Source of the DNA: Panopea generosa
Lineage: Eukaryota; Mollusca; Bivalvia; Adapedonta; Hiatellidae
NCBI GenBank assembly: GCA_029582155.1
Contig: CM055895.1
Location: 48,332,807-48,396,806, forward strand
Direction: 5' to 3'
Length of the DNA: 64,000 nt
Part shown: positions 1 to 64,000 of the stretch, piece after piece
How the letters are laid out: each line of letters begins with the position of its first letter
Position numbering within the stretch: position 1 is the first letter of the stretch
Position numbers and translations under genes: made by a program
The notes under the pieces: generated by a model
The model's input: only the letters and a program-made list of their open reading frames with translations
Databases searched by the model: none
Told to the model about the DNA's origin: nothing

Positions 1-1795
1 CAATTACATTCTAGCAGGTTATATTATAACCCCCGATAAAATTACAAGTTTTGCCTTCGGGACAGGGGTAGGGGGTATTTAAGTTTATAAATGACACTGG
101 CTTATCGCATTGTTTGAGACTTGAAACACAGACAGCGGGGGGAGGGGGGAGGGGGTTTGCTCCGGGTTTTTTGTACAAGGATTATTAGATTTGAATATTA
201 TTTCACTGATCTTAGGAAAACGTTAAAATTAAAAATTCTGTAATATTTATATACATTTGATATTGGATTATCTTAACTAACTTGTTTTAAAAGTTAATTA
301 CACGATATCTATGCGATGACTAAAAACCGAACATAAACATGCACTAAATGAAACATGTTTGCAGTTAAAATATTTATTTCGGATTATCAAACTTTAGGAA
401 GTATTCTCAGTACCATTATATTTCTTTACATAATTATATTTTCGTGCCGCAAAACACCATTCATTTCATAGGTATTATCTTTCTTTTCGTCTTATCTACA
501 CATCATATAACAAAACATAAATTATACATGAACGTTTAAACTTGTACATAGCCATTCTAAAAGAATTATAAGAGACATTTTAAAACATAAATTATGAATA
601 TCAATACAAAGCACATTTTTTTGACATGATAAAACTCTATGTAAAGTACTGCTAATCTTTATACTAGAATCGGCAATGAACTAAGTTTTTAATTAAAAAG
701 ATGAAGAAGAAAAAGAGCACTATTGTACATATTTAAAAATATCTTTAAAAAAAAGATTATCGTTTTTGATCAGATCATTTGCGAACTGATTAGCAATATG
801 TTCTTATACGTGGAGATTTGTTTTAATTTAGTAATTCAAAACAATGATATGCTTATTATGCTGTATTAACATTATTATCAACCAATTACATTATTAAATC
901 TCTTTATTCAATTAACATGCCTCGAGTAATGTATTATTGTTATCTAATCACTGGTTTTGATATTTAAGAATCAAGTGATATAAATAAATTGAGTATTCCA
1001 ATTATACAAACTCTTTAATTAATTTTCTTTCTATGTCCACTGAATTATTTTATAACAAAGACATTCAAACATAAATTTGTACGAAAAAAAACCCCATTAA
1101 ATAATGTTTTAGATTACAAAAGAAATGTACTTGAATTTGAAGCTTTTTGAAGGTTCTTTAGTTAAAATATGAAATTAAAAAAATCTATGCTTTAGACTAT
1201 AAATAAAATACATAATCAACACACACACTTTAAACTACACTTAACTTGCAATATCACCATGTGTTTATAAATATTTCGGGGCTGAAAAACATCTGCATTG
1301 CATATAGCCGGCTGATATAGCGATATACATGCTGTATTTAATTGGGTACAATAATACGCTGTACATTAGGCACACAGAAAATAAATCCGAATTACATTTT
1401 ATCTCATTTTCAAATCAAAATGGAAGCAAGATGCAATTATCATATTTTTTATATCTATATATCATCGCAAAGAGAATTTTATTTGCAATAAACATATACG
1501 TTGTAATAGGTTGGCAAATAATCACAACTAAGGTTTGTAAGACCTTAAAAATGACCGAAAACGTGTTTTGAGTATTTTTTATATAGAATATATAAAGACC
1601 ATATATGCTGTTATAAAACTAAAAAAGGAAGCAAGAAAACGTAAATATATTTTAATTTTTATTTTATCATAATAAAGGTTATATTTTTAACTAAATGACT
1701 AGACGTTGACAATTTAATATTGAAACAGTTATAACGATAAAATTAAATTTCTCCTATATGTTTCTATGTAAACCAAATATCACGGTTTAGCCAGG
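1..1795. other. AT-rich stretch without recognisable genes
   Basis: No coding-like reading frame, tRNA fold or clear repeat boundary is visible. A short open frame at 1,329-1,571 has no recognisable motif and low-complexity AT-rich codons, so I do not call it. Confidence 0.5.
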
Positions 1796-2107
1796 TTAGT
1801 GATAAAAACTGTCGATATCAAGGGGGATAACTTCTCTCGATAATCCAGTGAAATGTCTGAAATAGTCCCACATGTAATTATTGCGAGGTCTCACCAGGAC
1901 AAGATCATTATTTTGTTTGGATCGAAGATTATATTTTTCATTATTTGTAAATGACAAAATATTGGTGATGTAATCAGGTGTAAGTTCATTTATAGCTTTA
2001 TATATCAATACACCTAAGTGGTAATTACATCTGTTTTCAAATGAGAGCCAGTTTAATTCATTTAGTAAATTATCCGAACTTTTACGTTGCATGATTATCA
2101 GGCACAC
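1796..2107 (-). mobile_element. LINE reverse-transcriptase C-terminal fragment
   Basis: The 103-residue minus-strand frame resembles the tail after the reverse-transcriptase domain of CR1/Jockey-like non-LTR retrotransposons. It has LNELNWLSFENRCNYHLGVL, then IYKAINELTPDYI, then a stretch ending in WDYFRHFTGLSREVIPLDI. Family proteins carry a similar order: a W-L-x-x-x-x-R start, a K-x-x-N-x-L-x-P-x-Y middle and a F-x-x-x-G-x-x-x-W-N-x-x-P end. No upstream reverse-transcriptase core is visible, so this is a 5'-truncated relic. The clade call is tentative. Confidence 0.6.
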
Positions 2108-2554
2108 AAATTTTAAAGTAGTATAAAAACTCGCGCGACTGGTCGATGTATATTCGGAATAGTTTATCAGTCTACAACTGTGAGTATATTTACACTAAGT
2201 TTCAAGTTTCATTCAGTAACTAGGTCAGTAAGGGCGTCCGTCATATACAACTTACAAGACTGCATAGTTTATATAATGTAATCTATATATATGTTATTGC
2301 ACGTCTCTTAAGAGCCTTTTAAATATTGTTTGCGTCTCTCGTACAGCAGATCAGATATCCAAATAATAAAAAAGCTGTCCATTCACGCCTTATTTTATCG
2401 GGCTAAGTTCCGAACTAAAAGTGTCTTCTAAATAGCTGTAGATCTAGTGCAGCGTGCAGATCTGGTTTGATACAAATTACATAATTATACATGTAGCCGC
2501 AGCACTTTTGGTAATTTGTGCATTTTCTGTATCTTATGCGGTTCACTGCAGTGG

Positions 2555-2557
<3 letters not shown>

Positions 2558-2614
<57 letters not shown>
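2558..2614. repeat. (TA)n(GA)n compound microsatellite
   Basis: A run of about 14 TA dinucleotides passes directly into about 13 GA dinucleotides. Confidence 0.95.
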
Positions 2615-2618
<4 letters not shown>

Positions 2619-2769
2619 CTATCCACCAGCTATACTAGTAAGATAAGGCTTGTGGTTCGAAGTCTGATTTTCTTTGTTTCTGCTGTCAGAGGGTGAATAG
2701 GGGTGTGATGATGGGGGTGTTTGTTGATTCATTTGTTTCAAGTAAATGTCGCCTGTACCTACAGTATTG

Positions 2770-4015
2770 AGGCCCTCCCAGGGGGTGGGGGGGGGGGGGA
2801 GGCATGTTATCTGGATCTCTTAAAGTAATGCATATTGTTCCCCAGATCTCTAAATGTATTTGCCAAATTTCCCTAAAGTATTTTGTCCATTTTCCCCAGA
2901 TCTCTAAAAGTATTTCCACCGTTCCCTAGACCTCCAAATGTTTTAAACATAGTTCCCTGAAACAACCATATAGCGTTCCCTTAAGTAAAACATCTACCAT
3001 AGTCTTCTCTATTATTATTTACACATCATCATAATAAGCAAAATCCATGTACTGACTTCTTTCCCTTTTTTGAAATATCTATGGTCTATGGCGTGAACTT
3101 TCAGAGAAAATGTGTTTTTTAAGTTTCCTTTAAAATGTGCTTGTAAGCCCTGTGGCAGGGAGCATTTTTGGTTCAATCACGCTGGTTCAAGAACTTCAAG
3201 ATTTTGTGGTTATACAGATGCTGTGCGAGTTTGGATAAGATTCTTTGAAAAATGTAGGGGGTGCTATAGCAAGAAAAAGGGTAACGCATGAACTAGACAA
3301 TTTACCACGACATAAGCCCTGCCCTAAGTACAGCCAAAGAAGATATCGATGGAAGGACAGAAGAGACAAAAAAACTGCTGAACGGTTAATTTACAAAAGG
3401 CAATAAATGCACATAAATAATTGACGTTATTGTGTAAACACGATCTAATAAAAAAAAATTAGATGCCGAATGGGAATGAACACCAGTCCTTACGATCCGA
3501 AATCGACAATATTAACCACTGCACTATTCTGCCTGTAAGCATCAGTACTATAAATATATCTTTGTTTGGAATTACCATCCAAAATTTATTTCGGGTACAT
3601 ACGGTTATGGGATGAAGTTGTGCAGGGGCCCAGACTAACACGTTGTAACAAACCTCCAGTCGTTTCAAGCAGTCAACATCTTATTTTAAAAGTAAATTAT
3701 GATCAAGTATAGAAATTATACATAAAATCAGTGACTTAATTGCGGAGACTTATAAATAAGTTCAAACTAAACTAGAAAAAGCAAAAGTGTCACCTGAAAT
3801 TTAGACAGGTGCCTCAAGTTGCCTATCTCTGTTTATATGTCTCTGATAAAATTGATCAAATAAGGTACTTTTTTTCTTTAAGAACAATATCCCTAGATCT
3901 CTAAAATTAGGCCTTTGATCCTGGATCTCTAATTCTAAGTAATGGCAAATGTTCCCCAGATCTCTGAAAATAAATGGCTATGTTCTCCAGATCTCCAAAA
4001 CCCCCGAGAGGGCCT
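2770..4015. mobile_element. Non-autonomous hAT-like DNA transposon with 8-bp target duplication
   Basis: The left end starts AGGCCCTCCCAGGGGG. The right end, reverse-complemented, starts AGGCCCTCTCGGGGG, giving imperfect terminal inverted repeats. The octamer CAGTATTG lies directly outside both ends (2,762-2,769 and 4,016-4,023) and fits the 8-bp target duplication of the hAT superfamily. The subterminal regions carry several copies of TTCCCCAGATCTCTAAA or close variants in the same orientation at both ends (about 2,815-2,990 and 3,890-4,000). At 1,246 bp and without a transposase frame, it would depend on a partner element. Confidence 0.82.
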
Positions 4016-4071
4016 CAGTATTGTCCACCTTCAAGACTTGTGTAATACGGTATGTGTTGTATCCTAGAGTT

Positions 4072-4178
4072 ATGGAATATCCGGCCTCATGTAAATCAGG
4101 CCCCGTCACTAATACGGCCCCTGGATGAAACGTCTTATGAATATCCAGGCCCATTTAGCATGGAATATCCGGCCCCAC
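4072..4178. repeat. Short GGAATATCCGGCC repeats
   Basis: The motif GGAATATCCGGCC occurs twice (about 4,073 and 4,160), with a variant GAATATCCAGGCC at about 4,139 and two further GGCCCC clusters between. These sit 50-160 bp outside the right end of the hAT-like element. No function is proposed. Confidence 0.5.
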
Positions 4179-4420
4179 ATTAATTTTAAAAATAATATCA
4201 TTTATTATTTGGTATTTCTAATGAAATATTGGAAAGTTATAAGATAGTTTGAAACACACATATTAATTACTGTGAAATTGTTATTGAAAACACATCTTAA
4301 CAGGAATTATATAGTGCATATAATAATCAACGATTTTTAATAAAAAGTAACTTTTTGGGGAATGAAACACTTATGATTTATAATTCAATTTAATAATTAA
4401 TTAATATAATCATAAACAAT

Positions 4421-4573
4421 GTCTCTCTCTCTTTCTCTCTCACTCACTCACTCACTCACTCACCCACCCACCCACCCACCCACTCACTCACTCAAAACCA
4501 ACCCACCCACCCACCCACCCACTCACTCACTCACTCACTCACTCACTCCTCACTCACTCACTCACTCACTCAT
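4421..4573. repeat. (CTCA)n/(CCCA)n microsatellite
   Basis: Blocks of CTCT, CACT and CCCA tetramers alternate, with one AAAACCAA interruption near 4,494-4,501. This is a compound, expansion-prone tract. Confidence 0.95.
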
Positions 4574-5059
4574 ATTATGACAAGAAAAAAATGGATTGCA
4601 TGTTTTCAGGTAATTGTAATACAATATAAATACTATGCAGTTAATTTTATAGAATAGCAACATCAACATATTAATGTGGCCAAGTATTCCTGATATAAAG
4701 GATTTCGCCAATTATAGTAAATGCACCCACTGTGTCTGTTGATATCTATTGTGTGTCTCATCTCCAGTTAGATTGGTTTGTAAAATGGCACATATGTATG
4801 CAAACTTTGAAATGCTTTATTTTTGAAAGAGATTTTGTAAATGGTTGAAGTGCATTCTATTTTATATATTTGTGGTAATCTGAAACAATTGTCAATTGTA
4901 TTTTAATTTCTTCTTTCTGTCAATATGTCGAGAGATAATGCAGGTTTGTTTACTCCCCATCTCCATATTTTAAGTCCTGGGTAATTTGCATTCCAACATT
5001 GGCGCGTATCTCATTAACATCATACCAGTATTCTGTTTTGTGAATGGTATATATGTAAT

Positions 5060-5935
5060 AACAATGACAATGACAATATGTTTATTCAGTAATTTAGGCC
5101 TCCGGCCCATAATACAACATGTACAATTTTATAAAGTCTGGTGTATATAACAAGAGTATAGAATATACAATAATGTTATAACATTATATAAATATAGAAA
5201 AATGTTGTATTCATCCCTATTATAACGACATATGTCAGTTTAACATTAGGTCAAAATATTTTCTACCGGTATGTTATTTTGCAGGAATTCTTATCTTTTA
5301 TCAAAAAATACAACTCATAAACAAGTTCACAAAATAGAACAAGTTTGTCTTTTTTTTAATTGTTATAATTTAAAATACGGTTGGAATCAATGTAAAAAAA
5401 AACATTTTATTATTTCCTTAAAAATAAATTATGTGAGATAAATGTCTTTAGCGTTATTTTGAAGGGATTGTTGTCTTTTATGAAAATATCATAATTTACA
5501 AAGTTGAATAAGTTTGTCATCTTTTATTTTATTCATTATATAGTAAAATGTGTTTGGGGTAGGGTGTTTGCCAGTAAGTATACCAAATTTGTTTCTTAAA
5601 TCCATATAGTATAAATACATTTACATTTTTTTACAACGTGGTACTCATCTTCGATTTCACGAGATCGACATAGAGTACAAACTCTCTCCATATACGGGAT
5701 GTTATTGTGTCTTCCTGTTTCTACATTAAGACCGTGTGCTGAACATCTCAGTTTGGTAAGTGCTATTTTGAATTTTAAAGGTATTTTCAAACTCAAATAT
5801 TGTTCGACATTAAGGAGAGACATTATAGTGTTGGTAGTGCGCAGCTTTACTAGATTGACATATTTCAGCTCGCCAATCCTGAAAAGCGTTATCAATCAAA
5901 TGCCGTGTAAAAGCTTTTATAAATAGTAAGTTATA
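5060..5935 (-). mobile_element. LINE 3' end with zinc-ribbon-like C-terminus and hexamer tail
   Basis: On the minus strand the frame reads KLRCSAHGLNVETGRHNNIP, then CTLCRSREIEDEYHVVKKC. This is a C-x2-C...H-x4-C pattern of the kind that ends many invertebrate LINE ORF2 proteins. Downstream is a 3' untranslated stretch containing GGGCCGGAGGCCTAAATTAC, ending in short CATTGT repeats at 5,060-5,077, the type of simple-repeat tail seen on RTE/CR1-like LINEs. The reverse-transcriptase core is missing, so the copy is 5'-truncated. Confidence 0.7.
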
Positions 5936-6480
5936 ACGAAACACACTGTACATGTCTGATAAAAAACATTTCAATTATGTTCTTATCGCATCTAGTACAT
6001 ATTCTGTCATCTTTAGGTGTGTTATTGTATCTTCCATGATCTATTTCTAATCTGTGTGAAGACAGTCTAAATTTACTAGTTGTATGTTGTTGTTGTTGTT
6101 GTATGGTGTTTAGCGTTGCTTTCAACAATTTTTCAGTCATATCGCGACGGTGTCTGCTTGAGACAGCATTCTGAGCGCTGTCACACTGCAGTATTATGCC
6201 GCAGACACATGGTATGATACCCAACTCAGTCACATTATACTGACACCGGGCCGACCAGACCTAGAACTGTCCTCTCAATGCTGAGCACCTAGCGAGGAAG
6301 CTTCTAGTACCATTTTAAAAGTCTTTGGTAGGACCCGTCCGGGGATCGAACCCACGACCTTCCGCATGCTAGGAGGACGTTCTACTACTAGACCACGCTG
6401 CGGTCCCTAAATTTACTAAGTGCATACCGGAGCTTATTGTCATATATAACATTAAAGTACTTTTCTTGTTCAAATCTATT
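5936..6480 (-). mobile_element. Second LINE C-terminal fragment, interrupted by a SINE
   Basis: The minus-strand peptide RLSSHRLEIDHGRYNNTP followed by DDRICTRCDKN parallels the zinc-ribbon-like tail of the adjacent fragment but differs in sequence, so it is a separate copy. It is cut by the SINE at 6,079-6,406. Reading beyond the SINE, NVIYDNKLRYALSKF joins RLSSHRLE in the expected family order. Confidence 0.6.
6079..6406 (-). mobile_element. tRNA-derived SINE with (CAA)n tail and 12-bp target duplication
   Basis: On the minus strand the 5' head has an A-box-like TGGTCTAGTAG and a B-box-like GGTTCGATCCC, the two internal Pol III promoter elements of tRNA-derived SINEs. The body ends at the left in CAA trinucleotides (about 6,080-6,102). 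The 12-mer CTAAATTTACTA flanks both sides (6,067-6,078 and 6,407-6,418) as a perfect target-site duplication, giving exact edges. The host sequence is a LINE remnant. Confidence 0.9.
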
Positions 6481-8290
6481 TTTTTAATCTACGATATGAT
6501 CATAATCTATTCGAGTTGCAACGTCTCACACCACAATTAAATTTCCCACAGGGCCCCATTGTAACATTATTGTCAACAACACTGTGAAAAATCCAAATCT
6601 GCAGCATGTGTTTGGGCTCAAATTCTTGACTTGTTCAATATCTGCAAATATAAAAAAAAAAAATACATACGGTACGTTGACCAAGTTGTTTTTTTTTTAA
6701 TTCAAAGTTTTTGAAGGACCCGTCAATTTCCAGAGAAATGATATGTCAACAATTCATCACCAATACCATTCGACCCATCAAATCTAAAATGTCACAGAAT
6801 TGTCTAGAAACCTGGTATCAGCATCAAATTTTCAATGGTGAATTCTAAAATGTTGATAATTTAACACATCATAAGAATAAATAAATCACTGCAATGTAAA
6901 GTCTGAAAACAGAAGAAAAAGGGAACTATAGTTTTAATACTACCTCCATCATCTGTACGGAGTATTCAAAGGAGATAATAATGGCGCGAGTCCTACCAAT
7001 ATTTGCGTTGTATTATTACGGTATTAGATATGTATTGGTCAATATCTCAACCATGCCTAAACTTGGTGTCTTAGTTATCACCATCCTTTGAGCGATGCAA
7101 TTCTGAAATTTTAGACGATTTTACCGTCTTAAATAAAAAGTCAAATGCCCATAACCTCAAAACGGCAAAAAATGAACAACTATAAAACACAATGAAATAG
7201 CTATAATTTTCATGTATATACATATATTGTAAATGATATATAAAAGGATTTTTTACATCACATCAACACCGCTGAATAGACTAAACCTAAAGAAACTAAC
7301 ATATCTTCTCTCCTTCTTTATAAATCTTAAATAATCTTACCCTACCCCCTCTCTCAAATTGTTACTTTTTTCACAAAATATTCCAAAACTTCATATTTTA
7401 AAATGTTCTTGCATCATTTCTATTATAATTAACCACTAATGTTGTATGCCAATATATTCTACATTGTTAGAAGTGAGAAATGCATAAAGAAAAACAACTT
7501 TTTCCGTCTTGTTTTCTGATAATGTGGTATTTTATAGGATAAGTATCAATACAAAAGGTAGAAAATTTGGGGACATAGTGTTTTTTCCACATCTACTTAC
7601 AGCAAACAGATAATGTACACTTGTTAAATATTGTATTTAGGCAACTGTTTTTATTAAAACAATATTGCTGATGTAATGACAGATTAGGAACTATGGTCAT
7701 ATTCTTTATAGCTTGACTTGAATGTTTAATAAATTTAAAATATTACCCCACCCACCCAAAAATAATGTTATTTTTTCCCCAAATATTGTTACCAAAAAAA
7801 AAAAAATTTTTTTGATATTCTAGCCCCACTACTATCACAAAACCTTTCTTACATTGTATATCGAACTATACTACATTGTTAAAAGTAATAAATGCACGAA
7901 AATAAAACAAACGTTTGCCATAAACTTTGCCAAAGGGTGAAATGTTTTATAAAAATGTACAACCAATGATTAGGAACCTACATTTTCATCAAACACATTA
8001 CACTGGATAGTTCTATTGAAAACTTTAACTATTAGATGTAGAGTTGCTAATAGAAATATTTCATATAAACTTTGTATTTTATCTTTAGTAAAAATTGTGT
8101 ATTTATTGGTTTTACTCGGCAAATGATATACAAAACTAGAACTGGTAGCTACAACAATAAAATATATTTGGAGTGGGTGGGGGTAAGGTGTTGGAATTTC
8201 TATCTAAAAAATTGGTTATGTTTGAGACACGTGTATGTCTTTTACAGCTGAATGTGCTGAACAAACCATCTCTGTAAATGAAAAAAACTA
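6480..8290. other. AT-rich non-coding stretch with a diverged duplication
   Basis: No gene is visible. Two blocks near 7,330-7,510 and 7,740-7,920 look like diverged direct copies: each has a CCCC-rich start, a run containing ATATTGTTAC or AAATTGTTAC, then ACATTGTTA-AAGT and an AT-rich end. The pairing is by eye and weak. Confidence 0.4.
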
Positions 8291-8294
8291 TAAA

Positions 8295-8385
8295 AAAATT
8301 GAAAGCAAGTCGGGATCAAACCCTCAACCTCTTGTCTGATAATCCAACGCATTAACCTCTTTATCAACGAGTCCACAACGTCCGT
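8295..8385 (-). mobile_element. tRNA-like head of a SINE or tRNA pseudogene
   Basis: The minus strand reads TGGACTCGTTGATAAAGAGG, then GGTTGAGGGTTTGATCCCG, matching degenerate A and B boxes at tRNA spacing. I could not pair an acceptor stem, so this is not called as a functional tRNA. No tail or target duplication was identified. Confidence 0.4.
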
Positions 8386-8814
8386 AGAGTTACAATTAAT
8401 TTAGATATATGTAAAGTCAGAAATTGAGACTTACAATAACATTACGGTTTTGCTTCGATCTGTATCAAAATGCCGAAAACACGAAAACCCGAGAAAACAC
8501 CTTGTCATGTGACAATTTTACTAAATTTAGCGCTAACACCACGAATGGTTTTCCGGCTGGCGGAAACTTGTTGTGGAAAGTAAACGATTGATCACGGTGT
8601 TAATCGATTTCTACCGAGAGCATTACAGATGTAATACCTTAAGTTAAAGGGTATATCTATTTCAAATTGGTATAACCAAATGTTAGGAAAACTGAGGTGA
8701 TCATGTAATTTTTTATTTGGTCTGCCCAATTGGTTTTATTGAATTTATTTTTTTAACATCATTTTTTAACATGATATAAACTTTTTTGGTTAACATATTA
8801 ATGTCTTGTTTTTT

Positions 8815-9030
8815 TTAGTGATCGCCTGGTGTCCGTCGTCCATCGTCCGTCGTCCGTCGTTAACTTTTAGCAACTTCTCCTCTGAAACCACTGAGCCAAT
8901 TTTGATATAATTCCACAGAAATGCTCCTTAGGTGACCCTCTACCAAGTTTGGTCAAGCCATCTTGATTTGTCAAAAAACATGGCAGCCAGGGAGTGGGGT
9001 TAGTTTTATGTCAAATTACTCCCCCTGTTT
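8815..9030 (+). repeat. Dispersed repeat starting with GTCCGTC motifs
   Basis: The segment has several GTCCGTC/GTCCATC tandem motifs, then AACTTCTCCTCTGAAACCAC and a GCC-poor body ending near GGCAGCCAGGGAGTGGGG. A shorter relative is at about 27,305-27,450 (GTGATCGCCATATGACCGTC, then CTTCTTCTCTGAAACC). Such units are common in bivalve genomes; their class is unclear to me. Confidence 0.5.
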
Positions 9031-9216
9031 TATAGCATAAATGTCTGTATATAGCAATTATTATAAGAAGAGGTAATAAACTCTTTAAATAAACTTTTTT
9101 TTGCTATTATTATACAATATTACATCAGATATAAGTTTTAAAAGATAATTCATTATAAAAAGATGAATGATACAATTATAATCAATGATTGAAATATTAT
9201 TCATATTATTCAAATG

Positions 9217-9525
9217 TCATGAACCATTTTTATAATAGATGTTTTTCTGAATATAAAAGTCAGAGTTTTTATGGTTCAGATAGGGATGGTTAACTGTTTC
9301 ATAATAAAGCAATCCAATATTTTTAGCTAGTTTCATAACATCAAGAAGTCTGCTTGAGATTTTCAGTGCCAAAGTGTAATTGAAATCTTGGAGGAGGAGC
9401 TTAATTGTTTTTGGGGGAGAGTGCACTGCGACAAAGATTTTTTCAAGTGATATACTTTGGGAAGGCTTGTGTTTGAAACTCATAGGAATATTTATTGTGC
9501 TGGAACTGAGGATTGTTTCATTCAC
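9217..9525 (-). CDS. Unrecognised minus-strand open frame, doubtful
   Basis: This frame of 102 codons has a balanced amino-acid composition (for example LLDVMKLAKNIGLLYYETVN) but no family motif I recognise. It lies downstream on the same strand of the frame at 9,606-9,866. A short phrase around GTGCTGGAACTG occurs at both 9,497 and 9,585, so a local duplication may underlie the region. It could be an exon, a decayed element or chance. Confidence 0.2.
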   Translation of the reverse strand: MNETILSSSTINIPMSFKHKPSQSISLEKIFVAVHSPPKTIKLLLQDFNYTLALKISSRLLDVMKLAKNIGLLYYETVNHPYLNHKNSDFYIQKNIYYKNGS

Positions 9526-9605
9526 AATAGTTTAGTCTGATGCTTAAGTTTGAAACCGTTCTCAAACATAACAGGTTAGTTTTGTGCTGGAACTGGATTT
9601 TTATC

Positions 9606-9866
9606 TTAGTTTGAAGACTTAGCATCTTTAGTAAAAACTTCAAAAACCTTCTTGTCAGAATATACTGACCTGATTTTGGATTCTCGGATTCTCCAGGGGC
9701 CGGGTAATCTTGGAGCCGGATTCTCTGTGGCCGTTTTGGAGTGGGGTCGGATATGCAAGGTTCCGTATCCTAACTGGCTCTCCAATATGGTATGAGCAGG
9801 ATCGAATATGGTTACTGTCCTGATTCCTGGAATTGCTGTGAGAGTGTGTAACTTTTCAAATGCCAT
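9606..9866 (-). CDS. Possible start exon on the minus strand, product unknown
   Basis: The 86-codon frame begins MAFEKLHTLTAIPGIRTVTI and continues with a proline-rich PAPRLPGPWRIRESKI. It is noticeably less AT-rich than its surroundings, and its ATG has a favourable context (GGGGCCATGG). No known domain is apparent. No clear donor site ends it, and the frame runs to a stop. It could be a small host gene, a first exon or a mobile-element relic. Confidence 0.28.
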   Translation of the reverse strand: MAFEKLHTLTAIPGIRTVTIFDPAHTILESQLGYGTLHIRPHSKTATENPAPRLPGPWRIRESKIRSVYSDKKVFEVFTKDAKSSN

Positions 9867-10018
9867 GGCCCCAGCAGAACTATCATGGCCTTAACTATTT
9901 CCAATGAAAAACACTAAAATTATTAATTTTAATACTTACACTGAGCTTCATGTTAAGTGTTACTAAGCATTATACTCCTTGTAAAACAAAGCTATGTTTT
10001 TTGTTCTAAGAAGCATTT

Positions 10019-10236
10019 CTGTTAGGCCATAATAAATTAATTGCTTGATTATCATCCCCGCCTGCCCCCCTTATTTTCCTGCTGCCCTGACACTTTTTAT
10101 TTTCATTTTTTTTTTAAAAAATAGCAAAAAAATTAAGAAATAAAATAAAAAATAAAATCCTCCCATCCTCCCCATTTTTAAGAACAATTTGGATAAGAAT
10201 CTAGCAATTGATTTGTAATTGCCTTACCTAAATATT
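10019..10236. mobile_element. MITE with long TIRs, copy 1
   Basis: The left end TTAGGCCATAATAAATTAAT leads into TGCTTGATTATCATCC. The right end, reverse-complemented, reads TTTAGGTAAGGCAATTAC and then CAATTGCTAGATTCTTATCC. The middle is a simple A/T-rich core between CCC-rich blocks. A closely related copy lies at 28,778-29,031, which shows this is a repeat family. Confidence 0.72.
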
Positions 10237-10439
10237 AAAAAAAAATTAAATCATTTTAATGATCTTTTTTTAGCATAATTTGTTTCTTTCAAAATGAATC
10301 AGTATAATTTTCTAAAAGTTAATTTATTTTTCCATAACCTTTTAAACATCGCCTCGAAGAATGGAAAGGACGTCACTAACATAAACCGGCCAATGTTTGA
10401 AATGATATAAGAAAGTCACACATGCGCATCTCAATACTT

Positions 10440-10480
10440 TATAAAACAAAATGGCGGACGTTGTAAAAGTTTCTCAGATA
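10440..10480 (+). promoter_or_regulatory. Possible promoter/start: TTTATAAAA followed by AAAATGGCGGACG
   Basis: A TATA-like TTTATAAAA lies directly before AAAATGGCGGACGTTG, which resembles the ATGGCGG context found at metazoan first exons (YY1-like). The frame from 10,451 is open for 71 codons but is not recognisable; the first codons might be followed by a donor at GTAAAAG. Speculative. Confidence 0.2.
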
Positions 10481-10819
10481 CATTTGAACATTTATAACAG
10501 TAAAATAACATTACTTTTTTTAAAAGTTTCACGATTTGCACCTTTTATCTTTATATACCAACAACCTAAAACCAGGTATATATCAGCGCTATTGTTGCAG
10601 CGTACGTTGATTCAAAGATGTGTTCGTCAAATCGCAAAAATAGTGTCATGGCCCAACGGTCCATGAACTTAAAATTTATGATAGCCCGAGGCAATTTATT
10701 ATAGCCCAGGGCCATCAGGCAACCGTTAATGTCCCACACTGCTGTGATGTATAATAAGTAACTCTTTAAAGATATTGTCCTGAATGACACTGAGATCATC
10801 TCTATAAGTCCAGTAATCA

Positions 10820-11837
10820 CGTAGCTGGGTAGGTCAATTTGTGCGCTTTTCTGGCCAACCTGACCAAATAACAGGTGTGTGATCTAACATCTTGTAACTT
10901 TCTATCACCACAGGGCAAATTTGTTATGACATAATGTACATGAAGGTATGTCACTTCCCACAGTTCATGGTATGTGTCTGTTAAAAAATTACTTGAAGGG
11001 GTATCAGCCAGGGCTATCTGGGTTCCTGGTCAGTGCTCTAAATCAAAATCATAACCTCATTAATGCAAAGTGACAGGCTGCAACCTAGCTGGTGTGACAC
11101 ATGTTGCTTTTTTCATGATTGCTAGAAGCTGTAAATGGTCAGTATGTACTGTTATATGGAGACATAATTATACATATTGTCTAAACCTAGTCATTCCAAA
11201 ACAAAATAGTGTATAGCTACTTTTCTATTTGTGTCCAATTTATTTCAGACTGTGTAAGTGACTGTGCAAGTGACTTGCTTGTTTAACTTTTTGGCTTACC
11301 GTCTTGTAATAGTGTTGCACCTAGACCAAACTTTGAACTATCACATCGCAAAAGATGTTTTGTGGGGTCAAAATGACAGTATAGGACCTGGTGTTTGGGT
11401 CAATATGTCACTTTCTGAAAAGCCTTAACCTGAGGTTCTTGCCAGTGAAAAGTAACATATTTGTTCAGTACTTGTCAGAGAGGTTGTGTGACCTCTGATT
11501 TGTTTGAGGCAAGTCAATATCACACTTAGAGGTTCATAGTCAGTCTGAGAAAAAGGTATAAATTCATGTCCACTTCATATCTTGTTACCCTGTTGACAGA
11601 TTTGAGAAAACAATGTTACCATTAACAAATGATGTGTCGTGCGCAATACCCATGTCTTTAGCTCAAAGGTCAAGGTCACATTTAATACATGTACTTAAAC
11701 AAATTCATTTCCACTCCATATCTTATAATCCACTCAATAGATTTTGTCATAACATGGCACAGTATTATGGTCACCATAATCTGAAAACACAAAACCGAGG
11801 CATGTAATTCAAAGGTCGAGGCCACACATGTTAAGTT
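10820..11837 (+). repeat. Dispersed repeat DNA before the satellite
   Basis: At least two related units near 11,500-11,830 contain AAGGTCAAGGTCACA or AAAGGTCGAGGCCACACA, and TTCATGTCCACTTCATATCT or TTCATTTCCACTCCATATCT, suggesting a diverged tandem of about 170 bp. No coding signal is apparent. Confidence 0.45.
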
Positions 11838-14800
11838 AAAAATTTGATTGGAAATGATGTCTTTGTGAAGTTGTTATGACTAGTGTGTTCAGAGTTTGAT
11901 TGGAAATGATGTCTTTGTGAAGGTTGGGGATAATTCTGTTGATATAAAGATGTTGATATCGGGCTGTACATATTTGATATGACCAGTGTGTTCATAATTT
12001 GATTGGAAATGATGTCTTTGTGAAGTTTGGGGATAATTTTGTTGGTATGCAGATGTTGATATCAGGCTGTACATATTTGCTATGACCAGTGTGTTCATAA
12101 TTTGATTGGAAATGATGTCTTTGTGAAGTTTGGGGATAATTCTGTTGATATGCAGATGTTGATATCTGGCTGTACATATTTGATATGAACAATGTGTTCA
12201 TAATTTGATTGGAAATGATGTGTTTGTGAAGTTTGAGGATAATTCTGTTGATATGCAGATGTTGATATTGGACTGTTCATATTTGATATGACCAGTGTGT
12301 TCATAATTTGATTGGAAATGATGTCTTTGTGAAGTTTGGGGATAATTCTGTTGATATGCAGATGTTGATACCAGGCTGTACATATTTGATATGACCAATG
12401 TGTTCAAGATTTGATTGGAAATGATGTGTTTGTAAAGTTTGGGGATAATTCTGTTGATATGTAGGTGTTGATATCGGGCTGTACATATTTGATATGACCA
12501 GTGTGTTCACAATTTGATTGGAAATGATGTCTTTGTGAAGTTTGGGGATAATTCTGTTGATATGCAGATGTTGATATCAGGCTGTACATATTTGATATGA
12601 CCAATGTGTTCATGATTTGAATGGAAATGATGTCTTTGTGAAGTTTCGGGATAATTCTGTTGATATGCAGATGTTGATATCAGGCTGTACATATTTGATA
12701 TGACCAATATGTTCATGATTTGATTGGAAATGATATCTTTGTGAAGTTTGGGGAAAATTCTGTTGATATGCAGATGTTGATATCAGGCTGTAAATATTTG
12801 ATATGACCAATGAGTTCATGATTTGATTGGAAGTGATGTCTTTGTAAAGTTAGGGGATAATTATGTTGATATGTAGGTGTTGATATCGGGCTGTACATAT
12901 TTGATATGACTAGTGTGTTCATAATTTGATTAAAAATGATGTCTTTGTGAAGTTTGGGGATAATTCTGTTGATATGCAGATGTTGATATCGGGCTGTACA
13001 TATTTGATATGACCAGTGTGTTCATAATCTGATATGAAATGATGTCTTTGTGAAGCTTGAGGATAATTCTGTTGATATGCTGATGTTGATATCAGGCTGT
13101 ACATATTTGATATGACCAATGTGTTCATAATTTGATTGGAAATGATGTCTTTGTGAAGTTTCAGGATAATTCTGTTGATATGCAGATGTTGATATCAAGC
13201 TGTACATATTTGATATGACCAATGTGTCATGATTTGATTGGAAATGATGTCTTTGTGAAGTTTGGGGATACTTCTGTTGATATGCAGATGTTGATATCAG
13301 GCTGCACATATTTGATATGACCAATGTGTTTATGATATGATTGGAAATGATGTCTTTGTGAAGTTTGTGGATAATTCTGTTGATATGCAGATGTTGATAT
13401 CAGGCTGTACATATTTGACATAACCAATGTGTTCATAATTTGATTGGAAATCATGTCTTTTAGAAGTTTGGGGATAATTATGTTGATATGCAGATCTTGA
13501 TATCTGGCTGTACATATCTGATATGACCAATGTGTTCATAATTTGATTGGAAATGTTGTCTTTGTAAAGTTTGGGGATAATTATGTTGATATGCAGATAT
13601 TGATATCAGGCTGTACATATTTGACATGACCAATGTGTTCATAATTTGATTGGAAATCATGTCTTTGTGAAGTTTGGGGATAATTCTGTTGATATGCAAA
13701 TGTTAATATCAGGCTGTACATATTTGATATGACCAATGTGTCATGATTTGATTGGAAATGATGTCTTTGTGAAGTTTGGGGATAATTCTGTTGATATGCA
13801 GATGTTGATATCAGGCTGTATATATTTGATATGACCAATGTGTCATGATTTGATTGGAAATGATGTCTTTGTGAAGTTTGAGGATAATTCTGTTGATATG
13901 CAGATGTTGATATCAGGCTGTACATATTTGATATGACCAATGTATCATGATTTGATTGGAAATCATGTCTTTGAGAAGTTTGGGGATAATTCTGTTTATA
14001 TGTAAGTGTTGATATCAGGCTGTACATATTTGATATGACCAATGTGTTCGTAATTTGATTGGAAATCATGTCTTTGTGAAGTTTGTGGATAATTCTGTTG
14101 ATATGCAGATGTTGATATCAAGCTGTACATATTTGATATGACCAATGTGTTCATAATTTGATTGAAAATGATGTCTTTGTAAAGTTTGGGGATAATTCTG
14201 TTGATATGTAGGTGTTGATATCAGGCTGTTCATATTTGATATGACCAATGTGTCATGATTTGATTGGAAATGATGTCTTTGTGAAGTTTGAGGATAATTC
14301 TGTTGATATGCAGATGTTGATATCAGGCTGTACATATTTGATATGACCAATGTATCATGATTTGATTGGAAATCATGTCTTTGAGAAGTTTGGGGATAAT
14401 TCTGTTGATATGCAGATGTTGATATCAGGCTGTACACATTTGATATGACCATTGTGTTCATAATTTGATTGGAAATCATGTCTTTGTGAAGTTTGAGGAT
14501 AATTCTGTTGATATGCAGATGTTGATATCAGGCTGTACATATTTGATATGACCAATGTGTTCATAATTTGATTGGAAATGATGTCTTTGTAAAGTTTGGG
14601 GATAATTCTGTTGATATGTAGGTGTTGATATCAGGCTGTACATATTTGATATGACCAATGTGTCATGATTTGATTGGAAATGATGTCTTTGTGAAGTTTA
14701 AGGATAATTCTGTTGATATGCAGATGTTGATATCAGGCTGTACATATTTGAAATGACCAATGTATTCAAGATTTGATTGGAAATGATGTCTTTGTAAAGT

Positions 14801-17752
14801 TTGAGGATAATTATGTTGATATGTAGGTGTTGATATCGGGCTGTACATATTTGTTATGACCAGTGTGTTCATAATTTGATTGGAAATGATGTCTTTGTGA
14901 AGTTTGGGGATAATTCTGTTGATATGCAGATGTTGATATCAGGCTGTACATATTTGATATGACCAATGTGTTCATGATTTGAAAGAAAATGATGTTTTTG
15001 TGAAGTTTGGGGATAATTCTGTTGATATGCAGATGTTGAAATCGGGCTGTACATATTTGATATGACCAATGTGTTCATGATTTGATTGGAAATGATGTCT
15101 TTGTGAAGTTTGGGGATAATTCTGTTGATATGCAGATGTTGATATCAGGCTTTACATATTTGATATGACCAATATGTTCATAATTTGATTGTAAATCATG
15201 TCTGTGTGAAGTTTGAGGATAATTCTGTTGATATGCAGATGTTGACATCAGGCTGTACATATTTGATATGACCAATGTGTTCATAATTTGATTGGAAATG
15301 ATGTCTTTGTTAAGTTTGAGGATAATTCTGTTGATATGCAGATGTTGATATCAGGCTGTACATATTTGATATGACCAATGTGTTCATGATTTGATTGGAA
15401 ATGATGTCTTTGTAAAGTTAGGGGATACTTATGTTTATATGTAGGTGTTGATATCGGGCTGTACATATTTGATATGACTAGTGTGTTCATAATTTGATTG
15501 GAAATGATGTCTTTGTGAAGTTTGGGGATAATTCTGTTGATATGCGGATGTTGATATCAGGCTGCACATATTTGATATGACTAATGTGTTCATAATTTGA
15601 TTGGAAATGATGTCTTTGTGAATTTGAGGATAATCTTTGATATGCAGATGTTGATATCAGGCTGTACATATTTGATATGACCAATGTGTCATGATTTGAT
15701 TGGAAATGATGTGTTTGTGAAGTTTGGGGATAATTCTGTTGATATGCAGATGTTGATATCAGGCTGTACATATTTGATATGACCAATGTGTTCATGATTT
15801 GATTGGAAATAATGTCTTTGTGAAGTTTGGGGATAATTCTGTTGATATGCAGATGTTGATATCAGGCTGTACATATTTGATATGACCAATATGTTCATAA
15901 TTTGATTGGAAATCATGTCTGTGTGAAGTTTGAGGATAATTCTGTTGATATGCAGATGTTGATATCAGGCTGTACATATTTGATATGACCAATGTGTTCA
16001 TAATTTGATTGGAAATGATGTCTTTGTGAAGTTTGGGGATAATTCTGTTGATATGCAGATGTTGATATCAGGCTGTACATATTTGATATGACCAATGTGT
16101 TCATGATTTGATTGGAAATGATGTCTTTGTAAAGTTAGGGGATAATTATGATTATATGTAGGTGTTGATATCGGGCTGTACATATTTGATATGACTAGTG
16201 TGTTCATGATTTGATTGGAAATGATGTCTTTGTGAAGTTTGGGGATAATTCTGTTGATATGCAGATGTTGATATCAGGCTGTACATATTTGATATGACCA
16301 ATGTGTTCATAATTTGATTGGAAATGATGTCTTTGTGAATTTGAGGATAATCTTTGATATGCAGATGTTGATATCAGGCTGTACATATTTGATATGACCA
16401 ATGTGTCATGATTTGATTGGAAATGATGTGTTTGTGAAGTTTGGGGATAATTCTGTTGATATGCAGATGTTGATATCTGGCTGTACATATTTGATATGAC
16501 CAATGTGTTCATGATTTGATTGGAAATGATGTCTTTGTGAAGTTTGGGGATAATTCTGTTGATATGTAAGTGTTGATATCAGGCTGTACATATTTGATAT
16601 GACCAATGTGTTCATGATTTGATTGGAAATGATGTCTTTGTAAAGTTAGGGGATAATTATGTTTATATGTAGGTGTTGATATCGGGCTGTACATATTTGA
16701 TATGACTAGTGTGTTCATAATTTGATTGGAAATGATGTCTTTGTGAAGTTTGGGGATAATTCTGTTGATATGCAGATGTTGATATCAGGCTGTACATATT
16801 TGATATGACCAATGTGTTCATAATTTGATTGGAAATGATGTCTTTGTGAATTTGAGGATAATCTTTGATATGCAGATGTTGATATCAGGCTGTACATATT
16901 TGATATGACCAATGTGTCATGATTTGATTGGAAATGATGTGTTTGTGAAGTTTGGGGATAATTCTGTTGATATGCAGATGTTGATATCTGGCTGTACATA
17001 TTTGATATGACCAATGTGTTCATGATTTGATTGGAAATGATGTCGTTGTGAAGTTTGGGGATAATTATGTTTATATGTAAGTGTTGATATCAGGCTGTAC
17101 ATATTTGATATGACCAATGTGTTCGTAATTTGATTGGAAATCATGTCTTTGTGAAGTTTGTGGATAATTCTGTTGATATGCAGATGTTGATATCAAGCTG
17201 TACATATTTGATATGACCAATGTGTTCATAATTTGATTGAAAATGATGTCTTTGTAAAGTTTGGGGATAATTCTGTTGATATGTAGGTGTTGATATCAGG
17301 CTGTTCATATTTGATATGACCAATGTGTCATGATTTGATTGGAAATGATGTCTTTGTGAAGTTTAAGGATAATTCTGTTGATATGCAGATGTTGATATCA
17401 GGCTGTACATATTTGATATGACCAATGTGTTCATGATTTGATTGCAAATGATGTCTTTGTGAAGTTTAAGGATAATTCTGTTGATATGCAGATGTTGATA
17501 TCAGGCTGTACATATTTGATATGACCAATGTGCCATGATTTGATTGGAAATTATGTCTTTGTGAAGTTTGAGGATAATTATGTTGATATGTAGGTGTTGA
17601 TATCGGGCTGTACATATTTGATATGACCAATGTGTCATGATTTGATTGAAAATGATGTCTATGTGAAGTTTGAGGATAACTCTGTTGATATGCAGATGTT
17701 GATATCAGGCTGTACATATTTGATAAGACCAATGTGTTCATAATTTGATTGT
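11838..17752. repeat. 103-bp satellite array, about 57 units, with higher-order structure
   Basis: The unit contains TTGATTGGAAATGATGTCTT, AATTCTGTTGATATGCAGAT, GTTGATATCAGGCTGTACAT and TTTGATATGACCAATGTGTT. Most units are 103 bp; some lack one T (GTGTCATG). A variant with GTGAATTTGAGGATAATCTT occurs at about 15,620, 16,337 and 16,848, showing block duplication. Each unit leaves the minus strand open for about 69 codons because 103 is not a multiple of three and stops recur only at set phases; this is not evidence of a protein. Left-edge units near 11,840-11,900 are truncated. Confidence 0.97.
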
Positions 17753-17754
17753 GT

Positions 17755-18477
17755 AGCCCAAGTTAGGAAATCCCTTTACAATTTATTATTTAAGCATGTT
17801 TGTATAGATATCTTTTTTGCAATACGGTGTCAGTGAGTACCGGTATATGTAGGCATGATATATCGAGAAAAAAAATGTTAAAGAGTCAATTTTGAATTTT
17901 GAAAAATCTAATATATTCACTTTAAACTAATATAATGTAGAGTCCAGTTGCGTTTAATTGTGAACAATTGTAAACTAAGATAATGTAGAGTCCAGTTGTG
18001 TTTACTTGTGAACAATTGTAAAATGTAACAATCTTGTTGAAAATAATCTCATTCATATTGTTCCTACGTGTTTTTCCAAAAATAATGCGATACAAAATTA
18101 TCTCTGGACAACCATTATTGATGGGTTGGCTTTCGAGGTGTTTCCTCAATACATGTCAAAACAACCAAAGGCTCAAATTTGCGATCTTCTTGCAGATTAG
18201 GGACAATACGCCACGGATGATGATCATCATCATTTGCTGGTGACAATCATTAATATATCGGTAGTGTACAAAATGATAACATAAAGAGTTTCGTTGTACA
18301 TTTTAGTTTGAAGGACATTTGTAACTATAAAGTATCAGGCTTTAAATAAATGCATACTTATTGTAGTGTTAGTTGTATACTTGTAATTAGGTTTATGATT
18401 ATATTTGGTGTGTTTTTATGTTGTTTTTCCTTGTTGCTTTTTTATATCGTCATGTACATACTGTATTTATAGTTTAA
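17755..18477. other. Non-coding spacer with a 48-bp direct duplication
   Basis: Two 48-bp direct copies containing AATGTAGAGTCCAGTTG and GTGAACAATTGTAAA lie at about 17,927-18,022. Nothing else is recognised. Confidence 0.55.
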
Positions 18478-18479
18478 TA

Positions 18480-19494
18480 CAGTAGAACTTCGATTGCTCG
18501 AACTCGGTTGGCTGGAATACCACCGATCGCTCGAACAACAAACCCGGTCCCTGCCAAATTCCTATTTAATTTTTATTGTTCTACCACCAATGGCTAGAAC
18601 ACTGATAGGTGGAACAGTCAAACTAGAAATTAGGTCCCGCTAACACACTTACCTTTGTTTTTCGCACCTTTTGGTCGAACAGCTGATCCAAGATGAAGAA
18701 AATCAGAGAAGTTTGCCATGCTTGTTCACGCATTCAAAGGTGTGAAGTAATTTCTACACGTCATAATATTTCCACTGTCTAAAAGACCAAGACGTTTGTT
18801 ATGATAATTGGTTACACGTTTGCTTAAATTGTATACCACATGTTGCATTAATTAAGTTAATTTGATTATTAATTTGACGTTTATTTGTAATTTAAGATGA
18901 AATAAAAATAAAACCAATTTATATTGAAAACATTGAAAAGTAAAGAGTTTCACATACACTTTTACCCTATGAATCTTAGACATTGCACAATGTCGCATTT
19001 AACAATACATTTACCTGAAGAAGAAACGGCTGAGCAACTTAGTGACGGATCCGGTATCCGGGGGATTACTAAATCTGCCTCTTTGACGATTGCCGAGCAA
19101 CTTGGTGAAGGACCCGGAAAAACCGGAGTGTGCTTATCATGTCATTTACATTCTCACACACACCGAAAGCTAAATATAGCTATTTATACATGGGTATATA
19201 AAACTATGATGATAAACGGTAAATTTAGTTATTATAGTGTAATACTATTAATTATATTAGGAAATTATCTTCTCTGGTATATTGGATTTTCTACATAAAC
19301 AAGAAATACACATCATTTACATCATCTATTGCACCTGTTCAAAGCGTACATATGGGATTCAATAACACGCTCACAAACATACTTGTACACCATGTACATG
19401 TACGATGATTGTTGTTCCAGGCTTGACTCGAACTACCGCTGACTCGAACTATTTTGTCCAGTCCCATCGAGTTCGAGCGATCAAAGTTCTACTG
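18480..19494. mobile_element. Non-autonomous Tc1/mariner-type (pogo/Tigger-like) element
   Basis: The left end is CAGTAGAACTTCGATTGCTC and the right end, reverse-complemented, is CAGTAGAACTTTGATCGCTC; both continue into GAACTCG. TA dinucleotides flank both ends (18,478-79 and 19,495-96), the expected target duplication. An internal frame at 18,924-19,298 shows no transposase motif. Related left-end sequence recurs at about 32,024-32,115. The element lies about 575 bp upstream of the GTPase start codon. Confidence 0.85.
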
Positions 19495-20070
19495 TACTTT
19501 GGTTTGTATATTATGTTGTGCCATTTAAAAATGTATAAATGTTAATGCTCTCCTATACCATTGGAGGAAATAAAATATCTTATTTCAGGTCAAACATGAA
19601 TGACACTTCACAATGTTTGTTAGCAACCATAAAAAGGAGTAAATGGCACAAGATGGATAACTCTGATGTGATTTTAGACATAATTATAGCCCTTTTTATA
19701 ATTATAAAAATTGGTTAAAAATTGGATCCAATTTAATTACTGTCCCAGTTCAGTCTTTACATAGCTTTTGTTTTTAGACAAGCTCTTGTTTATCTTTGCC
19801 GATATGCAACAATTATTTGAGCGACACTATTATAACCTTGCTGTACGTGCATTTACCTTTGGTGGTGCAATTTCAGATTTGTGTTCTTGGTCTGTGACTG
19901 CCAACCCCATTAAATCTGCTATTGCTAAAAACAGATCAGATCTTTAAAAAATCTACATAATCTTTCATTCATGTGTTTACTGCTGTGGTAAAATATACTA
20001 GATGGCCACCATAATTAGGGTTTTTTGTTTTCAGTGTTCTTGAGAAAGACGTTTCAGTGAATTTTCCAGT

Positions 20071-20159
20071 ATGAGTGAGGATAATGAACCCCAGAGGAAA
20101 AAAATAAAGAGGAGTGGCACGTGGGCAATGTTGGACAAAATAGACAAATGTAGAAACAG
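20071..20159 (+). CDS. GTPase exon 1 (start)
   Basis: ATG with A at -3 opens MSEDNEPQRKKIKRSGTWAM, then LDKIDKCRN. The exon ends AACAG|GTAATT with two bases carried to exon 2, which supplies the G of an AGG (Arg) codon. The KKIKR cluster could act as a nuclear targeting signal (inference). A possible acceptor (TTTTGTTTTCAG) at about 20,023-20,034 suggests that the leader is itself part of a spliced exon. A transposon begins 9 bp after the exon. Confidence 0.72.
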
Positions 20160-23100
20160 GTAATTATACACTCGGGTCCCGTTATAATGCGGTTCTTGTG
20201 TTCCACGAAACGAAACCGCTTTATAGCGGTAATTACCTCGAAAAAAATCAATGTCGGTTATTCACACCTATCGTGCTGTCCGACTCTAAGTGAATGGTAT
20301 TGTTGGCATTATAATATGATACAACGTGTATTTGGTTACAACAGATACACTTAGATATGTATAAAATTAATACAAAAAAAAGAAAAGAAAGAAAAAACGT
20401 TTTCGTGTTTTGATTATGCTAAAATTGGCAGCCATTTCCGTTTAACCCGGAAGAAGAAAAAACGGTGTCTATACAAAAAAACGCGCTTCAATTTAAACTC
20501 AACGCTGTTAGTGTTAACATATTAAAAATGTATATCTGAAGTATTAACAACAATAAAATGATAAAAATAAGTTTGTGTTTACGATCCGATAAGATACCCG
20601 CAATATATTAATACCTGTCAACTGCTTCGTTGCTTGATCACATGATCACTCGATAAAAACAAAGTTTGCATATGGTTTCCGTGTTTGGCGTGTGACAGCA
20701 TTTATTGAAGCACTCTGGATTATTACAAACTGTTAATAGTCAATGCTGGCATGAATCAATCACTTAACTATCCTTTAAACCACCATGAGGTAATGGTTGT
20801 AATAGTTTGTTATAATATAGGCTAATTGGTGAATAGAAGATGAGCGGTTATCAAATCAAAACATGGCGACGATCTATTGTTTTGTTGTCATTTGATCATT
20901 CGCGCACATTTTAAAGTTTTATATCACGACTTTTCCTACCCCGCCGAAAAATGGGAGCCAAGCAAAAACCGCGTTATAACGGAATTCGCGTTATATCAGA
21001 CCGCGTTATTACGGGACCGCAGTGTATTAGTAGAGATAATTGAAAAGGTAAATAAAATAGCCAAATATAAGAAAATGGCTTCTGACACGACTTATTATAC
21101 CCCCGACAAACGAAGTTTTGAGGGGGTATATTGGAGTCACCCTGTGGTCGGTCTGTCGGTCTGTCGGTCGGTCTGTCCGTTGCAATTTTCCTTGTCCGGA
21201 GCATCACTTGAAAAGTACTGGATGGAATTTCATCAAACGTCATACAATGGTAGAATATAATGAGAGGAAGTGCAGTGTACAAGAAACATAACTCTATTCT
21301 TGCTAATTACAGAGTTATTGCCCTTTGATATTTTTTCTTGTCCGGAGCATAACTTGAAAAGTACCGGATGGAATTTCATCAAGCTTCATACAATGGTAGA
21401 ATATAATGAGAGGAAGTGCAGTGTACAGGAAACATAACTCTATTCTTGCTAATTACAGAGTTATTGCCCTTTGATATATTTCCCTTGTCCGGAGCATTAC
21501 TTTTAAAGTACTGGATGGAATTTCATCAAACTTCATACAATGGTAGAATATAATGAGAGGAAGTGCAGTGTACAAGAAACATAACTCTATTCTTGCTAAT
21601 TACAGATTTATTTCCCTTTGATATATTTCCCTTGTCCGGAGCATTACTTTTAAAGTACTGGATGGAATTTCATCAAATTTCATACAATGGTAGAATATAA
21701 TGACAGGAAGTGCAGTGTACAGGAAACATAACTCTATTCTTGCTTATTACAGAGTTATTGTCCTTTGATATATTTCCCTTGTCCGGAGCATTACTTTTAA
21801 AGTACTGGATGGAATTTCATCAAACTTCATACAATGGTAGAATATAATGACAGGAAGTGCAGTGTACAGGAAACATAACATTTATTGATTGCCATGAAAG
21901 CTTGTACACTGCACAATAATTAAAAAGACCGTTTTTAATTTTAACAAAACCATAAAAAAATTAACAATACAAAAAACTCAATCCATAACATTCTCTTTTA
22001 TTAAGTATTTTTTTTGTCTGAAGCATAACTTTAAAACTATTGGATATAATTTAATAAAACTTCATACAATGGTAAACCATTTTCTGTCATGGCGGCGTTA
22101 GGGGGTATTCATCAACTTCAGTGATAGCTCTAGTTTAAATATGGTTCCATCTAAAATGTTTAATTTACATAAGCGTTATTTTGGTTAATTTTTCTGAGGT
22201 ATTTTTTAAGCTACTGCCATATTGCATAATTAGGGGTGGGTTCTATAATGGTATTCCTCATTTTCATTAACAATTATTTATTGACTTAACTTGACCACTA
22301 TGAAGCCTTACCCGACACCAGGTGCCGTGGCATTCCTGTCCATTGCCCTTTGCGGGTTAACCCCATATGCTTTCCGAGTATATCTAACCATTTTGGAAAA
22401 AAACACAGGTATTTTGCCAATGAGTATTTAAAAAATCCTGATGAAGAAATTAACACAACCGCTGAACTTGATAAAGAACAATTTTGGAAATTAGTGAATT
22501 CGCGAAGAAAACGGTCATCAAGTAGAGCAGGCGCTGAAATAAAATTCAATGGCGTAATGTATAGGGATAATGACAGTATTACAGAGCAATGGAAACAATA
22601 TTTTGAATTGTTATATACCCCGTCAATTGATAGTTCTTATAATATTTGGAAAGCTCTGTTGACAAAAAAATAAATTCTGTTATATCGCAGTCTAGATTTT
22701 GTATTGATGATGTCATTAATGTGTCAAAGGAAGAAGTAAGAACCTGAATTGTATCGTGTCAACACGGCAAAGCCAGTGGGATCGATAATGTTTCTTACAA
22801 ACATTACATTTTTGGCGGAAATATACAACATGTAGTTATTAATACATTAGCAAAACTATATACAGCTGTGCTGTCCCAAAGTTACATTCCACCAAACATG
22901 AACAAAGGAGTCATTATAACATTACATAAAGGCGGAAGTAAACTTAAGGATTATCCCAATAATTATAGAGCAATCACATTAACACCTACTGCTCTTAAAC
23001 TATATGAAAATATACTTCTTTCACGTTCCAAACAAAAACTTCTTTCTAATTTAAGTAACCAACAAGGGGGGTTTCAGGAAGGTCTTGGATGTTTGATGAC

Positions 23101-26100
23101 TTCCTTCGCACTAAAAGCATGTATTTTATATGGCAGAGAGCACAAGAGCAAGGTTTTTGTTTGCTTTTTAGATGCTCATCAAGCTTTTGATAGGGTGTGG
23201 CATAATGGACTTATGCTCAAATTGTTTGATAGCAGCGTTACAAACTATATATTTATGTCATTTTTAATATGTATCGTAATATGCAAAGCTGTGTACGAAA
23301 CCAAGGGTCGATTTCTGAGTTGTTCAATGTTCTTCAAGGAACAAAACAAGGGGGTAAAAGTTCACCAATATTATATCTTCTTTTCATTGATGGTCTGATA
23401 ACAGACATAGAAAGAAGCGGTCTTGGGTTGTGTATTTTTAACTTGAAGGTTGGTACCCCTACCGTTGCGGATGATATGGTTCTTGTATCATATTCAAATT
23501 CAGGTTGAGACAAAATGCTAGATATTTGCTACAAATATTCCATAAAATGGAGACATGATTATAATTCATTAAAATGTGCTATTGTTGTTTTTAATGAATC
23601 CAAACATAACTTTGATAAAAACTGCAGGTCATGGAAACTAGGATCTAGTAACATTATTCACGAAACAGAAAATTATACACATCTAGGAATTATATGTGAC
23701 AAATATATGTGTATTAGTGATCATGTTCGACAGTCAAATAATAAGTTACGTGGACTTTTTTTAAGTCTTATTAATAGTGGCTTACATCCGCATGGTCTTA
23801 ATCCTTTGACAACATTAACACTACATAAGTCAATCGTTATACCAAAATCCCTATATGGTTGCGAATTATGGAATTCATTAACTAAATCAAATATTATACA
23901 ACTAAAACGAGGACATAGATTCTGTATAAATTTTATCCAAAATATCCCACAATATGTAAATACGGATTTTGCTTTAATCTCTATTGGTGTAACTTCACTT
24001 GAAACGGAAATTGACTATGCAGATTCCCGAATAAGTATATTGCTAAGCATATTTTAGTGATGATAAACAAACATTAGGTTTTATTCCTGACATCTATAGA
24101 ATATTAACGAAGTATGATCTATATAATTATTTGGTTAATTATTCTGAAACGGCAATATTTCCATCCAAGTATGCATGGAAATATATTCTTAGACAAATAG
24201 TGCTAATACATTACTCAAATACAATGTTAATGAGGTTAGGTGACAAGATGGGTACATCATATGTCATGAATATGTTTAGCATAAATAGGCCTTGCTTCCT
24301 ATGGCAATTAAGTAGGAAAAATCAGTATGTAAAAGCACAATGTTTTACAGCAGTGTCACTACTAAGTAACTGCAATCGTTTACAGCTGTACAGCTATGTA
24401 ACAAATGTAATACGCTTGTAGATAATTTAGTACTACATATTGTTCATTTTGTATTGCAAACACTGTTGAAAGAAATGAGCTTTGGCACGCAGTTATAACG
24501 ACTTGTTGTCTTCAGGCCTTTAATTCATTTATTAAAAAGACGCCAAAAGATCAGATTTATGCACTGCTTTCCAGGCTTAATAAATATTTATCTGACATTG
24601 AACAGATTGAAGATATATTATTTTTCAATATTGGGATAATTCACAGTATTTTAAAGTAACTTTTATCGATACTGCTAATGTTTACTGTTTGTTACTCAGT
24701 GTATGATCAATTTCTTACATTTCATTTCGGTAAGATACATAAGGTTCATTGTTGTCATTAGTCTATCACTGGGTCTTGCATTTTATTTCGGTAAAATTCA
24801 TTATAGATAGACAATGTTATTATTTCACTTATATTAGTGTAAGGTATACTATATGACAGTTAAAAAGCTATACTGATTTTTATAAAATCATAATTTATTT
24901 AGTTATTTTAACAAATCCATCATGTTACGAATACTCTTACAATGTGACATCATAATTATTAGGCGTATCTTATGTTCATTCTTCACTTGTAACTCATTGT
25001 ATTTTGTTCATTTATATGATTAGCTCAGTCGGTTACGCGTCTGACTATCAATCTCTTTTTGGACTGAATGAATGTGAATAAAACTTCACAGATGTGTTCA
25101 GCATCATCAACAGAATGAACAGAGATAAGAACCATATCTCTGGGTTGCATTTTGGTAGAACTATGGCCCTTTTCGACTTAGAAAATCTGGTTAAAGTTTT
25201 TGAGCAGGTACATATTTCATCAACCTATCATTGGATATGAATTAAATTTCACATGTGTATCCTCAAAGGAAAACACAGAAATAAAAACCATAACTCTGGG
25301 TTTGATTTTTACAGAGTTATGGCCCTTTCATCAGATTTTTTTTTAAGTTTGTAGTACAAGTCTATGGCATCTCGTCCAATATGATTTTTACCACACTACA
25401 AACTTGTGCAATATATTCCCATATTGTACAAAACACTGTAAAATAACCTTATATATTATCACTGTCTATTTCCAAAAGTGAAAGGTCTTTGACCAAGTAT
25501 CTACCTGTATTGTTACCAGGTACAAGGAGGTCCTTAGTAAGCTGAAGATAGCAATTGAAGATGAGATCACAAGGAATCCAGATAGCAGGGTGAGGGAGTT
25601 GAGGTGAGACTTTATTTTATACCAAAGAAGCAAAATAGATAAAGTGACAGCTGACATATGCATGTATTGTACAAAACAAAATAATATATTTTACCCATTA
25701 CTAATACCGTTTTTTATCTATACGTGAGCTAAATACAATATTGACAGTGAACTATGATAAAAGGAAATGATGTCATTTGGGTATAATTTTTCTTTGTTAC
25801 TTGAGTGTAACTTCTCTGTGTAATATGCGGACTATATAAGTAAATATTTTGTCCTTTCCAAAATTATGTAAACCATGACATGCCTGCAAATATTTTAATT
25901 TTATAATTTAATGTAAATTTTCAAAAAAGTATGATTGGTTTTCACTCAGAAAGTTTATGTATTAAATCAGTTATTATATATTGTAAATATTATGGAGATA
26001 ACAATCTTTAAGGGCTACTCTCCTAATTTTCATATTTAAAAAATAATTGACAGTTTTCATTAAATTAGTGGTGCCGGCCCGGCTTTGAAGAAGTAGATGC

Positions 26101-29100
26101 CTCAGTAGATCTTTTACTATTATATACCATTAAAAACTGTCATAGATGAGGCCTAAATTAAATAATAGTGTGGTTCCCGTTTCCTGACCGTCACTATTAT
26201 TTCCCGCTGACCCTAAATATTTCCTTAAAAATAAAAAAATAAATAAAAGAATCGGCTGTATCTGACGTGTCCACAATTTCCGTTCCTGGTGGCAACAGTT
26301 AGGCTGTATTGTAGGCCTTAAGCTTTTATACCCGATCGCCGGAAGTGCACCGCTGGAATTGATCAAATATCAGCAACATGGCGGCCTCCAGCAAGAGCTG
26401 CCTCGCCATCGTGTATGACAAGAGAGTCCACATACAGACATAACATATACTTGTAGAAAACGGATAGTGTCGACAATGCAAAATAAATAATTTGCAATAA
26501 ATAAATTATTTACCAACCTACCTACCCTATTTTGTATTTCCATGTAATAGGAACCACACTTTTGATTAATTTAAGCCTGACCGCAAATATTCAAAAGAGG
26601 ATGTGTTTCAACCATTTACCAGGATTAAGCCCATTTTCAAAGTTAGAATGAAATTAAGGGTCTCTCTCTACATACTGGGGAATTTAGATTTTATATTTGC
26701 TTAATTTGGATATAACATGTATATAAATGTTAGATAAAGAGTAAAGTGGTAAATTCTCAAAATTGTGTTTTTTTCGACAAGTTTAGACAAGTTTAGACAA
26801 GTTTATTTCCATTATATCAAAGTCACATAATATAATTAAAAATATGGTGACAAAATCTTATAAAGATCATTATAACATAATTATATACGATATCACAAAG
26901 CGCTTTATATAATATAACATAAACAAATATGCAGATTGTGTTACTGTTTAATGAAAATTATTTGATAATATCTGATACAAGGATCCCTCAGAAGCACAAT
27001 ATACAAAATTGCTGTAGTTTCTGCATCGTCAGCGCCTTGCATAGATTTATTTTGGTCTTGTCTGAAACCACCAAATTGCATGGCATCTCAACTTCACGAT
27101 GACATGCTTGTGTCATAGATAGTTCTCTACAAAGTTTCTGTTTTTCATTCCATTTTAGAATTTATATGGTTGTTGATGAAAATGAACTTTCAAAATAACT
27201 CAATTTTCTTCCTAAATCTTTTGTAAAATCACTTCCTTATCCAAACACATTCTGTCTTTTGCCAATCAGAAATTAAAAAAGGTAAATAACAGTTTCTGGT
27301 TAAAAGACAAGTGAGCTTTTGTGATCGCCATATGACCGTCATCCATCTGGCTTCAAATGACTTCTTCTCTGAAACCCTTTGACACCAAATTCAGTGTAAA
27401 GCATTCTTACAACAAGCTCTCTCAAGTATGTTTATATATTGGCACTTGGCTCTAACTTGGCCCAGCCTCAGTTGATTATCAGCTTTTTTAGCCCAGGTTA
27501 AACAAAAATATATTTCCCGCTTAGAATATTAACACATTTATAATGTATTAAGTGAATCACATTATTTCATTTTGATTTGAATTTGATTCGTTATACAGGT
27601 TCAGGCTTCTCCACAGGCCATTTAAGCACAGGGTCACCCCAGTCCTTGACTATCAAAAATGGTATTGCCCTAGCGCTTGAATTCTCTAACAAAATTTTGC
27701 AATAGCTTACTTTCCTCTAAATCATATCTTCTTATTTTAATGCTTAAAATGAAATATACTGGATATGATGACTCACTGATTAATACAAGTTTTACTTGTG
27801 AAATATATTTCAATGAGTGCCTTACACAGCCCTTGAAAATGTGTTGAAGGTGTTAATGTGCTCTTACCCCAGCACTTGCATTCCTTCCTGTGAAGAACCC
27901 TGAGGTTTGTAGCAGTATTTAAGTGCTGTCTATTTTTAGAATGAGGATTTTGTTTCAAGTTTGCCACTCCAATTTAAATTTTGATTTTGTCACATTTTGG
28001 TGGATTTGACATAGCAAAGCATTCATATTTTATTTATTAATGATAATGAGATGCTTTTGATCCATTTTAATTATTAGTTTATTTTTAAAGACATGTTTGT
28101 AGCATTTTTTCCTATAAGCTCCCTTTAAGTTATTATTTCAATCATCTTGATGTCTGGAGAATTGTTTAGTCATAACAGGTGAAACTGTGTTGCAAGGAAC
28201 TAAATAGCAGGGACACAAAAAGGGATAGAATTATGAAATTTTAAAAATCTTCTCAAAAACTGATAAGCCAAATTCATTCACATTTGGAGTAAATGACCCA
28301 TATATAGGGGATTCAACATTCTTTAAATAAAGGGGATAGTGTTCATTTCGGCCCAGTAAGGGGATTTTGACTTTGAAATAGGAATACCATGGGCAAATTG
28401 TGTTTTATTTGTTTATCTATTTAGATCAACTTGAGATTCGGAATCTTGTTTATAACAATTGAGACTGGGTCCTTAAATATATATCCAAAAGGGGCCAGCA
28501 CGGGCCCTAAAAGAGATAAGATTGTAAATTTCCGTAATTTTTTTTCCCATGAACATAACAGCCCAATTTGTTCATATTTGATAAACATGGTCCCCATAAG
28601 AAGGAGTTTCAAGTTTATTCAAATGAAGAGCTAGGGTTTGAATTAGGGCTCAGTAAGGGCTTTGAGTTTTACAAAGGAATACAATTGGAAAACAGTAAAT
28701 TTGGTATTTCAGGATTTACTTTAATCATCTTGAGATCTGAAGTATTGTTTATAGTCATAACAGTTGATGTTGGATTCCACTAAGGCCATAATAAATTAAT
28801 TGCTAGATTATCATCCCCGTCCGTCCTCTAATTTTCATGCTGCCCTGACTCTTTTTATTTCCATAAAAAAAATAAAAAAAAATGAAAAAAAAAATGAAAA
28901 AAAAATAACAATAAATATTTTCATCAAAATTTTAAAAATAAAAATAAAAAATAAAAAGTAAAATCCTCGTCCCCGTTTTTTAGAAATATTTGGATGATAA
29001 TCTAGCAATTATTTTATAATAACCTAAAGTGATTTATTTATCAGTTAAGTACCCAACAGATGTGCATGGGCCCAAAAAGGGGATATTGATCACATTCAGA

Positions 29101-32100
29101 AATTCCAATGACATCTCAAAAACTGATACCGGTAAGCCTCATATGCTCATATAAGTAAATTTGATCCATATGAACAAGGGTTTTATGTTTGTTTAAATGA
29201 AAGGGCTAGAACTATTGGGGCTCAGTAAGGTGACTTTGTTTCCATCTATAAGTTCTTCATAGGCTCGATGCATTCAACTTTTGCAAGTTACAGGTGAAAT
29301 CAGGTGACAACTTGGGGCCCATTTGGGAGGTTTTGTTCTTGGATATCTTTTGTGTGTAGTATGCATGCCTAGTTACAATTTGCATCTTTTTAAAACAAAT
29401 TTACTTTCCTTAAAATTCCCATGACACAAATTGGTATTTTGTTATATAAAACCATCTTGCTGCCACAATAAATCCATTACAAATACAGATGGAGGAGTGA
29501 CCATAGTTTTCAGAGAGCTGCAAGTTCAGAGTTATTTTGTCATCATTCATGTGTCCCATAATGGGCCATTTATAATGCAAAACAGTACCAAGTGTCATTT
29601 TCATAGTTTTATGTAAAATGTGTTTAAAGATGTGGACTTTAATAACAAATTAGGAATTCAAAGTACAGTCAAGAAACTAAGACAGGTGATAGATGATACA
29701 GTCAAACCTGTGTAAGTGGTCACCTGTATTGAGCAGCCACTTGTCTTAAGCAGCCACATTTGCTACTTCCCATTTTTATGGTTTCAAAGCAAATAAACCT
29801 GTATTAAGCAACAACCTGTTTTAAAAGGCCATGTTGCATCAGCCAAGACTGGCTGTTTAAGACAGGTTTGACTGTATAAAGTTTAATATATATGTCAAGG
29901 TCAGTATTGACATACCTGTTCATTAAATTTATTTTGCTGCTTTTTACACTTGGTATCGTTTTGCATGGACTGAAGTTAATCTTTATGTAATGTAAGATGG
30001 AGCCATTTGTCAAATGGTAACTTTCTGCATTACTGTTTGTAACGTATTTCATGTACAAGTTGGAGGAAAATATGTACCTCATGTCGTATTGATCATTTTT
30101 GCTCCAGGAATACTCTCAGTTGAAACAAACGTGTTTAAGGGTTTCTGTCTGATTAGTTTAATCCGGCCTAATTTAAGTCCACATTCTGCTATGAATAATA
30201 TTTGCTACATCCTTACGTTTATTATATCAAACTATTACACTAAAATATGTTATAATTCTTACTAAATGGACGAACTCCCTTTGTTAGTATATTTTCTTAT
30301 AATACTCTCTCCTTGTTTATTTATCATCACAGCTTCTTCAGGTGATGTGTCGATCATTGACTTTTCTGCAGTATAACCGTAAAGTACCCATGAAGGGTTT
30401 CTGGTCCTAACTCCGATGCTTTACAACTGGACCATGTGCTCCAGATAGGGACTTGAACTTACAATAGCCTGATGTCCTCAGTTTCATCTTATGAACCAAT
30501 GTACTTTTGCATCAGGTCTGTTGCCATTTTATGTAAAAAAAAAAAAAAAAAAAAAAAAAAATTATAAAAGTTACACGAACATTCCTTCAATAAATCAGTT
30601 ATATTTCAGTGAAGAGATATCAAGCTTGGAGGAAAATATTACATTCCCTCAAACCAAAATTGGAATGACTGGGTCAACAGGAGTTGGAAAGTCAAGCCTT
30701 ATAAATGCCATCTTGGATCATAAAGAATTGTTGCCTACATCTGGGAACAAAGCATGTACATCTGCTGTCATAGAAGTTATGGAGAATACTCTCGGTACAG
30801 ATTTCGAGGCAGAAATAATATTTTTGGAAGAGGAAGTATGTTTTTAAAAATTTTAAGTCATACATTATTTTTATAGGAATCACTGTATAATGTTCTGCTG
30901 TCTATTAGTTGGTATGGTATCTCATTTTTTCACAAGTTACGTTTGTTATTCAAGACCACACACTTTGTATTTTACAACTGGTGATAAACTTGTTTAAAGG
31001 TATTCTTAGTTTACATGTATGTTGATGAAATCTGATTCTACCCGACTCACGCTTGTTTAAGGAGTGGGGACTGTGCTGTTAATGTATACAACATGCTTAT
31101 ATGATTGCTTCCTGTGCAGGGCTGGAAAATTCCACTTGTCCGCTCGCCGTGAAGAGTCAACAGTTGGTCAGGACGAGTAAGATTAAGAAATTGTTTTAAT
31201 ATTTCTTTGGTTTTAAGCATTTGATAAAGAATGTTGGAATTGGAGGACGGGTACTTTTTATAAGAAATTTCAAGCCCTGCTGCGTCATGTCTATTTGACC
31301 AAAATGAGTAAAGGTAACCATTTATTCATTTTGTGGCATTTTGACGGAAACTCATTGGTAATTCTATGACAAAGGACTTAGTTCACGAATGGCCAAAAAT
31401 GGCCCTGTCTCAGAATTTAATGAAACTTGTACAACATATCACCCATTGTTTATAGTAAATAAAATAAAACATATTTAATTGATTTAAATATTTGTTTTGT
31501 TACCATGGCAACTGTTTGTAAATTAACTGATTTTGTAATAATTTCTATATATACGCATAATTAAACGTGTTAAATGAATAATTACTAGGATTTGTAAACC
31601 ATAAGGTGATTGTCAATATACTCAACCTACAAAACAATATTTAGTGTATAAAAATCTTATTGCCATAGTAACCAAATGATTGAATTTTTAATAATAATCC
31701 ATTTTTAATGCCATTTAGTGTGTTCTATTTAGGAATTATTCATAATTGGTTCAGTCTCATATCAAAAGTATAGCAAGTCTAACCTTTCATCCCACATGTA
31801 CACTTAAACTTAATTATCGAGTTACCATGGCAACAATAGTAATAAAAAAAAATGAATATGAGACTAATGGGAAAAAATTGAAAAGTGTTACCATGACATA
31901 TTTTGATATCTTTCAGTGATATTTAAACATAAAAAATAACTGTTATACATTTCTTAACCATACTCCTATAGATGTGTACATTAAGTAACAGTTACTGTGT
32001 ACCAGTGGATTTTATGATATACAATAGAACTTCATTGGCTTGAACATGGATGGCTGGAACACCACGCATGGCTAGAACCACTTATCTGGTTCCGGCCAAA

Positions 32101-35100
32101 ATACTATTTAATTTCTATAATTTAAAGTATTTTAGTACACTAATAAATGTGAATGGCTGATGTATTACGCAGCAATTTTACAAACCTCTTTGTTTTGATA
32201 AGTAATACTGCAATTATCTAAACCTTTATATTCCTTCTAGTGTTTCATGAAGTAAACACTAAAAACATTCACAAAATATTTCTTAATACTTCTCACAGAT
32301 CATGTCATGTAAGCAGGCTATTGAAACACGCTATATGTTTTAAAATAGATATTTAACAATACAATGTGCAAAATCATTCATATCAAAATCAAGATCATCT
32401 CATTAGAGAAGACATGAACATGTTATAAATATATTTCAAACAGTATTGCAATTTGTTTATTGCTATTTTTTTTTTATAAAGAATTATTTCTTATATAAGA
32501 ATACAAAGCAAAAGAAATGAAAAAAAAAAAGAAAAAAAAGGGGGGGGGGGGGGGTTCTAGGTGGGACTGAACTCATGTCCTTTCGCTCTGAAAGCCAACA
32601 CTCTAACCACTATACCACAAAGGACGTAAAAATAAATTCTTCAATTTAATACTTCAACATAACAGTTCAAATGTATTGATCGATCGACTGAAAGGCTTTG
32701 CATATTATATAGATATCGAGATCTAAAATGTTTTTCAGTTCACACTTTCATACATACTTGTTAAACCATGCCATCTCAAAATATAACTTGTCATATAAAT
32801 CTTCAGGCTCGTAATACGCCTTTCAAGCTACACTTTGACTTTGACAGTTCAGTTCAGGTTGTGACAGATGTAAACAACGACACGGTCACTGTTCTTTTAA
32901 ATATTCGCCAACGGCCAGAGTCAAATAATTCCATAGCAAGAAATAACAAATTAAATAACATCAGAGAGATTTAGTAATCATATCTTTCATTTAACCTGTA
33001 AATGCATCTCGTTTTGACTGTTGTTGTTATGGTTCGTCTTCGTTTTCGCCCCGCACGTTATTAGATACAGTATTTATTTCGGATAGGTCTTGTACTCGGA
33101 TATGCATGAGTGGTATGTCGATTGTCTGTATCTTTGGTGTGTTTAACGATCGTAGGGCGAAAAAAATATATTTTAGTATAAAAACTAATCAGATTGCAAA
33201 CAAAACATATTTTGAATTGTTGTATGACACAGCAAGACGTGTCTATTGCAGGTCATCAACTAGTATCTACTTTTAGCGTATTTGGGACTGAAATATTTGT
33301 TTTAAAACTTTTTTTCAATAATGAAGGCATGCATGCGACACCTCAAAATTACCGGTGTGACTCATTTCAACATAGAAAAACATGTATTCAATTTTCAATG
33401 TGTCGCATAAGCGCCTTCATATTAAACTATTAAATTTATTTCCTCAAATAAGATGAAAAATGCAAAATTCACTCGAGCATACCCTCTTTAGAGATGCTTT
33501 ATTCATAGAACGACGCTTATTTAGATTACAAAACATATATAGTATAAAATAATGCTAATATCAATCGATATAACGAAAGTTGAAAAGGAAATAATGATTT
33601 TATTTTTTTGAAAAAGCAGGGCCATTCGTGAACATAGTCCTTTATTAAAATCCACATGGATAATGAATGACTCGCTATATATTATACTGAGTTTTCTAAA
33701 ATTTTCATATTATCATATATTCACTGTTTTGTCTGCTTGTCCGTTCATTCAGTCGCCCCTTCATTTTTCCTTGACACATTTTGCGGGTTAAGTGGATTTG
33801 TTCTAAATGTCACCAATGCATTTAATCCAAGGCCCATCATCCTTACTGTTGAATACTCATTTTCTATATTAACTTAAAAGGTTATGGGCCCTAGAATGAT
33901 TACCCAATGCTGTATTCTGTAATTAAGGAGGGTGACCTGCTTATCTGCCCAATTCATTCAGCATATTTATCCATGAATTTGAACTTTCTAGCAAAGTTTC
34001 TCTATGAGTAATCTTTGTTTGATTTATTCAGGAGTTTTATGCCTCCGGAAATGTTCTAGCAGGCATGTAGTCACTGCTGTGTTCATTGTTGACATCCTGT
34101 CAGAGAATTTTGTCTCCTGGAATAATTGCACAATGCCAGATAAGATATTGCACTAAAGAAAACACGTTTATCGCTTTATTCATCCAGTGTTCCCCTTGTT
34201 TTTGTCTGAATGTTCAAAAGATAAATGCTTTCAAATAATGTAAAATACTTAATCCCAATCTCTGTCGAGTGAAGCCTTCATTTGCACTATAAATGACACT
34301 ATCTTCCAAGAAAGTATTTTATGAATGTGATGTGTAAAATGTCATTTATGTAACGTGTATAAGACATTCATGACATGTGTATGTGATATTTATAATGGTT
34401 ATGTGACATGTAATTGTATGTGACATTTGTGATGATATTGTGACATCAATGTGTAGGTGACATTAATGTAATGTTTTTTTGACATTTATGTAATGCATAT
34501 GTGATATTTGTGTAATGATTATCTAACATGTTATGTGTATTTGATATTTATTTAATGGTTATGTGCCATGTTATATGTATGTGACATTTATGTAATGGAT
34601 ATGTGACATATTATGTGTATGTGACATTTATTTAATGGTTATGTGCCATGTTATATGTATGTGACATTTATGTAATGCTTATCTGACATGTTATGTGTAT
34701 GTGACATTTATTTAATGGTTATGTGCCATGTTATATGTATGTGACATTTATGTAATGGTTATGTTACATGTTATGTGTATGTGACATTTATTTAATGGTT
34801 ATGTGCCATGTTATATGTATGTGACATTCATGTAATGGTTATGTTACATGTTATGTGTATTTGACATTTATTTAATGATTATCTGATATGTAATGTGTAT
34901 GTGACATTTATTTAATGGTTATGTTACATGTAATGTGTATGTGACATTTATGTAATGATTATGTGACATGTTATGTGACATTAAATGTAATGATTATGTG
35001 ACATATACTATCTATGTGACATTTATGTAATGCTTATGTGACTTTTAATGTGTATGTGACATTTATGTAATGCTTATGTGCCATATACTATCTATGTGAT

Positions 35101-38100
35101 ATTTATTTAATAATTGTGTGACATTTAATGTGTATGTGACATTTATGTTATGGGTATGTGACATGTGCTTTGTAATTACCATTTATGTTGTGAGTATGTG
35201 ATATGAAATGTGTATGTGAATTTATGTAATGATTATATGACATGTAATTATGTTTGTAAAATTTTGTGGAACGGGTGTGTGATTGGACAAAATTATATTC
35301 ACAATATAGCATATTAAGTACAAACAAAGAGTATTACTCAAATCACTAATATGGTCCGTCATATTTCGCATTCAGGTTAATGCACTGATGGAGTTTTCAA
35401 TTAAATATTGAAAATTAGTAATTTTATTTACATTTAAAGCAATCTTGTATAGTTTTCTTATTAAGGATATAGGGAAAATAAACTGTTACTTTCAAAATTG
35501 CATTATTGTTAACAAATTTACTTCAAAAGGAATGGAAAAATGAGCTACGCATACTCCTGCAAGATTTAAGAAACCAGGACGGCCAAATAGGGAATTGTTC
35601 AACAGACACAGGAGAAGAATATTATGTATCTCTTGCTAAGATACAAGCAGTTTATGGTGGCGATATAAAGATAACCAGTGCTGAAGATCTGTCGCAGTTG
35701 ACGAGTCCAATCACAGCAAGCCTCGGGAAAGTTGAGAAGATCAAGTGTGCAAGTGTAAGAATAATTCCAATTTTTGTAATAGCTAAATTGTCAAATGCTG
35801 TGTCAAAACTGTTATTCAGGTCTTTGTTATGTGTAGTGTTTGGTAATAAATGGTCCTGTACCATTCTAGCAGGGTACACAGTAATATTTATAGCCAAAGT
35901 ATTAATTGGCAAAAAGTTAATTACTATGAAACAAATTGAATTTTTCAGTTTCCCATACCATTCCTCTATATACAAAGAGACCCGTAAAGGAACCCTATAT
36001 ATCCCAGGCCCTTGATTTGTCCAAATTTCATTCACCCACTCGTGGGGATTTACAAATTAAAGATTGCTTTGTTCATACATTGTATGGATGCGAAAATATA
36101 GATTGTGTGTTTACCCCGAGTATAATTTTGTATTAAAGACGTTTCTGCGGGTTGTTACTGCGCATCGCTACGCGCATAGTTCCTTTCTGTTACTTTCAGT
36201 TTCGAGGTCTAATTTCGCCGTTTGGTTAATTAAAAGTCGAGTCGCATTAGGATATTTACAAAGCGAAGTATTTTCATTTCGAGATGTCAGAAATGTAAAT
36301 TTTGCCAAGGAAGCGATCGAAAATCATGGAAGATTATATTGTTTTTCGTTCTAAACCACCAGAAGTGCTTGTACATAACGAAGTCGAAGAAACAACTACG
36401 AAATATAATCAACACTCGTAGTGGTAACCATTTCGGATCAACTCATTTTCGGATACGAATCATTTGTGAATTTGTTCCAAAGCGCTGAATATATAATGAA
36501 TTTACCTGAAACAATATTATTCATACCGGGATGGAGACAAGGAAGAATGAGTCTTGAATTCTGACTTTAAGCTGACCTGAAGCAGGAAAAGTCCAATATC
36601 ATTTAGCATCAACACAGAGTATAAGGTTAGTTGATGCTTTATCATAACTCACTGATCAATATCGATGTATCACATAAAATGATAATTTACTTTATGATTT
36701 CTAGAGATGAACAACTATAAAAAGTGATTGATTGGTTGAATATTTAGCGTCATTTTCATGCCATCGAGGGCTAACACCCGATCACCTAACCACTGTTTCC
36801 TGGAATTAACCAGTATTTGAGCACACCCCATCTCCGCAAGTAACTGATAACTTTCCCACTTGAATCAGTGGTGAGAGACGATAGATAAAGAGACATAATG
36901 TTGTATATCTATCATCCTGGAGACTGTTGCTGGGCGGGATTCAAACAGTATTCTTACATTGAGTAAATGTTAAAAATAAATTTATACACCATCACGTTCT
37001 GTGTCTCCTGTTAAACAGAAAATTGTTACATGAATTATGAAAATAAGAAACTATTCAACACATTTCAGAAATGCTAAACAGAGGCTCAGGTTACAGATGG
37101 ATTGAGATGTCGGCGCTTTAAATGCCTGTAGTGGTTTCATTAACTATGAAGAGACAATCAATATTGTGACATAGACAACGTATACAGAAGCACTAAATGA
37201 AAGAGTGACAATCATCAAAAGGGACCAATGGTAATTATTAATGTAGTTTAACTGTTTCAGCTTATTTCTACTATGGAATAAAACAAAATAATCATGAGCA
37301 CAACAGATGATCTGAGGGGGATCAAACCTGTGACTACTTGTTTGGCACACCCAATATCAGTGCAACTGACAACTTTCCCACTTGAATCAGTGATTAAAGA
37401 TAAATGAACAAGAGACACATTGCTGGAATTTGCATATATTTAAATCATCACAGAGACTGGCCAAGCAGGGATTTGAGCTTGCAACCCCTTGACTGCTTGT
37501 TACATAACATAACAGTTTCATTCAGTAAAAAATGTCCACATACATGCAAGTTTATTACATTTTGTACAATGGTTTGAACATAGATATCATAACAGGAATT
37601 GCTGCTCAGTAATAGCCCTTGAGTTGTCAAACTATACCCATATATTGTGCTGTTTTATTAAAGTACATTGTCGTTTTTTTAGCCAGACCGATGAGCTCAG
37701 TCAATAGAGCACGATATTTCTAGCTCAGGGTTGAGAGTTTGATACCTGAGGCTGGCTAACTTACAGTGCTAACAGTCATTCAGATGGGACTTTAAACTGA
37801 GGACCTTTATGATGGTGCTTATACACTAAGCAAAAGAACCAGGTGAAACATATGATTAGGTTTCTATGATATTTTTCCTGCACTATCCCCCACAAACCTA
37901 AAAAGACTAAACTGTTCACTCTTCTGGGTGCATCACCCAAATGGGAAACTGGTGCTGATGTAAATTAAGCTTACATACAAACAAACATTGTCATTTATTT
38001 CTTTATCTCATATAAGCTTTCTTTAATTTTCAGTGATGAAGTCTGGCAAGTAGTACACCAGGACCAGGCCAATTTATTACAATATGTGTTGCCATAAGCA

Positions 38101-41100
38101 TGGATTGTGACAGTAAATCAGATATTGGGACCATGTTAGGAAAAAGAATTCGAAAAACATGTTTTTTCAAAAGACTAGGAAATGCACATATTATGAAAAG
38201 TTAAGAACAATCACTACCAGTTCACCAAGCAGTGTTCTAAAATTTGAATGACAATTCAAAGATTAATGTTGGAAGTAGCCCAGTACAGGAATAAATATTT
38301 CAAGTTATATAATAATAATGGATGGCGGTGCGACTACTGTAGCCAACATAAATACCAGAAAAAATGACTTGAATGTACTCCTAGATAAAACTCTGAAGAT
38401 ATTATGTTGAGTAGCAGGTCACTGGTGATCCAACCTTGATTGACAGTACATTGTTTTACCACTAGGCCTCTAACATTTCAAACAATTACAAACATTGGTG
38501 TTCATCAATTACCTGGTATATATGAAATGTATAAGAGCAACATAACAGTAATTACATTATAAATTACAAATATTATAATTGTTATTTAGTGCATCATTTA
38601 CAAATATGAAAGTTACCTCTGCAATGAAACTTCATATATAAAAATTCCAACAGATAATTTTCACCATTTTGACAATTTTAGGCCATTTTATAAAAAGGGA
38701 GGTAACATTTAGCACTGTAACTTTGTAACAAGCATGGTGACCTGTATTTTTTATTTTATTTTTCTGATATAGTTTGTTATAGTGCCTCTTTGTAGAAAGA
38801 AAGAAAGAATTCTCCGCATTACAACTATTTTTATTATTGAATTAGTGTAAACATGCATCGTTTGCGGCCATTTTATGAAAAAGGGAGGTAACATTTAGCA
38901 ATGTAACTTAGTAACAAGTAAGGCAACATGTTTTTTATTTTATTTTCTGATATAGTTTGTTATAGTGCCTCTTTGTAGAAAGAATGAAACAATTCTCTGC
39001 ATTAGAACTTTTTTTATTATTGAATTAGTGTCAATATGCATCGTTTACGGCCATTTTATGAAAAGGGAGGTAACATTTAGCACTGTAACTTAGTAACAAG
39101 CATGGGGACATATATTTTTTATTATATTTTCTGATATAGTTTGTTATGGTGCCTCTTTGTAGAAAGAATGAAACAATTCTCCGCGTTAGAACTTTTTTTA
39201 TTTTTAAATTAGTGTAAAAATACATCGTTAACGGCCAATTCTATAATCGTAGAAATTTATGAAAATCACTGTATGAAATGTGAAACTCACAATAGCATCA
39301 TGACTTTTTCTGTTTTAGATACTTTATCTTTTGTTACATGAGTGACAACAACATTTTGTTGAAATATATCACTTTGTTAATAAATTAAACAAGATTTATA
39401 TCTTACACCCATTTGCTGTTTTTTCTTCAAAAAAATGTCAAACGGTGTAGTTTAAAAATAGTCATGGCAAAAAAACAAGCAACAAGCATGGTGACCTATA
39501 TTTTTTTTAGTGTTTTAAACTTGTCTTACTTGTGTGCAAAATTTAAAAAAAATCTCCGCGCTAGAACTTACTCGAAGAAACGTCTTTGAAATAAAAATCA
39601 GGTTACCTGGCCCCTATACTGATGATCGCAACCAGTTGGTTGGGATAATGTTCAATTCCTTGCTGATGTAAGGATAATTCATATTATATATGAATAATTT
39701 TGACAGTCTGGTTCTTAAGAGGAAGATTTCTGAAATTTCACAATAACAACCCTTTTTATGCCCCTTCTGGCCCCTTACTGAAAATCACTCCTGTTTATTG
39801 AACCAAACATAATTTGCTACATTAACGACTAAGATCTCAAACTAAAAAAACGTCAATTATTGAACAAATGGATGAGAAAATTGATAGTTCTTTGTTTTCC
39901 CGTAGTGTTCCTATATAAAACTCAGTCCTTTTATAGTGCCTCTGTATACCCTAGCCACTTCAATCCCTCAGTCCTCTTATAGTGCCTCTGTACATCTTAG
40001 CCACTTCAAACCTTCAGTCCTCTTATAGTGCCTCTGTACACCTTAGCCACTTCAAACCTTCAGTCCTCCTATAGTGCCTCTGTACACCTTAGCCACTTCA
40101 AACCCTAAGTCCTATAATAGTGCCTCTGTACACCTTAGCCACTTCAAACCTTCTGTCCTCTTATAGTGCCTCTGTACACCTTAGCCACTTCAAATGTTAA
40201 GTCCTTTTATAGTGTCTCTGTACGCCTTAGCCACTTCAAACCTTCAGTCCTCTTATAGTGCCTCTGTACGCCTTAGCCACTTCAAACCCTCAGTCCTCTT
40301 ATAGTGCCTCTGTACGCCTTAACCACTTCAAACCCTCAGTCCTCTTATAGTGCCTCCGTACGCCTTAGCCACTTCAAACCCTCAGTCCTCTTATAGTGCC
40401 TCTGTACGCATTAGCCACTTCAAACCTTCAGTCCTCTTATAGTACCTCTGTACGCCTTAGCCACTTCAAACCCTCAGTCCTCTAATAGTGCCTCTGTACG
40501 CCTTACCCACTTCAAACCCTCAGTCCTCTTATAGTGCCTCTGTACGCCTTAGCCACTTCAAACCCTCAGTCCTCTTATAGTGCCTCTGTACGCCTTAGCC
40601 ACTTCAAACACTCAGTCCTCTAATAGTGCCTCTGTACGCTTTAGCCACTTCAAACCCTCAGTCCTCATATAGTGCCTCTGTATACCCAAACCACTTCAAA
40701 CGTTCAGTCCTCTTATAGTGCCTCTGTAGGCCTTAGCCACTTCAAACCCTCAGTCCTCTTATAGTGCCTCTGTACACCTTAGCCACTTCAAACCTTCAGT
40801 CCATTATAGTGCCTCTGTACACCTTAGCCACTTCAAACCCTCAGTCCTCTTATAGTGCCTCTGTACACTTTAGCCATTCAAACCCTTAGTCCTCTTATAG
40901 TGCCTCTGTACACCTTAGCCACTTCAAACCTTCAGTCCTCCTATAGTGCCTCTGTACACCTTAGCCACTTCAAACCTCCAGTCCTCCTATAGTGCCTATA
41001 TACACCTTAGCCACTTCAATTCCTCAGTCCTCTAATAGTGCCTCTGTACACCTTAGCCACTTCAAACCTTCAGTCCTCTTATAGTGCCTCTGTACGCCTT

Positions 41101-44100
41101 AGCCACTTCAAACGTTCTGTCTTCTTATAGTGCCTCTGTACACCTAAGCCACTTCAAACGTTCAGTCCTCTTATAGTGCCTCTGTACACCTTAGCCACTT
41201 CAAACCCTCAGTCCTCTTATAGTGCCTCTGTACGCCTTAGCCACTTCAAACCTTCAGTCCTCTTATAGTGCCTCTGTACACCTTAGCCACTTAAAACCCT
41301 CAGTCCTCTTATAGTGCCTCTGTACACCTTAGCCACTTCAAACCACTTCAAACCCTCAGTCTTCTTATAGTGCCTCTGTACTCCTTAGCCGCTTCAAACC
41401 CTCAGTCCTCCTATAGTGCCTCTGTACACCTTAGCCACTTCAAACCCTCAGTCCTTTTATAGTGCCTCTGTATGCCTTAGCCACTTCAAACCCTCAGTCC
41501 TCTAATAGTGCCTCTGTACGCCTTAGCCACTTCAAACCCTCAGTCCTCTTATAGTGCCTCTGTACGCCTTAGCCACTTCAAACCTTCAGTCCTCTTACAG
41601 TGCCTCTGTACGCCTTAGCCACTTCAAACCTTCAGTCCTCTTATAGTGTCTCTGTACACCTTAGCCACTTCAAACCCTCAGTCCTCTTAAAGTGCCTCTG
41701 TGCACCTTAGCCACTTCAAACCCTCAGTCCTCTTTTAGTGCCTCTGTACACCTTAGCCACTTCAAACCGTCAGTCCTCCTATAGTGCCTCTGTACACCTT
41801 AGCCACTTCAAACCTTCAGTCCTCCTATAGTGCCTCTGTGCACCTTAGCCACTTCAAACCTTCAGTCCTCTTATAGTGCCTCTGTACACCTTAGCCACTT
41901 CAAACGTTCAGTCCTCTTATAGTGCCTCTGTACACCTTAGCCACTTCAAACATTCAGTCCTCTTATAGTGCCTCTGTACACCTTAGCCACTTCAAACCCT
42001 CAGTCCTCTTAAAGTGCCTCTGTACACCTTAGCCACTTCAAACCCTCAGTCCTCTTATGGTGCCTATGTACACCTTAGCCACTTCAAACCTTCAGTCCTC
42101 TTACATTGCCTCTGTATACCCTAGCCACTTCAAACCTTCACTCATATGAATAATTTATGAAGATAAAATTATTTGACTTGCTGGTTGTTGAAATTTTTTT
42201 TTTAAAAGTCCCAATTTTAACCCATTTGAGACCCCTTATGAAAATTAAATCATTTGTTTTGTCACATGGAATGCATGCAGTTAAGCCCCAGTTACACCAG
42301 GCTTACAACCAGGTTACGATCTAGCTGCAATAAAAAAATGTTGGAATAGTGGGCAAATCGTAGAAAGAGCGCGTGACAAGTCGCAGAGGTCGTTGTTGAT
42401 TGTCTGGGCAAAATCAGCAAAGTCGATTGACATGTTCAAAACTTCTGACCTGCGATTCCAAATAGCAAGAGGTCACACACAGGTCTTACAAGGTCATACC
42501 AACAGTCACGCATGGACGCACCTCCAATCGTACATGATCGCAGGTCAAGTAGTCGCACAATTTTATTTCTTACATGTGAATATTCATGTATATTGTTACA
42601 TGCTTTTCTGGTTGAAGCACTGGGTTCGGTAAGCTTAATTGTTAAAGCACCTGACTATCAATTCAGGGTCCATACATTTTACAGCTGTAAATCTCCCACC
42701 TCTGAATATGTGGGAAAGTAGTCATAGACTTTCAGGTGTGTTTAGTACCAATAAAATGCCTAGCGTATCACAGGATCAATAATATAGGTGCACTTGTTGC
42801 CATTATAAAACAGAAATTAAGTTAAAAAAAGCACAAACCTCCCCATACAAACAAAGAATTTGTTTGAAGCATAACCAATTTTTTTATATCGTCAGCATGT
42901 TACAGCAACTATGTAAGAATTATTTAATCAGTAAGAGTGTTTTTGCTTCCTGATGATGTATGTCTATTTCACACTGGATTTTGTGTGTTACATATTATGT
43001 TTGTTTTTAAAGGTATACTGCAATACTAATGTTATACAATTATTGTGCTCTATTTATTTTGCCAATTCAAAATTTTATATTAAAATTGTTGTTTGTTCAA
43101 GGCTGAAGAACTAAGTGAGGAAATATCCATCTATACAGAAGAAAGTAATTCCTACAAATCTGGACAGTATTGGCCGATTGTGAAGCAGGTGGTCCTCAAA
43201 TTGCCAAACTGTGATGCGTGTAGCAGTGGAGCCATCCTGGTAGATCTTCCTGGTATAGGTGACACCAATGTTGCCAGAAATAAGAAATCAGAAGAGGTTT
43301 GTATAGAATAGTATGTCTGCCTTGTATCCAGTGGAACTACATCATTAACTAGATTAACTATCGACCATGGTAATACATTGTTCTAGTGAGTATCAACACT
43401 GCAATCCAAGATTTCATTATCTCTTTTCAATGGATTTGATGTGAGAACAACTACCACTCCGCCCACTGGCCACATGGTATTGTTTGTCCTGGTAAATACA
43501 ATATAGTGTTTACTTAGACATTGTTTGCTTGTCTATGGAAAATGGCAGTTAGCAAATAATATCAATTGCTGATTGGATTATGGACAGGTTTTTGATTGAC
43601 AGCCCTCATCAATAACTTAGGATTACAGGACTTGTAACACTTCAGTCCATGGTTTATAATCTATCTTAAATTGATTGAGCATAGGATCAAATTGATGGTT
43701 TGATTATCTACCTCCAATTAAATGGAAATATTGTCAAATTTCAATATGATTTATTTTTAGCTCAACCTTTTTTTTATAAAAAAGGGATGGTATTGTATCA
43801 CTCTGGTGAAGGGGTTGACTACCCCAACTATCACTAACATTGACTCGTCAGAATTGCATCTTTAATGGTTTAAGGAAAACTTTCACGTTTCTCGTAGATA
43901 ACCTTGAAGCATTAGCGTATGACTGTCTTGTTTAAGGAAAACTTTCACTGTTCTCATAGTTAACCTTGAAGCATTAGTGTATGGCTGTCCAGTTTAAAGA
44001 AAACGTGCACTGTTCTCATAGTTAACCTTGAAGAATTAGTGTATGCCTGTCCAGTTTAAGGAAAACTTTCACGGTTCTCATTGTTAACCTTGCAGCATTA

Positions 44101-47100
44101 GTGTATGCCTGTCCAGTTTAAGGAAAACTTTCACTGTTCTCATTGTTAACCTTGAAGCATTAGTGTATGACTGTCCACTTTAAGGAAAACATTTACTGTT
44201 CTCATAGGTAACCTTGAAGCATACGTGTATTACTGTCTGTCCAGTTTAAGGAAAACTTTCACTGTTCTCATAGTTAATCTTGAAGCATTAGTGTATGACT
44301 GTCCAGTTTAAGGAAAACTTCCGCTGTTCTCGTAGGTAACCTTGAAGCATTAGTGTATGACTGTCCAGTTTAAGGAAAACTTTCACTGTTCTCAAAAACT
44401 TCTGTGGATTGATGGGAAATAAATGACACACTGTAGCTGGTCCCATGGAGTTAGTTTTGATTTCTCTACATTGTTTGAAATGTTCTTGATTACAATGTTT
44501 TGTAGTATATGAAAGACTGTACAGCCTTGTGGATTGGGTCAGTAATAAAGAGAGCCACTTGTGACCAGTTGGCGAAGAACTTACTGGGGGATAATTTTCG
44601 AAAACAGCTACATGTGGATGGAAAGTATGGGACATCTGATACCCTGGCATTCATCTGTACAATGACTGATGATGTTTATCCAACAGACATTATTAGGTGA
44701 GATAACAAATACACACAAACAACAAGTTGATAATATTCAGCTAGTGATTCCACTACTGCTCATTCCATGCTAGTAACCGCTGTTGAAAGCTGGGCAATAG
44801 TGTAATGGATAGGGTGTTGGCCACTCACGCCAGAGGTTGCGGCTTTGACCCCCCCCCCCCACCCACTCCTTTGGCCCATTGCCTCTCATAAAACAACATT
44901 CAGTACTGGTTCTACCTAGCAGGAAGCGGACTCGAGAGTGGTTCAAATAAGCTCTGAGCTTTTATCACAATCAAGCTAAAATAAATTAGTACAAACTAAT
45001 CTAACTAATGACAGTTGTCACTTTGTCTGTATATATTTATTGTACTCAACCTACCTAATTTTATGTCTGGTTTATATCCATTGAATTGTTAATACACTGC
45101 TGTGATATTTGGTCTTTGTTTGCTCTCTAGCACTTGCATTTTTCTTGAATCTTGAAACTTCAGGGATAATTTAGCTCTACCAGCTTAAGATCAGAAGAGC
45201 ATGATATGTTATGGTTACTTTCTATTGTTTGTCTTTATATCATCTGTTTACAATTGTTGAAAGATACTGATTTTTGCCATGTAAACACTGGAACACCATT
45301 AGCTCCTAGTTCATCCATACCAAATTTCTTGAATTTATCATATTGAACTAATATGATATAAATACTTGTAAGCATTTTAGTCTTCATTTTCATCCCGTCT
45401 GTACCAAACTTGGTTAGATGTTTAGTATGCCGTAAGACTTGGATGAATTTTAGAATCAACCATAGCAAAACAGAAATGACAGGGTTAGATGCCTCAATTT
45501 AATGAAACTGGTGATTGTTGCCTTGGTAACACTGTAGCACCTTTAGTTAAGTTTGAATTGTGACCAAAATTGGTTGAAATGTTATTGGCCATAGAGCTCT
45601 GGCGAGTGTTTGTGGTGGCCATATCTGACCAGAATGACAATTATTATGGGCATTGATTGTTAAAAAAATCAGAAAATTGCAAGGTAAATAAATTAAAACC
45701 TTCATTTTGATATATATTGTGGACTAGAATAGTCAAAATAATTTTAAATACTAAAGCTCAGCTGACCTTGATATGACCAGATTTATTGCTCTTGAATGAC
45801 TGGTAAATGCTGATTTTTGCATTGTCAACAACACAGAACCTTCAACTTTCATTCTATCCAAACCAAATCTGTCAATCAATTGTATATGACAATAAAATCT
45901 TGGATAAATTCTTGAACAGGCAATGTACAGAGATAATGGTCAAACAGGGCATTGGACCTATGTTTTTTATTAATATTATTTATATAGCTAAAGTAAAAAT
46001 TTGCTTAAAGGTCATAGTAAAAGAGGTTTTTTTTTTCTGATAATAAAGACAATAAACGGATCATACCTGTGATGGAGATTGTAACCAGAGAGACTATGAT
46101 GGTGTAACCATTAAGCATCGTCTTAAACAAAAGAAAATAAAAACTTGGGTCTGTTTAAGTAAAATTTCATATCGATTTTTGCTAATAATAACTGGCATTA
46201 CAGTGAAACCCTTGCAAGCGGTCACCTCTATTAAGCAGTCACTTGTCTTAAGCAACCACATTTGCAATTTCCCATTTTTAAGCCTTCAGAGCAATTTAAC
46301 CTGCATTAAGCAACAGTCTCTTTTAAAAGGCCACTTTTACTCCTTCCTTTGATTGACTGCTTAAGACAGGTTTGGCTGTATTTAAAAAAATCATATATAG
46401 AATGGAAAACGCGCTACCAGCCACACACATTAATCCTGCATAAATATTCGTATTGACAGAGCTTTGAAACTTCAAAATGAAACAAGGGAACTTCAGGAAA
46501 ATATGAGACAGGCTCGTGACCGCATAAAATGCATCGAAAGAAAATTTAAAGCTGACAAAGCGCAACTGGACAGAGAGCTGAGAGAGATAAAAGAGAAGGC
46601 TGATAGGGCAGAAAATTTGAATCTGCACCTTGATCCAGACAGTTCCAATCAAAAGGTAAAACAAAAATGTTTGTATTAGTAAGCTCAAATATAATTTACA
46701 ATATGGTCATTTGAGTTACAAATGTAGTTAATTCATATACGCATTCATAAATTTCTTAGCTGTAATCAATTAAGTAATTTTGTTATTTTTATCACAGACT
46801 GAAGTGTTTATCATTCCATAATCAACTTTTGGATTTAAACCATGCATTTCAAAGTTCAGTTTGAACTAATAGGTCATAGATAATTGAATTATTGTAATCC
46901 ATAAGGGATATAATAAATTTATACCACAAACCTATGTTCTTAACAAGATGGTTTGTCAATAACAGTTTTAAATGGTGTGTTGATGAAATGGATATGGTGT
47001 TGGCTTCTCACACAAGGAGTTTGGGTTCGATTTAAAACTGGCTGGAAAAAACAACAACCAGTACTTGTCCAAACCAGGCAATACACTTGAGAGAGATCCA

Positions 47101-47504
47101 CTCTGAGATTTCTCTCTCTGATCAAGCTAAAATTAATTAGCATAAATCATCAATTCTGGGGTCAATAGTTTGGTGCATGGTTACACTGGCAGATGTCAAA
47201 GGTCGAAATAATTTGATTTGGAGTTAGAACAGTCTTGTTTAAATATATACAGAACTTAGCTGAAATCTGTCATATTTTTGTTGCTAAGAATTCCCTTAAC
47301 CCTAAAGTTAAATAAAGATCAGAACATTACGTCAAGAACAAATTAAAACCTGCCTAATATTCTACAGTTAAACACAGATTTGAATAAAAAATACATGTTG
47401 GTTTTATATTCAAGGATTATGATGATGATCTAAAGTCAAAAGAAGAACGCATTGTCAAACTGGATAAAGAGATTAAGGACTTAAAGGTTGAAAAAGAAGG
47501 GCAG
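20071..47504 (+). CDS. Large GTPase, SLIP-GC (NUGGC)-like; eight exons, C-terminus not seen
   Basis: Exons 20,071-20,159; 25,520-25,603; 30,610-30,835; 35,530-35,754; 43,102-43,296; 44,506-44,696; 46,460-46,655; 47,415-47,504 join in one frame with GT/AG borders throughout, giving 432 residues. In order: basic N-terminus (QRKKIKR), a helical segment, P-loop GSTGVGKSS near residue 80, switch-I-like KACTSAV, EWKNELRILLQDL, G3 DLPGIGD near residue 260, G4-like TMTDD near residue 325, then a coiled coil. This order and wording match the nuclear GTPase SLIP-GC family (dynamin superfamily). Vertebrate SLIP-GC is about 800 residues, so about half is missing here. A role in nuclear or immune biology is inferred from the vertebrate member only. 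Confidence 0.85.
20169..21024. mobile_element. TA-flanked non-autonomous Tc1/mariner-type element in intron 1
   Basis: The left end is CACTCGGGTCCCGTTATAAT and the right end, reverse-complemented, is CACTGCGGTCCCGTAATAAC; TA flanks both sides (20,167-68 and 21,025-26). Inner copies of GCGTTATA/GCGGTA extend the terminal repeats. At 856 bp it has no transposase frame. It was inserted within the first ten bases of intron 1. Confidence 0.85.
21096..22135 (+). mobile_element. Composite element with five 147-bp tandem repeats
   Basis: It begins TATACCCCCGACAAACGAAG and carries a (GGTCTGTC)n tract at about 21,146-21,180. Five tandem copies follow, each with CTTGTCCGGAGCAT, GGATGGAATTTCATCAAACT, ATACAATGGTAGAATATAAT and GAAGTGCAGTGTACA; the marker GGATGG recurs at 21,220, 21,366, 21,513, 21,660 and 21,807. 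A decayed sixth lies at about 22,010-22,080. It ends near GGCGGCGTTAGGGGGTATTC. A unique 5' block, a tandem core and a short 3' block resemble pearl/Helentron-associated elements of bivalves (inference). A fragment of the same start occurs at about 58,120. Confidence 0.7.
22305..24662 (+). mobile_element. Decayed, 5'-truncated LINE with reverse transcriptase
   Basis: Reverse-transcriptase blocks appear in order: HRYFANEYLKNPDEEI and AELDKEQFWKLVNSRRK (linker), SYIPPNMNKGVIITLHKGG, DYPNNYRAITLTPTALKLYE, QGGFQEGLGCLMTSFALKAC, CFLDAHQAFDRVWHNGLMLK, QGTKQGGKSSPILYLLFIDG, then VADDMVLVS, the catalytic box with the usual Y-ADD replaced by V-ADD. A thumb-like tail follows (THLGIICDKYM, IPKSLYGCELWNS), then CNKCNTLVDNLVLHIVHFC near 24,390-24,450. 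There are frame changes near 23,300 and 23,505 and a stop between 24,057 and 24,131. No endonuclease domain is present. It lies in GTPase intron 1. Confidence 0.85.
24663..25009. other. Probable 3' untranslated remainder of the LINE, AT-rich
   Basis: Two short similar phrases (CATTTCATTTCGGTAAGATAC at 24,719 and CATTTTATTTCGGTAAAATTC at 24,779) suggest a direct duplication of about 60 bp. No tail or target duplication could be fixed. Confidence 0.35.
25010..25360 (+). repeat. tRNA-like head joined to a dispersed repeat
   Basis: GATTAGCTCAGTCGGTTACG at 25,019 is A-box-like, but no B box follows. It runs into a unit with GTGTTCAGCATCATCAACAG, AACCATATCTCTGGGTTGCA and ACTATGGCCCTTTTCG, repeated imperfectly once more (ACCATAACTCTGGGTTTG). 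The same family occurs at 51,078-51,441 and 59,611-59,886. Confidence 0.55.
25520..25603 (+). CDS. GTPase exon 2
   Basis: Acceptor TTGTTACCAG|G and donor GAG|GTGAGA bound 84 bp. After completing the Arg split with exon 1, it reads YKEVLSKLKIAIEDEITRNP then DSRVREL, and ends with AG, which pairs with the first base of exon 3 to make AGT (Ser). The amphipathic pattern is helical. An alternative donor at the GGTGAGG upstream is possible but would break the frame into exon 3. Confidence 0.72.
25604..26329. other. Intron 2, first part
   Basis: AT-rich; no further exon or repeat recognised. Confidence 0.5.
26330..26443 (+). promoter_or_regulatory. Possible cryptic promoter and short start exon inside intron 2
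   Basis: GCCGGAAGTGC at 26,338 matches an ETS-site core. Forty bases later ACATGGCGGCC opens MAASSKSCLAIVYDKRVHIQT (26,378-26,443), then a stop. The codons are GC-rich compared with everything around them. No good donor is seen. It may be the start of an alternative transcript, a piece of a captured gene or a repeat. Confidence 0.25.
26775..27290 (-). mobile_element. Probable LINE 3' fragment with decamer tail
   Basis: The left end carries three copies of GACAAGTTTA on the + strand (minus: TAAACTTGTC), the sort of simple tail that ends some LINEs. Reading right to left on the minus strand, broken frames give SMTQACHREVEMPCNLVVSD. No reverse-transcriptase box remains, so the call rests on tail and texture. 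Confidence 0.4.
27305..27450 (+). repeat. Dispersed repeat, short copy
   Basis: GTGATCGCCATATGACCGTC and CTTCTTCTCTGAAACC resemble the longer copy at 8,815-9,030. Confidence 0.4.
28139..29330 (+). repeat. Diverged tandem repeat of about 290 bp, at least four partial units
   Basis: Start phrases recur: ATCATCTTGATGTCTGGAGA (28,141), TCAACTTGAGATTCGGAATC (28,425) and ATCATCTTGAGATCTGAAGT (28,724). Each is followed by TCATAACAG or TATAACAATTGAG, AAACTGATA..., and CAGTAAGG-GGATTTTGA-type phrases. The third unit is interrupted by the MITE at 28,778-29,031. Confidence 0.6.
28778..29031. mobile_element. MITE with long TIRs, copy 2
   Basis: The left end CACTAAGGCCATAATAAATT leads into AATTGCTAGATTATCATCC; the right end, reverse-complemented, is CACTTTAGGTTATTATAAAA, then TAATTGCTAGATTATCATCC. 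The inner 20 bp match perfectly. The core is A-rich simple sequence. Same family as 10,019-10,236. Confidence 0.8.
29699..29874. mobile_element. 176-bp TA-flanked MITE (Tc1/mariner type), copy 1
   Basis: The left end is CAGTCAAACCTGTGTAAGTG and the right end, reverse-complemented, is CAGTCAAACCTGTCTTAAAC, with TA on both sides (29,697-98 and 29,875-76). A second copy is at 46,201-46,378; both are in introns of the GTPase gene. Confidence 0.88.
30610..30835 (+). CDS. GTPase exon 3 with the P-loop
   Basis: Acceptor TATATTTCAG|T and donor GAA|GTATGT bound 226 bp. It reads EEISSLEENITFPQTKIGMT, then GSTGVGKSSLINAILD (G1, nucleotide phosphate binding), HKELLPTSGNKACTSAVIEV (switch I region with the conserved Thr), and a strand-rich EAEIIFLEEE. 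The exon ends in phase 0. SLIP-GC proteins have the same order, with a G-ACTS switch and a following E-W segment, which here opens exon 4. A homopolymer A run lies at 30,536-30,561 before the acceptor. Confidence 0.9.
30836..31370. other. Intron 3, first part
   Basis: No exon or repeat edge recognised. Confidence 0.5.
32024..32115 (+). mobile_element. Left-end fragment of the Tigger-like family
   Basis: ACAATAGAACTTCATTGGCT, GGCTGGAACACCACGCATGG and ACTATTTAATTTCTAT parallel the first 110 bp of the element at 18,480 (CAGTAGAACTTCGATTGCTC, GGCTGGAATACCACCGATCG, CTATTTAATTTTTAT). No right end was found. Confidence 0.6.
32560..32627 (-). mobile_element. tRNA-like relic, SINE head or tRNA pseudogene
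   Basis: The minus strand reads TTTGTGGTATAGTGGTTAGA (A box) and GAGTTCAGTCCCACC (B box), with a possible anticodon arm GCTTTCAGAGC. The acceptor ends do not pair, so it is not a working tRNA. A poly-G/poly-A tract follows on the + strand side at 32,516-32,555. Confidence 0.5.
33644..34309. other. Intron 3 spacer
   Basis: No exon recognised; scattered phrases of dispersed-repeat type, not resolved. Confidence 0.4.
34310..35250. repeat. 40-bp minisatellite, about 23 degenerate units
   Basis: The unit contains GTATGTGACATTTATTTAAT and GGTTATGTGCCATGTTAT. The marker GTGACATTTA recurs at 40-bp steps (for example 34,621 and 34,661). The TGTGACAT core appears twice per unit, so a 20-bp ancestor is possible. 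The array ends about 280 bp before exon 4. Confidence 0.92.
35530..35754 (+). CDS. GTPase exon 4
   Basis: Acceptor TTACTTCAAAAG|G and donor GCAAGT|GTAAGA bound 225 bp, phase 0 on both sides. It reads EWKNELRILLQDLRNQDGQI, then EEYYVSLAKIQAVYGGD, ITSAEDLSQLTSPITAS and LGKVEKIKCAS. The E-W-x-x-E-L opening directly after the P-loop exon is characteristic of SLIP-GC-type GTPases. Mostly helical, charged sequence. Confidence 0.85.
35755..36134. other. Intron 4, first part
   Basis: The exon 4 reading frame stays open past the donor to 36,015, but that part is hydrophobic AT-rich intron translation, not family-like. Confidence 0.5.
36780..37485. repeat. Two direct copies of a dispersed repeat
   Basis: Copies at about 36,780-36,960 and 37,310-37,485 share ACAACTTTCCCACTTGAATC or ATAACTTTCCCACTTGAATC, an AGAGACA phrase, and a final CTGG-CAAGCAGGGATTTGAGC or CTGGGCGGGATTCAAAC. 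The last phrase looks like an inverted B box, so minus-strand SINE relics are possible. A similar CCAGATAGGGACTTGAAC is at about 30,442. Confidence 0.5.
37684..37990 (+). mobile_element. tRNA-derived SINE
   Basis: The head has ATGAGCTCAGTCAATAGAGC (A box) and GGGTTGAGAGTTTGATACC (B box) at tRNA spacing. A body of about 230 bp follows, ending in ACATACAAACAAACA, a short simple-repeat tail. No target duplication identified. Confidence 0.65.
38681..39236 (+). repeat. 184-bp tandem repeat, three units
   Basis: GGCCATTTTATGAAAAGGGA marks units at 38,681, 38,866 and 39,049, and GGCC recurs at 39,233. Each contains AGTTTGTTATAGTGCCTCTT and AATTCTCCGCATTAGAACT. A diverged piece reappears at 39,470-39,570. 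Confidence 0.88.
39905..42140. repeat. 46-bp minisatellite, about 48 units
   Basis: The unit contains CCTCTTATAGTGCCTCTGTA, then CGCCTTAGCCACTTCAAACC and CTCAG. Spacing of TATAGTGCCTC is 46 bp (40,024 to 40,070). One unit near 41,340 repeats ACTTCAAACC internally. The array lies inside GTPase intron 4, about 960 bp before exon 5. Confidence 0.97.
42141..43101. other. Intron 4, last part
   Basis: Contains a possible tRNA-like SINE fragment at about 42,622-42,770 (GTAAGCTTAATTGTTAAAGC as A box; CAGGGTCCATAC as a poor B box). Otherwise no recognised feature. Confidence 0.4.
43102..43296 (+). CDS. GTPase exon 5 with the G3 motif
   Basis: Acceptor TTTGTTCAAG|G and donor GAG|GTTTGT bound 195 bp, phase 0. 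It reads AEELSEEISIYTEESNSYKS, then GQYWPIVKQVVLKLPNCDAC and GAILVDLPGIGDTNVARNKK. DLPGIGD is the G3 (DxPG) motif that contacts Mg and gamma-phosphate. YWPIV followed by a strand and the DLPG box repeats the layout of SLIP-GC proteins. Confidence 0.9.
43871..44395. repeat. 62-bp minisatellite, about 9 units
   Basis: The unit contains TAAGGAAAACTTTCACTGTT, CTCATAGTTAACCTTGAAGC and ATTAGTGTATGACTGTCCAG, at 62-bp steps (43,871, 43,933 and on). One unit near 44,230 is extended by a CTGT duplication. It ends about 110 bp before exon 6. Confidence 0.93.
44506..44696 (+). CDS. GTPase exon 6 with a G4-like motif
   Basis: Acceptor TGTTTTGTAG|T and donor ATTAG|GTGAGA bound 191 bp; it ends with AG, completed by A of exon 7 (Arg). 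It reads YMKDCTALWIGSVIKRATCD, then GDNFRKQLHVDGKYGTSDTL and AFICTMTDDVYPTDII. FICTMTDD sits where the base-specificity motif (N/T-K-x-D) is expected after a beta strand; here Met stands in the Lys position. Confidence 0.88.
44791..44997 (+). mobile_element. SINE relic in intron 6
   Basis: GGCAATAGTGTAATGGATAG (A-box region), GTTGGCCACTCACGCCAGAG and GGTTGCGGCTTTGACCC (B box) are followed by a body with CAGTACTGGTTCTACC and AATCAAGCTAAAATAAATTA. The copy at 46,973-47,150 shares the body phrases. Confidence 0.68.
44998..46200. other. Intron 6, middle
   Basis: AT-rich; phrases such as TTTGCCATGTAAACACTGGA and ATCCATACCAAATTTCTTGA recur in diverged form (TTTGCATTGTCAACAACACA and ATCCAAACCAAATCTGTCAA near 45,816-45,880), suggesting an old direct duplication of roughly 540 bp. 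No exon. Confidence 0.4.
46201..46378. mobile_element. 178-bp TA-flanked MITE, copy 2
   Basis: The left end is CAGTGAAACCCTTGCAAGCG and the right end, reverse-complemented, is CAGCCAAACCTGTCTTAAGC, with TA on each side. The body matches the copy at 29,699 (AAGCAGTCACTTGTCTTAAG; TTTCCCATTTTTA). It ends about 80 bp before exon 7. Confidence 0.87.
46460..46655 (+). CDS. GTPase exon 7, coiled coil
   Basis: Acceptor TATTGACAG|A and donor AAAAG|GTAAAA bound 196 bp. After the split Arg it reads ALKLQNETRELQENMRQARD, RIKCIERKFKADKAQLDREL, then REIKEKADRAENLNLHLDPD. Charged residues with Leu/Ile/Met at heptad-like spacing indicate a coiled coil inserted after the G4-like segment. The exon ends in phase 0. 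Confidence 0.87.
46973..47150 (+). mobile_element. SINE relic in intron 7
   Basis: TGATGAAATGGATATGGTGT (A-box region) and GTTTGGGTTCGATTTAAAAC (B box) head a body with AACAACCAGTACTTGTCC and GATCAAGCTAAAATTAATTA, matching the copy at 44,791. Confidence 0.65.
47415..47504 (+). CDS. GTPase exon 8, coiled-coil continuation
   Basis: Acceptor TATATTCAAG|G and donor GGGCAG|GTATGA bound 90 bp in phase 0. It reads DYDDDLKSKEERIVKLDKEI, then KDLKVEKEGQ, extending the charged coil of exon 7. It is the last exon I can place; the next would have to start in phase 0. A 45-bp minisatellite starts about 190 bp later. Confidence 0.78.
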
Positions 47505-47689
47505 GTATGATGTTTTGGTTGTCTACGAGCAATACTTTGGTGATACACTACAGAGATGAAAAAAAAAATTCAGGAGTACCCATCTTAGTGTTCAAAGTTA
47601 AGTCATCTACATTCTTTAAGCTGGAATATTCCAGGGATATGAAGGGCTAATCTACGAACTTAAATGTAGGCTATTCCTTGATTAATGAG

Positions 47690-48480
47690 GGCTATTGAAT
47701 GAACCCCAATGTGAGCTATTCCAAGAATCAGGTGGACTATTGGGTAAGCCCCAAAGTGAGCTATTCAAAGAATAAGATGGTCTATTGGGAAAACCTCAAT
47801 GTGGGCTGCACCAAGAAGATGGACTATTGGGTAAACCTCAATGTGGACTATTCCAATAATTGGGTGGACTATTGGGGTAACCCAGTATGCGCTTTTCCAA
47901 GAATAAGGTGGGCTTTTGGGTAAACCCTAATGTGGGCAAATCTCAATGTGGGCTATTCCAAGAATAAGATGGGCTATTGGGTAAGTCCCAAAGTGGGCTA
48001 TTCCGAGAATAAGATGGACTATTGGGTAAGTCCCAAAGTGGGCTATTACAAGAATAAGATGGACTAATGGGTAAGTCCCAAAGTGGGCTGTTCCAAGAAT
48101 AAGATGGACTATTGGGAAAGTCCCAAAGTGGGCTATTCCAAGAATAAGATGGACTACTGGGTAAACCCCAATGTGGGCCGTTCCAAGAATAAGGTGGACT
48201 ATTGGGTAAGCCCCAATGTGGGCTATTCCGAGAATAAGATGGACTATTGGGTAAGTCCCAAAGTTGGCTATTCCGAGAATAAGATGGACTATTGGGTAAG
48301 TCCCAATGTGGGCTGTTACAAGAATAAGATGGACTATTGGGTAAGTCCCAATGTGGGCTGTTCCAAGAATAAGATGGACTATTGGGTAAGTCCCAAAGCG
48401 GGCTATTCCAAGAATAAGATGGACTATTGGGTAAACCCCAATGTGGGCTGTTCCAAGAATGAGGTGTGGACTATTGTATG
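47690..48480. repeat. 45-bp minisatellite, about 17 units
   Basis: The unit contains AATAAGATGGACTATTGGGT, then AAGTCCCAAAGTGGGCTATT and CCAAG, at 45-bp steps (48,241 and 48,286). Degenerate units extend both ways (about 47,630-48,670). Because 45 is divisible by three, one frame on each strand stays open (+: 132 codons; -: 200 codons, both 15-residue periodic). Not called as protein. Confidence 0.95.
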
Positions 48481-49189
48481 ACGTCCAATGGACTACCACA
48501 AAAAAGTTTTGCAGTTGAATGAACTCCAATGTGGGCTATTCCAAGAATGAGGTTGGCTATTGTATTAATCGCAATGAGAGATTTTCATAGAATAAGGCAT
48601 GCTGTTTTAGGAATCCCATGGTGGGCTATTCCAAGAATGGGAAGAGCTATTATATAAATCATCCTAAAGTGAGCTGTTCCAAGAATGTTCTGCAAGTTTG
48701 TTAGTTGAATGCATTGTTAGTTTATCTAAGTGAAGTTCAGCTGAGCTATTTCTATAGTAGGTTCTCCACCATCTTCTTCCGTCATTGTGCAATAGTTTTT
48801 AGGTCACCTGAGACTTTGTCTGGTTTGGCCCTCGTGGTTGGGCCTCAGTGGCCTTCTTTACTAAATCTATACAGGGGTAGAATTTAACTTTCTTATCCAC
48901 TGGATTTTTTTAGCAAGTGCTAATATTTTCAACTCGCATTTTTATCTTTCAACTCGCATTTTTGTTTGGTTGAACTGCAAAATAAATATTTTTTCCTAAG
49001 TTGTTAAGGTCTTAAACAGGGATGCGTGTTAACCCATTGCCTCATATTGGTAGTATCATATCAGCCATGCTAACCAATACATTGTACTCCTTATCTCAGT
49101 GTTCGAATCGTTTAGCGTGTATCGTTTACCGTGTATCTTTTACCATTTAACTTTTACACGCCATGTTCACCAATCGCATCATCTCTGGT

Positions 49190-50550
49190 TGTCAAATTGT
49201 AACACCGCAGTAGAATAAATAATAAGAACTAGATATTTAAAGAAATCGCTGGGTTTTATAACTCTATCATTGAAATTTAATACACATGGTACGGGGCATG
49301 TCAATTACATCAGATAAACACGTTACGGTCACGTAATCATTAGATTGGCCAAACATTGCCAGACTGGTTTACACTAACGTTAATATAACGGTATCGAAAA
49401 AGTATATAGTAAATAAATGTGAACCGGTCCGTGTTTTTTTTTATATCTGCAGTGGTGTATTATCTGCTATTATGCAAGAAACAGAGGCAAGTATTTCTTT
49501 TATTTACAGGAATAATGCATTATTTACAGGTATTTTTTCCAATTTTAATTCCAGTTATGAAATTCGATAGGTTGTCATGTTAAACAATTATAACAATTCA
49601 TTAAACAAAATAATTTATATAATCCGCTAAGATATATTAACAAATACACATGCCTTAATTTATGTAGCGAACGCACACACTTTATGTCTATAACTCCGCC
49701 ACAATTTATTTTTGACCTCGTGGCAATGTGCAATGTCGTCACTCTGACAATTTCTTGCGTCATTTAACGTCGCGTTCTATTTCACTACGGTAAATGCATG
49801 GGGGAGGCGGGGATGTTTCCATAAAAAAGATGCCTTTTAGGGTAAAAGTTTTATGTCTTGTGGCATGGCTTCTGAAATCGCTCGTACATGTACTTCCGTC
49901 TGACGCTTTCAAGGACTTTTGTGTACATTACACCGATAGAATACCTCTGATATCCTTCCGTCAAAAATTTCCAAGATTCCCATTTAGCGAATGAAATGTT
50001 TGTTTCACTGGTGACTTCATCGGACATTGGAACAAGGTGATAGTGAAAGGGACAGCGTGTACATTCTGTACACAAATTTAGGTGTATGTGTAGTTATTAA
50101 TAGCTATCAGCTTAATAGTAATCTTTTTTTAACAAATGCCTATATTGAAAACAAACATTTTGGAAGACACCCAGTAACAAACAAACACCAACCCTTTACG
50201 TGTGTTTGTTATATATATATGAACTATTTTTATATACAATTCTGGAAAAGCCCTAGGTGGAAAGGTTTTGGTGTAACAGATTTTCTAAAATTGCGTGAAA
50301 ACTTTTCCAGATTGGCAATCATATAACAGAACAGCAACATAAATTGGTGTTCAGATAATTAAATCAGTTAATTGGGGTAGTTGTGTAAGCAGGTCATGCG
50401 TCATCTGATTGTTTTATCACACTTTTACAAGTAAAGAAACGATGCCCGAGGCAATGTTTTTCACGGATAATTTGGGATTAAAACTTATAACAAAGAAATT
50501 AAATTAAAGTTACAGGTATAGCAATTTAAAGATTTTAAATGACAAAGAGA
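49190..50550 (-). repeat. Inverted copy A of a 9-kb-spaced repeat pair
   Basis: Read on the minus strand, it matches 58,440-59,150 in order: CTTTGTTATAAGTTTTAATC, GTGATAAAACAATCAG, TGACGCAAGAAA, TCAAAAATAAATTGTG, GTGTAAACCAGTCTGGC, and GACCGTAACGTGTT. Copy A is longer because of extra sequence at about 49,795-50,310. Confidence 0.78.
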
Positions 50551-51077
50551 GCAATCATTTCGTTTAATTATTTATTTCATTGTCAATATAACTACGACAA
50601 TATTAGAGGATATCCGAAACTTTATTATTTGATGTGTTTAAAGTTTGCATTATCGTTTTGTATCGTTCGTGGATTGTTCGCCCTGTTGCGTCCGTGTATC
50701 GTTTCGTTTATCGTTTCGTTTATCGTTTCGTTTGCATTTTTAGTCCGTTTGTATATCGTTTAAAACGCGTTTGATATTCGTTTTGTTTGCATCCGTTTGG
50801 TGTACTTGAACGGATTACGGTCTGTTATGATAGTCAGATGACACTGTCCCCATGAACGTATTCGCAACATGTTGATAATTTGACGCCTTTCTACTTTAAC
50901 CCATATTTCCAACATTAAGACTTCATTTTTAAGCTTTTTATGTATATGGGAACTTTGTAGAGGAATTGTCATAGTGTAAAGTTTAAAATTGTAAGGCAAA
51001 TAATAAATGAAATATAGGAACAGAAATTAAGAGAAAGTAAAAAAAATAATGTATAAAATTTACTTTTTTGGTTTATT

Positions 51078-51441
51078 AGCTCGCCGGGACGAGGTCCAAG
51101 GAGAGCTATAGTCATGACCCCGGCGGCAGCATCTGTAGACAATCAGGTTAAACTTTTGCGCTTAAATTTCAGTTATCTATAGAGACAAGAACCATAACTC
51201 TGGATTGCTTTTTAGTACAGTTATGGCCCTTTTTAGACTTAGACACCCAGGTTAAACTTTGAGTTTTGTTACGTTTAAGTTTAAGATATCTATGCAACCA
51301 CTTATTGGATGTGAATGAACCTTCACGTGTGTGTTCACCATCATCAATGGAACACACAAAGACAAGAACCATAACTCTGGGTTGCATTTTGGCACAGTTA
51401 TGGCCCTTTTGGACTTATTGTCTTCTGACAGCTCTTGTTTC
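51078..51441 (+). repeat. Dispersed repeat beginning AGCTCGCCGGGACG
   Basis: AGCTCGCCGGGACGAGGTCC, GTCATGACCCCGG, AACCATAACTCTGG and TTATGGCCCTTTTTAGACTT run to CAGCTCTTGTTTC. A second copy at 59,611-59,886 has the same ends; the left part of the copy here appears duplicated internally. Related to 25,010-25,360. Confidence 0.8.
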
Positions 51442-52889
51442 ATTTCCAGAAATAAAAACTAGAAATATGTACAGCAATCAAAACTAGATATATATATCTA
51501 CATGTTTGTTTTATTTTTTTAAAAAAATGATATGAATTTCAATGTCCTTTTCATCATTTGACATACATATGACCTATTTCTTTACATCTTTTTGTTATTT
51601 TATTTGTACACGCTGACGTCACTGAAATGTGATATTTAAAAACTTAACACACGGTTCCTAATTTAGGGTAATTTTATAGCGTGTATTAAACATGTGCAGG
51701 ATTTAATACATGCATTATGGTTGTTGTTACTGCATATGTTATGGAAATAATATGAATCTTTATTAAAAATTATCCCATCAATTACGATACTAGCGAGAAA
51801 ACAATTTTTCATTTTAATACGGCAAATATTTTATTTATTAAAAATATTGTAAAATTGGCCAAAGGCATATGTTTGCTGATTGTTTGCTAATAAAATTGAA
51901 TTGAAATCTAATAAAATACCCGATTGAAAAAAAAATTGTTTGATCTTTCAAACACAGCAGGAGTCTTATTTGATCTTTCTTGATTGGCAAACGCTTACTG
52001 ATATCAGTGATTTATTGCCCCCTGTTTGGTCAGTACGACACCGTGACATACCCATGAATTTGTATCAGCTGTAAAAACACAGCAACTTCAAAAGTGTGCC
52101 GAAAGTCAGCTCGCTTGTATACTCCTGTCATAAGTCACGCAGGATGCACATTTCCAAAAACACAAAAATAGACTGCTTGTGTTTTCAGAAAATTGTATTT
52201 GACCCCGATTTATTTTTAGATTCCCGCGCAAATCATGGAAAATTCAAGCACTTAACATAATGCGACTGGGCGATGACCTCGCTTGATCACGCATAACACA
52301 ATGATGTCATGGGTAATTTTACTTGTGGAAACAAATGTAAACTTTATGTCGGGGATTTTGATCATCAACTGCATAGAATCTAATATTCTCAAATCCACTC
52401 GCATTTCACGAGTATGCGAGTGCTAAATTCGAACCCTGCTATATAAGAGAAATTGAACAAAAAAATTTTATTATGACTGAATAGATGTTTTTTGGATAGT
52501 CAGGTAACATTTAAGGGCTATGGACCTCTTGTTAATTGATTTCTCTGAAAACTTATTTTATTGTTACGTTAAACTGTTTCTTTGGTAGTGCACTTTCAGA
52601 TTGCATTTTTTTGTGGCCACTGCAAATCTAGTTTATATAATTTATGGTGCAGGAGTTTAATAAACCCATGACATATTCTTGATAGTAACCAAGTGTTATA
52701 TCACTTCCAATCATCGCTCAGTGTTTTCTGTAAAACTAATATGCTCTCATACGTTAATTGCTGAAGTACTTTACTTTTTTATTTTTATTTTCTTCAGTCA
52801 CCTATTTGTATGACCCATTTATTCTCCCCGTCCTAGGTGTGCGGTGGTCGGGGAGGACCATCCCCCTACACACCTCAAAATTTCAAAAT

Positions 52890-52892
<3 letters not shown>

Positions 52893-52931
<39 letters not shown>
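52893..52931. repeat. (TA)n microsatellite at the LINE 3' side
   Basis: About 19 TA dinucleotides. It lies where the tail of the minus-strand LINE would end. Confidence 0.9.
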
Positions 52932-52933
<2 letters not shown>

Positions 52934-55900
52934 ATAGCATATAAAATAATTCACCACATTCATTCATCTTTCATTCCTCAAATTATTCAATTTTGTAAAT
53001 GTATAATACTTTATAATTGTATATATATTACTTGATCTCTATTAAGAATGGGGATAAATAATAATAAAAAAAAGAGAAAAGAAAGCTGAAGATAATAATA
53101 ATGATAATTTTAAAAATTAAACAGAAAAACAATAACAAAAACAGATTATATATAAATATGTTATTTTACAGGATAAGTTTAAGTATGATACTCCAGTCTT
53201 CCTCAAATTTGTCAGATAATCCGTTCTTAACAGATATACATCTATTTACGTCAAACATGGATTTCATACACATCAGGAGTCCTTTATAGGAAGGAGTGGC
53301 ATCCAAGCATCTACATGCATAAATGTATCGTTTTATCTCAAGAATTAACAAGTTCTCTGTTAATGTTCTTTTATCATTTTTTGAAATCCCAAATAGAAGA
53401 TGAGTTTCATTCCATTGTACTTGAATATTTATATTATTTAGATGCATCATTACATTTGATAAAAGTTCTTGTGTATGAGAGCAACGCCAACATATATGTT
53501 GCAATGTTTCTGTCTGTTTCTTACAAAAAGTACATTTTTCATTTGATTTAATCTTTATCAAAGTGAGGTACCTATTAGTGGGGAGAATTTGATGTAGAAG
53601 TCGATATTGTAACCATTGGAGTTTAGTGTCTCTTGCTACTTGGAAAGGAATGTTATAGTATATATTCCAATCATTTTCCTTTATATCATACATTTCATTC
53701 CATTTATTCTGGTTTGTTGGTTTCTCATTATTTCTATTTAAAATGTCATATATTGGTTTAGTCCCAGTTTTGTTTTTCAGAATTGGAAACACATATGATG
53801 GAATGAAAGGATTTGGTTCCTTTTTATATTCACTTATCAGTATTGACCTTTTTAAGTTGTTTGATTGCTGTTGTCATACCGAGCAAATGTAGATAGTTAA
53901 TTTTGATATCTGTAATTTTCTCAAAATCTTCTTTTGTGTAGAATTTACCATTAATATCAATTAAGTCATTTATATACATTATGCCTTTATCATACCAACT
54001 TTTAAGAAAACACTGTTTTCCAATCAATATATGATGATTATAAAAAAGTGGCATTTTAAGAAATTTTTCATAACTATCTACTTTGTAACTATTTAAAAAA
54101 GTTACATAAGAATTTAAAACATCTTACTAAAAGTTGTTTTTTTATAGATTTTAATAATTTCTCTGGGTAATGTTTACCACAAGTTAAAAAAATTTTTAAA
54201 TCAAAATATGAGTTACACAAGTGTTGCCACAACCCATCTGAATGAGTATGTTTCCTGATCCAAGTAATTTTTAGGCTACATATAAAAGCCTTTAAATTGA
54301 TCATTTTCAAACCTCCTTCAAGAAAATGTTTTGTAATAAGTGGACTTTTAATTTTTGCAGGTCCATGCCAAAGAAATTTGTATAAAATGTCATTTATTTG
54401 CTTGATATAATTGTCCTCTGGACTTGGAATAGAAATAAAAAGATGGTTAAGTGACGGAATTAATAAACTTTTAATTACAGTTATTTTTCCTAATGGAGTT
54501 AAAAATCTTCTATTCCAAAAGCCGATTGAGTTTTTAATTTTTTCTATTTTTTCATTATAATCCAACATAATCATTTTATCCAAATCCACATTAAATTCCA
54601 AGTAACTTAAATTCTGTTTGACCCCATGACAGTTTCCATCTGTTTTTTATTGAATGTGTGCTGTATTTTTTTGAACCAATCCATATCACTTGAGTTATTC
54701 AAAATTGATTTTCAGGCCCGATATTTGTGAAAAATAGTGTAATTCTGAAAGGGTTTCATTAAGTGAGCTATCTGAACCATCTAACAGTACTGAAGTATCA
54801 TCTGCAAATTGCGATAGTTTATATTCTGTATTATCTATACTTATTCCGTTAATATTATTATTCTTTGTTATCTTTATGGTAAGGATTTCACAACAAAGAA
54901 TGAATATATAAGGTGACAAGGGATCCCCTTGACGACAACCGCGACCTATACTGAAAACATCAGATAAAACCCCGCTTGACTAACATATGATTGTATGTTA
55001 TTATAAAAGACATTGTATGGATTCTCCAAATTTAAAAAAGCGTAGAGTCTTTCTAATAAAAGACCAAGATAATGTATCGAAAGCTTTCTCAAAATCAATT
55101 AGCAGTAACAATCCTGGTATATTTTTACCTTCACAAATATGTATTACATCATATAATAATCTAGTGTTATCACCCATATATCTGCCTTTTATAAAACCAG
55201 TTTATTCTTTACTTATAAGCTTGTTTAAAACAGTTTCAATTCTATTTGCTATAGTGCCTGAAGCTATTTTGTATACAACATTAAGTAGGGTAATTGGCCT
55301 CCAATTTTTTAAGAAAATTATGGGATTTGTTTTCATTAGGTATGAATGTTATTATACCCTGTCTCTGGGTAACTGATAAAGAACCTATGTCTAGACCATG
55401 ATTAATTGATCTTACAACAAATGCACCAATTGTTTTCCAAAATACTTTATAAAAATTGCTAGAAAAGTCATCGCTACCAGGGCTTCGGTCATTCGTCATT
55501 AAATATAATGTTTTTGATGCCTCTGCATATGTAATTTTTCCTTCTATACTGTTGGATTCATCTTGCGATAATTTTGGCACGTCAGTATATTTTATATCAT
55601 TTTCAAGGTCAATATCTGTGTGATCATTTTCATGACAAGAATATATATTTTCATAAAAGGATTTTGTTTCTTTCAGAATATCTGATTGATTGTCAATAAT
55701 GTCTCCATTATCTTTTACTATTTTTGGAATAATTTTGCTCACAAAATTATTTTTCTCTAAATTGCAAAAAAAGTTTGTTGGTTTTTCACCTTCGTCAACC
55801 CACTTAGCTTTAGATCTCACTATATGTCCTTTGATTTTGTCATTCCATAACACTTTCAAATCATTTTTTAATTTTGTTAATTCATTAACCTTACTTTGGT

Positions 55901-56865
55901 TTAAAGATATTTCTAAGTTATTTATTTTTCAATAAGTTCTTGCATATGAAATTGATTTTCCTCGTAACTCCATCATTAAGGTTTCAAGAAATAACTGGTC
56001 ATTAATAACAAATTGAACATCTTCATTTGGGATATGTCAGTTAAATTTTCTGTATTATAAACAGGTAAACAATACTGCTTCTTTATTTCATCTATATTGT
56101 CATTGATTTTGGATAAATATTCCCTATCATATAGAAGTGAGTTGTTGTGCTTCCATAATCCCTTACCATGTTGTAACTCCTTAAAACAAAGTTTTAGAAT
56201 TACTATAGAATGTTCAAATTTATAACTAGATTGAATGTCGCACATCTTAATATATGCTAAAAAATCATCAGTTAACAAGAAAAAATCAAGCCTGGCTTGT
56301 TGTAAAGGCCTAGTGCATCTCCAGGTATATCTTTTTATATCTTGATAAAATTCTCTAAAGGGATCAAATAATTGTTTATCATTTATAATGTCTAGCAGGG
56401 TATCTCTAGCTTTCTTCTTATTTATTGTTTTGTAGTTATTATAATCCATTGAAGAATTAAGTACAAGATTAAAATCACCACATATCATGTAGGAGTTATT
56501 TCCCATGTCATTGATAGTGTTAAAAATATTTTGATTAAAGCTAGGTCCATCTTTATTTTGTCCATATACAGTAACAAGTGTGAAACGTTTTGATTCAACT
56601 GTCATATTTAATGCTACAAAATTTCCATATTTATCATGGATTTCATTATGTTTTTGTTAAATAATATAGCAACACCTCTAGAATTTTACTTAGAAAAACT
56701 AAAATAACAATCACCATTTCATTGGGCATGTATAAATTTCTTCTGTGACTCAGTAAAATGTGTGTCTTGTAGACAATTTATATGGCATTTCTTATCCTGT
56801 AGGTATTGAAATACGTCTACCCTTTTTCTGTTACCATTCAGGCCGTGGCAGTTTAGGGACAACAT
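52932..56865 (-). mobile_element. Nearly full-length but decayed L1/Tx1-type LINE ORF2
   Basis: ORF2 starts at 56,865 with MLSLNCHGLNGNRKRVDVFQ, the start of an AP-like endonuclease (N, then MICGDFNLVLNSS). The reverse transcriptase follows: EGEKPTNFFCNLEKNN, MTNDRSPGSDDFSSNFYKVF, QRQGIITFIPNENKS, GCRQGDPLSPYIFILCCEIL-type words near 54,930 and LSQFADDTSVLLDGS (catalytic FADD). The C-terminal part has GFWNRRFLTPLGKITVIKSL and CTFCKKQTETLQHICWRC, a cysteine/histidine motif, and ends at 53,166. Frame changes or stops separate at least six segments (near 56,730, 56,640, 55,960, 55,300, 54,930, 54,660 and 53,810), so it is inactive. The 3' untranslated part runs to the (TA)n tract. Confidence 0.88.
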
Positions 56866-57711
56866 TTTTATATCAGTCGTTATGTTTCAATGAAAAAGTA
56901 ATTACAATTATTCTGAACATAGGATAGGACCTTACTTATTTCAACTTGTAGGGCAACACAAATGGGCAAGGGACAGGGGAAGATATGAAAAAAAATGTGT
57001 ACAGAACATAACACAGAGTGCAGTAAGACTCCGGGTGTAGAGATAAATGTTTTTGCCAATAACAATTAAGATCAATAATAACAAATATGGCATATCGACA
57101 CATTCACATACATAAAAGCAAATAAACTTTCATACTTGATTTCAAATAAATCAACAATAGTATACATCCTGGTCAACAGTTAATATCATTTAGACTTACT
57201 GAAGTGTGCAATTCCATGACATTTTGCACATGAAACATATCTGAATATACAGTAATCCATGTTTTTTTACACTATCCACACAGTTACTATTATATGTGTA
57301 ATCCATTAACAGTTAAATTGTACATTAAGTGCTTTAAGATTATCCAGTAGCACAATTAAACCTCAATAAAATTATGATCATATTTGCTCAAGGCAACTGT
57401 GGCTATTAAAAAGTACCATCATTATCCTAGTACAAGTATATCAATCTATTAAAACAATTGAAATAAATTCTGAAATCCAAATTTTGGCTCAAAAGAGCAA
57501 GTTGAACTGTTCCGATAAAACATACACTAACACAAATAAAAATTGTTATATCCATAAGTCACAATGCAGAACATGCATAATTACACATTTTATTTTGAAA
57601 GAAAAATCCAATTTTTTAATTTATGTTTTGATTGCATCTGCACATTACAAAGGTCAAATCACCTATGCTGGTGTGTGAAAGATTGCATTCACATTGTCAT
57701 AAATCTCAAAT
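56866..57711. other. AT-rich sequence upstream of the LINE ORF2
   Basis: No recognisable frame. It may be the LINE's own upstream region. Confidence 0.4.
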
Positions 57712-57936
57712 TTATGTCTTTATCCAGATTTGGTTTTTTCCATATACGGCCCCATCGAAAAACCAAGCACTGTCCAAGTCTGGGTGAAGGTGGAGTCTGT
57801 TGATTAAGCCTTGGTTAAGTTTTGTGACATCGTCCGCCGTCTGTTTTCTGCTTCCTTCATGACGGATCGCTTCCTCATTACCATGCTGAAGTATTTTATG
57901 ACTTGACCGAATAAGTAAATGATGTTGATTTGTCAC
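57712..57936 (-). CDS. Unrecognised protein fragment, possibly a LINE ORF1 relic
   Basis: The 74-codon frame contains HKILQHGNEEAIRHEGSRKQ, DDVTKLNQGLINRLHLHPDL, then DSAWFFDGAVYGKNQIW. It is polar, coding-like and less AT-rich than its flanks. It lies on the same strand as, and 850 bp upstream of, the LINE ORF2, so an ORF1 C-terminal relic is possible. I do not recognise the family with confidence; a host exon is the alternative. Confidence 0.4.
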   Translation of the reverse strand: MTNQHHLLIRSSHKILQHGNEEAIRHEGSRKQTADDVTKLNQGLINRLHLHPDLDSAWFFDGAVYGKNQIWIKT

Positions 57937-58119
57937 AGTTAAACAATGTTATTTTGAGATGTTATGTCATACAATGATTCATGGAATGTAATATGCCCGA
58001 TTTTTTCTCATTCCTTATAATGGTGAACTGTTAAATAAATGGTACATGTAAACTTTTCCTGAGTTATGTGATAAAATGAATCTGGCATTGTTTCATGATC
58101 ATTTTTTATTGAATTTATT

Positions 58120-58200
58120 ATACCCCCGACATCTTCACCTTCTTGGATCCATTGGTAGAGGGCATATACATTGATTCATTAAACGGTCAGTACAAATGAA
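58120..58200 (+). repeat. Fragment of the TATACCCCCGAC repeat family
   Basis: ATTATACCCCCGACATCTTC resembles the start of the composite element at 21,096; only this end is present. Confidence 0.4.
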
Positions 58201-58439
58201 TATATATTATAAATATGTATAAGAAACGAATTTCACACATTATGTTTGCTCCTCAGTTGAAATCTCTGTTGTTAGTAAGTAAAGTATACCGTTTCTGCTC
58301 ACATATTAGGCGCGTTTTTTTCCCCAACTTTTAAGATCTTCGAGAAGGGATGCGTGATATGTAAGTACAGAATATTTCATTTTTTTTAATGTAAATTTTC
58401 TATTTTCGATAATTTCCTATGTAAAAGATTGAATAAAAT

Positions 58440-59150
58440 AATGATTGCTCTCTGTTAACTAGAGTCTATAATTTGCCATACCTGTAGCTTTAATTTATTT
58501 CTTTGTTATAAGTTTTAATCCCGAATTATCGGTGAAAAACATTGCCTAGGGCATCATTCATTTGCTTGTAAATGTGTGATAAAACAATCAGGTGACGCAT
58601 GGCCTGCTTTCACAACTCTCCTTACCCTTACTGATCTATTTATCACCGATTTTAAGTTGCTGTACTGTTATACGATTGACAATTAAAAAAGTGTTCACAC
58701 TATTTTTAGAAAATCATGTTCATTACATCGATACTTTTCCACATTATAAGTGTAATAGAATGCTCCGTAAAATGACGCAAGAAACTGCCAGAGTGGCAAC
58801 ATCCCACATTGGCACATGGTCAAAAATAAATTGTGTCGGCGTTATAGACGGCGGTTATAGACATATTCAATCGCAAAATAAAAACACGGACTGGTTCACA
58901 TTTGTTTGTAACATACTTTCTCGATTCCGTAATGTTTACTTTAGTGTAAACCAGTCTGGCTTTGAGTGGACATTTCATGATTACATGACCGTAACGTGTT
59001 CATCTGATGGAATTGACATGACGCGCTTACCGGTGTGTAGATACAAAGCAATTGTGTTTTTGCAAATTGATGAATCTTTTAGTATGGGATATATACCGGT
59101 ATATAATTTATTGATTTTTTTACGAAAATATGTTGGCGATGACGAAGCAT
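58440..59150 (+). repeat. Inverted copy B of the repeat pair
   Basis: Matches the minus strand of 49,190-50,550 over most of its length, about 80-85% by eye. Its 186-codon open frame (58,592-59,152) has no known motif, and the other copy is not open, so it is not called as a gene. Confidence 0.75.
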
Positions 59151-59610
59151 GATGGAGTGAACGTCAAAAAGACGACTGTTCTTTGGTTGAAAATCAATCA
59201 TTTCTAAACAACACCCAGTATCTTTTGTTTGTGTGGTTTGTAGTAATTTATGTTTATAAAATAATATCAATATAATATGCGGTATTTCGTTATGATTAAA
59301 AAAAAATATTGCAAGATTTTTAGAAAAAACAACAACATGACTGTACGAGTGTCACCGGTCATTTTGGAGTATTGAAAGCGGGTGCATGTGGCTTCTGCAT
59401 ATTAGTTGACATCTTAATTGCACGCCTGGGCAGGTGTTGACATCTCTGAGTATGTATTGAGACAGTGTTGAGAAGTGTCAAGTATTTTGAGTGTGTATAA
59501 AATGTAGATAAAAAAAACAGCATTCTCTTGAGTAACTTCAAAATTGTCACTACCTCGAAATTGTTACTTATGATGCGCTTTATACACATATATAGGAGAA
59601 TTGTATTTTT

Positions 59611-59886
59611 AGCTCGCCGGGACGAAGTCCAAGGAGAGCTATTGTCATGACCCCGGTGTCGTCGGCGTCTGTAGACACCCAGGTTAAACTTTTGCGAACA
59701 AGTTTCAGATATCTATGCAACCACTCATTGGATATGAATGAAACTTTGCATGTGTGTTTACCATCATCAATGGAACACAGAGAGATAAGAACCATAACTT
59801 TGAATTTCATTTTGGCACAGTTATGGCGCTTTTTGGACTTAGACACCCAAAGGCGAGCTTTGTTGGTCTTCTGACAACTCTTGTTT
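59611..59886 (+). repeat. Dispersed repeat beginning AGCTCGCCGGGACG, second copy
   Basis: AGCTCGCCGGGACGAAGTCC, GTCATGACCCCGG, ACCATAACTTTGAATTTC and CTTCTGACAACTCTTGTTTT; compare 51,078-51,441. Confidence 0.8.
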
Positions 59887-60489
59887 TCTCAGTTCTTGGT
59901 CTTAAATCATGGATGCGCGATATACACAAATGCGTCTAATAGGTGAGTAGATTCGGTAGTCTTGTAACTGTATTTGCAAAATATTCAGAACCTAGCTACC
60001 GGTAGTGATATTTATTTAGTAAACAAAGACATACTTGTAGTTGTTTTGCGAAATAGGCAATCGTCATATAGAAGATGTGTGACGTAGTTCTCTAGTTCTG
60101 TTTCATCCTAATAAAGTTGATTGTATATCTTTTTATTAAGGATGTTTCTGATAGATTTTCATGTGCACCAGTTCTGCACCCAAAGTGAAGCAACTTTGTT
60201 AAGACCAGCCAGTTTCACAACATATTATTATACTACAACTGACACTGTTTCACACTCATTTACGTATATGCCTAAAATTGGTCTCTCATATTGGGCTCTA
60301 TATATGAAATGTGCATACTGGTATAAAATAATTGTTTATAGCAACTTAATCTGAATATAAATTATAACAGAAATCTAAATAATTATACAAATTTGCTCAT
60401 TTAATATAAAAACATTAATTATGCAATGCAGTTTATTTGACGATGGCATACTTTAAGAGCTATTTTTTCTCAAATTATGCAGTGTGTAT
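59887..60489. other. Spacer without recognised features
   Basis: A possible acceptor at about 60,141 followed by 15 codons has no donor and no family match. Confidence 0.45.
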
Positions 60490-60630
60490 TTTTATGTCAC
60501 CCATAAAATTTTTTTGGGTGGATATAGTAATCGCAGCATCCGTCCTTCCGTCCGGTATTTCGTTTCAGGCCTGTAACTTTGTCATGCATAGATGGATTTT
60601 GTTGATACTTGACTTTATAACATACATATG
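60490..60630 (+). repeat. Dispersed repeat fragment with GTCCTTCCGTCC
   Basis: ATGTCACCCATAAAATTTTT, GGGTGGATATAG and CCGTCCTTCCGTCCGG lead to CTGTAACTTTGTCATGCATA. Of the same general style as the GTCCGTC units elsewhere in the window. Confidence 0.4.
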
Positions 60631-60689
60631 ACAATAATAGCAGGCCACTAGTATTAGGTGCATACACTAGTGGGCATTATTATATAGCT

Positions 60690-63090
60690 TAATTATATAA
60701 TAAGTTCTCATAAAGCCCACGCTATGTGGCTTTGTAATATAGCAAAACATTCCTCAATAAGCCCATGCTACGTGGCTTTGTAATATCGCAAAACAGTCCT
60801 TAATAAGCCAATGCTACGTGGCTTTGTAATATAACAGAACAGTCCTCAAAAAGCCCACGCTACATGGCTTTGTAATATAGCAAAACCGTCCTCAATAAGC
60901 CCACGCTATGCGGCATTAAAATATAGCAAAACAGTCCTCAATAAGCCCACGCTACGTGGCTTTGTAATATAGCAAAACGATCCTCGATAAGCACATGCCA
61001 TGTGGCTTTGTAATATAGCAAAATGGCCATCGATAAGCCCACGCCACATGGCTTTGTAATATAGCAAAACGGTCCTCAATAAGCCCACGCTACGTGGCTT
61101 TGTAATATAACAAAACAGTCCTCAATAAGCCCACACTACGTGGCTTTGTAATATTGCAAAACAGTCCTCAATAAGCCAATGCTACGTGGCTTTGTAATAT
61201 AACAGAACAGTCCTCAAAAAGCCCATGCTACGTGGCTTTGTAATATAGCAAAACAGTCCTCAATAAGCCCACGCTACGTGGCTTTGTAATATAGCAAAAC
61301 TGTCCTCAGTAAGCCCACGCTACGCGGCATTGTAATATAGCAAAACAGTCCTCAATAAGCCCACGCTATGTGGCTTTGTAATATAGCAAAACAGTCCTCG
61401 ATAAGCCCACGCCACGTGGCTTTGTAATATATCAAAACGGTCCTCGATAAGCCCACGCTACGTGGCTTTGTAATATAGCAAAACAGTCCTCAATAAGCCC
61501 ACGCTACGTGGCTTTGTAATATAGCAAAACAGTCCTCAATAAGCCCACGCTACGTGGCTTTGTAATATAGCAAAACAGTCCTCAATAAGCCCACGCTACG
61601 CGGCATTGTAATATAGCAAAACAGTCCTCAATAAGCCCACGCTACGTGGCTTTGTAATATAGCAAAACTGTCCTCGATAAGCCCACACCACGTGGCTTTG
61701 TAATATATCAAAACAGTCCTCTATAAGCCCACGCTACGTGGCTTTGTAATATAGCAGAACAGTCCTCAATAAGCCCACGCTACGTGGCTTTGTAATATAG
61801 CAACACACTCCTCGATAAGCCCAAGCTACATGACTTTGTAATATAGCAAAACACTTCTCAATAAGCCCACGCTACATGGCTTTGTAATTAAGCAAAACAG
61901 TCCTCAATAAGCCCAAGCTACGTGGCTTTGTAATATAGCAAAACAGTCCTCAATAAGCCCACGCTACGTGGCTTTGTAATATATCAAGACAGTCCTCAAT
62001 AAGCCCAAGCTACATGGCTTTGTAATACAGCAAAACAATTCTCAATAAGCCCACGCTACGTGGCTTTGTAATATAGCAACACAATTCTCGATAAGCCCAA
62101 GCTACATGGCTTTGTAATATAGCAAAACACTTCTCAATAAGCCCACGCTACGTGGCTTTGTAATAAAGCAAAACAGTCCTCAATAAGCCCACGCTACGTG
62201 GCTTTGTAATATAGCAAAACAGTCCTCAATAAGCCCACGCTACGTGGCTTTGTAATATAGCAAGACAGTCCTCAATAAGCCCAAGCTACATGGCTTTGTA
62301 ATATAGCAAAATAATTCTCAATAAGCCCACGCTACATGGCTTTGTAATATAGCAAAACAATTCTCAATAAGCCCACGCTACGTGGCTTTGTAATACAGCA
62401 AAATGGTCCTCGATAAGCCCACGCTACGTGGCTTTGTAATATAGCAAAACAGTTCTCAATAAGCCCAAGCTACATGGCTTTGTAATATAGCAAAACAATT
62501 CTCAATAAGCCCACGCTACATGGCTTTGTAATATAGCAAGACAGTCCTCAATAAGCCCAAGCTACATGGCTTTGTAATATAGCAAAACAATTCTCAATAA
62601 GCCCACGCTACATGGCTTTGTAATATAGCAAGACAGTCCTCAATAAGCCACCGCTATGTGGCTTTGTAATATAACAAAACAATTCTCAATAAGCCCACGC
62701 TACATGGCTTTGTAATATAGCAAGACAGTCCTCAATAAGCCCACGCTACGTGGCTTTGTAATATAGCAAATCAATTCTCAATAAGCCCACGCTACATGGC
62801 TTTGTAATATAGCAAGACAGTCCTCAATAAGCCCAAGCTACATGGCTTTGTAATATAGCAAAACAGTCCTCAATAAGCCCACGCTACATGGCTTTGTAAT
62901 ATAGCAAAACAGTCCTCAATTAGCCCAAGCTACATGGCTTTGTAATATAGGAAGACAGTCCTCAATAAGCCCACGCTGCATGGCTTTGTAATATAGCAAG
63001 ACGGTCCTCAATAAGCCCACGCTACGTGGCTTTGTAATATAGCAAAACAATTGGCAATAAGCCCACGCTACATGGCTTTGTAATATAGCA
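60690..63090. repeat. 46-bp minisatellite with palindromic core, about 52 units
   Basis: The unit contains CAATAAGCCCACGCTACGTG, then GCTTTGTAATATAGCAAAAC and AGTCCT, at 46-bp steps (61,451 and 61,497). AAGCC-CACG-CTA-CGTG-GCTT is a near-perfect inverted repeat that could form a hairpin once per unit. From about 62,490 to 62,830 units alternate between CAAAACAATTCTC and CAAGACAGTCCTC types. Confidence 0.97.
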
Positions 63091-63448
63091 TAAATTGACC
63101 CCTACTAATAACAAAAGCCGGTCACTGTACATATCATAGTGGTCTTCATCACATAGCACAATGTCGATGGGTGCACAGGCTTGCCGACTTACCATATAGC
63201 CAAAACAAAAAAAGAAACTGCCTGCAATATCTTTACATGTCAATGGTAGGCCCATAGGAGCAGATGCTAATTTCATTTTCTTATTCCTCATAACTCAATG
63301 CTTCCACTGAACAGTGTTATTATGCATATAAAACTAAAAATAGCCATGAGCCCCTACTACACGCCTTATCGCCAAACTAAACAACTATAACCGTATATAT
63401 CTTTAAAAAAAAACATCCGACTTCCATCGTCCCATTTCTTTTATAGTT
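63091..63448. other. Spacer between the minisatellite and the recombinase fossil
   Basis: No recognisable coding sequence; it may be part of the mobile element to its right. Confidence 0.4.
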
Positions 63449-64000
63449 TTATCCGGTATGCCACTCTTTGCTAGCCAGCTGGCAGCACCAATTCGAAAAG
63501 AGTGTTCTAAACCCTTTGCCTGGTAAGCCTAAATGATTGACACATTTAGACAGTACAGCCCCAAATTGATACCTTGTTACTGCTTTACAGTTGCAATGAC
63601 AAAAGAACACGTGTGTATATGAATTTCTTATTCTTATATAACTAATCACAGCTTTAACTGCACAAACTGGGCTTTGAACTGAACATATGGGTATCAGAAC
63701 AGATGCTCCAGTTCGACTTGTTTTTGACCTGCGCAACCGTATTGTTAATTTTGGTGTACCATGACCTATTTTTACTGGTGTTTTCACTTCGATATCCTTG
63801 ACGCTCAAAGCAAAATCATACTGTTCACTGGATGAAACTACCAATTTACCCACCCTGAACATGCCAAAGAATGTGAGAGAGTAAATGCTGCTTTAAACAA
63901 AATTGCTTCATATTCTGAAACACAGATGTGCTTGAGACTTGCACAAATTTGTACTAGTGAATCCAGCATGATTGGCACCCGCGAATCAAATGATGGTCGA
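63449..64000 (-). mobile_element. Fossil tyrosine-recombinase element (DIRS- or Crypton-like), cut by window edge
   Basis: The minus-strand protein resembles the catalytic part of tyrosine recombinases carried by DIRS-like or Crypton-like elements in molluscs: VKIGHGTPKLTIRLRRSKTS, then PVCAVKAVISYIRIRN, HVFFCHCNCKAVTRYQFGAV and LSKCVNHLGLPGKGF. Upstream sequence of the same domain (SEYEAILFKAAFTLS) continues to the window edge. The visible copy looks broken, with at least one break, and is best read as a fossil. Termini and full extent lie outside the window. Confidence 0.72.

What the first reader, a model, noticed from the sequence alone, without database searches (positions are those of the whole stretch)
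20071..47504. Hand-assembled eight-exon SLIP-GC-like GTPase
Eight short exons spread over 27 kb join with consistent phases (2,2,0,0,0,2,0,0) and carry P-loop, switch I, EWKNEL, DLPGIGD, a G4-like box and a coiled coil. Chance agreement of all phases and motif order is very unlikely. Vertebrate SLIP-GC is a nuclear GTPase linked to germinal-centre B cells. A homologue in an animal without such cells raises the question of an older role, perhaps in innate defence as in other dynamin-superfamily GTPases (inference).
Basis: partly seen in the sequence, partly recalled or inferred. Interest (0 to 1): 0.8.

Follow-up and report, generated by a model that had tools for sequence, protein, structure and literature searches.

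The report
Fast-evolving duplicated SLIP-GC-like GTPase gene
The eight exons are real and form the front part of a large dynamin-type GTPase gene, one of at least nine recently copied versions in this animal whose protein sequences change faster than their own introns, as genes caught in an arms race with pathogens or mobile elements often do.

Summary
Seven of the eight recur in nine of nine gene copies of this genome and exon 1 in eight, splice sites included, so chance is excluded. The gene is longer than reported: two further coding exons lie 3.5 and 19 kb beyond the window. Pfam files it under Dynamin_N. The name SLIP-GC rests on recall; no NUGGC sequence was available to test it.

The new result is evolutionary. 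Nine young segmental duplicates and one divergent copy were found. Nonsynonymous divergence exceeds intron divergence in 15 of 16 pairs tested. Codon site models strongly favour a positively selected class (2dlnL 119 against at most 6.6 in 16 simulations), also among copies without a seen lesion. Exons 3-6 carry no stop or frameshift in nine copies, against about 22 expected without constraint. Best reading: a functional, diversifying large GTPase, plausibly in cell-autonomous defence. That function is inferred.

The parts
20071..20159 (+). Exon 1 (ATG; 89 nt, ends phase 2), MSEDNEPQRKKIKRSG...; RKKIKR (20095-20112) is an NLS-like basic patch
   Evidence: also read in copies B (frameshifted) and D-I. 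The NLS consensus is recalled
25520..25603 (+). Exon 2 (84 nt, phase 2 to 2), YKEVLSKLKIAIEDEITRNPDSRVREL
   Evidence: 50% identical stretch in divergent copy J
30610..30835 (+). Exon 3 (226 nt): P-loop GSTGVGKSS at 30671-30697; ACTSA at 30752-30766 is a candidate switch I (label recalled)
   Evidence: Pfam Dynamin_N match begins at residue 75
35530..35754 (+). Exon 4 (225 nt), EWKNEL...; strongest per-exon selection signal
   Evidence: M2a vs M1a 2dlnL 34.9
43102..43296 (+). Exon 5 (195 nt): variable loop, then conserved WPIVK...DLPGIGD (G3 at 43243-43263)
   Evidence: 2dlnL 21.2
44506..44696 (+). Exon 6 (191 nt, ends phase 2): YMKDCTALWI...; G4-like TMTD at 44659-44670 (TKTD in divergent copy J)
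   Evidence: no per-exon signal (2dlnL 1.1), though 2 of 18 high-posterior sites lie here
46460..46655 (+). Exon 7 (196 nt): coiled coil (judged by eye); 15 nt shorter than in seven other copies
   Evidence: 2dlnL 32.5, M0 omega 3.07
47415..47504 (+). Exon 8 (90 nt): coiled coil (judged by eye); donor GTATGA, which read through would be Val-stop
   Evidence: 2dlnL 15.7. The gene continues outside the window

Best explanation
This is the 5' part (432 codons, eight exons) of a large-GTPase gene of the dynamin superfamily, SLIP-GC-like by recalled motifs, spanning about 63 kb or more with at least ten exons. It is one of at least nine segmentally duplicated copies on three contigs. Shown: conserved exon structure, GTPase motifs, young duplicates, maintained reading frames in the G domain, and a positively selected class of sites, mainly in exon 4, the front of exon 5 and the coiled coil. 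Inferred: the protein binds GTP, assembles through its G domain and coiled coil, possibly in the nucleus, and its diversifying surfaces contact a fast-changing partner, most likely a pathogen component, as in Mx- and IRG-type cell-autonomous defence.
For: Exon model and motifs; Dynamin_N; closest solved relative by sequence Slr0869, 1.9e-07, a bacterial dynamin-like protein by recall; nine copies plus divergent J; dN above intron divergence in 15 of 16 pairs tested, out of 36 possible; E3-E6 nonsynonymous 178 of 2563 sites vs intron 795 of 17548, Fisher p 4e-7; M2a vs M1a 2dlnL 119.2 for eight copies, 73.1 for the five copies without a seen lesion, 67.1 for the G domain; 16 simulations reach at most 6.6; E3-E6 have no lesion in nine copies vs about 7 stops plus 15 frameshifts expected; against divergent copy J, pN/pS over the aligned parts of E3, E5 and E6 is 0.23-0.45, so long-term constraint exists. 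A basic K-K/R-x-K/R patch stands in 7 of 8 copies with E1.
Against: No expression, functional or infection data. Counted dN/dS pooled over four disjoint pairs is 1.27 with CI 1.00-1.66, so the gene-wide mean barely clears 1; 8 of 36 pairs lie below 1; synonymous sites are also nominally faster than introns, though not significantly (p 0.12); exons 1 and 6 show no signal. Only 10 of the 18 high-posterior sites keep posterior above 0.95 when lesion-bearing copies are left out. Four of nine copies carry a lesion (B E1, D E7, E E7, F E8), and F has lost the P-loop lysine. All nine have Met for Lys in the G4-like box. Gene conversion is not modelled beyond per-exon trees.
Confidence: 0.55

Rival explanations
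1. Relaxed constraint: the duplicates are redundant and decaying, and dN close to the neutral rate is what pseudogenes show.
For: Four of nine copies have a stop or frameshift in E1, E7 or E8; F lacks the P-loop lysine and D has DLPCIGD; pooled dN/dS 1.27 with CI from 1.00.
Against: Neutral decay should not push dN above intron divergence (1.11-1.89 fold in 15 of 16 pairs) or give a site class with omega about 7-10; E3-E6 have no lesion in nine copies against about 22 expected; the signal stays in copies without a seen lesion.
Confidence: 0.15
2. Positive selection is real but the opponent is internal: a nuclear GTPase diversifying against transposable elements or other genome conflict, not an infectious pathogen.
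For: NLS-like patch in 7 of 8 E1 copies; vertebrate SLIP-GC is called a nuclear GTPase in a title cited by two papers; LINE-like frames lie in and beside this gene (label recalled).
Against: No direct evidence for nuclear location or for any element as target; most immune GTPases under selection are known against pathogens (recalled).
Confidence: 0.15
3. Artefact of gene conversion: exchange between copies inflates the site-model test.
For: Copies E and H on one contig are near-identical, and trees differ between exons; recombination is known to inflate such tests (recalled).
Against: Per-exon trees keep the signal in E4, E7, E5, E8, E2 and weakly E3; pairwise dN against introns needs no tree; the few gaps between intact copies are in E4 and E7 and are multiples of three.
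Confidence: 0.1
4. A dynamin-superfamily gene that is not orthologous to vertebrate SLIP-GC but a separate invertebrate lineage.
For: No NUGGC sequence was compared; Pfam gives only the superfamily; the G4-like box TMTD is non-canonical.
Against: The G-domain motif string and the exon reading RNEYSKSEIKRDFKAGL in the divergent copy resemble SLIP-GC-like proteins as I recall them; a lead, not a test.
Confidence: 0.2

Closest known systems
Vertebrate SLIP-GC / NUGGC (nuclear GTPase of germinal-centre B cells)
   Same: Dynamin-type GTPase motif string (resemblance from recall); multicopy genes in fish too, likely tandem (PMC5638112, passages read)
   Different: Here no MHC class I hit in the genome (no positive control), many young copies under diversifying selection, Met in place of the G4 lysine; expression unknown
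Mx proteins (dynamin superfamily, antiviral)
   Same: Large GTPase; codon diversification and copy-number variation are named as hallmarks of antiviral genes in the abstract of PMC4687636 (start of abstract seen in the listing)
   Different: No Dynamin_M or GED match in the part read; no antiviral test. PMC11789081 on Mx origins has no hit in its main text for SLIP-GC, NUGGC, mollusc, mollusk or bivalve (term search)
Immunity-related GTPases (IRG/IIGP) and GBPs
   Same: P-loop GTPases of cell-autonomous defence (recalled)
   Different: IIGP only 17.8 bits, below its cut-off of 24; no GBP match among 14 families
Slr0869 and a bacterial dynamin-like protein (PDB 9em9, 7zw6, 2j68)
   Same: Best solved relatives over the G domain by sequence
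   Different: Bacterial; weak similarity (E 1.9e-07 for 9em9, 8e-04 for 2j68)

Membership tests
Dynamin superfamily | Dynamin_N domain above the curated cut-off | tested here: met
   47.7 bits against 27; hand-joined divergent copy 73.3 bits
Dynamin superfamily | P-loop GxxxxGKS/T and DxxG | tested here: met
   GSTGVGKSS and DLPGIGD in the window gene; copy F has lost the lysine
Dynamin superfamily | G4 box [TN]KxD | tested here: not met
   TMTD in nine of nine copies A-I; TKTD in divergent copy J. The superfamily call rests on Dynamin_N, not on this box
SLIP-GC / NUGGC | Full-length similarity and reciprocal best match to vertebrate NUGGC | not testable with these tools
   No eukaryotic protein collection held; resemblance is recalled
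SLIP-GC / NUGGC | Nuclear location | tested here: inconclusive
   Only an NLS-like basic patch in 7 of 8 E1 copies
SLIP-GC / NUGGC | Expression in germinal-centre B cells | not testable with these tools
   No RNA data
GBP | GBP N-terminal domain (Pfam) | tested here: not met
   Not among 14 Pfam families listed at E up to 10
IRG (IIGP) | IIGP above cut-off | tested here: not met
   17.8 bits against 24
Mx / classical dynamin | Dynamin_M and GED after the G domain | tested here: inconclusive
   Not matched by the 432 aa nor by the 79 aa of the two downstream exons, but the C-terminus is incomplete

The most novel reading that the evidence does not exclude
An invertebrate SLIP-GC-like family is a nuclear, GTP-driven restriction system in open conflict with pathogens or mobile elements, diversified by duplication and positive selection of exposed loops and coiled coil; the vertebrate germinal-centre role is a later co-option of this older defence GTPase.
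Probability: 0.3. Interest if true: 0.8.

Novelty: new member of a known kind. Interest (0 to 1): 0.55.

Why it matters
What the vertebrate SLIP-GC GTPase did before germinal centres existed looks unanswered in the held open-access library: none of the papers listed is about an invertebrate SLIP-GC family (searches listed only part of their hits). Strong diversifying selection with maintained frames in an invertebrate family points to a conflict role, and the selected sites name the loops to test.

Tried and rejected
Rejected: the 45-bp repeat at 47663-48476 as a coding exon (one frame reads MDYWVSPKVGYSKNK-like units, but stops occur in the window and stops or frame changes in copies B and E). 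Rejected: E8 as the certain 3' end. No close viral or prokaryotic relative: 19 and 167 pattern matches gave none at E 1e-3. Led nowhere: two papers on SLIP-GC looked up by id are not held; a DNA pattern for a basic stretch found nothing; the last exons of the gene (the 4 kb of L089 show only repeat-like frames). Structure prediction was not tried, because the spliced protein is not read letter for letter from the DNA. The C1-set hits (21) were not followed up.

Rows dropped before counts: copy E from the site models (frameshift in E7, near-identical to H); E1 of B and E7 of E (frameshifts) from pairwise counts; C has no E1; stop codons in D and F set aside; divergent copy J left out of the selection tests; partial extra places of the family (for instance C7:60.86, C7:61.10 and C3:22.36 Mb) left out of all tests. 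Only 16 of 36 pairs were compared with introns.

Full report
What is there. The window is C2:48332807-48396806 of a 1.474-Gb genome in 39 contigs. Motifs: GSTGVGKSS (residues 79-87), ACTSA (106-110), DLPGIGD (256-262), TMTD (325-328), then a coiled coil judged by eye. Pfam gives Dynamin_N 47.7 bits over residues 75-280.

More than chance. A search of the genome with an early joined protein found 55 matching stretches. Most group into nine copies with the same exon order (A the window; B C2:87.09 Mb; C C7:57.91; D C3:22.47; E C7:60.11; F C7:60.52; G C7:60.80; H C7:61.23; I C7:61.41 Mb) and a divergent copy J at C7:14.42 Mb, 47-57% identical in E3-E6; a few partial places remain. E2-E8 were read in 9 of 9 copies and E1 in 8 of 9, with conserved splice dinucleotides. 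Introns align too: between the window and B at about 90-96% in the long blocks, so these are segmental duplications.

The gene is longer. Copy J has further candidate coiled-coil exons and exons reading ICARARNEYSKSEIKRDFKAGL and NLRVFCCSSTEYQKMKNLLTDDGPPQ. Matches to both types lie downstream of each of the nine copies A-I. For the window gene they are C2:48400334-48400453, VDKIDKEIAGYEKNVAAICALKRNQDSKKVIQQDFKEGLM, and C2:48416054-48416170, ELKRNRPGGDDGDNLPVFCCSSVEYQKIKDPWSVDGKPK, both beyond the window. The first type has 17 matches in the genome, so the family is larger than nine. The true 3' end was not found.

Selection. In 16 of the 36 pairs I compared E3-E6 with flanking introns: dN exceeded intron divergence in 15 (ratio 1.11-1.89); the exception is E-H, nearly identical (0.27). 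The pairs share copies and are not independent. Over all exons, counted dN/dS was above 1 in 28 of 36 pairs and below in 8. Pooled over four disjoint pairs it is 1.27, CI 1.00-1.66; two of these four (G-I, F-H) have bootstrap P 0.015 and 0.013 for pN at or below pS, the other two 0.29 and 0.72. E3-E6 nonsynonymous differences are 178 of 2563 sites against 795 of 17548 intron sites (Fisher p 4e-7); synonymous 41 of 710 (p 0.12). I coded GY94 site models. For eight copies: M0 omega 1.74 (2dlnL against 1: 19.0), M1a lnL -4230.80, M2a -4171.19, 2dlnL 119.2, 15% of sites at omega 6.9. Sixteen simulations, eight each at omega 1 and 0.3, gave at most 6.64. Copies without a seen lesion (A, C, G, H, I; C lacks E1): 73.1; G domain: 67.1, and 46.8 for those five copies; per exon with its own tree: E4 34.9, E7 32.5, E5 21.2, E8 15.7, E2 11.2, E3 6.7, E1 1.1, E6 1.1. 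Eighteen sites exceed posterior 0.95 (naive empirical Bayes): 5 in E7, 4 in E4, 3 each in E5 and E8, 2 in E6, 1 in E3; 10 of the 18 also do so with the five copies alone.

Not decay. Scaled to intron substitutions and intron indels, no constraint would give about 11 stops and 23 frameshifts over E1-E8, and 7 plus 15 over E3-E6 (tree of eight copies). Seen: one stop each in D (E7) and F (E8), one frameshift each in B (E1) and E (E7), and none in E2-E6 of nine copies. Length changes in E4 and E7 between intact copies are multiples of three. Against J, pN/pS over the aligned parts of E3, E5 and E6 is 0.43, 0.23 and 0.45. So the family is constrained in the long run and diversifies among recent copies.

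What it works like. By sequence the nearest solved structures over the G domain are Slr0869 (9em9, 7zw6) and, more weakly, a bacterial dynamin-like protein (2j68); ABC transporters match only around the P-loop. Pfam does not file it with GBP, IIGP or AIG1. The likely mode, inferred from the superfamily, is GTP-dependent self-assembly with the coiled coil as an interaction arm. The selected sites sit mainly in exon 4, the loop before WPIVK in exon 5 and the coiled coil, away from DLPGIGD, as expected of a contact surface; one, residue 83, is inside the P-loop, at posterior 0.89 in the five-copy set. All nine copies carry Met where J has the G4 lysine; its effect on nucleotide binding is unknown.

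Name and literature. SLIP-GC likeness is recalled. Fourteen papers hold both SLIP-GC and GTPase and 58 hold NUGGC or the full name (40 listed); none listed is about an invertebrate SLIP-GC family; one holds SLIP-GC-like. From passages read: fish NUGGC is multicopy in Cottus and a tandem array is reported in stickleback (PMC5638112); salmon of families ranked high for pancreas-disease resistance show higher SLIP-GC expression, read there as B-cell activity (PMC7316828, PMC6972705). The host is probably a bivalve mollusc (my recall of its repeats, no call); no MHC class I hit was found, but that search rang in no control, and 21 C1-set hits exist.

Noticed in passing
22290-24659 (+), intron 1: Broken reverse-transcriptase-like reading frames of a LINE element inside the first intron; label from recall.
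   Followed up: no
53166-56886 (-): Second LINE-like element on the minus strand with endonuclease- and RT-like frames; label from recall.
   Followed up: no
63403-63892 (-): Tyrosine-recombinase-like reading frames at the window end; label from recall.
   Followed up: no
11871-17751: 103-bp tandem repeat, 57 copies, with GC skew about +0.47 over 6 kb.
   Followed up: no
39921-42140 and 60713-63090: Two 46-bp tandem arrays of 48 and 52 copies; the first has GC 0.47 and skew about -0.5 and lies in intron 4.
   Followed up: no
47663-48476: 45-bp minisatellite just after exon 8 that reads as a 15-residue repeat in one frame, with stops; also in copies B and E.
   Followed up: yes
G000 C7:60.11 Mb and 61.23 Mb: Copies E and H are almost identical although 1.1 Mb apart: a very recent duplication or an assembly duplicate.
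   Followed up: partly
G000 C4:52295703 and C4:52424713: Two equal-scoring open-frame hits 129 kb apart; the 318-aa frame read at the first matches EHD_N and Dynamin_N.
   Followed up: partly
G000 C11:43.4-43.6 and 64.7-65.1 Mb: Clusters of other Dynamin_N-matching stretches, perhaps another expanded GTPase family (one of them read).
   Followed up: no
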